This document shows, in pieces, positions 1-64,000 of a stretch of 64,000 nucleotides of DNA. Source of the DNA: Hygrocybe punicea (Eukaryota > Basidiomycota > Agaricomycetes > Agaricales > Hygrophoraceae); assembly GCA_963556145.1 (NCBI GenBank), contig OY744471.1, positions 2,597,590 through 2,661,589 on the forward strand, read 5' to 3'. Numbering within the stretch: the first letter of the stretch is position 1; every line of letters starts with the position of its first letter. Under the pieces are notes generated by a model, which was not told the origin of the DNA, ran no database searches, and saw nothing but the letters and a program-made list of their open reading frames with translations. Both the position numbers and the translations under genes were made by a program.

Positions 1-85
1 AAAGAACGTCGTTTACACTTATTTACGATATCCACACCCGATGCGGTTTTTTTTGGTGGGGTCAGCGACCTTGCAAGCAAGGTAA
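1..85 (-). mobile_element. Helitron 5' terminus (element runs off the window)
   Basis: On the minus strand this end reads TTACCTTGCTTGCAAGG, a short hairpin, followed by the complement of a segment around GATATCCAC. The same terminus occurs at 32391-32450, where it forms the right boundary of Helitron B, so the boundary at base 85 is set by comparison. The body lies to the left, outside the window. The identity is firm only because of the second copy. Confidence 0.6.
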
Positions 86-739
86 CTGTACCAATCCGGT
101 CAATTCGCCTGTCACGCCCAGTGAAAAGTCCGCCTATCTAGATACTTTTAGGTAGATTCACATCCATGAAAATATAGTTTAGGAATTTAAATAGATTTCT
201 GCACCCTGAGTAGAAGTTTCGCCATTAAGATACATTAAAAAACATTGCCATTTCTAATAAAAAACATTGCTATCGATTGCTGTCTAGGTGCATCCCTGCC
301 ACCCCGCCTCTCATACCGCCCATTCCGTTCTGCGCCCCCATTCCCCATTCCCCAGGATGTTGTGGGGGATGCCGTTGGGTGCACTATACGCCGAGGTTGA
401 ATGGTGAGTGAATCCATAGAGGGCTCGGTGGGGTGTACAGGTACCTGGGCCATTTTCTCGGCGGTTGCGGGGTGTGGACAGCAGGTATATGCGGTCTTGA
501 GAGATTTTTCTGCAATGGCACCCACGGCGACATGGCCTGGGACGGGAGGTTAATATCTGTACAACAACATACGCTGGGGACAAGAGCTCACTGATTGTCT
601 CACAGGCACTACTGCGGCCACCACTGCTAGCCTTGATGCCGTACTTTGCAAGGTATGTGTAGTCTGCATGTGATGGCTGGGGAAAGAGGTCTACTCGTGC
701 GGACGCTGGTCCTCGTTTTTTTACGAGGAGGGCGATGGT
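86..739. other. No recognisable gene
   Basis: The stretch between the Helitron end and the kinase tail holds the left inverted repeat of the putative kinase-carrying element. The remainder may be downstream flank of the kinase gene. Minus-strand open frames here have no recognisable domain. Confidence 0.4.
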
Positions 740-1975
740 TGGGCGTGTAGTCAAAGCATGGAAACTGTACACCGAAAGGGTCATCCATGGGTAGGCCATA
801 GGTCTCGGCTGCATCGTCTTCCAAGTACTTGTCAAATCTGCACCAAAAAAAAAACAAGAGTAGGCGGTAGGTTTAACCCAAGGAAAGCGGATGGGGGCTT
901 ACGCGCTTGCATCGCCATCTCCCGTTATCTTGGGCAGATAAGGCGCGGTTATCTCTCTATTGGCTAGTTTCTCCCAGTCAACCTCGCAGAACCATGCGTG
1001 AGCAAAGACATCACCCGCGCCATGCTGCAGGTTCCCGTACCGCTTCGACGGGTCGCTTTCCATGAGTTTTAGTATGAGATCCATAGTGTTGTCATTGAAG
1101 GCTGGCCAGCAGATGAATGCGGGCCTACGGGTGATTTTTTCATATAGGAGGACGGGGTTTGCTTCTGGTTGATGATATGCTGGGTAGAGCAGAGAGCATC
1201 TCACAGAGTGTCCACGTTGTGAGTGAGCACTGTTTCACGAACCCGAAATCAGCTACTTTGATGTGTCCATCGTGGTTGAGAAGGATGTTTTCGGTTTTGA
1301 GGCCTCGGTAGATGATGTCAAGGGAGTGTAGATAATGCAGAGCAACTGGGACTTCTGCTGCAAAAAACTTTGTGACAGGATCAGGAAATCACTGGTTGGT
1401 GGTTGGTCCGTATGCAATTAGCTTAAAAGACAAGACAATAAATATGGGCACATTCGAATGTCGCAGATGGGTAAATGACTCGCCACCAGGAACAAAGTCC
1501 ATAACCAAGGCAATGCTCTCGCCGCTGGTTGTGACCTGGAAGAGTGTGCCAAATGTGGACATTGCGTACAGGGTTGTGACAGAGTGGCTGCAGATGAGAA
1601 AGTTGACAAGGGTGTTTGGCTGCAGGGACATGAGGAGAGCAGCTGTGATGGTCTCGTGGGAGGGGAAAGACGCGCCAACAGGGATGGGGGACATGGGAGT
1701 CAGGAGCAAGGGGGAAACGAATGAACAAAAAAATTCCAAGTCCAAAGATGATGTCATCTGCACTTGGGCAATTTTGTTCCGTTTGCAAAATATTTTGTCG
1801 CAAGAAAGGAGTAGCTATGCCTTTGTGAGATGTATCGTCATTTTTAATCGTCATCTTTTCACTTGGAATGATTTTACTGGTTGTATATGGATATAAAAGG
1901 ATTTATATTGTGTAAAAGTATCTAACTGGATTATGCTAGACGGGGTTTTCACTGGGTGTCACGCGTCACACAGGT
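95..1975. mobile_element. Putative TIR element enclosing a kinase relic
   Basis: Imperfect inverted repeats flank the kinase pseudogene. The left copy (about 112-155) contains CCCAGTGAAAAGTCC, then CTAG, then TAGATACTTTTA. The right copy (about 1910-1968), read on the minus strand, contains CCCAGTGAAAACCCC, CTAG and TAGATACTTTTA in the same order. I could not define a target duplication. The simplest reading is a non-autonomous element that carried a host kinase fragment; a chance pair of older repeats around a degraded gene is the alternative. No transposase is visible inside. Confidence 0.35.
740..1640 (-). pseudogene. cAMP-dependent protein kinase catalytic subunit, decayed
   Basis: Read on the minus strand, the order is the glycine-loop-distal lobe with VMDFVPGGE (about 1480), an intron-like gap, [25 protein letters not shown] (about 1300), HIKVADFGF, a truncated activation segment (TWTLCE), then the C-lobe MDLILKLMESDPSKRYGNLQ and an AGC-kinase tail ending in DDPFGVQFPCFDY. 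The catalytic loop reads YRGLKTEN where kinases need YRDLKPEN, so the catalytic aspartate is lost, while DFG is kept. The GTPEYLAPE stretch is missing. One intron (902-838, GTAAGC to GCAG, 65 nt) still splices in phase to give DASA-FDKY. Active PKA phosphorylates Ser/Thr targets in the cytosol and nucleus; this copy cannot. It lies between inverted repeats. Confidence 0.85.
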
Positions 1976-2007
1976 TTCCAAAACACCTGACCTTCCCACA
2001 CTACAAG

Positions 2008-2055
2008 CCTTATAATAGTGGTTGAACACGTGTCTCAACCACTATTATAAGGCTC
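2008..2055. repeat. Nested hairpin in left arm
   Basis: GCCTTATAATAGTGGTTGA is followed within about 8 bases by its inverted copy ending in ATTATAAGGC. The mirror hairpin lies at 4391-4438 in the other arm. Each arm of the large palindrome therefore holds its own perfect small palindrome near the tip. Confidence 0.85.
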
Positions 2056-4390
2056 TGAAGTCTTAAAACCGCAATCTGGCCATAAATCAGTCTCCACCCT
2101 AGCCTCAGTATATAAGTCTTATTAGTAGTTATTAGTAGCATATACTAGTAATGTAGTAGTGTCCTAAATATGGCAATAACCCGTGCGGGAATGTCAGGTC
2201 CGGTCAGGAACAAGGGCGCTGATGGGCTCGGGCTTTCCCATCACCATTGCCATGGCCCCGCCCATCACCGTTGCCATGGCCCCGCCCATCACTCACAGGC
2301 ATACGTGCTCGTCGTCATCGACGTTGTGCACGACAATTTCACTATCCTGCCATCTTTTCTTGTGGAATTTTTTACATATCATAGATATATTCTTATAAAT
2401 ACTGTATATAGACTAATATACATGAAAATAAACAAAATAAAAGGGAAATAAAAGAAATAAAGAATAATGATACTTGGGGCACCGCCGACGAACGGGAGGG
2501 TACTCACCTTCACGGAGGTGCCGGACTGGGTCTGGAATTGATAGCGAAGGGTAGTGGAGGGTGGGTGATGAGAGGGATGGACACTGGGGGGCGGGGAAGG
2601 GTGCATGGAGAGGGGGGGTGGTGATGGGTGGCGAGGAATAGGCCGGGAATCGAGGCGGATGGTGGAAAAGTGAGGCGGTGGGTGGGGGAGGGCTCCCGGC
2701 CCAGAATGAGCGGCGGGAAGCAGTAAGTACGTGGGGGAAAAGCAGGAGGGGGATGGGTACTCACCTGTACCATTAAGGCCCCCCACAGCCCCCTTTGCAT
2801 TCCATCATCGATAAAAACAATGGGGACATCATCTACGACGTCCCCGTGGTCCCCGTAGTGGGTTTCGTGGTCCAGATCGCCGCCGCTGTCAAGACGCGCG
2901 AGGATGGCCACACCACCGGTTGCGGTAGTGATATCTCGACGACACTGCCGCCATTAACCACACCATCGCCGGTGGCGACTCTCCACAACGCCCTCGTCAT
3001 CTTCGTCACTGTGCACCTGGTCTGCCGCTGCTGGATTTGACGTTCGAGGCCATTGGTTGAAAAAGTCGGGCGCACTCCTGCGCGGCTTTGAGGATGTCTG
3101 GGGTGATGGTCTCTGTGTGAATCGTTGCCGTCATCCTCATCGTCCTCGTTTCCGTCATTGTTGAGGTGGTGGGGAGTGGGAGTGCAGCAGAATGGGGGAT
3201 GGTGGTGGTAAAAGCCTAAAAGGCGTGTGACTGTTCACTTGCCTTTTACTACCACATGCCTGCCTCCCAACTTGCCTCCTGCCACATTCCCACTCCCCAC
3301 CACCTCAACAACGACGGAAACAAGGAGGAGGACGATGACGGCGACGATTGGCGCAGAGACCACCACCCCGGACGTCCTCAAAGCCATGCAGGAGCGCGCC
3401 TGACTTTTTCAACCAATGGCCTCAAATGTCGAAACCAGCAGCGGCGGACCGGGTGCACAGTGACGAAGATGACGAGGGCGTTGTGGAGAGTCGCCACTGG
3501 CGATGGTGTGGTTAACGGCGGCGGTGTCGTCGAGATATTGCTGTCGCAACCGCCCTAGTCGCCACCCTCATGCAAATTGATGGCGGGACCAATCTGGATG
3601 ATGAAACCCAAGATGGGGACCATGGGGACGTCGCAGATGACGTCCCCATTGTTTTTATCAATGACGGAATGCAAAGGGGGCTGTGGGGGGCCTTAATGGT
3701 ACAGGTGAGTACCCATCCCCCTCCTGCTTTTCCCCCACGTACTTACCCCTTCCCGCTGCTCGTTTGGGGCCAGGAGCCCTCCCCCATCCATCCCCTCTCC
3801 ATTTCCCCCGACCGCCTCGCTTCCCAGACCTTTCCTCGCCACCCATCGCCATCCCCCTCTCCATGCACCCTTCCCCGGCCCCCAGCGTCCCTCCCTCCCA
3901 TCACCCACCCTCCACCACCCTTCGCTATCAATTCCAGACCCAGTCTGGTGCCTCCGCGAAGGTGAGTACCCTCCCGTTCGTCGGCAGCGCCCCATGTATG
4001 ATTATTTTTTATTTCTTTTATTTCTCTTTTATTTTGTTTATTTTCATGTATATTAGTCTATATACAGTATTTATAAGAATATATCTATGATATGTAAAAG
4101 ATTCCGCAAGAAAAGATGGCAGGATAGTGAAATAGCCGTGCTCAACGTCGACGACAACGAGCGCGTATGCCTGTGAGTGATGGGCGGGGCCATGGCAACG
4201 GTGATGGGAAAGCCCGAGCCCATCAGCGCCCTTGTTCCTGACTGGACCTGACGTTCCCGCACGGGTTATTGCCATATTTAGGACACTACTACATTACTAG
4301 TATATGCTACTAATAACTACTAATAAGACTTATATACTGAGGCTAGGGTGGAGACTGATTTATGGCCGGATCGCGGTTTTAAGACTTTAG

Positions 4391-4438
4391 AGCCTTATAA
4401 TAGTGGTTGAGACACGTGTTCAACCACTATTATAAGGC
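4391..4438. repeat. Nested hairpin in right arm
   Basis: Mirror copy of the hairpin at 2008-2055. The stem GCCTTATAATAGTGGTTGA is kept. Confidence 0.85.
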
Positions 4439-4469
4439 TTGTAGTGTGGGAAGGTCAGGTGTTCCAAAA

Positions 4470-4905
4470 TGGCAAAATGTCACGCTTGTCACATGTCACC
4501 TAGGATATCGGCAAATTCGCCAGACCATTTCTATTTATGGTATATATGTCTAAATATAGTAATGATCGATTCAATCAACATTGGATGCCTCATTGTCCCA
4601 GTGCCGTGTGAAGTCTGAGAAACGGTACAGCCTGTTCACGACTTTCTTGTGCTTTCCTCTCTGCCCACCTCCACCTCCTTTTCACTCCTCCTTTTCATCT
4701 TCCTCCGAATCCTCCCCCACTCTTTCGGCGGATATTGGTAACACATCCATGTCTTCTGCTTCCGCTGTCACCATCAAGCCACCATTCTCACGTGTGCCAA
4801 TGCATTGATGACGTCCAGTGTGCAGGGGCCTTCAGTGAGTAGTAGCCACAACGTCATCCAATTCCTCTTCTTCTTTGGGTTCCAGGATCAGGTCTTCATG
4901 ACCAA
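4470..4905. other. Unassigned interval
   Basis: A serine/proline-rich open frame (4581-4808) is present but has no recognisable domain, and its composition suggests a chance frame. No terminal repeats were found. Confidence 0.3.
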
Positions 4906-4909
4906 GGCC

Positions 4910-5502
4910 CCACTGCTCATCATATTTATTACACAAATGCAATTATATTCAAAATATTTATACTGGCCTTAATTCTTATCAGATTCAGCTGAAAATTGAA
5001 CTGCTGACTAATATAACCATTTGGTCAAGGTGTGACCGCTCTAACCATATAAGGCAATTTCTGATATTGTATAGCAAATTTTTACTGATCGCAATGGTGA
5101 CAGTCACATGTGACCAGTCTAACCATATAAGGTAATTTTACACCATATATGCTAAATTTTGAGCAGATCACAGAAGTCATAGTCATGTTTGGCAATTGAC
5201 CTGTTACTATCTGAAAATTTCTTTTATGACTGATAATATTGTATGATCATGCACCACAGAAGAAGAGGTTAATAAAGACTCAAGACACTCTATGTAGTTT
5301 TATTTTAGTTTAATTTATATGTTGCAGAGGTGGAAGGTGAGCTTCTAGAATAATATAAAATATACAATATATACTATATGTCTTATACCAGATGTAACTT
5401 GCTTCAGGCAAGTTAATGTTATTGCATACTTCATCATAGCAGTAGGGAGGAGGAAAAAAGAACTTGTTCATGCCATGCGCAGCACTGGCCCACTAAACAA
5501 GT
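4910..5502 (-). mobile_element. H-family element, truncated (minus orientation)
   Basis: The 5' end of the family, ACTTGTTTAGTGGGCC, occurs in reverse complement ending at 5502. Going left, the copy contains the internal palindrome GTCACATGTGAC and the phrase CAGTCTAACCATATAAGG, then stops near 4910 without the CTCGTAAC 3' hairpin. It is a partial copy of the 1.26-1.31-kb elements at 48948-50255 and 52271-53530. Confidence 0.7.
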
Positions 5503-6377
5503 GATGAAATATATGTTATTGCAATATATAATTAGATTTATTATATATGATAAAGTTTATGATAATCAGTATCAAATTCAGCATATATTATGAAAAATTA
5601 CCTTATATGGTTAGACTGGTCATGTGACTGTCACTGTTATGATTAGCACAAAATTTGGTATATATTATGAGAAATTACCTTATATGGTTAGAGTAGTCAC
5701 ATGTGACTGTCACAACTTGCCCAAAATGGTCATATTAGTCAGCAGTTCAATTTTAGCTGATTCCGATCAGAATCAAGACCAGTATAAATATTTTGAATAT
5801 AATTGGAAGGTAATTTGACTTTTTTGAGGCAACCTATATTTGGGTGTTTATGTAAGCTTGTCCACACATGGCCCCAACTTGATGTTATATTCCAGTATCA
5901 GAAGTGGAATCATATCTCTAGCCCAAAAAAATTTTCTCTACAGGCAATCAACTTTATTAATTAATTAATTCGATTAATTGATTAATTAATTAATCAATTA
6001 ATCAATCAATTAATCGAATTAATTAATTAATCAATTAATCGAATTAATTAATTAATCAATTAATCGAATTAATTAATTAATCAATTAATCGAATTAATTA
6101 ATTAATCAATTAATCGAATTAATTAATTAATCAATTAATCGAATTAATTAATTAATCAATTAATCGAATTAATTAATTAATCAATTAATCGAATTAATTA
6201 ATTAATCAATTAATCGAATTAATTAATTAATTAATTAATCGAATTAATTAATTAATCAATTAATCGAATTAATTAATTAATTAATTAATCGAATTAATTA
6301 ATTAATCAATTACGAACCCTTACTGAACCAGGTCTCATAAAGAACAAGTCTTTTAATAAATTAAAAGAACTCGTAAC
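5503..6377 (+). mobile_element. H-family 3' half with minisatellite, inserted in helicase relic
   Basis: It begins GATGAAAT, like the 3' half at 48294, and ends with the family hairpin ACGAGTCTTTTAATAAATT / AAAAGAACTCGTAAC at 6377. The next base resumes a Helitron helicase reading frame (YRYLFI). The AT-rich segment before the terminus has expanded into a 25-bp tandem array (5945-6312). Confidence 0.75.
5945..6312. repeat. 25-bp AT-rich minisatellite
   Basis: About a dozen head-to-tail units of a 25-mer made of AATT/AATC tetranucleotides ending in a single G (TCGAATTAATTAATTAATC core). In other H copies the same position holds only a short AATT run, so this is a local expansion. The units are strongly self-complementary. 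Confidence 0.9.
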
Positions 6378-7224
6378 ACTACCGGTATCTTTTCATCAAT
6401 GAGTTTTTGATGATCGGCAAACATTTCTCCGTGCTTTGTCTCGGAACATTGGGATCAGAAAAGCAGGTGAGGAAGGATCTGGCACACAATCCTTTGGAGG
6501 AATCAATGTCATTCTTTGTGGTGATTTGCACCAATTTCCACCTGTAGTGACAACAAAGACTGAAGCCCTGTTTTACAAAATGACAGGCACTGAGAAGATG
6601 GAGGCACAGGTAGGATGAAAGATATATCAAGAATTCAAGATGGTTGTTATTTTGAAGACACAACAAAGGGTGACTGATCCAGTATGGCGGGATTTCCTAC
6701 ATCATTTGCGGCATGGCGAAGTTCATAGTCGACACCTGGACATGTTGTGCACTTTGATCATAGGTGAACCCCAAAGTGTGCCAACAGATCTCGATTGCCC
6801 CGATTGGTGGGATGCAGTCCTCATCACGCTACGACATGTGGTGAGAGAACATTGGAACTCAGCAGCGATTCAAAAGCACTGCAAAGATATTGGGGAGACT
6901 CTTTATGTGGTCACTGCTGAAGATACAATCCAGGAACAACTATTTATACTGCTAGAATGCATCATTTTAGCAAGCCATAAAGGGAAAGCGCACAACACAC
7001 AAAGAGACTTACCAGAGAAGATAGAGCTCATGAAAGGAATGAAAGTGATGATAACAACAAACATTGAGACAGACTTAGACATCACAAATGGAGCATGTGG
7101 TGAAATTATTGACATCAAGTTACACCCCAAGGAGCCATGCATGGAAACGGGCCCCATTGTACACTTGAAGCATGTTCCCACTTATATCCTGGTGAAACTT
7201 GATTGAACGTATGTGAGTGTTCTG
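6378..7224 (+). pseudogene. Helitron PIF1-like helicase relic (copy E), 5' part
   Basis: The reading frames match the helicase of Helitron B: YRYLFINEFLMIGK (the Walker B region, with Asp changed to Asn), then FGGINVILCGDLHQFPPV, TQQRVTDPVW, MKVMITTNIETDLDI and HVPTYILVKLD. A frameshift near 6430 and stops at 6616-6618 and 7204-7206 break it. The Walker A part is absent because the H element occupies the upstream side. The frame resumes at 14074 after the hAT-like insertion. In life such a helicase unwinds DNA during rolling-circle transposition; this copy is dead. Confidence 0.85.
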
Positions 7225-7236
7225 GCAGGTTTCAGG

Positions 7237-7480
7237 GCATTCAGCAAGATATTACCAACTGAGATGGGATGCCTGAAAATGAGATCACCCAACTGACTTG
7301 GGGATAGCTGAATCAGGCTGAGATATATCCTGGCCCAACTGACATGGTCTAGGCTGAGGTTCTCAGGATATATCCTGGCCCAAATGACATGGTTCAGGCT
7401 GAATTTCTCAGGATATATCCTGGCTCAACTGAGATGGTCTACGCTTATTGAGTCAGGATATATCCTGGCCAACCATTATG
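7237..7480. repeat. Subterminal tandem repeat array, left
   Basis: Units contain the palindrome CAGGATATATCCTG followed by GCCCAACTGACATGG and GGCTGA. The array is inverted relative to 13690-14060 and forms the subterminal part of the hAT-like insertion. Many hAT transposases bind repeated subterminal motifs; that role here is an inference. Confidence 0.8.
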
Positions 7481-7642
7481 ACTCAGACTGGTTGCACATT
7501 CAAACATGACTGTCAAGTTCAGACCAATACTATCCATCCTGATTGTACTCCTGCTATAGATCATCCCCCACAATTGACTAAAATAGAATATGTGCGAGCA
7601 GATAGCTTCTTTTCAAAGCTAATCATATGAGCTTGGAGTTTC

Positions 7643-7951
7643 TTGAGAGGTTCTTTTTGTCAGCCAATGATGGTTAGTGCAGTGTTCATATGCACTTCAG
7701 GCTACCCCCAAGCCTGGGCAACTAGTTTCAACTCACTCCTAGTACTGAACCATCTACATGTTGGTATAAGTACTGGGCAGCCCTGGGACAAAACCATCAT
7801 CCCTGGGACCATACATTGGGACATCCTGTTGTCCCTGGTCTGGTATATGGGATGGCCCATAGGACGACATTTGGTGTTGTGGCCCCATGGGACATCCCTA
7901 CCAGAGGAGGTGTCTGGGGGCATTTGGGACGCCCCTTCCACAGGTATTTAA
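7643..7951 (+). other. Unassigned interval with GGGACATCC motifs
   Basis: Open frames here lack recognisable domains. The sequence repeats CTGGGAC and GGGACATCC, related to the array at 8480-8745, so the frames look like repeat translations. Confidence 0.35.
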
Positions 7952-8479
7952 TAGAAAACTCAGAATGATGATAGCATCTAGTTGTAAATTTCAAGGCCTT
8001 GTCATGGCCACTATAGGTACCATGGGTGTGATAGCATAGTATCAGATTGTACATGCTTATTCTTTTGAGAGTCACAGAGCTGATTCTCCTTCAGTTGTTT
8101 CCACATATAAAGACAGAAGGAGTAGGAGAGGAAAAGGGCTGGAGATTTGGGTAATGAGATGGGAAAGAGGAGGGTGTGCTTCTAGTAAACCAATCCCTTG
8201 TGCATGTGGCAATCTGAAGCTTGTAGGGGAGTGAGTGAGCAGAGCATGCATAATAAACAAAGAGAAGTGGGGCTACATATGCAGAGGAGGCTGAGCTGAA
8301 AATTGAACAAGTGTATTATGAAGAGAATTTGATCAGGATATCAGTGGTTATTACATTATTGGCTGTGCAGACAATGGCTGACTGGGATGCAGATGCAGAG
8401 GAGAGATCTAATTTTCAATCTATGTTAAGGTTAGAGTGCTTCTTGAGGAAAGTGGACTTGGGCTTAAAGTAAGGGGACA

Positions 8480-8745
8480 TCTCACAGAGGCTTGGTTGGG
8501 ACATCCCTCTCAGCTTCTGTGATATCCCTGTGAGCTTGTAGGATGTCCCACAGCTTCTCTTGGACATTGCTGTCAGCTTGTGGGACGTCCCACAGTCGGG
8601 ATGGGATGTCCCACAGCCTTGTCTGGGACATCCCTCTCAGCCTGTGAGATGTCCCAGCCAGCCTGTGGGACATCCCACAGCTTATCTGGGACATCCCTGT
8701 CAGCTTGTGGGACATCCCACAGCCTTTTCTGGGATATCTCACCCT
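8480..8745. repeat. Tandem repeat of GGGACATCCCACAG
   Basis: About six to eight irregular units built on TGTGGGACATCCCACAG, itself nearly palindromic, spaced by about 20-45 bases. Translations in all frames are repetitive and not gene-like. Confidence 0.8.
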
Positions 8746-8884
8746 GCTCAGCATCTGCTAAGTAATCATACCAATAAATCATTATATCATATGTTATAAC
8801 ATAATTTTAAATAATTTACATTTAGCAACTCACTTAAAATAGACATTGCAAATCACATAATTATTTTGCTTAATTATATACATA

Positions 8885-9175
8885 TCTACATTATCAGGAG
8901 ATGAGGGTGGGAGGAGGTGGTGGTGGTGGTGGAGAGAAGAGGAGAGGGGGAAATGACCAGGGGGAATGGAGGGGGTGGGCAAGGGGAGAAGGGCAGGAGG
9001 TGGATGGGAGGGGGTGGCAGGGGGCAGGAGATAGGCAGGGGGAGAAGGGGCAGAGGAGAGGGAAACAGGGGGAAGGGGAGGGAAACAGGGGGAAGGGAGG
9101 GAAACGGGGGAAGGGGAGGGAAACGGAGGGAAACGGGGGAAGGGGAGGGAAACAGGGAGGGAAACGGGGGGTGAC
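8885..9175 (+). repeat. G-rich purine tract
   Basis: Repeats of GGGGAAGGGGAGGGAAAC on the + strand give many G-runs of three or more, a sequence with G-quadruplex potential. The apparent glycine/arginine-rich reading frames are products of composition. Confidence 0.75.
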
Positions 9176-10255
9176 CTAAAAAATTACATACCGGGGTTAC
9201 CTACATGTCACGCCCCTCCACGTCGCCCTCGTCACCCCCGTCGTTGTTGTTGTTCCCGTCTGGCCCCATTCCCATTCGTGTTGCGTAGCTGTCCCGTTTG
9301 CCGTACCTCGCCATTTCCATTCTCGCTGTCCCCATTGTCGTCGTCCTCGTTGTCGCGGTCTCCGTTGTCGTCATCCCGTTCCCTCGTCCGGCCGTCCTCA
9401 TTTCTGTTGCCTGTTGTCCCTGTCCCCGTTCCCGTCCTCACTGTCCTTGTCATCGTCCTTGTCGTCCCCATCCTCGTCGTTGTCATTGTCGTTGTTGTCC
9501 CCGTTCCATGTGGTGGCCCACGGCTGTCAGCCCCGTGCCGTTCGTGTTGTCGTTGCCGTCCTGTTTGCCGTCGCATCCTCGCCGTTTCCATCCTCATTGT
9601 CCCTGTTGCCGTTGTCCTCGTTGTCCCGGTCTTGTTGTCCTCGTCATCCCGTTCCCTCATCGTTTCCGTCACCCGTCGTCCGTTGCCCCCGTCCCCGTGC
9701 TCGCTGTCCTCCTTGTCATCCTTGTCGTCATCCCGTCATCCTCATTGTCCCCCATTGCCGTCATCCTTGTTGTCTCGGGCTCCATGGTCCTCGTGGTCCC
9801 GTTCCCCCGCTGTCCTCGTCTTCGTTGCCCTTGCCCATTGTCGTCTTTCCGTTGTCGTGGTTCCCGGTTACCGTTGTCGTATTCCCCTTTTGCACCGTTG
9901 TCGTGTTCGTTCGTTCACCCCATCGTCATCATTCCCGTCGTCCTCAGTCTTGCTGTCGTGGTCGTCCTGGTTGCTCACATTCACGGCTGTGTCCTCTGTC
10001 TCCTCGTCGCCCGCACCGCGTCTACTTGTTGTTGCTGTTGCGTTCACATTCGTTTGGTGTCGCAAAGAAAACCTAAAACGGTTTATTAATAATTAGTTAG
10101 TAGAATAAATGAAAAGGATAAATGGAAAGACTTACCTGGGTGCTCTGGCATCCGCACCCGTTGTCGTGTTGTTGTTGAAAATGACAAGTGTTGTTGAACT
10201 TGCGCGCGAGAATTTCAACCGGAATTTGCCGATATCCAAAACGTGTCGAGTTGCC

Positions 10256-10455
10256 NNNNNNNNNNNNNNNNNNNNNNNNNNNNNNNNNNNNNNNNNNNNN
10301 NNNNNNNNNNNNNNNNNNNNNNNNNNNNNNNNNNNNNNNNNNNNNNNNNNNNNNNNNNNNNNNNNNNNNNNNNNNNNNNNNNNNNNNNNNNNNNNNNNNN
10401 NNNNNNNNNNNNNNNNNNNNNNNNNNNNNNNNNNNNNNNNNNNNNNNNNNNNNNN
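10256..10455. other. Assembly gap (200 N)
   Basis: Exactly 200 undetermined bases. They lie at the inner end of the left arm of the foldback at 9195-12080, where a long inverted repeat would be expected to stop assembly. Confidence 0.98.
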
Positions 10456-10608
10456 AGTTGGTGTGGCAAGGAATGTGTTGTAGCCAAAATTGATTTGGAG
10501 CTTTGCGGACAATCAAAAGTCCATATAAGCAGACACAATCATGAATGGAAGGTGAGTGACAAGTTATTCACATTTTGACTCCAACACATTCCCTGCCACA
10601 CCAACTAC
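10456..10608. mobile_element. Short hairpin (MITE-like) in foldback loop
   Basis: AGTTGGTGTGGCAAGGAATG at the left is matched by an inverted copy ending in CTGCCACACCAACT at the right, about 150 bp overall. No target duplication can be tested because the left flank is the gap. Confidence 0.55.
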
Positions 10609-12026
10609 CAGGCACTTGTCTGGAACACAATGTACACCTTCCTTAATACTCCTAGAATTAATTTTGGATTTTTCAGATGTGTACTCGCAAAGTTAGGTGT
10701 TTAAGGGTCCAATTTTGGCAGAGGCATAAAATGCATTGTGAATATATCCCAATATAAAATGAAATAAAATACAAAAACTCCTCTCGGGGTAGTTATATCA
10801 TACCTACATCTCTTCAGGGTCTTGCCCTGGTCATTGAGGTGTTGTAGTATATATAATAATAATAAGAAAATCCAGCCACTCTTCCCTATATGGCAACTCG
10901 ACCCCGTTTTGGATATCAGCAAATTCCGGTTGAAATTCTCACGCGCGAGTTCAACAACACTTGTCATTTTCAACAACAACACGACAACGGGTGTGGATGC
11001 CAGAGCACCCCAGGTAAGTCTTCCATTTATCCTTTTCATTTATTCTACTGATTATTTAAACACTTGTAGGTTTTTTTTCCCGCACCCTCGTGCCAAATGA
11101 ACACGAACAAGGCAACAGCAATAAGTGGACGCAGATGCGGGTGACAAGGAGACGGCGGACACAGGACGACACAGGATGACTGGAATGCGGACGACGGGGT
11201 AAACGAACGAACGCGATGACAGTGCGAAAGGGGAATACGACAATGGGAACCCGGAACCACGACAACGGGCAGGGGCAATGAAGACGGGGACAACGGGCAC
11301 GGGGACGACAGAAATGAGGACGACCGGGATGGCAGAATGGGACGATGAGGACCACAGAGCCCAACGATGACGACAATGGCCCCGCCAACGCCAACAGGGC
11401 GGCCAACGCCAACAGGGCGGCCAATGCCAACAGGGCGGCCAACGCCCAACAACAATGATGACGGCCCCACCATGCCCAACAGGGTGGCCAACGCCCAACC
11501 ATGACGACGATGGCCCCACTAACGCCCTAAAGACCCCCAATGAAGACAGTGGCCTCAACACTGCCCAAGCCACACCCAACAGGGCCGCCAACGCCCCACC
11601 AATGCCCCAAAGCTGCCAATGCCCAACAACGACGGTGACGGCCTCACAAAGGCCCCCAACGACGACAGCGGCCCCAACAACGCCCAAGCCTCACCCAACA
11701 GGGCCGCCAACACCCCACCAATGCCAAAGGGCCACCAACGCCCAATGACGACAACGACTGCCCCACCAACGCCCAAAGGGGCCCTCAACGACGACTGAGG
11801 TTCCAACAACACCCAAGCCACACCCAACAGGGCCGCCAACGCCCAACAACAACGCCGACGGCCCCACCAACGCCCAATGATGACGGCAACGGCCCCACCA
11901 ATGCCGTAAAGGGCCCCCAGCCAACACCCAATGACGACAGTGGCCCCACTGACGCCCAACATGGCCCAACGATGATGGTGATGGCCCTCACGGCCCCAAC
12001 GACAAGCCCACCAGTAGGGCACCAAC

Positions 12027-12080
12027 ACCTCGTGAAACATGCCGCCGCATCAATTGATGCGTGTGCTGGCTTCGCGAGGT
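12027..12080. repeat. 54-bp dyad motif, copy 1
   Basis: An interrupted palindrome has outer arms ACCTCG / CGAGGT and an exact central palindrome ATCAATTGAT at its midpoint. About 20 of 27 positions pair. Related motifs occur at 38023-38077 and 57902-57956, each at the end of a GC-rich low-complexity segment. Confidence 0.7.
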
Positions 12081-12286
12081 ATGTAGCCATCTTACTGGGT
12101 GTGGGACTGATGCCATCAACATCGGAATGTTCCCTTATAATAAGCTTAAATATGTAAGATTGCTTAGAATAAAATTAAAACTACATGACTACGTATACTA
12201 GGACCTTTAAAGTCACCAACCCCAAACCAATGCCCAAGGAATAGTGGAGAGGCCACCCTCCCCACTGGTGACAGTCAAGGCTAGAA

Positions 12287-12925
12287 TTGAATGCTCACAA
12301 CCATCCAGAGGCTGCACCCAAACTAGGACTTCCGTGCCCTGGCATCAAGCAGAGAAATTCGGCTCTCTCTGCCGGGGTGAGTGGACTGGAAGTCGAAGAG
12401 CACTGGGGGCCAAACACGAAGGTTTCGGGGTTTTTAATTGAAACTGAACAATCACATGATCTTAAACATGTGATTTTTGATGTGGCTAATTCCCAATCAC
12501 ATGACCTTAAACATGTGATTTTTGACTTGAGAATTAGCCATGTCACTTATGAGTTTACTCCAAGTCTGAGTTACTACACTAGCAATCTTGCACAAACTCT
12601 GTTTCAACTTTCTCAAGTTCATTCAAGCTCTTACCCACTCTTACCCTCTAGTCTACCATATACTGAACAATTGCCTGAGTTACTGAGGAAATTCAGACAA
12701 TTCTCAAGGCCACTACAACAAATATGTTCCTCCCACAAACTGCTAATATTGTTTTGGAAAAGAGAATGGTGCAAAGGTGGACTTGTTAAAATTGTTCTAC
12801 TTGTACTGGGATTGAAGGAATGGGGAATTCAAATTCATGGGAAGGCAGCACATGAAAAATGGATAAAAGTTCAGCTAGAGGTAAAGTCAGTGTTTCAGAA
12901 AATTCTATCTGCTGAAAAATTGTAA
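12287..12925 (+). CDS. Hypothetical protein, unrecognised
   Basis: A 212-codon open frame with ordinary composition inside the hAT-like insertion. Its N-terminal third overlaps two copies of a short repeat whose core is TCACATGA..TTAAACATGTGA (about 12450-12530), translated as SHDLKHVIFD twice. The C-terminal half is basic and hydrophobic and contains LVKIVLLVLGLKEWG. I recognise no domain. It could be a gene fragment carried by the element or a chance frame; nothing visible decides the start. Confidence 0.3.
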   Translation: MNAHNHPEAAPKLGLPCPGIKQRNSALSAGVSGLEVEEHWGPNTKVSGFLIETEQSHDLKHVIFDVANSQSHDLKHVIFDLRISHVTYEFTPSLSYYTSNLAQTLFQLSQVHSSSYPLLPSSLPYTEQLPELLRKFRQFSRPLQQICSSHKLLILFWKREWCKGGLVKIVLLVLGLKEWGIQIHGKAAHEKWIKVQLEVKSVFQKILSAEKL

Positions 12926-13680
12926 GTGATTATTGGTGGATATGGTCAATAAAAACACTAATATCAGAAATTAGAAAGGAGTCTAAAATGCATATGGATT
13001 AAGAAGAGGCAAATGAGGAGGGCCATCAAAAAAGAAATGACAAGGCATACATATTTATTGCTCTTTGCAGGTATTTTGGCACATGTGAAATAATCACAAG
13101 ATTTTGATGTTGAAAACATCAAAATTTAACTCCTTCTGTTTTCAGCAGAATCAGATGATTAGATTGGCTCTCTTGTAGAGCAATAACAAATGCATAAAAA
13201 TCCACATGTTGAATATAGTCATTTATAAGTCAAACTGAGTATATATCAAACAAATTATTTTATTTGTATTACTAGCAGCTAGGAATCAGAATGTACTGCA
13301 ATTTTGCCTATCTAATCACCTGATCCTGCCCAAACCCAAAGGAGTTAAAATTGAAATGTTGAAATCATAAATTTGTGATTATATTACATGTGCTAAAATA
13401 ACTGCAAACAGCAATGATTTCTCTACAAGTGATGAACAGAAATAGGGGTTCTATCATTCTGTGAATGTAATGGGAATAGAAACATGAAATATGGAACTTA
13501 TAAATTGTATGTTGAAGTATATGATACTTTGTGAAGAATACAGAGTGGTATTATCTTTTTTGATGAATATAAATCTGTAAATAGCAGAAAATAAATAGTG
13601 AATTAATTAGATAAACCAAACGATAATCTTCACCAGAAATTTTGTATTTGTGGAGGTGCATCAGCCTAGAAAATAGTGGG
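12926..13680. other. AT-rich interval, nothing recognised
   Basis: No long frame, repeat or terminus found. The interval lies inside the hAT-like insertion. Confidence 0.5.
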
Positions 13681-13689
13681 TGCAGGAGA

Positions 13690-14060
13690 TATGCTGATAA
13701 CATCAGCCTAGGCTATCCCAGTGGGGCCCAAAGTTATCCTGGGAAATCAGCCTAGATCATCCCAGTTGGGTCAGGATATATCCTGAGAAAATCAGCCTAG
13801 ATCAAATCAGCCTGAACCATGTCAGTTCGGCCAGGATATATCCTGAGAAAATCAGCCTAGACCATCCCAGTTGGGTCAGGATATATCCTGATAGCATCAG
13901 CCTGAACCATGTCAGTTGGGCCAGGATATATCCTGAGAACCTCAGCCTAGACCATGTCAGTTGGGCCAGGATATATCTCAGCCTGATTCAGCTATCCCCA
14001 AGTCAGTTGGGTGATCTCATTTTCAGGCATCCCATCTCAGTTGGTAATATCTTGCTGAAT
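13690..14060. repeat. Subterminal tandem repeat array, right
   Basis: Inverted counterpart of 7237-7480, with four or five units containing CAGGATATATCCTG and CATGTCAGTTGGGCC. Confidence 0.8.
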
Positions 14061-14073
14061 CTGGTGCAGGTTT

Positions 14074-14466
14074 ACAGTCTCAGATAATACCAATAGAGCC
14101 ACAAACGTGTCTGGTCAGATGCAAATCAAGACAAGCAATGGATCCAGCCCTTTAACAAGGATGGTGTCTTGTTTACAATTTCCCATAACTGCAAGTTACA
14201 CATTTACAGATTACTGGGCACAGGGACAAACGATAGCGTATGTGATTGTGGACATTAAATGTCCACCAGCACCCAGCAACTTAAGTCTCTTCAACCTCTA
14301 TGTTGCTCTGTCGAGGAGCTCAGGATGAAGTCACATTAGGTTGTTGTGAGATTTTGACGATAAACAATTTCTGCAGGCACACGACATGGAGCTATACATG
14401 GAAGACATCAGATTGGCAGAAAGTGATAAGGAGACAAAAGCTTGGTGGTTGGAAATGAGGAGCTGA
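14074..14466 (+). pseudogene. Helitron helicase relic (copy E), 3' part
   Basis: This continues the frame interrupted at 7224. SYTFTDYWAQGQT and LFNLYVALSRSSG are the C-terminal helicase motifs of the PIF1/RecD family. After a frameshift, FDDKQFLQAHD-like and KAWW-like segments follow, and the frame closes at about 14466. The match to Helitron B (31150-31446) is collinear. Confidence 0.85.
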
Positions 14467-14751
14467 AGAAAGGGTTTTCACGGTTTTTCTTAATAGTGAT
14501 TACATGGTTTTTTTTTTCTGTGAATGTGTCAGAGATGGATATAAGGGTAATGAAAGTGTTGTTTTCATTGATTTATGATCACCAACCCTGATTCATTTCT
14601 TTTTGAAGAGCAATTTGCCAGGCCATGTGACACATGACATGAAAGGTGAATCTGCCAATTCGCCACAAATGGTCATGATGCATGACAGGGGAAATTTTCA
14701 CCTCCTAAGTACTTAGATGGATGCAATATATCCAAATTTCTTTCTCTGAGG
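14467..14751. other. Interval between helicase relic and Ulp1 relic
   Basis: It contains CCAATTCGCC and, further on, TTTTCACCTCC..ACTTAGATGG. These loosely resemble the terminal repeat near 100-155, and might be the left end of the Ulp1/DDE element. No gene. Confidence 0.3.
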
Positions 14752-16168
14752 ATGCTTGAGCTCAATATTCCACCTGAAATTCTCCAGTGCACTCTCCCGA
14801 ATCAAAATTTGTCCATCAATGCCTTTGTTGCCTTCAAGATCCCACCACTGAATAATACACCTCCTGAGCATCAAGCTTCACATATTGTCATTGCGGCCAA
14901 ACCACCCAATACCCATACAGAAGATATTTATAACATTCTTTCAGCTCCAGTTCTGTTACTCTCTGTGGTCAAAGACCTCTTCAACTGCCTCAGTTCAAGT
15001 TCCACGATGACCTCGATTCCAAGATCTGTAGCCCACAATCTAGATTCAGCCAGGATAAAATATCTTCCCCTCTGGATCATCACGTACTGGAATGAGATCC
15101 ATCACCTCCACAAGGACCACCAATGCTGGATTTTAGCTAATCGGACCCTACAAAACCTTCATAAGCAGGGAGCCAGCACCCAGGAGCTTGTGGACAGGGT
15201 CTACACCACATTCAGCTAGTTACCATGGTTTGGATCAGTCCATGGCTTCCGTGAGACTTGTGATATGATTCACTTACATCAATATGCCACCTCAAACTGG
15301 CTGACGGCAGCTCATGAGAATCAGCTGCTGGACCTGCTACAGCACGACATCAATAAACACCACATGGCACCCAATAAAATCACCATTCAGGATGCAGACT
15401 TCATTGATGCAATCCTCCATGCCTTTAATCGCTGGCACCACCAGAGCTGGCAAGGGAAAAACACCCACCCGAGGGCTTTCCATGTCATTGGAGAATCACT
15501 AGCCTCCAGAGTTCTGACTCAGTTGGGGACTATTGCAAATACCCAAAAGACTCACTGGGTTGCCATGGTGTTGGACTTCCTTCGTGGTGTCATTTGGTAT
15601 GGTGATTCCCTATGTTGGAAGCTCAATACAAACATTGAAGTGACTCTTGGCTGATGGTTAGAAGAGTACACATCAGTGACATTCACATACAAGAAGATGC
15701 CGGTCACTTACCAAAGTGACAGCTTCTCATGCGGTCTTTTTATGGGGAATGCCCTCTCTTATTATTTCCTGCCCATCCAACACCCACTAATGGCTCCTTC
15801 GGATGTCACTGTAGCCAGGCTCCAGGTGTTGTTACATGTCTGTGAACAACACCAGATGGAGGTCAGTTTTCATCAAATGGCACTGGATTAATTAACATAT
15901 GTGACACAGGGTGGCCATTCATGCAATGTTGCATATGAATACAACATCCAGTTACCTATCCTGAACACCTCGTCTTCGGATAAGGAATTGGACTCAGACT
16001 TTGAAGTGGTGTCGGTCCAGACAGACCCTGACAAATTAGCTGGGTCCACCAAACATCCGCACAACACAAATGACAAGTCATCCTCGTCCAAATACTCAGC
16101 CGATGATGAGAGCATGCTGGCCTCCCAAGATCTTCTCCCTGCTGATCTACCCCAGGATTCAATGTGAT
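14752..16168 (+). pseudogene. Ulp1-type (C48) cysteine protease of a transposon, decayed
   Basis: Three open segments (14752-15219, 15265-15654, 15676-15891), then an acidic tail to 16168. The protease core is readable: THWVAMVLDF supplies the catalytic His, GDSL the Asp, and YQSDSFSCGLFMGN the oxyanion Gln and nucleophile Cys. Stops at 15217-15219 and 15652-15654 (TGGCTGA: Gly-stop-Trp) interrupt it. Ulp1-family proteases cleave SUMO-like proteins, and in Agaricomycete genomes such genes often sit inside DNA transposons. The DDE transposase relic follows directly in the same direction, so the two probably formed one element. Confidence 0.75.
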
Positions 16169-16179
16169 CTGAAATCAGA

Positions 16180-18120
16180 TTGTCAGCACAGTCATGTATC
16201 AAGATCGAATCCTCTGTGCGAATGGCACTTGGAGCCAAGAATGCCCCACTGTTAAAGTTCTTCAAGCCCTGCACACCCGAAGAATGTGACATGAATCTCG
16301 CAAGGGAACAGGAGGTCATCCATGACAGGGAGGGCGATGAGACACTTGCATGGGTTGCCAGCAGTTGCTAGGGAAGCGATTGAAAGCCAAGCTGCGACAA
16401 CACAAACACTGCCACAAACGGAATGAGCAGGAAATAATTGCTGGAATTCAGAGCCCTGGTGGAACCAAGCGCAAACTTGTTCCAGTCGAGTTAGTAGATT
16501 CTGGCTTGTCGAAGAGACGCCGCATGGAACTGGCTGAGGAAACACGCCCAGCATAACTATTGGAAAGAAAAATCAAGGAAAAAAAAAGGAAACCTCAGGG
16601 TCACAAAGCAAAACACATGCCACGTCAGGCCAAGTATCACAATTGGTTTAGCCCAGTGTGCTGGAGGATGATTGAAGAAGCTGCTAAAGCTGCAAGATGA
16701 AAAATGAGTGCAATGCAGATAGTCAAAATTGCCAAGGCATGGTATCCGATTATTTTTGAGGGTCTGGCACGGAAGACCATCAGAGAGTGGATTGATCAAT
16801 CAGGTCCGCAACCACAGTGGTCAGACTCAACATTGCTCAAGATCAAGGCTGGGAATATTCCTGGCCACCCGAATGGAGGACCTCGCGGGATACTGGTGAG
16901 CTGCATCGTGGTGGTTAACAGACAAATTAACTCACGGAATCCAGTCCAACTACCCAGTTGTTGTCAGGAAAATAAAAGAGCATTTGTCTGAGCTCCGCAA
17001 CAATGAGGTTGCAGTGTCAGTAATCACAGCTCGAGGTGTCATGATCGCAACAATTATCTGAGAGGAACCTGCTATCTTGCAGCGTCAATTTCATGATGGA
17101 TCAATTTTCCATGCTTCTGACACCTTTGTGAGAAGGTGGTTGCACGAGACCATGAGTTGAAGCCATCGTAAGGCCACTCATGCTGCCCATAAACTCCCTG
17201 ATGACTGGGAAGATCAATATGAAAAATCAGCTCTCAGAAAAGCCTACCTTTTGAACGAATACAATATTCCAGCAGAGTTGTATGCAAACTCAGACCAGAC
17301 CCAACGATTATATGCTGCAGGTGACAAGTTGACATATACGAAAACTGGCACAAATCAAGTGTCAGTTATAGGCGGAGATGAGAAAAGGGCCCTCACCGTA
17401 ATGGTTACAGTAACGAGTGTTGGCACCCTTCTTCCATTCCAAGCTGTCTATCAAGGAAGGATGGATTGATCGTGCCCAGATTCGAAGGCCCCATGCTATG
17501 CTGCTGCAATCACTGCAGGCTTTTGATTCAAGTTTTCTGGAACCAAGACATATTGGGCCAATCAGTGAACCATGAAAAATTTTGTCAACGGAATTCTCGC
17601 ACCTTACTTTGATGAGACCAAAGCTAGATTGGGCTATCCAGAAGAGCAGTGATCATTATGGACGATTGATGTATGGGCTGTGCATCGGTCAGAAGAATTC
17701 TTGGACTGGATGCATGAAACGCACCCAACAATCCTCATTGACTTCGTACTGGGAGGCTATACCGGTATGGTATAGCCTTGTGATGTCGGAATACAACAAC
17801 CGTTCAAGCACATTACAAATCAGTGTTTTTTAGAAGACATCATGGAAAACACACTCACGCAAATTGATGCCGGTGAAGGAGTTACCATTGATGACAGGCT
17901 GCCGACACTCTGGAATGTGAGTGTGAGGTGGTTATGGAAAGCATTTGAGACCTTGAATAAGCCAGAGATTGTGGTGAAGGTAAGAAACCAGAACTTTAGC
18001 AGCGGAACCAAAGACTTACCAATGCTGTGAAACAGGCATTCGAGCTCTGTATTGTCAAGGACTGCAATATGTCCCATGGTTCACTGAGATCACGTGAAAT
18101 GCAAAAAAGATTAAGGAACT
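16180..18120 (+). pseudogene. DDE-superfamily transposase, decayed
   Basis: Segments in several frames line up as one protein. First comes an N-terminal KFFKPCTPEE region (16255). Next is a helical segment with AKAWYPIIFEGLARKTIREW (16730). Then follows a DDE domain with YANSDQTQRLYAAGDKLTYT (17280; first catalytic Asp in NSDQT), LPFQAVYQG, TIDVWAVHRSEEFLDWMH (17665; second Asp), and GGYTGMV..PCDVGIQQPFKH (17755). At least four frameshifts or stops (for example 16368, 16698, 17469, 17631) make it non-functional. The family resembles the pogo/Tc1-like DDE proteins common in basidiomycetes. Neighbouring Ulp1 codes on the same strand. Confidence 0.75.
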
Positions 18121-18179
18121 TACATATGAAAAATGATCCTTTTTGGATTGAATTGAATTAGGTGAATGTCTGTCATATT

Positions 18180-18661
18180 TGGCCAGTGATGATGTGATTT
18201 AGCATATATTACACAAAATTATCATATATGGTTAGACTGGTCACATGTGACTGTCACCAATGCAATCAGCAAAAAGTTTGCTGTATAGTATCAAAAATTA
18301 CCTTATATGGTTAGATTAGTCACACATGACTGTCACACCTAGCCCGAAATGATTATATTAGTCAGCAGTTCAATTTTCACCTGATTCTGATAAGAATTGA
18401 AGCTAGTATGAATATTTTGAATATAATTAGAAGGTAATTTGTCTTTTCTGTGGCAACCCATATTTAAATGCTTATGTAAGCTTGTCCAGACATGGCCACG
18501 ATCACATGTGATTTTTCAGAACATCAAGTAGAATCATATCTCTTGCCTAAAAAAAAAGTCCTCTATTTAATCAATTAATTAATTAATTAATTAATTATGA
18601 ACCCTTACTGAGCCTGGTCTGATAAAGAACGAGTCTTTTAATAAATTAAAAGAACTCATAA
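18180..18661 (+). mobile_element. H-family 3' half, truncated
   Basis: Contains GGTTAGACTGGTCACATGTG and ends GAGTCTTTTAATAAATTAAAAGAACTCATAA, a slightly mutated family hairpin. The 5' end is missing. Confidence 0.75.
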
Positions 18662-18664
18662 TAT

Positions 18665-19185
18665 TTATAATGTGCAATGAATGTTATGGTGATCAATATA
18701 AAATTTAGCAAACTTTATATAAAATTGCCTTATATGGTTAGACTGGTCACATGTGACTATCACCATCGTGATCAACAAAAAATTTGGTATATAATATCAA
18801 AGATTACCTGATATGGTTAGATCAGTCACATGTGACTGTCACACCTTGCCCAAAATGGTTATCTTAGTCAGCAGTTCAATTTTCAGCTGATTCTGAGAAG
18901 AATTAAAGTCAGTATGAATATTTTGAATATAATTGGAAGGTAGTTTGTATTTTCTGAGAAAACCCATATTTGAATGCTTATGTAAGCTTGTCCACACATG
19001 GCCCCAACTGCATCTTATTTTCCTGTATCAGAAGTAGAATCATATCTCTTGCCCAAAAAATTCTGTCTATAGGCGATCAACTTTATCAATTAATCAATTA
19101 ATCAATTAATTAATTAATTACGAACGCTCACTGAACCAGGTCTGATAAAGAACGAGTCTTTTAATAAATTAAAAGAACTCGTAAT
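18665..19185 (+). mobile_element. H-family 3' half, truncated, second copy
   Basis: Head-to-tail with the previous copy. Ends AAAAGAACTCGTAAT. Helitron A homology starts about 20 bases further on. Confidence 0.75.
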
Positions 19186-19204
19186 AGGTTTAGGTTTATA
19201 TCAA

Positions 19205-20149
19205 GTTGGCATTAGTAAGCAAATACAAATAGATGTAAACAAAGACAAATAAGGTACTCTCTTAGAAGTATTTTCACTGGGCATGTGTAAGTGATGTTTT
19301 AACTTAACCATATAAAAAACAAAAACAAATAAACAAACCCAATATGGTTAGATTACTTTATATTCCAACTTTGGTCTTGGTCAATTTTATTATGTAATCT
19401 TGATTACATAATGATTAGTCAGATCACCATTTGAACCTTATTGCGCTTTTGCCTCTTGAACCTAAACCACACCTTGCCATTTGGTACGTTAAGTTTACCT
19501 TTTTGGCTCGTTTAAGCTCAGTTTGCCATATTTAGACTCCTAAAAACTGTTTTCTGGATCAGGTGATGTGCCCAGACCATTCAGGGTCCAATGCTGACAT
19601 AAGATTTCCTTTTTTAGATACAAACTCAAAAATTCTTCGGATTTTTGTGTTTTTGATTTTCAGTGGCTCTGTTTTATTTTCTGGACCACTGGTAATGTCT
19701 TCAATTGGTATATCTTGTTGTTTGTTAACATAATCTATCATTTTACAGCCCATCTCCCATTCAATTTTCAAAGTATCTATAAATTTCATGTGTTTTCCCC
19801 TTTTTTGTTGGTTTAAGCTCAGTTTTCTGTATTCCGACTCCAAAAAAAAGCGCTCTGGATCAGGTGATGTCCCTGCACCATTCAGGTTCCAATGCTGAAG
19901 TAATCTTTCCTTTTATAGACAAAAAAGTCGAAAATTCTTCAGATTTTCATGCTTTTTCTTTTCTCTGGCTCTGTTTTGTATCTTGGACCACTGGTAATGT
20001 CTTTTATTGGTGTCAATTATCATTAGTTGACATAATCTATCATTTGATAGCCAATCTTCCTGTCAACATTCAAAGTATGTGGAAATTTCACATTTTTAGA
20101 TTCTATAAGCTCATTTCTTAACCTACAGGTTTACAGTGGATCTTTTCTG
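19205..20149 (+). repeat. Helitron A 5' region with about 300-bp tandem repeats
   Basis: Units starting near 19555, 19855 and 20150 share TCTGGATCAGGTGATG and the phrase CCATTCAGG.TCCAATGCTGA. An inverted copy of the whole arrangement lies at 47280-48250, next to the same protein N-terminus. The block therefore belongs to the element and probably includes its promoter. AG/GTGATG at each unit is splice-donor-like. Confidence 0.7.
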
Positions 20150-20868
20150 GCTCAGGTATGAATATCTTACCATCTATGATCAAATGTTTACCAAATATAT
20201 CCTTACATAGCCTTAAAATGCGAAAATTTGTGGATTTTTTCGATTTTTACTGCTTTATGTACTGGAATTTGTATTGGTATGTTGTTTATTCATCTTCTTC
20301 AGATATATTTGACATATCCATATTGTCATCCAGCTTTTATGATCAAAAAAACTATAAACCTGTTCACAAAAATGGTAAAAATATCATCCATGTCACAATG
20401 TCTTATGATTTTTATCATTGCAATGTCTTGGGCACAATGTGCTGTCATTTGGATTGGCCTTGTGCCTTCTGCAAATATCATACAAAATGTCCATGTCACA
20501 CCAACTGTCTCTGTAATACCAAACGTCATTCTGTGCCCTGTTACTCTGAATTTTTATGAAGAAAATCTTCCCAAGGATGAAAATCACACTTGTTTGCCCA
20601 GCTTAACCCCATTTCAACATATTGGTCTTCAGTCTACTTCTCCATTTACACCACCAAACCCTGAAAAACCCACAAATACCCACAACAGTACTGAATTTGT
20701 CTTTCCTAGTTGTCAATCTGCCCATACCCCTTTCCTATTAGAACTATATGCCAGAGTTGTCTTAAACATGTTTGATTTGCTTGCTGTGTAACATTGTACA
20801 ACTAGCATTGCTAATAAATGCAGGTATATCAAGTTAAAGCTTCAACAGAATATGTTCAGAAAACATGA
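20150..20868 (+). pseudogene. Helitron A protein, N-terminal segment
   Basis: The frame from 20228 (MWIFSIFTALCTGICIGMLF) to a TAA at 20789-20791 continues past it as CTTSIANKCRYIKLKLQQ and is cut at KHD by Helitron B. The second copy (minus, 46570-47277) has TAT instead of TAA and reads through, showing the stop is secondary. Hydrophobic stretches suggest membrane segments in this frame. A different frame (20400-20530) is strikingly rich in Cys and His (CCHLDWPCAFCKYHTKC) in both copies, so the true coding frame or splicing of this part is uncertain. Function unknown. Confidence 0.5.
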
Positions 20869-20906
20869 CTAGAGGGAAGGGCCACCTTCGGTGGCGCAAC
20901 CTTGCT
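20869..20906 (-). other. Helitron B 3' terminus (hairpin + CTAG)
   Basis: Minus strand: GCAAGGTTGC, then GCCACCGAAGGTGGC, then CCTTCCCT and CTAG|T. The GCAAGGTTGC block also occurs at the 5' terminus of the same element. Confidence 0.85.
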
Positions 20907-22111
20907 CCTTTTTTTGGCAGTCTGATAGATTTGGACTTGAAAAACATGCGACGTTTACTTAGAATACAACCGATGTGTACTTAAAATAGCAAGGCATCCA
21001 GAATTCACTTCTTTTTCATCAAAATTCGGGTGTGTTTTGGTGACAAGTACTTCAGTGGTCAGCAAGACGTGATGATGCGTTAAGCCTTGTCGTTGAAATT
21101 CTGCTGCTTGGACGAGATGAGGAATTCACGGTAGGGGTGAAATATCGATAACGCACGTGGACCAGTCGTTGAGAGAATGGGAAGCGGGGTAGTCCCCAAG
21201 GAAAGAAAAGAAATGTGGTGAGCGTTCAATTTTGAGGCTGGCAGAAGCATGCGTGTTTGGGGACCGGTTTTTCAATGAGATGAGTCCAGCGCGACATCTT
21301 CAAAGAAGTACATGACGTCGTGGCATTAATGACGTTGTGGCAGAGGGTAATCCGAGTCGGTGGTTATTCAGCGTGAAGATTGTGATCAGATGTTGTTACC
21401 GGGATGACGTGCCGTGTCTCACCAGTCGTGTCTCACCTTTTATTAAGCCATGAGGCTTGCATGGATTTGAGAATCGATACAACTATGCCAACTCCAATTG
21501 ATTTCACTGCGTTTTTCCACGTCCTCCGTTTTGTCGACGGTGAGGATTTGCACATTCACGAAGTGCAATGGGCACCAAGGTCATCAGAAGAGCAACAAAA
21601 TTCATATCGGATGTTTGAAACGAGTTTAGGGGTGGTGCATTTTCTTTCCGCAAGCGGGGGACACGATTAACGGGAATCGTGTCAGTTTGTTCACACGCAT
21701 CGCATATATTACACGGGTTCATTTTTGGTTTTCGTCTTTGATTGTGAGGCGGTTTTGGCTGATGAACAAGTGTAGGAAAATGGGTACCAACAGTTGAAGG
21801 AAAGGAGTGGGATTTGACGTTTTCTTGACCGGTGACCTTCGACAGATAGCAGGAGAGTGGTTTATTTATAGATCAAGGCGGAGACTGTTGGAAAAGCGGT
21901 AATTACAGAAGAGGAGGTACAAAACAGTGAGGGCAAGAAAAAAACGTAACATTTTTTTTTTGCGGTTTTCGTTTCCGTTGACGCTCTGATTGATGTCGAA
22001 AGAGAAGGCGTTGGCTGTTGGGGACGGAATAATGACTTGTAGTAGTACAAATAAGAGAATGCATGTGAAAAACGTAGTGAATCGATGTCTCAGCCTCGGG
22101 TTTTTTTTTGG
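20907..22111. other. 3' flank inside Helitron B
   Basis: A minus-strand frame at 21504-21722 begins MNPCNICDACEQTD, a CxxCxxC cluster, and could be a small accessory exon in the same direction as the gene upstream of it. It has no recognisable fold. A + strand frame at 21404-21670 overlaps it. No other structure was found. Confidence 0.3.
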
Positions 22112-23358
22112 TTACAGCCTCTGTTTCTTTTTCCCTTTGAGGCTGTCCTCGATGTCGAAGGGGTCTTTTTTTAACAGACGTTTCTTGATGGGTGAATGAG
22201 AGCTGTGAGTGGGAGGCAGTACAACGCATAGGGATACGATGTCGGCCACGAAAACATCACGGCTCGGATGCGCCTTTTCTTGCACCAAGTATTTTTGAAC
22301 AGTGAAACGGGCAGCGACCGTTGCTCCCTTTAAGGTGTCAATGTACTCACGTGGTCCAACGAGGTCACGATCGATGTTAAATGCCGGGAGAGGCTTGACG
22401 AAGTAGGGTCCTTCCATGCTTTTCAGCGCATCGCGGGCTTGGTCACTGTCTACAGGCCAATCACACAGTTTCGTTTCTTCAGCGAAATTGGCTGGATTGT
22501 GTGAGATTAAATGTAGGTAGTAGGTGATGTGAAAGTAGTCACCTCGATTAATATTGTTGTACTCTTCGTTGGAAGCTTGGACCCCTCTCTGTGGAGTAGA
22601 TGAGTTATACAAGGATACGTGGTCTGCGAAAACAGTCCTACATAAAATGGTTGATGTCGCAATCTGATTTTCGTCATTCCACCCTCGCCTTCTTTAATGA
22701 TGCCTTCACTAACCGATCCGGGATTTTTGGCGGTGTTCATTAATTTTCAAATCGTGGAGACAGTGGTGTTGAAGTCTTTGACGAGAGTTGGGGAAGAGAT
22801 CGCAGTGCCAGTGCATGTCAGCTTTATGTCAGCGAATCTTTTAGCGCCTCCGACGTCTCCTCGCCACATTGCGTCGGGCATCAACCAGAAGTCGTCTTCA
22901 GTGATGTGCATGAGGAGCGTTAGTTCTGCTGACTCTCCAGCGTCACCTCCTATTGTAGGCAAGATGGGGGTGACAATGTTTTCGTTACGTTCCGGTTCAT
23001 GTGTGACCAGCCGAAGGGTTCGGCCATCTCTCATCCAGCGTAGCATGTTGCCGACGTCAGGATCGCCCACATATGAACAAGAAGCAATCAGAGCGGTCTG
23101 CCACACATCCAATTTGTGTTCTTGTTGATCGACAGGCCCGTCTGTAACTGAAGGTGGGATGCCAAGTACTCGGATGCTGTTTGGTCTGTCAACATTGCAA
23201 AACTATGGCGACGAGAAAACTCACTTGACTTGTTTTGAAGCTCCAACCCTCGAATCGACAAAGTGTGCCTGAATGTTCTTTGGAGACTCTTCGGAGGCAG
23301 TTTCTCTTGTACGATCGTTTGCGGAGATGGTGGTGGATGATGAAGCTTTAGAAGTCAT
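22112..23358 (-). pseudogene. Helitron B accessory gene, unrecognised, introns retained
   Basis: Start ATG at 23358-23356 (MTSKASSSTTISAND). A 39-nt intron (23224-23186, GTGAGT to GACAG) joins in phase to PNSIRVLGIPPSVTDG and DVWQTALIASCSYVGDPD. The protein continues through MHITEDDFWLMPDAMWRGDV to FNTTVSTI, where a TGA (22749-22747) sits in place of a probable TGG (KLMNTAKN follows). A second intron candidate lies near 22713-22638 (GTTAGT...TGTAG), although its phase does not fit exactly. The last exon (FADHVSLYNSS, GDYFHITYYLHLISHNP, to KKQRL stop at 22112) is open. About 400 residues in total, rich in charged residues, with no known domain. It is divergent from the replicase, with about 120-230 bp between the two. 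It may be captured host sequence or a Helitron accessory protein. Confidence 0.5.
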
Positions 23359-23479
23359 GACATGGGAGAGATGGGCATTTCAAGGGTGGGCATGGTCTTT
23401 TTTACACAACCAATGCATCATGGCAAAATTTAACTGCGAACAAGACCGAAACTTTGTAGGTCTCAGTTGGTGATCGTTC

Positions 23480-24790
23480 TTGTGGTGTAGACGTCATGCG
23501 AACGTCATTCGGCGCTGTTTTTTACAGGGACGAAGGGGTGTTTTTTTTTTCCGTTTCCCTTTTGATGCAATTAAGGAACTGTCTCAGTTTCAACGAATGG
23601 TGAACGCTCACGATCTACGCTACTTGACGGTCCCAGAGTTGTTAACCTTGTCAAGGGGACATGTGCAATTCGGTCGTGGTCAACGAACGAGAGTGGCTGT
23701 CATTCAAAGAATATTAGCAGTTGGCTCTTCTTCGTTACACGACCACCTACAAACGGCGGCGACTGCGAAACGACGACGTGTGGAGGAATCAGAGGAGATG
23801 AAAGTTTTACAACAAAAACGGAAAGTCGAAGAAAAGTACGAAAGACGAAGGAAAATCATAAAAATCGACCGAACTTACTGGGATTCGGATACGAGTGGTT
23901 TCCTGAAATTGCCTTCAGAAACACGATTGCATGAATGCTACAGAGAGTTTTATGAGGCAACTTCTAACGAGGCCGTTCAGATCAGTGTCTGTGCTGTATG
24001 CGCGCGAGAGCTCAGCATACGTGGGGACTGTTTACATCGAAAGCGTTTATCAGATTTGGCAAACTCACATCGCTTGATTCCAAAATGGTTTCAACCTGCA
24101 CATGAACTATTCCATCAATGACTACTCCTTCCTCATGCTGTTAATGCAGGACCAACGATGGCCGATACGTGGATCACTGTATGCGAAGCTTGTCTCACTT
24201 CTTTGAAGGAGAAAAGGGAGAGTCCTCCTCCAATGTCTTTGGCAAATCGTTTGTGGATAGGCGAAGTTCCGTGGGAGTTAAAACGACTCACTTTTGCGGA
24301 GCAGTTGTTAATCGCGCTTTTTTATCCTCGAGTGTACGTCTTCAAGCTATTCCCTAAACTGAAGTTTCCTGTGAAGGAAAACGCAGCGTTACAGAGTGCC
24401 ATGGGTGGATCTGTGAGTACCTATGATTTAGATGTGGATGGGGCAAGTGCCATGATTGAAGGAGACCTCTTACCACGAAGACCACATATATTGGCTAGTG
24501 TGATCTCTGTTACCTTTATCGGGACGAATCCGGTTCCTAAAACATGGTTACGGACCACGTTCAAAGTGCATCGAAATGTCGTTCACGATGCATTGCGATG
24601 GTTGAAAAACCATAATGTCAAGTATTATGGGCACATGAAGTTGTCAATGGAAAACCTTTCTGAACTTCCTGAAGATGATGTTCCTGGCGGGGTGCTTGGG
24701 ATCGTTCGACATTCGAATGATGTTGGCATTCTAGAAGAAGAAAATGGAGGGTATCTGCCTTCACATGATGATCCTGTAGGAGGTATTTGA
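23480..24790 (+). pseudogene. Helitron B replicase-helicase, SAP-like and DUF6570-like part
   Basis: A likely start is the Met near 23599 (MVNAHDLRYLTVPELLTLSR). This first segment resembles a SAP DNA-binding motif (LTVPELL...RVAVIQRIL). A basic coiled segment rich in KRKVEEKYERRRK follows, then a CxxC pair (ISVCAVCAREL), TWITVCEACL, and a DUF6570-like signature (MSLANRLWIGEVPWEL, FAEQLLIALF). A TGA at 24119-24121 follows LFHQ; the frame continues intact after it. The 24790 end is at a TGA after GGI, near a possible intron donor. The family product is the N-terminus of a rolling-circle transposase. Confidence 0.75.
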
Positions 24791-24944
24791 ATTTCAACGT
24801 AATCTTGGACAAATTTTGATATATCCGAATTAGTTGATGCGAGGGACAGCGGACGTGACAACGTGGAGAGGTCCCCCGATGAGGAGGAAGGTTTGTTTCT
24901 GAACTCGATGAATTTACCGTCAAATTGATACAGCGGAAAATGAT

Positions 24945-26243
24945 GTAGGACCCGAAGTCGTGCCTCTGCACATTTCAGGCGCGGTTGACATGGATATCAC
25001 ACGAATGACAAGTTCGGAAATGATGCTGTGGGGTCTTGCAAATCTGTGGAAAGAAGATAAGGAAGGAGGTTATGCCATAAAGCACGGGAATCAACCTGTG
25101 TCTGATTTTGGAACTCCTCATTCAGCAAACCGCGAAACAGCATGGATGATGTCCTTTGACACACCTAATTTCTTCGAGAAAGCATTTCCTTGCCTGTTTC
25201 CTTATGGAACCGGTGGAATAGAGGCCGACCGCGAAACACAACTGGACTTCCGTCAGCATGTGCAGTGGGCACTGCAATACCATGATCGCCGTTTCCGAAA
25301 GCATGAGACTTTTTCTTTTGTTGCGTTTAGCATCTTGCAACGACGTCAAACTTTGGCGACGGCACGAGTACAGATCAATAGGAGGGACTTTCAGTCCGAT
25401 GCCGAACGATTGATGGCGTTAACCCCCGAACAATTGCAGCAGGCGGCGAGGGAAGAGGACGCGAATCTTCCCATCTCGGATGCGACTGTTAAAAAAATTC
25501 ACCGTCAAGTGTATGGCGCTGTGAGTCACGTTAAAGGTTCAGACCAGAGCCGCTACCAACTAAGGAGTCAAATCTGGTCGACGGCTTTGGTCTATGGACC
25601 CCCCACGGTATGGATGACAATCAACCCATCAGATTTACACGACCCCATTTTGCAAATTTTTGCCGGAGAAGAAATCGATCTGGACAATTTCATAGCTTCT
25701 GCAGGACCTGACGCGGGTCAGCATGCACAAAATGTTGCAAATGATCCGTACGCAGCCGCGAAGTTCTTCCACTTCATCATACGTGGTGTTTTAGAGCATT
25801 TACTTCAAATAAAGGTCGAAGATCACAAAATCAAGACCGAGGTCGGCATAATGGGAGAGGTGGGGGCGTATTTTGGAGCTGTGGAAGCTCAAGGACGAGC
25901 GACACTGCATCTCCACTTACTGCTTTGGCTAAAGCATACTCCTTCTTTTGATCACTTGGCCAACCTCCTCAAGACGGAGGCTTTCCGTGAACACGTGGTC
26001 CGTTTTATTGACGTGAATTTTCGAGCACATCTACCAGGCCTTGATTCCCCGGAAAGTCTACGGAACATTCCCAAGGACAAGAACATTAGTTACAGTCGAC
26101 CTCCAAATCCCTCAAGCCCTGATTATAGAAACGATTTGAAAGCGATGGAATTGAAGTTGGTGCGAATGGAACAACTGCACGTTGTTTTGCGTGGGAAGTG
26201 TTTGAACAAATCCACACCAAGGGTTTCCGGAGTGCGTCGTTGA
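24945..26243 (+). pseudogene. Helitron B replicase, Helitron-like N / HUH domain
   Basis: A long open frame containing FEKAFPCLFPYGTGG, YHDRRFRKHETF, WMTINPSDLHDPI, AAKFFHFIIRGVLEHLL and AQGRATLHLHLLLWL. The last holds the HUH metal-binding motif (His-Leu-His) of rolling-circle replicases. It would cleave and join single-stranded DNA at element ends. The frame ends after EQLHVVLRGKCL in a region where other Helitrons continue with CKRRxPF, because an insertion begins there. Without the downstream tyrosine part it is inactive. Confidence 0.85.
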
Positions 26244-27109
26244 TCGGGAAATTACCTTGTTGTCCTTTGGGAACAAGGATTTAGCTCTTCTATAACTCTG
26301 GGTTATTCCTGTTGGGTGGTGGGGTTGTGGTGTGAATCCTATCAAAGGTTAGCTTTGAAAGATACAACAAATACTTGACAATAATATAAGTCAGATGTAT
26401 GACTTATAGAGGATGAGTGAACAGTGAGGTCTTCCCTACTAAAGGTAAAGACTTTGAGTGACAAGAGGTATGCAAGAGTATAAGCGGATAATAACTCAAG
26501 CAAGTATGAACAGTGTAAGATGAACAAGTGTACAACAGTTAAGTATACAAGTAGCAAGTATACAATGAGCAGAGGTACAACAGAGATGAGCGATAGATTA
26601 TGGACGATGGGTGGTAGATGATGGGCGATGGGCAATGTAACAGTAGATGTCAGACAAAAGGGAGGTGTGACAAAATACTATGTACAGAATGAATGAACTG
26701 AACAATAGGCAAGTAGAATTGATAATCAAGATATCGGACTTTATTCCGAAGCTTCAAACGCACATTGGCTACTAGTGCAGAATAAAGTACTGGGATATCT
26801 TTGGTGATGATCAATAGAACTTGAAAGAAGATGAATGTGACTGTACTACGTGACAGAACACAAAGAAAATATATCAAACAAGTAATAAGGGAGTATCAAT
26901 ATAACTGCAATTGATATCCTTAAACAAATGAATGATGACTTGAACTGCAATTGGTATTTGAAGTACTACTACACAAGTAATACAAACAAACACAGAGGGG
27001 TGAATCAGAATCTGGGAGAGGGACTGTCCTGTGACTGGGCCTGTCAGATTAGGTGACTGAGCCATCTCCAGCAGAAACTGGGCTCTATATATACCTATTC
27101 TACAGCAGG

Positions 27110-27480
27110 AGTCATACTGAGTCATAGAATGGTATATGAAATGGAGAGCATAGGATATGACTCATAGGGAGTCATATAGAGGAGAGGCATAGGTTTATGA
27201 CTCATAAGGAGTCATAATGATGAAAGGCATGGGGGGTTATGACTCATAAGGAGTCATAAGAAAGGAAGGCATGGGTTTGTGACTCATACAGAGTCAATTA
27301 ATGAGTCACATAGGAATTATAATCAAAGGAGGGGGCATAATGAGTCAGAAATAGTCATAATTAGTCATGGGTGGTCATAATGAGTCATGGGGGGTCATGA
27401 GTATGTCATAAGGGTCATAATTTGTCATGGATAGACCAATGAGTCACATTTGATGGGAGTGAGTCATGTTGCTGGTCCAA
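27110..27480. repeat. Imperfect repeat rich in TGACTCA/TGAGTCA
   Basis: Units of about 45-55 bp built on TGACTCATAAGGAGTCATA, a dyad of two GAGTCA half-sites, followed by AGGCATG-like spacers. At least ten TGA[CG]TCA cores are present. Confidence 0.75.
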
Positions 27481-27779
27481 TCTTGGGTGTGTGAATCAAA
27501 GGCAAGGGCTGTGCCAGGCTATGCTTCTAGAATCATCTTCCTGAGGCTGTGCTTCTTGATCAATTGATGCCATGCCATGTGTGTATCCTTATCAGTTAAG
27601 AAAAAGATAAGATCAGGGCTGGGCTGTATTTGATCAATTGATATGAAATGTGATGTGCTTCTTGATCAGGGAATGATGAGTGGCATGTGTTATCTCTATG
27701 ATTGGAGATAAGGATGTGGCTGTGCTTCTTGTGCTTCTTTGGCCTCTGATAAGATGTTTTGGGGGCCTTATCAGTTAAG

Positions 27780-27965
27780 ATAAGGGTATTCCTTCATTTC
27801 CTCTGCATAGATAAGGGTTTTCTTGTATGTCCCTTCTGTAGATAAGGGTTTCCTTGCATGTCCCTTGTTTAGATAAGGGTTTCATGTATGTCCTATGTGC
27901 AGATAAGGATTTCCTATGTGTCCTATATGCAGATAAGGGTATTCCTTTCTACTCCATATGCAGAT
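27780..27965. repeat. Tandem array of AGATAAGGGTTTCCT
   Basis: Five or six units of about 35-38 bp with AGATAAGGGTTTCCTTGCAT and TGTCC(C/T)T. Confidence 0.8.
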
Positions 27966-28053
27966 GGGGGCGTTCCAGTATGAATGGTCCTTGTAATGGG
28001 ATGTGTGCTGTAGGGATGGTGACTAGTGACAGCATATTACTATGTTTTGATCC

Positions 28054-28618
28054 GAATCCTGTTTGGATCATGACAACGTGTGTCAGTTACGGCGATGTCT
28101 TCAATACGACAAAGAAGGACTCCTCATTTGCAAAAGGCGCACACCATTCCAGATCTCTGAAGCCAGCTATGTTACTTCAGATGGGAAATGGGGTAGTAAA
28201 AGGCTTCATCCTTACATCAATGGTTGGGTGCCTGCGATACTCGTCAACGTTCGTTGTAACAATGATGGGAAGCTCCTTACAAATGGTGGGGACACGAAGA
28301 ACATAACTTACTATGTCTCCACATATGCCGCTAAGAAGCAGGGCCGTGATTCCAACTTATCTGCTGTGTTAGCGGACGGTTTCGCTTACCACTTGTCACA
28401 TCCCAATCCTTCGTACATTCAAGATATACGTGCACAGCAACGTCTACTCATGTTCAGATTGGTACATGCCATTAACCGAGAACAACCAATCGCAAGTCTT
28501 ATGGTAAATTCTTACTTGATGGGTTGGGGTGATGTGTACAAATCACACACGTACTCTTTCATTTACTGGTCGTCTTTTGTAATTTCATTGTTAGAAGCAT
28601 ATCCCGACTTGAAGTGGT
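28054..28618 (+). pseudogene. Helitron B replicase, tyrosine (Y2) part
   Basis: The frame reads RRCLQYDKEGLLICKRRTPF, GWVPAILVNVRCNNDGKL and TNGGDTKNITYYVSTYAAKKQ. Two tyrosines separated by three residues and followed by lysines match the Helitron Rep catalytic tyrosine motif. It ends at LEAYPDLKW, followed by a well-formed intron (28619-28664, GTAAGT to TGTAG). Confidence 0.8.
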
Positions 28619-28664
28619 AAGTTCCAATCATTTTCAAATAACGAAATTCTAAATATACTGTAGG

Positions 28665-31446
28665 AAATGTAACAGTGAAAAGAATTTAACGTGCGTTTTC
28701 TGATTGAGCATAATGAATTTCAAGGACGTAGTAATTCTTTCCAAATAGTGTCGGTGAAAAGTCTGAATGGGAAAGGAATGACGAAGAGAGAAGAACAACT
28801 GAAGAGAAAGAAACGGAGGTGTGTGAAAATATTTTTAAAAAAGGTCATGAAAACTGATACAGTATCTTCTTTTATCGGCGGGTGGTATTGCAATGAAGGC
28901 CAACGATGTGGTGACCTTGGATGTCGACAGTGCAGGACGTTTTTTCGCGAAGAGCCAGGTGACCGACTACTGATGTTGGGGGCACTGTTTGAAAGATTAC
29001 AACATTCTGGATTTTTTCGTTCAAACTTACGAAGTAGAGGATGAGGTGGTTGCAAATTTTGACGAACCACAAAGTAGAGGGCGACCGCGACACCTCCGGA
29101 TCCTTTATCTTGATTCTCATCCTAAAAGATCCCATGCTTATCGAGTGCTCAGACCTGAAGACCATCGAAATCTTCTGGACATCGTGGGACATTGGTTTCC
29201 GAGACGAGACGATGAAGAAAGAACAGAATTTTACGCCGCATGTATGTTGATGCTTTTGAAACCATGGCGGGATTTAAAAAAAGACTTGAAGGGTGTGGAT
29301 GAAACGTGGAGTGCCGCGTTTGAATCTTTTCTTGAAGAAACAACACCACGTATTCACTTCGTTTTATCGGCGATTCAATACTTTCATGAGTGCAACAGTG
29401 CAGCCAAAAAAACATGGGAGAAGAGAGGGTTTACCAATGAAATGGAGGCGGAGTTGAGAGTAGTTCCAGACGAAGACATGGATCATTCCGAATCTACTGT
29501 TGAAGTAGATGAAGACCTGACGGAGCAAGACGTGATCGCTTTTCGAAACAGTCAGAAATCCAGGAAAGAGGAAATAAATGGATGTCTTGCAATTGAAACG
29601 GCCAAGAAGGCAAAAGTTTTTGATGTGGAGAATGACAATTGGTTCGTGGCTAAACCAAAAGCTTTGAATGCAAACGAAAATGATCTACAAGAATTGGAAT
29701 CGTGGAAAAGAGCATTACAAGAAAATGTTAACTTACAGAACCAAAAGAACTCGAGCACGAATGGCAATGAAAGAACAAGTGAAGGCGCGTGGGTGCGACC
29801 ATTGGAATCGATGGATCTTTCCGGAAGAAGTGAAAATCGTGACAAAGAAAGAGACATCCGAGATCAAACAGAGGCAATAGATGATCTGAGCGAAGAACAG
29901 CAGCAGGCGCACGACATCATATTGTGGCATCTTCGTGAGACACTCGCAGGTTCACAACCACCGCCTCTTCACATGATAATATACGGTGAAGGGGGAACGG
30001 GCAAATCAAAAGTGATTAGTGCCGTTACACATTCGTTTTGCAGAGAGCTAGTGGACGAATGGTTGATCAAATCCGCGTACACGGCAATTGCGGCTTCACA
30101 GATCAACGGGAAAACGACACACCATATCGGACACATGTCACCCAACCACACAGGAGCGATGTCGGCTTTGGGCCAAAAGAAACTTCAGGAATTTTAGAAA
30201 CAATACCGTTACCTTTTCATTGACGAGTATTCAATGATTGGTAAAACATTCTTGAACTCTCTGTCACGAAACGTTGCGATCGGCAAGGCAGGGGAAGCTG
30301 GATCCATTGATAACTCGTTTGGGGGCGTGAATGTGATCCTGTCAGGAGATCTTCACCAGTTCCCACCAGTCGCGACTTCGAAAACAGAAGCTCTTTTTTA
30401 CAAGTCGAACCCTTCGGAAAAGCTGGAATCCCAACTTGGACGCAAGATCTATGAAGAGTTCAAGACGGTCGTGATACTGAAAAAACAACAACGAGTTACT
30501 GATCCGGTGTGGTGGGAATTCTTGCATGATCTCCGACAAGGAGAAGTCAAAAACTGTCAACTTGACATGTTAAGAACTTTGATCATAGGAGAAGCCCAAA
30601 GCATCCCCACGAAATTAGACGGACCGGAGTGGCGCGACGCTGTGCTTGTAACCCCACAACACGCTGTACGTGAAAGATGGAATCATGCAGCTGTTTGAAA
30701 GTATTGTAAAGACGCTGGAGAAACACTTTATGTCATCAACGCTGAAGACAGAACACGTGGACGGCCACTCACACATCTGGAACAGATCGCATTGGCAGGG
30801 CAGGAGGCAAAGGGTGGCAATACGCAAAAGAACCTATCGGAAACAGTAGAGATTTTGAAAGGGATGAAGGTGATGATAACGACCAACCTGGAGACGGATT
30901 TAGACATCGCGAATGGTGCACGAGGAACAATCGTTGACATAAAGCTTCATCCCGAAGAACCACCACTAAAAAGAGGAGCGGTTGTCACCTTGGAGCGCGT
31001 TCCGCCGTACATTCTAGTCAAACTGGATCGTACACGTGCGAGGACGCTAAGCTGGATTAGAGTCAAAAATAATCCCCATCGAACCGTGCCAGTGTCGAAT
31101 GCAGATCAAGGTGAAGGAAGGTTCAAGCTTGTTGACGAAAACAGTGACACGATACCAGTTTCCGATTACGGCCAGTTACGCTTTTACAGACTACCGAGCT
31201 CAAGGCCAAACGATCCTATATGTGATAATCAACATCAAGTGCCCCCCCGCCCCTGCGCATTTGAGTCTTTTCAACCTATACGTCGCTTTGTCCAGAAGTC
31301 CAGGACGTCAAAATATACGTCTATTACGAGATTTTGAAGACAAACAGTTCATGCAAGCTCACGATTCCGCATTGTATGAGGAAGACATGAGACTGAATGA
31401 ATTGGACAAAAAGACAAAAGCTTGGTGGGCAAAGATAAAATATTAA
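28665..31446 (+). pseudogene. Helitron B PIF1-like helicase
   Basis: Open segments run collinearly. AKSQVTDY with an in-frame TGA is near 28970. LLKPWRDLKKDLK follows, then Walker A GEGGTGKSKV (about 29990), a TAG at 30195-30197 (FWKQY probably became F-stop-KQY), Walker B YLFIDEYSMIG (about 30215), GDLHQFPPV, a TGA at 30696-30698, MKVMITTNLETDLDIANGAR, a one-base frameshift near 31045, and the C-terminal motif FTDYRAQGQT with LFNLYVALSRS. Stop TAA at 31444-31446. It would unwind DNA ahead of the replicase. Three or more stops show it is dead, but otherwise it is the best-preserved helicase here. Confidence 0.85.
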
Positions 31447-32390
31447 GGAAGTGAAAAGAGTGAGTATTGGGGTTTCCGTTTACAATTAGTGTCATTGTTT
31501 AAACACTCTTAGATTGTCGGATAACTATTGAACATTATATTAAACCCGTATGACACCAATAGAATAAAAGAGGGACAAACGTGAGTTCAAAGGGGTTCCC
31601 ATTTCTCCGAATAGGATACTTTCAATGAGTAGTGCCTGCCATGTACAAAAGAGGGTCCTGAAAAAGATATAAATGCTGGAAAGCTGAATCCAGGGCGTCA
31701 AAGACGGACAAACGTGACGCCAATGGGGTTCCGTTGTCGCAGGTGCCTTGTACAAAAGACGGTCCGGACATAGACAAGAAGAATTGACGAGAAGACTGAA
31801 GAAGATATAAATGCTTGAAAGGTGATTGGAGGGCGTGGACTCAAATGACTCACGGCGGGGAATCGGTTAAACTCCGTGAGGAGTTAAACGTCTCCCAAAA
31901 ATGACGTCAAATGGGGTTGAATAAACCCCTGAGCGGAGGGTGACAGGACGTCACTATGGGATGGCAAACGTACAGCGATATTTGGAAGCATCGGCCACAC
32001 GATGGGGAAAAAAGAATATAAGATTTCGCGGTCAATCGTAGTTATGGCAAAGGTAGGCAAACGTACATGAATGTTTCGATGCGTCGGCCACATAATCTTG
32101 GGCGACACGGAAGAGAATAGCGTTGAAGAAACCCCTGAGCGGAGGGTGACAGGACGTTATTTAGACGGACAGCGATATTTGAATGCATCGGCCACACGAT
32201 GGGGGAAAAAAAATATAAGATTTCGTGTTTAACTGTAGTTATGGCAAAGGTAGGCAAAGGTACATGAATATTTCGATGTGTCGGCCACACAATCATGGGC
32301 AACACGGAAGAGAATAAATGAATGAAAACTACGATGAGAAAATGAAGGGGGGTATATGATTTCAGGTTTAATCGTTGTTTATCTCTATTT
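31447..32390. repeat. Helitron B 5' (minus) subterminal region with tandem repeat
   Basis: No gene. Two units about 208 bp apart (from about 31920 and 32128) share CCCCTGAGCGGAGGGTGACA, TCGGCCACACGATGGGG and TAGTTATGGCAAAGGTAGGC. The inverted repeat AACTCCGTGAGGAGTT is at 31869-31884. Confidence 0.7.
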
Positions 32391-32450
32391 ACGATATCCA
32401 CGCCCGATGGCCTTCTTTACGGGGTATCAGCAACCTTGCAAGCAAGGTAA
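32391..32450 (-). other. Helitron B 5' terminus
   Basis: Minus strand: TTACCTTGCTTGCAAGGTTGC, beginning directly after host A. The hairpin CCTTGC-TT-GCAAGG is formed by the first bases. The same sequence is at 1-85. Confidence 0.75.
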
Positions 32451-33660
32451 TTTCAGAGCTTACTTGACATATGTAATAAAACCACCTATATTAGCAAATG
32501 GATCCATTCTGCTGTTTTTCTTAGTTGTGTATCATTTCCTAGCCTTTCAAATGTCCGCTCACTATATTTGTAATAAAACTTCGAAATTATATGACATTTT
32601 CAAGTCTGACAATATATCCTTCAATCCTAACATTGATATTGAATGCATTGGTGGAGGCAAAGCAAATATATTCCCATTGCATGAACTAATGCCTGCTTCA
32701 ACCAATAAAAATGCTAGTATGGATGCAGCCAAATATAAATTCCACTCTTATATGCCAAAAAGTGAAGCACTCTCATTGGAATCATCATCTGAAAAATCAC
32801 TTGTAATTGTAAATTACCCATTTGAATTGTTGATTCCAAAGTTGACCATTGCCAATTTGAAAGTAATTGCAGCTCATCATAGCATTCTTGTCCACTCAAA
32901 AATGAATCAGGCATCAATTCAAACTGCAATACAGATTCATGTGTGCTCCAACTATGCTGAATTTGTATCAATCTTTGAATTTATTGATGAAGAAGTGATT
33001 GCAATTCACAAGAAAACCTCAAACACCAGAGCAGTCAATAAATTTAAAGTACAACATCCTGACAAATATGCACAATGAAATCTAGCAGCTGTGCAGAAAT
33101 ATCACAATGAATACCCTGATGAGCATGTTAAACAACATCTAGCAGCTGTGCAGAAATATCAGAGTGAAAATCCAGAGAAACATGCAAAGCAAAATCTGGC
33201 AGCTGTACAAAATTTTCAGAGTGAAAATCCAGAAAAACATGCAAAGCAAAATCTGGCAGCTGTAAAAAACTTTCAGATTCAAAATCCTAAAAAACATGCA
33301 AAACAAAATCTGGCAGCTGTCCAAAATTTTCAGAGTGAAAATCCTGATAAGCATGCCAAACAACATCTAGCAGCTGTGTAGAAATTTCAGAGTGAAAATC
33401 CAGAGAAACATAGCAAACAAAATCTGGCAGCTGTCCAGAAATTTCATCTGGAACATCCTGAGAAGCATGCAACACAAAACCTTGCAGCTGTTACAAAATT
33501 CAAAGTCAATCATTATGACAAGCATCTGCAACACACATTAAATGCAGTTCAAAGATGTACCATGAATCATCCTGAGCAGCACGCACAAACAAATCAGACC
33601 TCTGTTCAGACATACAGAGATAACATTCAAGTCCCTCCAGAACCACCTTCAGCAAAATTG
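32451..33660 (+). pseudogene. Helitron A protein, SAP-like domain and 19-residue repeats
   Basis: It resumes as FRAYLTYVIKPPILANGSI after Helitron B. It contains ECIGGGKANIF, then a SAP-like helix-loop-helix (LTIANLKVIAAHHSILVHSK) followed by FVSIFEFIDEEV. A repeat domain of LAAVQKYQSENPEKHAKQN units (33076-33600, about seven clear units plus degenerate ones) comes next. A TGA at 33076-33078 corresponds to CGA in the second copy (minus, near 45945), and a TAG at 33379-33381 replaces CAG. The frame closes near 33663. The repeats are basic and may bind nucleic acid; that is inference. Confidence 0.7.
33076..33600 (+). repeat. 57-bp coding tandem repeat
   Basis: Units encode L-A-A-V-Q-K/N-F/Y-Q-S-E-N-P-E/D-K-H-A-K-Q-N/H. 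The same array with about five units is at 45706-45960 on the minus strand. Confidence 0.9.
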
Positions 33661-35865
33661 TAACACACCATTATTTCAGGATTTTGTGGTGATACCTCTC
33701 CCAACAAATTTATTGAATCTGGTTGTGCTGTCTGTGGAAGATTGACTCCAGTCTCTCAATTGCAAAGCTACACAGAGTTGAATTTAAGTTGTTTGAAACA
33801 ATCTGGTATAACTCAAACAGAGCGCTTCTCAATAAATGATCCAATTGAATCTTCAGAGAGCCCTATCATAATTGATGGTCTTCCTGGCATTTGCAAGAAA
33901 TGTTACAAGTCTCTGTTCGAAGGAAAATGCCCAGCTATGTCTCTGGCAAATGGTTTATGGCTTGGACAAATTCCTAGTGAATTGAGTAATTTGTCTTATG
34001 CAGAACAACTGTTAATTGCCAGAGTGAGACACAATAGATGCATAGTTCGAGTTTCTTTAGGAATGCACAAAATGAGAGCAAATGCCATTACATTTGCCAA
34101 TCCAACTCCCAAGATTTATGACATTTTACCCCCACCTGTCGATGAGTTGGATGAAGTGCTAGCATTTATTTATACTGGACCATGTAAGCCTACAAAATCT
34201 GATTTTAAGCGTACACCACTGCTGAATCATTGTGACTATTTTGACTATGGCCGGTCAGGGGTACACCTGCAGTGCTCTGGGGCTGTACTTGGACCCGTAC
34301 CCATCACGGGTATGTACCCGAGGCCAAAAGTACGGGTATGGCACGGGTTTTGCAGGGGTACAGGAAGAAACATGCAAAATACTCCATTTTTACCTGTTTT
34401 TGGTGGTTTTTTTGGTTATTATGGACGGAATACTGGCCGGATCCCTTGAGTGTAAAGGTACACAATGTTTGGAATAGTGTGGAGAGTGTTGAGAGCATTT
34501 TTACATATTTTTACAAGCAATGATTCTCATTATATCCCTCAAAAACATGCAAAATACCCCATTTTTACCTGTTTTTGGTGGTTTTGATGATTATTGTGGA
34601 CGGAATACTGGTCGGATCCCTTTAGTGTAAAGAACACAATGTTTAGAATACTATGGGGAGTGTTGAGAGCATTTTTACATATTTTTACAAGCAATGATTC
34701 TCATTATATCCCTCAAAAATAGCGAAAAATACCCCAAAAATTGAGTTTTTGATGTTTCTTCTCCCAAAAGAAATACAGCCCATACCCGTGTGGGTACTGC
34801 AGGTATTCTGAGGCTGGACTCGTACCCTTAACCCGTGGTACCTGTACTCTTAACCCCTGGGGGTATTGCATACCCTTGACCTGCCCTAATTTTGACTTGG
34901 AGATTTCAGATGAAAACTTGAAGCAATATCCTGAGAATGACATACTAGTTGTGGTAGAGTACAGACAATCCTTTGTCAACAAAAACCCAGAAGCTACTGC
35001 TGTGAATGACATGGAAGAGGAAGAAGGTACTGAGACTGGCATATGTCCATTTGTAGTTCATGGTCTAACAGGTGAAGAGTACTCTGCCAAAAGTCTCAAA
35101 GCCATAAAAGCCATTGCCTTAAAACATTTGATGGATAATAAAAAAATCCTGGCAATTGGACATGAGAGTGATCCATCTAAAATAATCCTCATTTGTTCCC
35201 TCAAATTATGCCATGGTTGTTTCCCTATGGACTTGGTGGAATTGGAAACTCTCTGATCCAAGGCAAAATTTCTGAAATCAAACACAAGAGACACTTGTTA
35301 ATGTACTATGACAAGAGGTTCCAGAAAGATCCACACTTTCCTTTGATTGCATTCAATCATGAGCAAACAAAAGAGTCTACAACAGCTGGCTACTTATTAG
35401 CTGAAAAGGCAAAATTTGAACACATTTCACAAAGATTAATGGATGTTGATCTTGGTGTGTTGAATAACATTGCTAGAAAAATGGAAGATGGTGAACATGT
35501 TACTCCAGACACAGATGAAGAGAAACTTTGTTTTCAATTAATAAAAGATATTGATCATATAGGAAGTCATGTAAAAGGATCACTCACAAGCAAGAAATAC
35601 ATGAGAAACGAAGTCTGGTCTCTAATGTCCTTTGTGGGTGCACCTTCATGGTTTATCACATTTTCACCTGCAGATAACATGCATCCATTGTCTTTATATT
35701 TTGCTGATACCAAAGAAACCTTTACACCAAAGCTTAGAGAATATGATGAGCGGTACAGACTTATTGCAGAAAATCCAGTGGCTGGTGCTAGATTCTTTCA
35801 CTTTATGTTAGAATGATTTATCAAACATGTTCTTGGTGTTGGATCAAACCATTCTGGCTTTTATG
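33661..35865 (+). pseudogene. Helitron A protein, DUF6570-like and replicase N part
   Basis: SGCAVCGRLTPVS and GICKKCYKSL supply CxxC pairs, followed by MSLANGLWLGQIPSEL and AEQLLIARVRHNRCIVRVS (DUF6570-like). A hAT-type MITE (34246-34888) interrupts at CDYFD. The frame returns as FDLEISDENLKQYPEND and CPFVVHGLTGEEY. A one-base frameshift near 35185 leads into PQIMPWLFPYGLGG, YDKRFQKDPHFPLIAF, WFITFSPADN and AGARFFHFMLE. A TGA at 35814-35816 replaces a probable CGA (E-R-F). The 4.6-kb hAT-type insertion then cuts the frame at YGDT. Confidence 0.8.
34246..34888. mobile_element. hAT-type MITE, 643 bp, TSD ATTTTGAC
   Basis: Direct repeats ATTTTGAC occur at 34238-34245 and 34889-34896. The ends are TATGGCCGGTCAGGGGT and, on the other strand, TAGGGCAGGTCAAGGGT. 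Excision in silico rejoins CDYFD-LEISDEN. An internal duplication of about 170 bp (34375-34545 and 34545-34715, with ATTTTTACCTGTTTTTGGTG) is present. No coding capacity. Confidence 0.85.
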
Positions 35866-36608
35866 GTGACACCTAGTGTTTTCAAGTCCAGTCCATAGGA
35901 CCAGACAAAAACTGGAACTGGACCGGACCCAACCACAAAAAAACCAGACCGCTGGTTGCGGTTGGGCCACTTTTGGGAGGTTGCTGTTGCGGTTTCCCGA
36001 TGTGGACAAAGCTTATGCAACTGAGTTGTAACCGGTTATGACCGGTTACAACTCAACCTCAATACAAGTTCAGCAAATGACCACGACGGTGGCAAACGAT
36101 GACGACAGCAGCAAAACGGCGGCGTCACGAGGGAACGCAATATGAGCAAAGGCAGCGGGGGTTGCACCCATCCCCGCTGCAGAAGGTAAGTAATTTTTAT
36201 TTTTATTTTTATTTTTATTTTTTTCTCAGCTACTAATTACACAAACAACGACAACAGCAGTACCAACACAAACAACACAAGCACCCGACGAGGACAACAG
36301 GCAGCTGTTACATTTTTCAACTCCGCAACTCCGATTCCGACTCCGCTACCCACGATGACGATTCCACTTTACCATACCTTCCTTTTTCGTTCCCCTTTAC
36401 CTTTTGCCTTCTTTTGGACATCATTGTTTATTCTTGTTCTTGTTCTCTTTTCATCCTTTCTTCTAGAACAATCCAGACCGACCATGGACACATCCTCACG
36501 TTACCTTGCTGTACCCGAATAATCTCCTTGCCGATGGACATCATCGCTATTGTCTTTTCCCTCGCCCTGACATATTGTTGATTTCATCCCACGACAAACC
36601 GATTCACA

Positions 36609-36779
36609 ATGGCTGTACTCCCGACACAGCTAATTACCGTAATCATCATTGGCAGCATCGCCATTACCTTCCTCATCGGTTTTTACCTTGTTATGATTTA
36701 TCTTTGGCATCGGTACCAAAACCCTTCTGCCATCGATACTTCCGACCTCCACCTCGACAATATCTCACCACGTAATTAA
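36609..36779 (+). CDS. Small ORF, predicted single-pass membrane peptide
   Basis: A 56-codon frame starts at ATG 36609 and ends TAA at 36777-36779. Residues 8-33 form one strongly hydrophobic segment (ITVIIIGSIAITFLIGFYL) followed by WHRYQNPS, a basic/aromatic border, and a polar tail. Nothing links it to a known family, and no promoter was identified. It lies inside the hAT-type element, so a chance frame is quite possible. Confidence 0.2.
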   Translation: MAVLPTQLITVIIIGSIAITFLIGFYLVMIYLWHRYQNPSAIDTSDLHLDNISPRN

Positions 36780-37490
36780 CAATTGCCAATCTTGGATATT
36801 TGGTTTCCATATTCATACCCTGTGCCTACCATTATCCTCCCTGACGATCCGACGACATTCCTCACCTGCATACATGCCCTGAACAATCCTTGATCACAGG
36901 ACATTTCACTGTTCCCTCCAATCCAATCATTGCCGAAGCACATACCTTCAGACTTCGACCACAGACCATATGACTTCCCAATACAGTGAACCGACCCCTA
37001 TCGTTTATTGTTCACATGACATCGCTTCATTGCAGTACCCGACATCTTATTCTCACAGCTTGTCACTCATGCCTTGACTCGAAACCTGGACCCACATTCA
37101 TTTATCCTTTTTCATCCATAACCTTGATACCTCCCACATTCGTTTACAACATTACCCTTTCTTGGATGAATACCGACATCAGGTGGACTGCATTGTTCCA
37201 CAGACAGGACAAGACATCACCCCTCGATACGTCATTGACACAGACATCATCATCCGGTACAGCTTATGCTGTTCACATGTCTGACCTCGACTAGCCCACT
37301 GTCCTAGTTGGTTTTTTCCTCTATACATTCCTTCATTTTCTTTCATACCAACCTTGCCGCTATATCCACGCTACCTCAAGACACTCTCATCACCAACCCC
37401 ACACTGGACGATACCCATCTTCGACCCGACCGTGCAATGCACTTGCCAAACTGCGCACTTGCCCGTTACAGCAAGTGTAGACCCCAAATT

Positions 37491-37845
37491 GGCAATTCTG
37501 CATGTCACATGATCCAATGACAAATCATCCGAGTCATCCGGACCTCTTCTATCCTCAATGACACCCGGGCCTCCAGTTGGATCACGAGAACATCAACATG
37601 AGGACGCCTCATGTACGCCTCATGGTGAACACATGATAGAGTTGGACATGTTGTGGCTTCATGGTTTTATTTCTATTTACCTCCCCTCAAGACCAGTCAC
37701 TATATATACTGTTCTTGTTGTTGGTTTGGACTTTTTCTTCTTTTCCTTTCTTTACGTTTAGTCTGGTTCTTGGGGCAGACCCCCTTATCTTGGGTAACCC
37801 CCATGGCTCGCAATGACATTGTACCATGAACCCCCCCCTCTTAGC
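37491..37845 (+). repeat. Dispersed repeat R1 (inverted copy at the window end)
   Basis: The sequence from CAATTCTGCATGTCACATGA through TATATATACTG to CTGGTTCTTGGGGCAGACCC and CCATGGCTCGCAATGAC matches the reverse complement of about 63650-64000. The TATA-like box and T-rich tract suggest an LTR or promoter segment, but neither end could be fixed. Confidence 0.6.
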
Positions 37846-37859
37846 AGTGTTGTCTCAGT

Positions 37860-38022
37860 AGTAAGCAACAATGACAGCGACGACAACATCAACAATAGCG
37901 ACCACAAACATCACCACCACCACCACAACAACAACGATGACAATGACTGTCACAACCACAACCACAACCACAACCACAACCATGACGATGGTCATGGCCA
38001 TCCCACCACCAACCCCCAACAT
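37860..38022 (+). repeat. ACAACC/ACGACG low-complexity segment
   Basis: CAACA/CAACCA microsatellite-like sequence preceding dyad motif copy 2. Its frames translate to Thr- or His/Asn-rich runs and are not gene-like. Confidence 0.7.
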
Positions 38023-38077
38023 ACCTCGTGGATGCGCACTGCCACATCAATTGATGTTGGTGCTGCAACCGCGAGGT
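38023..38077. repeat. Dyad motif, copy 2
   Basis: ACCTCG...ATCAATTGAT...CGAGGT with the same spacing as at 12027-12080, within one base. Confidence 0.7.
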
Positions 38078-38224
38078 AACTGGGACTTGGAGGATGGCCG
38101 TGTTGCAGGGCCGCCAACGTGCCAACGTGTCCACAACCACCCACACACACAACAGAGCGGCCAATGTGTCTGCACCTACCCGTGTGCCCAATGCGATCAC
38201 CGACGTGCCCACAATCGTGGCCGC

Positions 38225-38384
38225 TGGAGTAGTGGGACCTGCCAGTCACGTGACCAGGCTCCCACTGTTGACCTAGTTAGTAGCCTTGCCGATGTAGTAG
38301 TCAGTCCATCATCCATCCTATCCATCCCGTCTTACCTCTCGAGTCCTGCGTGAGCCCCTGGAGAGGTACCTCGGTACCTCTCCA
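38225..38384 (+). repeat. 5' LTR of the small retroelement
   Basis: TG...CA ends, near-identical to 40054-40213. Confidence 0.7.
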
Positions 38385-38387
38385 TCA

Positions 38388-38418
38388 TGGTGATGAGAGT
38401 GCGATCGACCCACGGATC
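38388..38418 (+). other. Putative tRNA-primer binding site
   Basis: TGGTGATGAGAGTGCGAT followed by CGACCCACGG. The T-arm-like complement implies a serine-type tRNA primer, judged from general tRNA structure rather than a database match. Confidence 0.45.
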
Positions 38419-40053
38419 TCTTTTCTTTAGTCTCTCAGCTTTTTTTTTTTTTTTTTCTCCACCTTTTCTGGAGAGACGACTTTTTTGGCCTCACCAACCC
38501 ACTGCAGCGCAACGGACATTCACCATTCATACCACAGGCTCTCGCGTCACCTCTGATGCTCATGTTTGGTCCACCAGTGCCCCGCGTCGACCCTCGTTGA
38601 CCCTAAGACATGGCCACGAGCCTCTTTGAGCGCCCCAGCCCCAGGACATGTCAATCTTTTTTTTGACCCCGTTGTACACCCTCGATAGACCCAAAACAAC
38701 CTCTCAATGATATGTCTGACGTTCTACGGCCCCACCCTGCCCCACGTCGTCCCACAGACACCGTCGACGTCCGTTTTTGACACCCAACGGCCACCCGCGT
38801 ACAGCCACGTCACCATTCTTCGACCCCCCGTTTTTCGTGCACCCCAGACCCACACGTGTTGATCCAAAACCTTGTATCCACGCTCGATGACCCAACACCC
38901 CGGTTCTACCCAAACGAACCCGCGTCGCCGTCTATTTTGGACACAACGCGTCCCGCCATGTCAACCCTTCGACCCCATCCTTTTGTGGATTCCGGCCCCA
39001 ACCGCATTCATCCAACCCCCTGCGCCCTCGTTCCACTCGCCAGAACCCACGTTACCCCTACATTACACCAGACGAGCCCCCACTGTCGTTCTCGGACACC
39101 CAAGCCACGTGCCACGTCACCATCGCGCGGCCCCGTTCTGCCAGCACAACCGGCCCAGACCAACTCACCAAACTCGCGGCCCACCCCCCAGAACACCCTG
39201 CGTCTCGTTAACGCCCCGAATGAGCCCCCACCGCCATTTTTGGTCGCACCACGGATCCGTCGCGCCCACCTGTTGGACTCCCGTTCTTTCATGTACCCCA
39301 GCCCCACACGGACCCATTCGACCACCCGTGCCCTCGTTCCACCGGCCAGGACCCCCCGTTCATCTCCATTGCGCCAAACGAGCCCCCACCATCGTTTTCA
39401 GACACCCGCGCCGCGCGCCACCTCACCACCCCCCGGCCAGTTCCTAACACCCTACCTGGCCCCGCGAACCCTCGTTCAGCTCCCTGTGGCATCGTTCTCG
39501 ACCTGGACGAGCCACCCGATCCCTTCACGTGATACGCCAACCTCCTTCACGTCGGGATACTATGCCTCGTTAAGTACAACCCTATGCCCCGTCAGTATTA
39601 TAGCTTTTATTATAGCCTCATCCCCTGTTCCCCCCCATACTGGATGTCAATCACAGTCTACCTACAAGCCGTCACTACACTACGTTCATGCACCCGTTTA
39701 CCCGATCTCCGCCAATACAGTTATATTTTGGACCACCTGAACCTTCACACTGCACTAAGTACTTGCTAGGACGATTCGAGGGATCTTTGGCCTTGCGTTG
39801 TGAGCCCGAACCCTTGCGAGGGAGGCATTCGAAGAGTATTGAGTTTGAGGAGAGTCTTGTATAGTCTGGTCATCTACCGCCCCCTGCGCGAGGACGACTT
39901 CCCGCTTCACGATATAAGGCCCCGGCCTTGATTCGAGGCATTCTGAGGGACTGGGAGTTGTGGCTTGAGAGTTTTTTGGTCAGTTTTGTTTGTTTTGTGT
40001 TCTTTTCTGTAGCAGTTGGCGACGAGGGCGTCGCCATGAGGAAAAGGGGCACT

Positions 40054-40213
40054 TGGAGTAGTGGGACCTGCCAGTCACGTGACCAGGCTCCCATGGTTGA
40101 CCTAGTTAGTAGCCTTCCCGATGTAGTAGTCAGTCCATCATCCATCCTATCCATCCCATCTTACCTCTCGAGACTTGCGTGAGCACCCGGAGAGGTACCT
40201 CGGTACCTCTCCA
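40054..40213 (+). repeat. 3' LTR of the small retroelement
   Basis: Direct copy of the 5' LTR, preceded by a polypurine tract (about 40036-40052). Confidence 0.7.
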
Positions 40214-40511
40214 CCACCAACTACCAACTTGAACATGCTGGGGCCGCCAATGCCCCATTTATTTATTAAAATTTAATACATTAGTTGGTAGTTAGTATAT
40301 TTACTTCGGTTCTGACCAGTTGCGTGCACGGTCCCGGTTGAGACTGGTTAGGACCAGTCCGGTCCCCCCAAAAATAAATATTTAACCGGTTCCTATGGGT
40401 CTGGTTAAGGTTTTTGTGAAATTGTGTGATCTGTTAACCGGTTCAGTTCCGGTTAACCCAAATTTGGGCAAAAAACTGGACCGGACTGGACTTTAAAACA
40501 CTAGTGACACC

Positions 40512-41642
40512 AAGGCATACTATGGCACAGTGGAACAACAAGGACGTCTCACACTTCACATGCACATGCTACTAAGGCTCAAAGGATGTGTGTCACCTCA
40601 GGAAATCAGAGATAGAATAATGGATCCAAATTCAGATTTCCAACAAGCTTTTGTTGAGTATCTAGAAAGTGTGCACATTGGTGAATTCATGACTGGAACA
40701 ATAGATGAACTCAAAGCTAAAGTCAACCAGCAGTCTGAAGAAGAAGACTATCAGGATCCCACTCAGACTCTGCCTGAAGCACCCCCACCTATGTGTACAA
40801 TTATGCATGATGTGAACAGTGACAACAATTGTAATGATCGCAAACAGGTAAATTCATGGTGGGACAGATTTGCAAACACTGTTGATCATTTGATTTTATG
40901 CTCCAATGTTGATAATTGTGGCAGAAATAGTTCTAACAATGAGAAAGTCCAGAGAAAAGACAGACCCAATTGCATGAACAAACATGGTAAATGCAAAGCT
41001 AGATTTCCCAGACCTTTGTTTGAATCAACACAAGTAGACCCAAAAATAGGTGCATTGAATATCAGAAAGGGTGAAGCTTGGATTAATACATTGACACCGC
41101 TGGTGACATTTTTACTTTGCTGCAATTCTGATATTACAAGTCTTCTTTCTGGTACTGCAATCAAAGCAATTGTAGCATATATTTCTGACTATATTACAAA
41201 GCCTGGATTGAAAACATATAGCATATTTGATACCATTAGAAGTGTGTTTGACAGAAACTCAGAAATGCTTGGGGGATCCATGGAAAGAAAAGACAAAGCT
41301 AGAAAACTCATCACCCAGATCATTACTGCATTGACTGCAAAACTTGAAATTGGTGATCCAATGGCTTCAATGTATCTGCTTGGCAACCCTGACCATTATA
41401 CCAGTCACAAACTCATTCCTGTTTATTGGAGAAACTATGTGAGAGAAGTCCAGAAAGCTTGGAATCCAGATGAAAATGATGACATGCAAGTTCACTCTGA
41501 AAAAGTCGTACTTCACAATCAAAAGGGAAAATTCATAGGACTATCTGCTGTGCATGACTACATTTACAGGCCAGCTCATTATGAAGACATGAATTTATAT
41601 GAATGGGTGCAGGGTGCAGAAAGAGTCAAGAGAAACATTTAA
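40512..41642 (+). pseudogene. Helitron A replicase, HUH-Y2 part
   Basis: The open frame begins KAYYGTVEQQGRLTLHMHML (HUH motif His-Met-His at about 40556). It continues through NRKQVNSWWDRF-type sequence, then CMNKHGKCKARFPRPLFEST, GEAWINTLTPLVTFLL, and IVAYISDYITKPGLKTY (about 41170), with the two tyrosines and following lysine of Helitron replicases. It ends at a TAA (41640-41642) that interrupts a frame continuing as KAHDEINSDDELDVLK. The catalytic residues are all present, so only the stop and the neighbouring damage silence it. Confidence 0.85.
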
Positions 41643-43452
41643 AAAGCTCATGATGAAATAAACAGTGATGATGAGTTAGATGTCTTGAAATCTGAGCCAC
41701 AAACTGCAACTCACAAAAAAACTTCGAGATCCAATGTATCTACCAGTAATGACTTGAGCATAGAATTTGATGATCTGAACATCAAAGATGATGACAATTT
41801 CATAGAATGTGATTCAGAGGACAATGAGTCTGATAGCACTGAGTCTGTCCAAGAAGTTACCAAGCTTTTCCTAGAGAATCACCCATTATATGAAACACAC
41901 TGTATAGAATTCAGTGAAAAGGAGAAGCATGTTGTTCCAAACTTTGTTGGTGGTTCATTGCCCAGATGTGATAGAGGGGACAGAGAATACTATTGCACCA
42001 CAATGCTCACTCTGTTCAAACCATGGAGATCTGGCAATGACCTGAAAAGTGAAGTGGAATCATGGGATGAAGTGTTCACTTATCATGAATTCACTGAAAG
42101 GCAATTAGAAATTATGGACAACTTCAATCTGAGATATGAATGCCTTGATGCCAGAGATGACTATGCTGCTCAGCTTAGACAAGGAGCAGTGTTAGATGGT
42201 ACTTGTCCTCAATTTATGACTTCAGACATGATTTCACACTTGGATGATGACAACATTCAAAATGGTGGTGACTTTGGAGATGACAATTATGAGCAGGACA
42301 AAAACAATGCAGATTATGGCACTAACAAATACTCTGAACTTGGTCAACATGGTAGACTGATCAAAGCTCAAATGGATGCCACTGAAAACATTGTCAGAAA
42401 CATTGGTTGGCTTGATCTATATTTTCATTGATGAAGTCTCAATGCTGTCTTGTCATGATCTCTACAAAATCAGTGCAAGACTAGCTAAAGCATTGAATAT
42501 ACATGACATGCCATTTGGTGGAATTAACATGATATTTGCTGGAGACTTTGCTCAGTTACCCCCAGTTGGTGGCACACCATTGTACAGTGGAACAGTTGGC
42601 ACTCAGATCAGATCAGCCTTGACAACACACTCTCAGGAAACTGCAATTGGAAATGCACTCTGGCATCAAGTGACCACAGTTGTGATTCTTAGAGAAAACA
42701 TGAGACAGAGGACCCAAACAGCTGAGGATGCATTGTTCAGAACTGCCCTTGTTAACATGCGCTATGGCAAATGTACTGCACAGGACATTCAATTTTTGAG
42801 AACCAGAATTGCAGGCAAACGTCCAGACCAGCCCAATGTTGCCTCTAAGAAGTTTAGAAATGTTCCTGTCATATGTGGCATTCACTCACAAAAGGATCAA
42901 ATCAATCTTCTTGGATGTGAAAGATTTGCTTCTGACACCAACCAGAACTTGACCAACTTCTACTCTATTGACAAGTGGGGAAAAGACAAGGAGTCTGGTG
43001 TGAGAAGCAAGTCACAATCCAAATCTAAAGCAGTGCATCAATCCAGTGACATTGATTTTGATACACAAAGGGATATATGGAAAGTGCAACATGCTGCAAC
43101 TGATAACTTTGCTGGGAAACTCTCATTGTATCTTGGTATGCCTGTGATGCTTTGCAACAATGATGCCACTGAACTCTGCATTATGAAAGGACAAGAAGGA
43201 TTTGTTGTTGGCTGGCAGTCAATGAAAGCAAATCATGGCAAAAGAGTACTTGACACCTTGTTCATTGAACTGGACAGACCTCCAAAGCTGGTGCAGATTC
43301 TAGGATTCCTGACAATGTAGTGCCCATTGTAAGAAGCACCAAGACAATTCAGTGTGTATTTCCCAGTGACCTGAAGGAATTCATTGAGAGACAACAAGTT
43401 TGGGTGCTTCCTAACTTTGCAATGACTGCTCATGCTGCTCAAGGAAAAACAC
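41643..43452 (+). pseudogene. Helitron A helicase, Walker A deleted
   Basis: A linker rich in Asp/Glu is followed by NHPLYETHCIEF, NFVGGSLPRCDRGDREYY and LTLFKPWRSGNDLKSEVESW. At about 42415 the sequence jumps from NIVRNIGWLDL directly to the Walker B region YIFIDEVSMLSCHDLY. The stretch that should contain the P-loop (GxGGTGKS) is missing, and a frame change occurs at the joint. FGGINMIFAGDFAQLPPVGG, TVVILRENMRQR and KLSLYLGMPVMLCNNDATEL then follow. A frameshift near 43300 leads to the QQVWVLPNFAMTAHAAQGKT motif, cut by the solo LTR. It cannot hydrolyse ATP. Confidence 0.85.
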
Positions 43453-43697
43453 TGTTGGATTCTGATGAGCCACTCTACATAGAGTATGGACTTGGTCAAG
43501 TTCCAAGTAGCTTACTAATCTGTTTGTACTTATTTGTTCCAAAAGCGGACATAGCCTGGGAGTAGAGTCAACAGTCTCTAGTATTGACTGTTGCCTCTAT
43601 CCCAGGTAAGTAGTATAGTTTCTGTATCTGTTATATATTAGTATTGACTGTTGCCTCTATCCCAGTCCTACATGAGCTTAGGCCTTACCTTTCAATA
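43453..43697. mobile_element. Solo-LTR-like insertion, 245 bp, TSD AACAC
   Basis: AACAC flanks it (43448-43452 and 43698-43702). It begins TGTTGGATTCTGATGAG, a common Copia LTR start, and contains a duplicated AGTATTGACTGTTGCCTC. Removing it restores the conserved helicase string HAAQGKTHPFNVVHLNSC in frame. Confidence 0.7.
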
Positions 43698-43702
43698 AAC
43701 AC

Positions 43703-44290
43703 ATCCATTCAATGTTGTGCATTTGAACAGTTGCTTCAACCACATGTCATATTATTCTTCATTGTCTAGAAGTGCTTCTGCTGCTGGAACTGTAATAATT
43801 CAAGGCTTTGATATTAAAGTGAACACTAGAGGTTGTTCTGGATATCTTAGACAAGAATTTAGAGAACTAGAATTGCTTGATGAGATTACCAGGATCAGAT
43901 ATGAAGGAAAATTGCCTGATTACATTCAAGCTGGTACACGCTCTGTTATGCTCAGAAGCTTTCAGCAGTGGAAGGGAATTCACTATGTTCCTGCCCAAAC
44001 TGATAATGCTATTAAATGGTCACCAACTGATCCATTGCTATTGGCTCATACCATCCCTGATAGCCCATGGCAATTAGTTGAAAAAGGCAAAGGCAAACAG
44101 AAAGCAGCTGTAATTGCAACTTCATTTGTTCCAGCAAAAGGCTCAGTTGCTATTGGTTCAACCCAAAAACATTCACTTGACACAAACAATGAACTAGCAG
44201 CTAAAAGGCCTCGGATCACAAAAGACCATGTCATCAAAGGATCCACAAGCAAGCAACAGATCATTAACTCCCCAGCTGGACTGATCTGGG
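43703..44290 (+). pseudogene. Helitron A helicase C-terminus and linker
   Basis: PFNVVHLNSCFNHMSYYSS and LSRSASAAGTVIIQGFD are the last helicase motifs. LRQEFRELELLDEITRIRYE and FQQWKGIHYVP follow, then a basic linker with KRPRITKDHV, and NSPAGLIWD where the H element at 44291 cuts the frame. The uninterrupted relative at 45496-45700 (minus) continues RNDYSCAYDSLLVIL. Confidence 0.85.
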
Positions 44291-44747
44291 ACTTGTTTAG
44301 TGGGCCAATGCTGCGCATGGCATGAACGAGTTCTTTTTCCCCCCTCCCCACTTCTTTGCTGAATTAACAAAATTGCATAAAGCATGTTACATATGGCATA
44401 AGATACATAGCATGTGTTGCATATTGCCTATTGATCTACTAAGCCCACCTCCCACCTCTGCCACACATAAAGTAGCATAAAATAAATAAATCTACATAAG
44501 AGTGTCTTGAGTCTTCATCAACCTCCTCTCTACCTGCCATCTCCCCTGTGTTGCACCATCATGCAACACTCTCAGCCATGAAGCAATTGCTCAGGGAGCA
44601 ACAGGTCAACTGCCAAATACAACTGCCCCCCAAACAGTGTGCTGACAATTAACTCACATTTGCTCAACCCTACTTCTCCATGACCTTGAATGCTACACAA
44701 CAGATTACCACATGAAGAAAGCCGTGCTTGACCTCAAGGAGGATGCT

Positions 44748-45545
44748 CAAAGGCTCTGAGCATAAATAGCTAGTACTAGGTTTCTATTTCTACAGTGTCT
44801 GATATCATGGTCTGAAAGTTGTGTAAGGTCAGTCTCTCTGGAACAAGAGTTGCCTGTAATCATTCCATCATGATACCATACTTGTTTCTGTGGAGTAATA
44901 ATACGTGATGTGAAATGATATTGACCATGATATACAATGCCTCTAAGTTCTAATGTCTTTGTGTCAGTCTCTGAAACAAATTCTAGTCTATGACTGGTTT
45001 CAATGTTTTTGAATGGATACTCTAGAACAAGAATGTGTGGTGCTTCATTATAAAATACAAGTTGTTTCATTCTGCTGTTGCAATCAGGACATCTTCTATT
45101 GGTTTTCTGTGACAAGGTATCAATCCACTTCATGGTAGACTGTTTAATGGTGTCATCAGCATGTAACACATAGCCTAGTCTGTCATCAATGGGTTCTTCT
45201 GCAAAGTCACATTAAGAACATTCATGTTGAGAAGAGGCTACAATGTTATTGACTTTAAACAACTCCATAGCCAGATTTGCAACACTGATGCCCACAGTGC
45301 CTCTAGGAAAGTCTGTAGGATTCATGTTATGCAGTGTAGTTCTAAGGTGATCTCTTAGCTGTTCAAATGCCACATTTTTGTGCAACACCTGTGGAAAACC
45401 ATGAGACAATGTGGTCAAATGATCATTCATGCTTCTGAATACTGTGGACCACTCTGCATGATTGTCTTTCCACAGATTGAACAGAATGACCAACAATGAG
45501 TCATATGCACAGCTGTAGTCATTTCTATCCCAGATCAGTCCAGCT
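44748..45545 (-). pseudogene. Ubiquitin-specific-protease-like C-terminal domain (copy C)
   Basis: Minus-strand order: GLIWDRNDYSCAYDSLLVIL (about 45530-45475) resembles a Cys box, with the Cys inside NDYSCAYDS. DFPRGTVGISVANLAMELF, one TAA near 45211-45213, a zinc-ribbon-like CxxC (RRCPDCNSRMKQLVFYNE) and EAPHILVLEYPF follow. GIVYHGQYHFTSRI and VWYHDGM (about 44950-44860) resemble the His box. The frame closes at YAQSL, 44757. Such proteases remove ubiquitin; a protease fused to a Helitron helicase might protect or process the transposase, but that is inference. Only one stop interrupts it. Confidence 0.65.
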
Positions 45546-45705
45546 GGAGAGTTAATGACCTGTTGCTTGCTTGTGGATCCTTGGTTGACATGGTCTTTGG
45601 TGATCCGAGGCCTTTTAGCTACTGGTTCATTATTTGTGTCCAGTGAATGTTTTTGGGTTGAACCAATAGCAACTGAGCCTTTTGCTGGGACAAATGAAGT
45701 TGCAA

Positions 45706-47277
45706 TTACAGATTTTGCTTTGCATGTTTGTCAGGATTTTCACTCTGAAAATTTTGTACAGCTGCCAGATTTTGCTTTGCATGTTTGTCAGGATTTTCAC
45801 TCTGAAATTTCTGCACAGCTACTAGATGTTGTTTGTCATGTTTCTCTGGATTTTCACTCTGATATTTCTGCACAGCTGCTAGATGTTGTTTGGCATGCTT
45901 ATCAGGGTGTTCATTGTGAAATTTCTGCACGGCTGCTAGATTTCGTTGTGCATATTTGTCAGGATGTTGTGCTTTAAATTTATTGACTGCACTGGTATTT
46001 GAGGTTTTCTTGTGAATTGCAATTACTTCTTCATTAATAAATTCAAAGATTGATACAAATTCAGGACAGTTGGTGCACACATGATTCTGTATTGCAGTTT
46101 GAATTGATGCCTGATTCATTTTTGAGTGGACAAGAATGCTATGATGAGCTGCAATTACTTTCAAGTTGGCAATGGTCAACTTTGGAATCAACAATTCAAA
46201 TGGGTGATTTACAATTACAAGTGATTTTTCAGATGATGATTCCAATGAGAGTGCTTCACTTTTTGGCATGTAAGAGTGGAATTTATATTTAGCTGCATCC
46301 ATACTAGCATTGTCATTGGTTGAAGTAGGCATTAGTTCATGGAATGAGAATATATTTGCTTTGCCTCCACCAATGCATTCAATATCAAGGTTAGAATTAC
46401 AGGATATATTTTCAGACTTGAAAATGTCATATAATTTCGAAGTTTTATTGCAAATATAGTGACCAGCCATTTGAAAAGCTAGAAAATGATGCAGAACTAG
46501 GACAAACAGCAGTATGGCTCCATTTGCTAATATAGGTAGTTTGTTTACATATTTTAAATAAGCTCTGAAGTCATGTTTTCTGAACACATTCTGTTGAAGT
46601 TTCAACTTAATATACATGCACTTATTAGCAATGCTGGTTGTACAATGATACACAGAAAACAAATCAAACATGTTCAAGAAGATTCTGGCATATAGTTCAA
46701 ATAGAAAAATTGGATGAGCTGATTTACAACTAGAAAGAACAAATTCAGTGCTGTTGTGGATATTTGTGAATTTTTCAGGGTTTGGTGATGTGGAGGAAGA
46801 AGTGGACTGGAGACCAATATGATGAATTGGGATTAAATTTGGTAAATAAGGGGGATTTTCATACTTTTGCAAATTGTCTTTATAAAAATTCAAAGTAACT
46901 GGGCATAGAATGACATTGTGTATGACAGAGACAGTTGGTGTGACAGGGACATTTTGCATGACATTTGCAGGAGGCACAAGGCCAATCCCAATGACAGCAC
47001 ATTGTGCCCAAGACATTGCAATGATAAAAATCATAAGACATTGTGACATGGATGACATTTTTAACATTTTTGTGAACAGGTTTATAGTTTTTTTGAAAAT
47101 AAAAGCTACATAATAATATGGATATGTCAAATATATCTGGAGATGATCAATAAACAACATACCAATACAAATTCCAGCACAAAGAGCAGTAAAAATCGAA
47201 AAAATCCACAAAATTTCACATTTTAAGGCTATATATGGAAATATTATGTCAGCATGTGATCTTAAATGGTAAGACAT
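45706..47277 (-). pseudogene. Helitron A derivative, N-terminal region (copy C)
   Basis: A continuous 523-codon frame. Hydrophobic N-terminus (ILWIFSIFTALCAGICIGML), LQQNVFRKHDFRAYLKYV, ECIGGGKANIFSFHELMP, SAP-like LTIANLKVIAAHHSILVHSK with HVCTNCPEFVSIFEF, then about five 19-residue repeats. At 45706 the last repeat (KHAKQNL) is joined to the far C-terminal linker (VIATSFVPAKGSV) through a CTG microhomology, losing the DUF6570, replicase and helicase. It is the best-preserved N-terminus of the family and the reference for stops in Helitron A. No role is known for the truncated product. Confidence 0.6.
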
Positions 47278-47279
47278 TC

Positions 47280-48293
47280 ATACCTGAGCCAGAAATGAAC
47301 CACTGTAAACCTGTAGGTTGAGAAATGAGCTTATACAATCAAAAAAGGTGAAAAAATGTGAAATTTCCACATACTTTGAATGTTGACGGGGGTTCGCTGT
47401 CAAATGATAGATTATGTCAACCAATAATAATTTACACTAATAAAAGACATTACCAGTGGTCCATGAGACAAAACAGAGCCAGAGAAAAGAAAAAGCATGA
47501 AAATCCGAAGAATTTTCAACTTTTATGTCTATAAAAGGAAACATTATGTCAGCATTGGACCCTGAATGGTCTAGGCACATCACCTGATCCAGATCGCTGT
47601 TTTTCGGAGTCTGAATACAGAAAACTGAGCTTAAACAAGCCAAAAAGGTGAAAAAACATGAAATTTGTACATACTTTGAAAATTGCAAGGGAGATGGGCT
47701 GTAAAATGATATATTATGTTAACAAACAACAAGATATACAAATTGAAGACATTACCAATGGTCCAGGAAAGAAAACAGAGCCATAGGAAATAAAAAGCAC
47801 AAAAATCCGAAGAATTTTGCACTTTTATGTCTAAAAAAGGAAATCTTATGTCAGCATTGGACCCTGAATGGTCCGGGCACATCACCTGATCCAGAAAACA
47901 TTTTTTCGGAGTCTAAATATGAAAAACTGGGCTTAAACGAGCCAAAAAGGTCAAAAAACTCGGACTTTACGCACTAAATGGGGAAGGTAGTGGTTCAGGT
48001 TCAAGAAGCAAAAGCACAATAAGGTTCAAAGTCTGGGTTCAAATGGTGATCTGACTAATGATTACATAATCATGATTATGTAAGAAACTTGACCAAAACC
48101 AAAATTGAAATACAAAGTAATCTAACCATATTGGGTTTGTTTATTTGTATTTGTTTGTTATGTGGCCAAGTTGTAACATCACTTATAAATGTCTAGTGAT
48201 AATATTCATAAGAGAGCATATTATTTGTCTTTGTTTACATCTATTTGTATTTGTTTACTAAAGCTCAAATAGGACCACGAAGACCAAAACACA
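47280..48293 (-). repeat. 5' region of copy C with about 300-bp tandem repeats
   Basis: Inverted counterpart of 19205-20149. Units are marked by CACCTGATCCAGA (47581, 47881) and TACCTGAGCCAGA (47281). Homology to Helitron A ends near 48250. Confidence 0.7.
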
Positions 48294-48863
48294 TGATGAA
48301 ATGTGTATTAGTGTGTTATATAATTAGATTTGTTACATGCAATGAATGTTATGGTGATCAATATAAAATTTAGCAAACTTTATGTAAAATTGCCTTATAT
48401 GGTTAGACTGGTCACATGTAACTGTTACCATTGTGATCAGCAAACAATTTGGTATATAATATCAAAAATTACCTGATATGGTTAGATCGGTCACATGTGA
48501 CTGTCACACCTTGCCTGAAATGGTTATCTTAGTCAGCAGTTCAAATTTCAGCTGAGTCTGAGAAGAAATGAAGTCAGTATGAATATTTTGAATATAATTA
48601 GAAGGTAGTTTGTATTTTCTGAGACAACCCATATTTGGATGCTTATGTAAGCTTGTCCACACATGGCCCCAACTGCATCTTATTTTCCAGTATCAGAAGT
48701 AGAATCATATCTCTTGCCCAAAAAAATTCTGTCTATAGGCAATCAACTTTATTAATTAATCAATCAATTAATTAATTAATTAATTAATTAATTAATTACG
48801 AACCCTCACTGAACCAGGTCTGATAAAGAACGAGTCTTTTAATAAATTAAAAGAACTCGTAAC

Positions 48864-48947
48864 AGAAATGACTACAGCTGTGCATATGACTCATTGTTGG
48901 TGATTGTGTTCAATCTGTGGAAAGACAATCATGTGGAGTGGTCCACA
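48864..48947 (+). pseudogene. Helitron A fragment with protease-like Cys box
   Basis: 84 bases between two H elements encode RNDYSCAYDSLLVIVFNLWK and DNHVEWS. This continues GLIWD at 44290 and is followed after the next insertion by VFTKMNDHL. Confidence 0.85.
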
Positions 48948-50255
48948 GTTACGAGTTCTTTTAATTTATTAAAAGACTCGTTCTTTATCAGACCTGGTTC
49001 AGTGAAGGTTCGTAATTAATGTTTTTGCATCGCCTATAGAGCAATTTTTTTTGGGCAAGAGATATGATTCTACTTCTTATGCTGGAATGTAACATAAAAT
49101 CGGGGCCATGTTGGGAGTGGCTTACATAAGCATCCAAATATGGGATGTCTCACACAAGACAAATTACCTTCCAATTATATTCAAAATATTCATACTGCCT
49201 TCAGTTCTTATCAGAATTAGCTGAAAATTGAACTGCTGACTAATATAAACATTTCGGGCAAGGTGTGACAGTCACATGTGACCAGTCTAACCATATAGGG
49301 TACTTTTTGATATTATATACCAAATTTTTTGCTGATCGCAATGGTAATAGTCACATGTGACCAGTCTAACCATATATGGTAATTTGGCATAATATATGCT
49401 AAATCACATGCTCATCATATTCATTACACAAATGCAATGATATTCAAAATATTTATCCTGGCCTTAATTCTTATCAGATTCAGCTGAAAATTGAACTGCT
49501 GCCTAACATTATCATTTCGGGTCACATGTGACCACTCTAACCATATAAGGCAATTTCTGATATTGTATAGCAAATTTTTTGCTGATCGCAATGGTGATAG
49601 TCACATGTGACCAGTCTAACCATATAAGATAATTTTATACCATATATCCTAAATTTCGAGGTGATCACAGGAGTCATAGCCACGTGTGACTACCATTACT
49701 ATATATAGAAATATCAGCCATATAAGCAGAAATTAGTGTAACCCAGATGATATAATGATATTTTTACTTAAAACATATAATTCAATGTGATATCGCTGTA
49801 TATATTATATACTAATTATATATTTCAAGCAAAATCACTTATTGATGTTTGTAATAATCATACAAATAAATATTCAATAATAGAAACAAGACTTTGTTCA
49901 TGCCATATGCAACATTGGTCCACTCAAGCACAGCTGTCTTCATGTTATCATCTGTTGTGCAGCAAAGTTATGGAGAAGTAGGGTTTAGCAAATGTAAGTC
50001 AATTGTTATCATACTGTTTAAAGACAGTTGTATTTGACAGTTGATGTATTGTGTTGCTCTCTTTTTTGGCTGAGAATATTGCATCATGATGAAGCAAAGA
50101 AGACATGACAGTGGGAGAGGAGGTTGAGACATGCTATGCAGTTTTATTTTTTTTACTTTTTATATTGCTATGATGAGAGGTTGCTATGATGAAAGTGAGG
50201 ATAGGAAAAGAAGAACTCGTTCATGCCATGCGAAGCATTGGCCCTCTAAACAAGT
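48948..50255 (-). mobile_element. H element, complete, 1.3 kb, minus orientation
   Basis: Read in plus it begins GTTACGAGTTCTTTTAATTT and ends GGCCCTCTAAACAAGT. The host frame EWSTVF-TKMNDHL is recovered when it is removed; the paralogue reads CCACAGTATTCAG. It contains four or five GTCACATGTGAC palindromes. A 64-codon frame (49787-49981) recurs almost identically in the inverted copy at 52545-52739. This reflects recent copying rather than demonstrated coding. Confidence 0.8.
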
Positions 50256-50510
50256 ATTCACAAAGATGAATGATCATTTGAGCACATAATCTGGCTATGG
50301 AGTTGTTTAAAGTCAATGACATTGTAGCCTCTTCTCAACATGAATGTTCTCAATGTGACTTTGCAGAAGAACCCATTGATGACAGACTAGGCTATGTATT
50401 ACATGCTGATGACACCATTAAACAGTCTACCATGAATTGGATTGATACCTTGTCACAGAAAACCAATAGAAGATGTCCTGATTGCAACAGTGGAATGAAT
50501 CAACAAGGCA
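50256..50510 (+). pseudogene. Helitron A protease-like domain, remnant
   Basis: FTKMNDHL is joined, after an internal deletion of about 165 bases relative to copy C, to NLAMELFKVNDIVASSQHEC, DDRLGYVLHADDTIKQSTMN and RRCPDCNSGMN. After about 50510 the sequence no longer matches the domain (the His-box part is gone). Confidence 0.8.
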
Positions 50511-51107
50511 TCATTGTTCTCAAACACAACATGTCATCGTTCCTGGAAAAAAAGGTGGATCGCCACTTTTTCAAATAAGAAATCCAGACGGGTTTCACAA
50601 CCTTGGTAAGCAACAAAACACAAGAATCACGTTCCCAGTGTCCCATCCTACATTTATACCCAAAAGAATTCACCACAGAGTCGGAACCCCTAAACACATT
50701 GGCATGGCCATCCACACTTATACTCATCAAACCCCAATCACTCTCCCTGTCTTCCAATGTAACCTAGCCATTGGAGCCATCTTAATGACACACCAGTATG
50801 CAGCCTGTTTCATACATTTCCTTCTCTACTTAACCCACTGAATTTAAGTTGAATCCCAAAACCATGGCCTGTTACATAAGCACATATTCCAGTCCCTTGC
50901 TCACACTCCTATCACTGCCAATCTTACAAAGAATGAAGTTTCTCCCACCAATCTGGTGGCACATAAAAATGGAGCTCAAAGCGACATACATTAACTACCT
51001 CCTCACCAATATATCATGTCTAGTTGTTATCATAAATAAATTACATCCAAAATACCTATTAAAAAAAAAAGCAAGGTTGTGCCACCAAAGGTGGCCTTTT
51101 GCTCTAG
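50511..51107 (+). mobile_element. Possible Helitron 3' segment ending in hairpin + CTAG
   Basis: It ends GCAAGGTTGTGCCACCAAAGG, with the hairpin GCCACC-AAA-GGTGGC (51081-51095), then CTTTTGCT and CTAG|T (51104-51107). This matches the 3' terminus of Helitron B and could be the true 3' end of Helitron A, with the orientation agreeing with the genes. Alternatively it is a separate small Helitron inserted here. Its reading frames have no recognisable domain. Confidence 0.55.
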
Positions 51108-51686
51108 TATTTACTATAGTCTAATCATGCTCATTAGCTTCTGTTGAGAATAGTTGCTGAATAGTTGCGGATAGGATTAGTAATCCATATCATGTGACCC
51201 CAGAACTCAAACACACCTGTCTGATGAATAATGCTGAAGTTCAGCAGTTATTCTACTTACCACAAGAAACTTCTAGTAGATTTAGCTAGTAGTATAAAAG
51301 CCCTCTCAGAGAAAGGTAAATATAATTCAATTCCACATAAATATCTTAGCAGTCAACAACCACTGCACTATCATATATTCCAATAGCTTCGGAGTGACAC
51401 ACTTGTCCTCCCACTTTCAGTCAACTGCTGCTTGACTTGGAGCCCATGCACTCCCTTATCCTTTCCCCTTTTGGGACCTTTGACTGCTTGTCTCACTTCA
51501 CCCCTTTTCACCTTCATAAACACTTCTCGAGGTGGACTCCTATCCCTAGGAACCTCTCAGCCTCACCTTGAGTAAGCTGTTTTCTTATTTTTTCTCTTTC
51601 CCTCACCTATCATTTATTTATTTATTTTCAGTTGTCTTTCCCTTTCATGCTTTCTCCTCATCATACCTCCCATCAATAGTAATTTC
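51108..51686. other. Interval upstream of the retroelement
   Basis: No gene. A pyrimidine-rich stretch (51360-51660) precedes the retroelement frame and could include its leader. Confidence 0.35.
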
Positions 51687-52270
51687 ATGACTCATAATGA
51701 AGAATTTTCCAAGGTACCAACGCAAATGCAAGACTCATCTCATAACAGGGGAACCACTAGTTCCTCTACAGCAGAAGTTAGACACAACTGCACCCGTATT
51801 GTGCAGGAATACAGAAGTAGATCCAGAGACAGAATCTCAGCCATCCTCGACCTCATGCTCCTCCTGCCATTCAATCAAGAAGACGACTTTTCCTCCAGAG
51901 AGGCTTTTAGATTGTATTGCAGGATGCTCGACAATTTCAATAGGTTGCGATCTGAAGGCAAATCCCGAGCAGATGCCACAAACCCATTGGCTGGGTCTGA
52001 TGATGAGGACCAAGGGACTGAAAACAGAGATGCATGAACCAATCATGCCATCTCACTGAGATCCTCCAGCACATGGCCATTTCTCCACCACAAGGAAGTC
52101 TCTTGGATCGGCTAAACACATGATCAGTTTGGATGATGAAGGAGATGAAGAGAACACTCGCCCTCCAAAATGGAGGGTCAACATCTCTCTTCTTCTGTAG
52201 GTTGTCAGGCAATCAGTCTATCCTACAGAACTCCAAATTTCACTCCAAGAAGCGAGATTCTCCCTTGAAA

Positions 52271-53530
52271 ACTTGTTTAGTGGGCCAGTGCTTCGCATGG
52301 CATGAACGAGTTCTTCTTTTCCTCTCCTCACTTTCATCATAGCAACCTCTCATCATAACAATATAAAAAGTAAAAAAAATAAAACTGCATAGCATGTCTC
52401 AACCTCCTCTCCCACTGTCATGTCTTCTTTGCTTCATCATGATGCAATATTCTCCGCCAAAAAAGAGAGCAACACAATACATCAACTGTCAAATACAACT
52501 GTCTTTAAACAGTATGATAACAATTGACTTACATTTGCTAAACCCTACTTCTCCATAACTTTGCTGCACAACAGATGATAACATGAAGACAGCTGTGCTT
52601 GAGTGGACCAATGTTGCATATGGCATGAACAAAGTCTTGTTTTTATTATTGAATATTTATTTGTATGATTATTACAAACATCAATAAGTGATTTTGCTTG
52701 AAATATATAATTAGTATATAATATATACAGCGATATCACATTGAATTATATGTTTTAAGTAAAAATATCATTATATCATCTGGGTTACACTAATTTCTGC
52801 TTATATGGCTGATATTTCTATATATAGTAATGGTAGTCACACGTGGCTATGACTCCTGTGATCACCTCGAAATTTAGGATATATGGTATAAAATTATCTT
52901 ATATGGTTAGACTGGTCACATGTGACTATCACCATTGCGATCAGCAAAAAATTTGCTATACAATATCAGAAATTGCCTTATATGGTTAGAGTGGTCACAT
53001 GTGACCCGAAATGATAATGTTAGGCAGCAGTTCAATTTTCAGCTGAATCTGATAAGAATTAAGGCCAGGATAAATATTGTGAATATAATTGCATTTGTGT
53101 AATGAATATGATGAGCCGTATGTGATTTAGCATATATTATGCCAAATTACCATATATGGTTAGACTGGTCACATGTGACTGTCACACCTTGCCCGAAATG
53201 TTTATATTAGTCAGCAGTTCAATTTTCAGCTAATTCTGATAAGAACTGAAGGCAGTATGAATATTTTGAATATAATTGAAAGGTAATTTGTCTTGTGTGA
53301 GACATCCCATATTTGGATGCTTATGTAAGCCACTCCAAACATGGCCCTGATTTTATGTTACATTCCAGCATAAGAAGTAGAATCATATCTCTTGCCCAAA
53401 AAAAATTTCTCTATAGGCGATGCAAAAACATTAATGAATTAATTAATGAATTAATTAATTAATTACGAACCTTCACTGAACCAGGTCTGATAAAGAATGA
53501 GTCTTTTAATAAATTAAAAGAACTCGTAAC
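52271..53530 (+). mobile_element. H element, complete, 1.26 kb
   Basis: It begins ACTTGTTTAGTGGGCCAGTG and ends AAAAGAACTCGTAAC, cutting the retroelement between CCCTTGAAA and TACACAAGGG. Near-identical to 48948-50255 in inverse orientation, giving a pair of inverted elements 2.0 kb apart. Confidence 0.8.
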
Positions 53531-54044
53531 TACACAAGGGATGTCAAGTTCACCATCAACTCGATCCTCCACTCCCCCGATTGCCCAAAAATTCCCTGTT
53601 AGTGAGTGGACCAACCTCATCTCAGGCCAATTCATTGACCTCGACCATGTCATCTCCAAATTATTCTCCGTGTCAGAGGCCAAATGTCACGAGCACATCA
53701 GATCTCCCAATATCTCCTTTGGTAACACAGCAGCAGCAAGGGCCATCACATCTCACAGGGAATGGATCACGCCTGGGAACCCACCATCGAAGCCACTATC
53801 TACATCTTCCCACTGTGACACAGCGAGCTCTGGAAGTATGATAAATTGAGCCCTTGTGTACCCAAGAACGAACTTCACAACACTGCCATGAACAACACCA
53901 TTCGCCTACATCCGCATCTCTTTTGGATTGTCACTCCGATCAAAGTGAACATCCTTCAGTCCTACCTTTCCACACATCCCAATCAGCCATTCGTCCTCTC
54001 GGTATATCATGGCTTGCATGAAGGTTTCTGGCCTTGGGCGTAGA

Positions 54045-54835
54045 CTGATGACCCTTCATATCCTATCACTCACAATAACTAGATGGTACCCGAGCATTGC
54101 TGCGGTATTAGTTATTTTATTTTATCTTATTTTATTGTCAATTTATTTCGTGTTTGTGATTTTTATTTTATTGTATCTTATTTTATTGTAAATTTATTTC
54201 CCACAGGGTGAATTTATTTTATTTTATTTTATTTTATTCATTTTCAATTTATGTTCTGTTTTCCATCGATTTTTGTGTTCAAAGCGAAGAAACACCCATG
54301 GCGGCTACTAATAACAGTGTTACATGCTTTTTGTGCCACTGATGTTTGTTCGCTTCGCTCACAAACACCCGTAGCACCCGTCCTGCAGTATTACATGCTT
54401 TTGTGCCACTGATGTTTGTTCGCTTCGCTCACAAACACCTGTAGCACCCCGTTCTCCAGTGGCTGCTGTCTTGAATTTTATTTGAATTTTAACACACTTG
54501 TTTACATTGTTTTGAATTTATTTGCACATTTTGTACTTATCCAGGCTTGGCTTCGCCTCGCATGTTGCTCCAGGCTGCTGTCTTGAATTTTATTTGAATT
54601 TTAACACACTTGTTTAGATTATTTTGAATTTATTTGCACATTTTGTACTTATCCGGGCTTGGCTGCGCCTCGCGGTTATAGAAGGGGACAACGGTGGCTC
54701 GGCTGCGCCTCGCGTGGCAAAACGTGGCTTACGCACGCGAGGTGCAAAATAAGCGACAGCCGACAAAACGTGAGCAAACGCGAGCAAAACGCGAGCATAA
54801 CCGAGTACCCACGCCACTGACCCCCCTTCCTCCCC
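54045..54835. mobile_element. Repeat-rich insertion in the retroelement
   Basis: It holds a TTTTATTTTATT tract (54115-54245), two copies of CACTGATGTTTGTTCGCTTC (54340 and 54407), and two copies of a 117-bp unit with TTGAATTTTATTTGAATTTT and CTTATCC.GGCTTGGCT (from about 54467 and 54586). No terminal repeats were identified, and no gene. Confidence 0.5.
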
Positions 54836-55676
54836 TTCCTTTTAGATTCCTTCTGGCCTATCAAGGACCCTGAACATTGTGCCTTCCTGCTGGAGCAATG
54901 CGACACTGAAGTCACCCTGAGTCAATTTTCTCCCCCTTTTGGGAGAGAACCTCTTTCAGCCATGCACAGCATGCCCCTCAGTGTCGTTTTGAAACCCCAT
55001 TCAATGGCTTTGCATATGGTCATCGACCAGAGTGCAGAGCCTTTTGCGCAAAACTCCTTGATCCCTAAAGAGGACTGTTTTGTCCGTATGGACAACCTAC
55101 ACCACCTCGGTCATGCCCTTCGCCTCGTACATGCTCAACACCCTGGTCACAAGCTCATGGTTTTCAAGTCTGATATCTCCCGTGCATACCGTCTCATCCC
55201 AATGGCGCCCCTTTGGCAAATATGACAAATCATGACTTTTGATGGCAAACATTCTGTAAATCGTTGCAACCACTTCAGTAACAGAGCCGGTGGTTGCATT
55301 TTTGCTAGTTTTGCCTGCTTGGTAACCTGGATTGCGATTTACGTTCTGCTCTTGATCGACATCTTTATCTATATTGACGACAATTTCTCATGGGAATTTG
55401 CAGACAGCCTCACTTGGTATGATCCCTATCTAAAATTGACACTAACTAAGCAAGCCTGTCTTCTCCAACTATGGGATGAACTTGGGATACCCCACGCCGA
55501 AAGTAAACAAGAATGGGGGCCTGTCTTGTCCATCATTGGCTTCCTTGTCGACCCAAATGCGATGACAATCATGATGTCATTTAATTGCCATGTGGAACTC
55601 ATTGCTGCCATCCAGTGCTTTGCTTCCATAATGCAAACACAGCCATCTGGCACACATCCTCCCAAGTCTCATCTGC

Positions 55677-56009
55677 ATGACTGGCCTATCCAATGCATCT
55701 AATATGAACTGGATTCAAGAGCTTTTTCATGACCATCCCCTGCTTTCTACCAAGGATGCATGTGCATATTCCAAACTGGAGACAAAGGAGCGGCCAAAGC
55801 TCTATTGCAAACAATGCTGGGACCAACATATGGTGGCTGAAAGGGCTGTAGATGAGGCAGAGATGCGAGAAGGGCGGAGAAATCAGCCTCGCAACCCAGC
55901 TGAGATTCAGGACACTTGTATGTTGTACTCATCCCTTTCTGTGAATGGACATATCACCAATTTGCCAATAGTTTGGGCATATGATATCAATGATCAACGT
56001 GCTTGGTAG
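55677..56009 (+). pseudogene. hAT transposase N-terminal fragment
   Basis: A 110-codon frame with CKQCWDQHM (CxxC), preceded by KLETKERPKLY and followed by ERAVDEAEMREGRRNQ. It resembles the zinc-binding N-terminus of basidiomycete hAT transposases. No catalytic part follows. It overlaps the decayed end of the reverse transcriptase relic. Confidence 0.35.
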
Positions 56010-56029
56010 ATCCAAGGTCAGAAAGAGAC

Positions 56030-57110
56030 GATTCTTCGTCACCTTCGATGGACCTGAACTGAACTGAACCGAACCTGAAATAGGGTTCAGGTTCAAGCTG
56101 AAGCCTGAAACGAACCTGAGGTTCAGTTCAAGGTTCAGGCAGAGGGAAATTCTGTGAATCTGGTTCAAACCAGTTTGAACCTGAACCCAAACTTCAACAA
56201 ATATTACCTTGCTTGGAAGGTTATTGAGTTGTCTTAATTGAAGTCAGAATTTTGTGAACCTGGGTTTGCCTGATTTGTCCATTGTCACCCGATGGGCCGA
56301 CCATTTTTGGCGTTTACCTCTCAGGTGCTTTACTTGTTGTACACATACACAGGGATTGTGGGACAAACTAGATTTTAACAAACACAAGAATTGTATGACA
56401 AAAGCAGAATTTTTTACAAGATTTTTTGTGTATTGCACTGACTTCTCAAACACTAGTACCTGTAGGTGTGTCATTAGCTTATGCAAGACTATCTAGCAAT
56501 GGTTGTCAAATTTTGTATATATGTACACATTGTCTAGCCACATTAAGCAAGGTTTTTGCCAACTAAGTTGGCACTTCCTCTAGTAATATAATTTTACCTA
56601 ATTTTCAGAAGAAACATGATCACTTTTCTCTTGTTGTAGCTAACAACTTCCTGTTAAATCCTGTCACTCTCCTTCAGGGGGTTTGAGCCCTGGATTTGTC
56701 AGGGATAAGTTGGTATAAGTTGTATAATATCTGAGGATTATGCCAAGGTAAGCCTCAAGTATGTGTGATGTATTATATTAACATTATTTTTATTATAATA
56801 AGTACTACAGCTGCAATATTGAAGCTGATAAGCTTAATTTCTTGATCATTTTAGCTTTATTAAGTGATACAAATATACAGTAATACAGACAATTTGCTGC
56901 TAAAGGAACCTTTGTTTATGCTATATAACTACAAGGCATAAAATAAAGGCTTTTATACTGAATGAAAATGTAATCTAGCCCTATGATACACTTACAGGTT
57001 TGGTTCAGGGTTCAGATCAGGGTGAACCTGAACTGAACCTTAGATTCGGTTCAAGGTTCGGATTTTTTTGGCCTGAACCAGACCAAACCGAACCTGTCCA
57101 TCACTAGCAT
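56030..57110. mobile_element. Possible hAT-like element with GAACCTGAACC ends
   Basis: GATGGACCTGAACTGAAC near 56047 and, inverted, CGAACCTGTCCATCACTA near 57107 look like hAT termini with subterminal GGTTCAGGTTC repeats (56085-56200 and 56995-57085). No matching 8-bp duplication was seen. A Helitron 3' end lies inside. Confidence 0.4.
56551..56583 (+). other. Helitron 3' terminus (hairpin + CTAG)
   Basis: AAGCAAGG upstream, hairpin TGCCAAC-TAA-GTTGGCA (56557-56573), then CTTCCT and CTAG|T (56580-56583). The 5' end of this Helitron was not found. It probably lies within a few hundred bases because no replicase is nearby. Confidence 0.7.
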
Positions 57111-57990
57111 AAAGTGCCCATAACAGCCTGCTGATGTTAAGTAGCATGCTCAAGTGGAAAGCATAAGAATAAGGCTCATCATTAGCCCCCATAGACCTCA
57201 GCGCCTACCAAGTCACCCTCAGCTGCCAGTGCAGATCCAACCATGCAGAGCCTCATCCCAGGTAAGTCTTCCATTCATCCTGTTCATTTATTGTACTAAC
57301 TACTTAAACACTTTTAGGTTTGTTTTCCTGCACCCTCACACCAAAGGAACGTATATGCAGCAATTGCAACAAGCAGATGTGGATGCAGGTGACAGGGAGA
57401 TGAAGGATGCAGCCGAGAAGACGATGGGGACAGCATGGACCATGAAGACGGGACAGGGATGGCAAAGACCACAATGGAGACAAGAAAGACCACGAAGACG
57501 AGGACAGGGATGGTGAAGACAACACAGATGAGAGGATGATGGGAACAGCTAACAAGGACGATGATGAAAGGGCCCAACAAGCACCATGGAAGTTGGGACA
57601 GGATGAGGAGAGCACCACGAGGACAATTGCGAGTTCAGGGATGACAAGAACAAGGACGACGGTGAGCACACAAAGAAATTTTCCATTGCCATTTGCATTT
57701 ATTTTCTGACCAATTAAACACTTCTTTTAGGCCCCCTTCCCCCACCCTCGCACCAAGCAAGCAAGAAGACAGGAACTGCGTCAAACCAAAAATGGCAGTG
57801 GCTAGGATGATGAGGACCGGAATGATGAGAACGCAGACAACAGAGACAAGGATGACCAGGATGGTGGGAACAGTGGGAACAAGGACGATGACCCCAAAAC
57901 CACCTCGTGACCACACACTGTCACGTCAATTGATGTGGGTGCAGCGTTTGTGAGGTTGCCTGGGTGAAATTAAAGGCTGAACTGCGGCGC
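57111..57990 (+). repeat. Single-arm copy of the GC-rich foldback repeat
   Basis: CAGGTAAGTCTTCCATTCAT...ACACTTTTAGG matches the intron-like segment at 11010-11070. A CGCACCCTCG-like block and a GACGACAGG low-complexity stretch follow, and it ends at dyad motif copy 3. A second AAGG-type block (57700-57760) partly repeats the first. Frames are low complexity. Confidence 0.6.
57902..57956. repeat. Dyad motif, copy 3
   Basis: ACCTCGTG...GTCAATTGATG...TGAGGT, same spacing as the other two, with one arm base changed. Confidence 0.65.
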
Positions 57991-58520
57991 GGATGACAGG
58001 GATCAATGGCAACAATGCCAATGACAATGGGGTGATGGAGGCCAAGGTGGGACTGTGATGGGAAAAAAAAAGGGTTACATTAGCCACGAATGGAAGAGGT
58101 GAAGGTGAAGAATGATGTGAGGTGAGGGCAAGACTAAGTGTCCCATCCTCGAGTTCATTTATTTTAACACATTAACAATGTATGTATGTACATAAATACA
58201 TGGGGTACATAAATACATGGGTTACTTCATGTGGGAATGTGTGACAGGTCACACCCGATCCACCTGGTGTGACATGTCACAAGTGTGATTGTCACATTTT
58301 CAGGCAATACACGTTAATAAAATTATGTCAACAGGTGTCAATAACACGATCATATGTGTGCCTATGGTTTGTTGATATGCCCAATTTAGCGAGGCCATCT
58401 ATAAAAGGCAGCCATGTTGTCTTTGGCTCTTTATCCTCTACCATCATTGATCACTGCTGTGATGCTTTGACATGAATCATGACATGTCAAAGGACCACAG
58501 TATGAGTAATTGTAGTTGGA
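57991..58520. other. No gene recognised
   Basis: Contains GTGACAGGTCACACC / GGTGTGACATGTCAC inverted repeats (about 58238-58280) and a TACATAAATACATGGG duplication. No coding features. Confidence 0.45.
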
Positions 58521-58760
58521 CACCATTGGGACTGAGGAATATTTTGAGTGTCTGCCACCTTCCTGTGTGACACCATTGGGACTAGGGGATGTTTTAAGTG
58601 TCTGCCAGCTTCCTGGGCTACACCATTGGGACTGGGGATATTTTGAGTGTTTGCCAGCTTCCTGTGCAGCACCATTGGGACTGGGGGATATTTTGAGTGT
58701 CTGCCAGCTTCCTGCGTGACACCATTGGGCCTGGGGGTCTGTGTCTGCAAGCTTCCTGTG
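58521..58760. repeat. About 57-bp tandem repeat, five units
   Basis: Each unit contains CACCATTGGGACT.GGG, ATTTTGAGTGTCTGCC and GCTTCCTG. The flanking frames are repeat translations. Confidence 0.85.
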
Positions 58761-59908
58761 CGGCACTGTAAAGGCGAGGTCGGGGTGGCTGCGGAATAGT
58801 AATCCTAAGCCTGTGGGGGTCAGCGTAGAAGTGACTAGGAATAGTCTAACAAGCTTCAGTAAGATGATAGGATATAAATGGTAAGAAGCCGCCAAATAAA
58901 CTACTGAAATCTATCGAGACCGGTCGAAGCCGACAAAGCCGACGATGTCGGGTACGGCGGGTCGGGTGTTGGGTGATGAGGGACGTAGAGATAAAGGCGG
59001 TAGAACGATGGGGAGAGCGTCGAGGAATCCGACGAGTAATGTGTGCGATGGATTTTACTGAGAGACTAATTCTCAGAGAGAGGAAATGGGGGAACTGGTT
59101 TCTTATTTTGAGATGGCGCTTGGGCACCGTTTTTATACTACAAATTTCTGTACCTAGCTTCGGACGAGAGTCCTCGGCCGATGAGAGAAAACAAAGGAGA
59201 ATAAAAATGGACAAGTAGGAAGAGGGTTGCGAGGCGACGATGACAGGGAAAATGGGTGGAAGATATAAAAACCATAAAAGATGCAATATACTTTACTATA
59301 TCCCCATAAGGGAGACGCTAGGCGTGAATAAGGCAAGTCCGATGTCGGGATCCCAGTCCGATGAGATCTATCTTTGATATTTGAAGTTCCGTGAGTTTAG
59401 GAGATAGACCGACCAGGTACGTGAGCAGCCGTGCTAGTCGGTATGCATCGGGTTGCGTCAGGTTCGAGCATAGATTGCGAGAGACGTCGGGTTCGAGCGG
59501 ATTCGCTAGATATCGATGTTACGGCCTCAGAGGGTCAAGGACCCTCTACAGCACCATTGGTATTATGTTGGTGTCATATGATCTTATGGTGTGTAGAACA
59601 GTGTTTTGTCTTTCTAGGGACTGACTTTGGGTGATAGGACCTTAACTTCACAATACGTCAGGTTCTCATGACTGGAACATGTGTTGTATTGTTGCTAAGT
59701 TTTGATTTTCTCTCTTCTGTGAACTGAAGTGCTGTGCTAATCAATTTTCTTCTTTTGCTTTGTCTGGAGTTACCATAGAGGCAGACCAATAGGGGCCCCT
59801 ATTGGTTTGTAGCTATGGTAGCTTCCTTTAGGATAGGGAGGATGGAGGAGAAGTGGGCCAGCCAGCGGTTTTGCTATTAGTCTAACAGTAGGCTCAGTAA
59901 ATTTTGTA
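58761..59908. other. No gene recognised
   Basis: Open frames (for example 58846-59286 minus) have no domain and overlap one another. The region has an extended hairpin near 59771-59820. Confidence 0.45.
59785..59806. repeat. Perfect 22-bp palindrome with extended stem
   Basis: ACCAATAGGGG and CCCCTATTGGT form an exact palindrome. TACCATAG and CTATGGTA outside it extend the dyad. Confidence 0.8.
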
Positions 59909-60944
59909 GTTACGAGTTCTTTTAATTTATTAAAAGACTCGTTCTTTATCAGACCTGGTTCAGTGAAGGTTCTTAATTTAATTCATTAATGTTTTTGCAT
60001 CGCCTATAGAGAAATTTTTTTTGGGCAAGAGATATGATTCTACTTCTTATGCTGGAATGTAACATAAAATCGGGGCCATGTTTGAAGTGGCTTACATAAG
60101 CATCCAAATATGGGATGTCTCACACAAAACAAATTACCTTCCAATTATATTCAAAATATTCATACACCCTTCAGTTCTCATCGGAATTAGCTGAAAATTG
60201 AACTGCTGACTAATATAAACATTTCGGGCAAGGTGTGACAGTCACATGTGACCAGTCTAACCATATAAGGTACTTTTTGATATTATATACCAAATTTTTT
60301 GCTGATCGCAATGGTAACAGTCACATGTGACCAGTCTAACCATATATGGTAATTTTGCATAATATATGCTAAATCACATACTGCTCATCATATTCATTAC
60401 ACAAATACAATTATATTCAAAATATTTATCCTGGCCTTAATTCTTATCAGATTCAGCTGAAAATTGAACTGCTGCCTAATATTATCATTTCAGGTCAGAT
60501 GTGACAGTCACATGTGACCAGTCTAACCATATAAGGCAATTTCTGATATTGTATAGCAAATTTTTTGCTGATCGCAATGGTGATAGTCACATGTGACTGT
60601 CACACCTTGCCCGAAATGTTTATATTAGTCAGCAGTCCAATTTTCAGCTAATTCTGATAAGAACTGAAGGCAGTATGAATATTTTGAATATAATTGGAAG
60701 GTAATTTGTCTTGTGTGAGACATCCCATATTTGGATGCTTATGTAAGCCACTCCAAACATGGCCCCGATTTTATGTTACATTCCAGCATAAGAAGTAGAA
60801 TCATATCTCTTGCCCAAAAAGAATTTCTCTATAGGCGATGCAAAAACATTAATGAATTAATGAATTAATTAATTAATTACGAACCTTCACTGAACCAGGT
60901 CTGATAAAGAACGAGTCTTTTAATAAATTAAAAGAACTCGTAAC
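59909..60944. mobile_element. Palindromic H element with two 3'-type ends
   Basis: It begins GTTACGAGTTCTTTTAATTT and ends AATTAAAAGAACTCGTAAC, so both tips are the 3' hairpin end of the family and the ACTTGTTTAGTGGG end is absent. The arms mirror each other from GAAGGTTC and CATCGCCTATAG inward to the GTCACATGTGAC repeats. Confidence 0.8.
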
Positions 60945-61920
60945 AACTGTTTGACAAGGGTTTCCTGGTCATTAGACATTAAATAGAACAAAAGCTGTCA
61001 AGGTTCACTACTCCCCAGGCTTCAAATTCATTCCCACAGTTTGTCAAAATTGTTCACATGGTCAATGAATTAGCCCATGACCCGGAATTCACAACCGTAT
61101 TTAGAATGATTTCCTAATAAGGACTCATAATAAACACAGCCTTTAGGCACAATACATGAATTTAGAGTGCCTTACAAATCCGGCAATGTCATATGATCAA
61201 ACTCATCGTGTTAATTGTTATTCATGATCCGAGCCACTAAACCAGTTAAATAGATGTCATTGTGTTTACTCGTGCTATCAAAAATCCACATGTATCTCAA
61301 CAATCTCATCCACTTCTGCTTTGTTCTTGTCGCTTATCTATGCATTTTTTCCAATGCAATACAATGTCCACAACTCTGCCCAAGCCAATTCATGCACATC
61401 TCTTCTGAATCAATCTCCTTTCCTTTGATATCGATCTTGGCCCAAGAACTGGGTATCTTTCAAGGAAAACTCATAGAACATGAGTGTCTGACCCAAGAAC
61501 TGGGTGTTTAAAGGAGAACGCATAGAACATGAGTTTACCCCAGATCAGGGCGATACAATGATACCAATACAAATAAATATGTCACAATTTGTGAATCTTA
61601 ATCAGATAACAAAGAATAGCTTCACACTTGATCTATTATTACTTGATCCATTGTTCTTTTCGACTACAGTTAAGAATTCCACATTGGAAATGCAACTACA
61701 TTCTATTCGATATGCCACATCATTGTACCTACCTTCTAAATATCTTTTTGCTTTGTATTGTTTTATTAAGCCAATCACAGTTCAATATCGTGTTCAGGTT
61801 ATCAAGGCATTACTCATGCAATATCTATTGAGATGACATGACTTTAAATTATATTTGTTTCAATGTAATACTATTGCTATATCACAAGCAACATTGCTGT
61901 GAATCACGCTACATTTTGCA
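60945..61920 (+). other. Upstream region of Helitron copy D
   Basis: Frames at 61254-61511 (MSLCLLVLSKIHMY..., with QCPQLCPSQF) and 61504-61836 are AT-rich and may be degenerate N-terminal parts of the copy D protein. The position matches the hydrophobic, Cys-containing N-terminus of Helitron A. A 38-bp duplication with CATAGAACATGAGT is at 61470-61535. Confidence 0.35.
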
Positions 61921-63549
61921 ATGCGATATAGAAAACTACACATAAATGTAACCATTTTCAGTTTGAATTTATTCAGATACTTGTTTAAATGTTTATTTAC
62001 AAAGTCTGTTAATAGGTATTACATTGGAGGTGGTAAACGACTGCCAACATTTAGCTTTGATGTTCTTCAACCATTTATGCTACCATTCAATAATATCAAC
62101 CATGATTCTGGCTTATTATTCAAATATATGAGTCATGTTGATCAACAGATGGCTAGAGTCCTATATGGAAATAAAAATGAATATATATGCACTCAAATAC
62201 CTCTACCTGAATTTCTCCTACAATTAACAGTGAAGGATATTGTAGAAATAGCAAGAATCTATAACATATATCTGTCAAAAACGATGCAAAGGTTACATGG
62301 ACAGGAACTACTTTCCATATTGACAAAGCATAATTGTTCAGCTTGTAAAACCCATGTTTCTATTTTCCATATTTATGATGTTAAATCAAGTACAGAGCGA
62401 TACAAAAAATGGTCAAACACAAAATCTTCACATCTGGAAAAACGACAAAGCCAATTATACTTTTGCCAAAAAGAAAATTGTGATAATAAACCAGACCATG
62501 AAATAAAACAAAACAAGGAAGCAAATTTTGACAAATATTCCTTTCCTCCTCCTCCACCTTCCATTGAGTTGAAGAAAACAATAATCCGCAACTGGTGTAG
62601 AGATACATCATCTGAAAATTTCCAAGAAGGTGGCTGTGCTGTATGTGGTCAATTGTTTATATTGAAAAATATGTCTTTATTATCTACAACAAAAGTCAAT
62701 CTGAAAATATTATTCAGAGAAAATATGGGAATCACAAGACATGAACGATATGATTGTTCGGATCCGATAGAGGATATTAAAGGTCCAGTACTAGATGACA
62801 TATGTAAATGGATATGCAAGCCATGTTTGGTCAGCCTGAACAAAGGTCAAACTCCCAAATATGCTTTAGCAAATGGCCGTTGGATAGGCACTATTCCTGC
62901 ACAACTTCGAAATCTAACATTTGCTGAACAACTTTTGATTGCCCGTGTGCATCACAATAAATGCATTGTGCGTGTGTCATCCAGAATGCATAAAATGAAA
63001 GCAAATGTCATAATGTTTCAAAACCCAACCCCAAAGATATATCAATGATTACCTCCAACAGTTAAAGAACTTGACGAAGTACTAGCCTTCATGTTTACTG
63101 GTCCTGCTAGACCAACTCCAGAAGACATGGAGCAAACACCTTTATTGGTTCGCAGGAAGCGAGTTTCTACAGCTTTAGAATGGCTTCAATTAAATCACAT
63201 AGACTACTATGATTTAGACATCTCCTATGAAAATTTAGAACAATATCCAGAACATGGAATCCCTGTTGTGGTTGCATATCAACCAGCAGACACATATAAG
63301 GAACCAGAAGCTACCAGTGCATTTGACAATGAAGATGAAGATGGTGTGGAAGATGGACCTTGTCCCTTTGTGGTAAGTGGAGTAACTGGTGATAATCTTG
63401 ATATTACAAGTCCAAATGCATTAATAGCTAGAGCGACAAAGCACTTGATAGATGGCCATGGTGGTGTTCTTGCCATAAGCCATGCTAGAAATCCAGAATC
63501 GTTCTTTAATAATCCTCAGTTATATCCTATGATGTTCCCTTGCCTATTT
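61921..63549 (+). pseudogene. Helitron A relative (copy D), SAP-like and DUF6570-like region
   Basis: Order: YYIGGGKRLPTFSFDVLQP, SAP-like LTVKDIVEIARIYNIYLSK with HNCSACKTHVSIF, a basic linker in place of the 19-residue repeats, GGCAVCGQLF, WICKPCLVSLNKG, YALANGRWIGTIPAQL and FAEQLLIARVHHNKCIVRVS (DUF6570-like). A TGA at 63046-63048 follows. The frame then continues ELDEVLAFMFTGPARPTPED, YYDLDISYENLEQYPEHG, CPFVVSGVTGDN and YPMMFPCLFCYG, where an insertion begins. It is diverged from A and C but collinear, which shows which parts of the protein are conserved. Confidence 0.8.
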
Positions 63550-64000
63550 TGTTATGGATCGCTTCTACAGCGGGCTTCGGCAACAATCAACTTAACAGGG
63601 GGGTGGTTTCCAGAGGGAAGAACAGCAGTTTTATTGGTAGATAACACTGCTACAAGGGGGGAGGTTCATGGTCTAAAGTCATTGCGAGCCATGGGGGTTA
63701 CCCAAGACCAGGGGGTCTGCCCCAAGAACCAGACTAAACGTAAGGAAAGGAAAAGAAGAAAAAGTCCGAACCAACAACAAGAACAGTACATATAGTGGCT
63801 GGTCTTGAGGGGAGGTAAATAGGAATACAACCATGAAGCCACAACATGTCCAACTCTACCATGTTCACCATGAGGCATACATGAGGCGTCCTCATGTCGA
63901 TGTTCTCGCGATCCAACTGGAGGCTCGGGTGTCATTGAGGATAGAAGAGGTCCGGATGACTCGGATGATTTGTCATTGGATCATGTGACATGCAGAATTG
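63550..64000. mobile_element. Insertion at window end containing inverted R1
   Basis: The copy D frame breaks at TTATGGA and new sequence starts TCGCTTCTACAGCGGGC. From about 63650 it is the reverse complement of R1 (37491-37845). The junction A|TC is what a Helitron 5' end would give, but an LTR element end is equally possible. The far end is outside the window. Confidence 0.5.

Follow-up and report, generated by a model that had tools for sequence, protein, structure and literature searches.

Probable Helitron2-type rolling-circle transposons with a terminal 5' hairpin and a G/A-T target in the Hygrocybe punicea genome

Helitron2 transposons, as described by Bao and Jurka (2013; PMC3627910) and including the Chlamydomonas element Helitron-1_CRe, carry an asymmetric inverted repeat 8-15 bp long that lies 0-2 bp from the 5' end within a terminal hairpin, and an inverted repeat approximately 20-30 bp from the 3' end, with a 3' hairpin between that repeat and the terminus. 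The end of strand transfer, the same authors suggested, is set when the two repeats pair. Helentrons and the DINE-1/HINE elements are reported to be commonest in centromeric and heterochromatic regions (PMC4067079). We describe here a family of hairpin-ended elements (the H family) in Hygrocybe punicea, whose end layout, Rep/helicase frame, and junctions indicate that they are very probably Helitron2-type rolling-circle transposons (probability about 0.92).

The window analysed is a stretch of 64,000 nt on contig OY744471.1 (assembly GCA_963556145.1, positions 2,597,590-2,661,589, forward strand). It holds 13 matches to the 12-mer ACGAGTTCTTTT at no more than one mismatch, compared with 0.28 expected and a maximum of 2 in 100 shuffles. 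Three copies with common ends (A, B, and C; Table 1) had been recognized in a preliminary description; in the orientation used there they run plus, minus, and plus respectively, and their limits agree with those given there to within one base. At one end the 12-mer begins 34 bases in and at the other 2 bases in, in line with the first description; in copies B and C the former position holds a one-base variant, ACGAGTTCTTCT. The broken autonomous element in the window is interrupted by several insertions.

Table 1. H-family features in the window (positions are those of the window).
Feature	Position	Strand	Evidence or remark
Copy A, probable internally deleted Helitron2-type copy, 4,571 bp	44292..48862	- (coding)	both ends, A^C junction
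Copy A 5' terminal hairpin, with 5' asymmetric inverted repeat 2 bp from end	48830..48860	-	DNA fold
Copy A 3' asymmetric inverted repeat, 34 bp from 3' end	44326..44337	+	
Copy A last 34 nt, coding strand TCATGCCATGCGCAGCATTGGCCCACTAAACAAG, weak GCCA/TGGC-type hairpin	44292..44325	-	fold
Copy B, non-autonomous, 1,306 bp	48949..50254	+ (coding)	both ends, junction, empty-site paralogues
Copy B 5' terminal hairpin	48951..48981	+	
Copy C, non-autonomous, 1,258 bp	52272..53529	-	both ends, junction
Copy C 5' terminal hairpin	53497..53527	-	
Broken autonomous element, coding plus	19213..50504	+	pieces matching C33 element 766-10180
Broken-copy piece	34889..35873	+	alignment covers most of the C33 frame's Rep (Helitron_like_N) region
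Further copy, 5' hairpin end	6344..6376	-	
Further copy, 3' end	5452..5501	+	target T at 5502
Partial copy, 5' hairpin end at 19184	18663..19184	-	second hairpin end at 18661
Two partial copies head to head	59910..60943	.	5' hairpin end on each outer side

The hairpin had initially been assigned to the 3' end, and this assignment is inverted, as the hairpin is 5' on the coding strand. We rejected the 3'-hairpin reading because the Rep/helicase frame runs the opposite way and because the repeat-bearing terminal hairpin is 5' in the Helitron2 layout set out in PMC3627910. The coding strand reads from 5' TTACGAGTTCTTTTAATTTATTAAAAGACTCGT, which includes the terminal hairpin with the 5' inverted repeat, to AAAAGAACTCGT and a final 34 nt with the 3' end AACAAG. 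The 12-mer repeat starts 2 bases in at the 5' end and 34 bp separate the 3' repeat from its end; the inverted repeats are thus placed at unequal distances from the two ends. Whole-genome counts over 92.2 Mb gave 393 exact matches to one end motif and 424 to the other, with none for reversed-pattern controls. The termini are 5' TT and 3' CAAG, partly fixed by the search motifs, and conservation inside the terminal motifs is by construction because exact terminal motifs were used to find the copies. Folded as DNA, the 5' hairpin has an energy of -8.8 kcal/mol (z -4.4), equalled by 1 of 200 shuffles; a stem is also predicted between the 3' repeat and the terminus, but it is weak (z -0.5; 46 of 200 shuffles equally good). 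An artificial strand joining both repeats folds at -16.2 kcal/mol (z -6.5), with approximately -4.5 of the total contributed by the 3' hairpin. When 95 and 100 listed end places were taken into pairing, 65 of the 95 had a partner within 20 kb and 30 had no exact partner end there. Most sampled copies are internally deleted derivatives of approximately 0.9-1.4 kb that keep both ends.

No autonomous partner had been visible at first, and the surrounding sequence was taken for a host gene. A partner is nonetheless present in the genome, with a broken copy in the window, and the supposed host gene is the frame of that broken copy. Two full-length relatives were measured, 10.6 kb with a 2,855-codon and 10.75 kb with a 2,807-codon Rep/helicase frame, both on the strand opposite to that first described. 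The shorter one (L121/L138; 10,604 bp) has both ends intact and its own open frame of 2,855 aa, and is inserted in the frame of another copy. In the longer one (L039/L040; C33) both ends surround a minus-strand open frame of 2,807 codons, and the hairpin is split by a nested copy. Seven loci were candidates for full-length elements, and the hairpin end is in place at five of them (L039/L040, L121, L122, L125, and L126), L039/L040 and L122 being interrupted by an insert; half of the hairpin end is present at L123, and L124 has no match to it. All five hairpin-bearing loci have a Helitron_like_N match between the ends, on the opposite strand. The frame's C-terminal part is also matched no more than about 1.4 kb from the end first called 5' in seven of the eight loci L001-L008 (L001 is copy A), L006 being the sole exception.

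The 2,807-codon product (P0001) has Pfam matches to DUF6570, Helitron_like_N, and PIF1, with an HUH motif (LHMH) at 1185, a Y2-like motif (YISDY) at 1393, and a Walker A motif at 1932, so that Rep (HUH/Y2) and helicase are combined in a single protein encoded between the ends. A homologue search returned 573 proteins, and matches to solved structures (18 sequences) were confined to the PIF1 helicase part. Neither the C-terminal 308 aa nor the N-terminal 700 aa matched any Pfam family at E values up to 1.

A further rival is that the ends belong to a different class, such as a Crypton or Starship tyrosine-recombinase element, an IS200/IS605-like element, or a DDE MITE, beside a captured or adjacent Helitron gene. 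A terminal hairpin with a two-base target resembles IS200/IS605 on paper. However, at several independent loci the two ends enclose the Rep/helicase frame, including the intact-ended copy inside another copy's frame, the inverted repeats lie at unequal distances from the ends, and there is no duplication, making this the least credible explanation, with hardly any weight. Cryptons, Starships, and IS605-like elements were rejected on account of the Rep/helicase between the ends, and a DDE transposon or MITE because the 51 junction pairs described below show no fixed-length duplication; the Pfam scan, made on one partner frame, gave no DDE family. The earlier suggestion of an unnamed class is unsupported. 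The same description was right in proposing a non-autonomous rolling-circle family whose asymmetric inverted repeats are of Helitron2 type and which makes no target duplication. The end layout is the one published for Helitron2 (PMC3627910) and FoHeli (PMC5148889).

A strict Helentron would encode a Rep/helicase fused to an apurinic-type endonuclease and insert into TT, and the H copies would then be its HINE/DINE-like non-autonomous form. In Helentrons the ends likewise have a hairpin and asymmetric subterminal inverted repeats, and DINE-1/HINE elements too include short non-autonomous copies (PMC4067079). However, no endonuclease family was found among Pfam hits to the whole C33 frame (E up to 0.01) or its C-terminal 308 aa (E up to 1), in contrast to the Helentrons of that account, and the target is mainly G/A-T rather than TT. 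We therefore rejected a strict Helentron, a very improbable origin, for want of an endonuclease in the Pfam scan of the C33 frame; the preliminary description had placed the family in the correct group, although in the reverse orientation.

To define the junctions we took 50 end pairs no more than 2.8 kb apart and dropped one whose 3' end was common to another. The other 49 were read whole (19) or at their ends (30), and adding the three window copies and removing one duplicate gives 51, confined to contigs C1-C3 and C39. Flanks share 0 bp at 38 of the 51 distinct junction pairs and 1-4 bp at the remainder, with 4 bp in only two, and there is thus no consistent duplication of 4 bp or more. Seventeen copies had a match spanning the site, of which five (L050, L055, L056, L067/068, and L077/078) were not counted, because the junction contains a gap or the copy sits in tandem or own-element sequence. 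The 15 clean empty sites (12 copies, two hairpin nestings on C33 and C41, and one composite on C3) show exact joins, with one-base placement ambiguity, and neither duplication nor loss. The proposed upper limit of 2 bp duplicated consequently holds and is sharpened to none. The uninterrupted site of copy A, in L137, reads GGGA^CAGAAATG and is identical over all 20 junction bases shown; copy C had no empty site among the sequences examined.

The target's T side is T in 393 of 393 exact copies. On the coding strand the preceding base is G in 220, A in 160, and C in 2 of 424, the other 42 including T, which is the preceding base in 7 of the 51 junction copies. The target is G/A-T, looser than the canonical AT, and the AC first proposed is one strand of it: in that orientation A^C accounts for 220 of 424, but it is not fixed (A^T 160, A^G 2, other 42).

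The A^T insertions, the lack of duplication, and a 3' CAAG loosely resembling CTRR would also fit a canonical Helitron1 with drifted ends, and another group in this genome encodes a Rep/helicase of 1,384 aa and ends 3' in CTAG, followed by T. However, insertion is not strictly A^T (T side 393/393, A side only 160/424), the 5' end is TT rather than TC, and a terminal hairpin with repeat is absent from Helitron1 by the definition in PMC3627910. The H-family protein has DUF6570, not shown by the CTAG-group protein, and the two are only 22-23% identical over 439 and 112 aa. With ends and protein both differing we rejected Helitron1, whose likelihood we place marginally below even that of a strict Helentron.

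The H family is very probably a further member of Helitron2, a modest addition and no new class. It shares with the elements of PMC3627910 the terminal 5' hairpin with its repeat, the subterminal 3' repeat, the 5' T, the Rep/helicase, and full-ended copies without target duplication, but its 3' repeat at 34 bp is slightly past the published range, its 3' hairpin is weak, and its target differs from the T-rich TTTT^T/C in Chlamydomonas. The FoHeli elements of Fusarium oxysporum, as presented in PMC5148889, also have asymmetric terminal inverted repeats, with a 3' distance (approximately 20-40) that accommodates the 34 bp seen here; FoHeli3-5 are described with a 5' hairpin and none 3' and a size of approximately 9-11 kb, and composites with two 5' termini have been proposed. 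FoHeli ends differ, however (TGCCT...CTCCTGT or TCAG...ATTTT), as does the FoHeli1/2 target, TNAT^A (printed as T in the figure legend). HELPO1 and HELPO2 of Pleurotus ostreatus (PMC4289320) are likewise basidiomycete rolling-circle elements without duplication, and HELPO2 has the end CTTG, but their Rep/helicase of approximately 1,400 aa, AT target, and T[C/G] 5' end set them apart.

Some copies lie within the hairpin of another. Exact junction patterns of hairpin-loop insertion occur genome-wide at at least five right-side and at least two left-side places, these being lower bounds because the left pattern missed C41 through one mismatch. C33 and C41 are clean nestings in a hairpin, and two further places are on C2; at the place on C1 the flanks match different repeats, with no join among 40 scored candidates. 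An insertion preference for the hairpin loop is at this stage only suggested. The composite on C3, with sequence from its two ends and one inner stretch, has two stacked 5' termini and a clean empty site, and appears to have inserted as a unit. We tentatively raise the possibility, to which we give less than even weight, that this Helitron2 lineage has a loosened target, keeping the T strictly and favouring G over A at the preceding position, and that the loop of its own 5' hairpin is an insertion site. Insertion there would give composites in which two 5' termini are stacked and which can move together as one unit.

For a Helitron2-type element, the HUH/Y2 Rep would nick one strand at an element end, the helicase would unwind it while one strand is replaced, and the transfer would end when the 5' repeat leaves its hairpin and pairs with the 3' repeat; the strand, presumably as a circular or strand intermediate, would then be joined into a host [G/A/T]T dinucleotide without duplication. 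Joined ends would read ...CTAAACAAG then TTACGAGTT... on the coding strand, and no such head-to-tail junction, expected of circles or tandem products, was seen in 145 loci or the window. The Rep/helicase proteins presumably mobilise the short copies, and the family may be active.

The partner of these short elements is now identified, their orientation corrected, and their target defined from hundreds of exact ends. The C3 composite has two 5' termini and its empty site is clean, which makes it relevant to the proposal that repeat pairing sets the end point; if the reading with a loosened target and mobile composites is true, the 16-nt TTACGAGTTCTTTTAA beside another 5' end would suffice to terminate strand transfer without a hairpin partner of its own. 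Several hundred near-identical ends, together with the self-nested copies, provide a convenient natural data set on Helitron2 end function.

The preliminary description saw no autonomous partner for the hairpin-ended H family, but one is present on contig C33 (loci L039 and L040), where a Rep/helicase reading frame lies between H ends. The end first called 5' is at position 101. The minus strand is open from 8976 to 556, a frame of 2,807 codons, and beyond it comes the hairpin end, which a nested H copy of 1.35 kb interrupts. The predicted product, P0001, has Pfam matches to DUF6570, Helitron_like_N and PIF1, together with HUH, Y2-like and Walker A motifs. A Pfam search of the 92.2-Mb genome gave at least 151 Helitron_like_N matches (the best 150 of 724 candidates were scored), and about ten of those listed have an H end 4–8 kb away on the opposite strand, the lists being compared by eye. 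The matches fall on thirteen contigs, which with the composition of the elements may point to an agaricomycete host. The hairpin end is at the expected place in five of seven candidate full-length loci, two of these five being broken by an insert; L123 has half of a hairpin end only, and L124 has no hairpin-end match. A full-length element on C39, the contig of the 64-kb window, is 10,604 bp long with both ends intact and an open frame of 2,855 aa, and is sited in the frame of another copy. What had been read as an interrupted host gene is likewise the autonomous element itself: pieces of the window, taken in descending order between 50504 and 19213, align with positions 766–10180 of the C33 element, copies A and B are located within this broken frame, and the 86 bases separating them carry it on.

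Features of the window (strand in the orientation of the preliminary description)
Feature	Position	Strand	Remark
Copy A	44292-48862	+	shared ends
Copy B	48949-50254	-	shared ends
Copy C	52272-53529	+	shared ends
Third-group Helitron	20871-32451		11.6-kb clean insertion in broken autonomous copy
Putative hAT-like insertion	35874-40503		in broken copy
Empty site of C3 composite	37416-37118		joined flanks
Head-to-head pair	59910-60943		partial H copies

The three window copies share ends that fall within one base of the limits first proposed, and the 12-mer repeat is enriched far over chance, with 13 window matches against 0.28 expected (one mismatch allowed). Genome-wide there are 393 exact occurrences of one terminal motif and 424 of the other, and reversed-pattern controls for both gave none. 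Measured whole copies (n=22) are 943–1,345 bp long, except copy A at 4,571 bp, and the median pairwise identity is 91.7% (210 pairs from 21 whole copies without copy A, one of them a duplicate). Mobility of the H elements is inferred from sequence. The 100 3' ends listed on C1–C3 form one mid-chromosome block per contig (C1 4.2–6.7, C2 2.9–4.6 and C3 from 5.4 Mb), perhaps pericentromeric, with a single outlier at C2 0.85 Mb; further outliers, at C1 1.96 and C2 0.51 Mb, appear among the listed hairpin ends.

The ends had been assigned in reverse, as the coding strand starts TTACGAGTTCTTTTAATTTATTAAAAGACTCGT at the hairpin end and its 3' side reads AAAAGAACTCGT followed by 34 bases, the last ones AACAAG. 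This puts one repeat within the terminal hairpin, at 2 bases from the 5' end, and the other at 34 bases from the 3' end. Helitron2 as defined by Bao and Jurka (PMC3627910) has the same arrangement, and a Fusarium study reports it for FoHeli (PMC5148889). Fold prediction gives a strong 5' hairpin (−8.8 kcal/mol, z −4.4) and a weak 3' hairpin (−4.5, z −0.5), and an artificial strand letting both repeats pair reaches −16.2 (z −6.5, the 3' hairpin counted in). This modelled fold is compatible with, though no proof of, the suggestion in PMC3627910 that the 5' hairpin is opened when the two repeats pair with each other.

Among 51 distinct copies, the base preceding the non-hairpin end is always A; after the hairpin end comes C in 33 copies, T in 11, A in seven and G in none. 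Relative to NT dinucleotides of the examined sequence, coding-strand G is enriched (33/51, 10 expected) and C absent (0/51, 11 expected). Genome-wide, AC precedes TTGTTT in 393/393 exact ends, with A ahead of the element, and the 424 exact hairpin ends are followed by A then C (220), A then T (160), A then G (2) or other bases (42). The proposed AC target therefore stands for the junction A, found at all 393 ends, but not for a fixed C, found at 220 of 424. Clean paralogous empty sites were recovered for 12 copies among the sequences searched; that of copy A, GGGA^CAGAAATG, is uninterrupted in L137 and identical across the 20 bases shown. The junction A, also present in the empty site, therefore belongs to the host sequence or, put another way, reflects an end position that is ambiguous by one base. 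The earlier limit of 2 bp on any duplication can be sharpened, as clean empty sites have neither duplication nor loss. Junction counts and empty sites together therefore give a coding-strand target of [G>A>T]T.

Exact junction patterns identify five places where a copy abuts half of another copy's hairpin, and two for the other side; on C33 and C41 the nestings are clean and the site is the hairpin loop. The loop is only suggested as a preferred insertion site. One element on C3 bears a stacked pair of 5' termini; its outer flanking sequences are contiguous, without a gap, in the window (92.6% over 299 bases), with a second paralogue in L137 (87.7%). Since the flanks are joined in the empty site, this doubled element, of which the two ends and one inner stretch were analysed, most likely inserted as a single unit, in agreement with a proposal by the Fusarium authors on copies that carry two 5' termini (PMC5148889). 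Unit insertion was not seen at the C1 place, where the two flanks match different repeats. The head-to-head pair in the window has a 5' hairpin end on both outer sides; its 3' end is absent and no empty site was found among the sequences searched. In L122 (1686–1808, C36), a 0.12-kb element, TCACCTTGCTTGCAAGG...CTAG, lies between the A and T of an H hairpin loop; its own ends also resemble an asymmetric inverted repeat, and its 3' end motif has seven exact genome occurrences. Another insertion in the broken window copy has an 8-bp flanking repeat, GTGACACC, and inverted ends TAGTGTTTT/AAAACACTA, and is presumably a cut-and-paste, hAT-like transposon; its inner part contains the C3 composite's empty site.

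P0001 has 573 homologues at E up to 1e-3, and nearly all of the 120 listed combine Helitron_like_N with PIF1. The protein family is thus a common one among publicly available sequences. Residues ~425–615, ahead of DUF6570, hold about nine imperfect tandem repeats of ~19 aa (NLAAVQKF.SENP.KHAKQ) with no Pfam match. The C-terminal ~250 residues match no Pfam family at E ≤ 1 and contain Cys/His motifs (NDYSCAYDSL, WYHDGM and CxxC pairs) which we take to resemble ubiquitin-specific proteases. A second Helitron group (L133–L135, three copies ~99% alike) encodes a Rep/helicase of 1,384 aa that has no DUF6570 match and shares only 22–23% identity with P0001 (alignments of 439 and 112 aa); its 3' end is CTAG bordered by T, downstream of a hairpin (...CCTAAACCTAG before T). 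The third group, in the window, has DUF6570 in common with P0001 (29% identity over 264 aa), and its joined flanks give a 298-base match to L039. Its minus strand starts with TTACCTTGCTTGCAAGGT, a hairpin, and has CCCTCTAG as its last bases ahead of a T. The Pfam matches run counter to these ends: DUF6570, Helitron_like_N and, weakly, PIF1 are found on the plus strand.

A literature search, with most subscription journals outside its coverage, turned up no Helitron2 family whose target is G/A-T; for one case in maize, GT insertion is among two interpretations that have been raised (PMC2267711). The nearest kinds are HELPO, FoHeli, Helitron2, Helentrons and DINE-1. The name Helitron2 is given here on structure and gene linkage, and the H family belongs to an already known kind of element.
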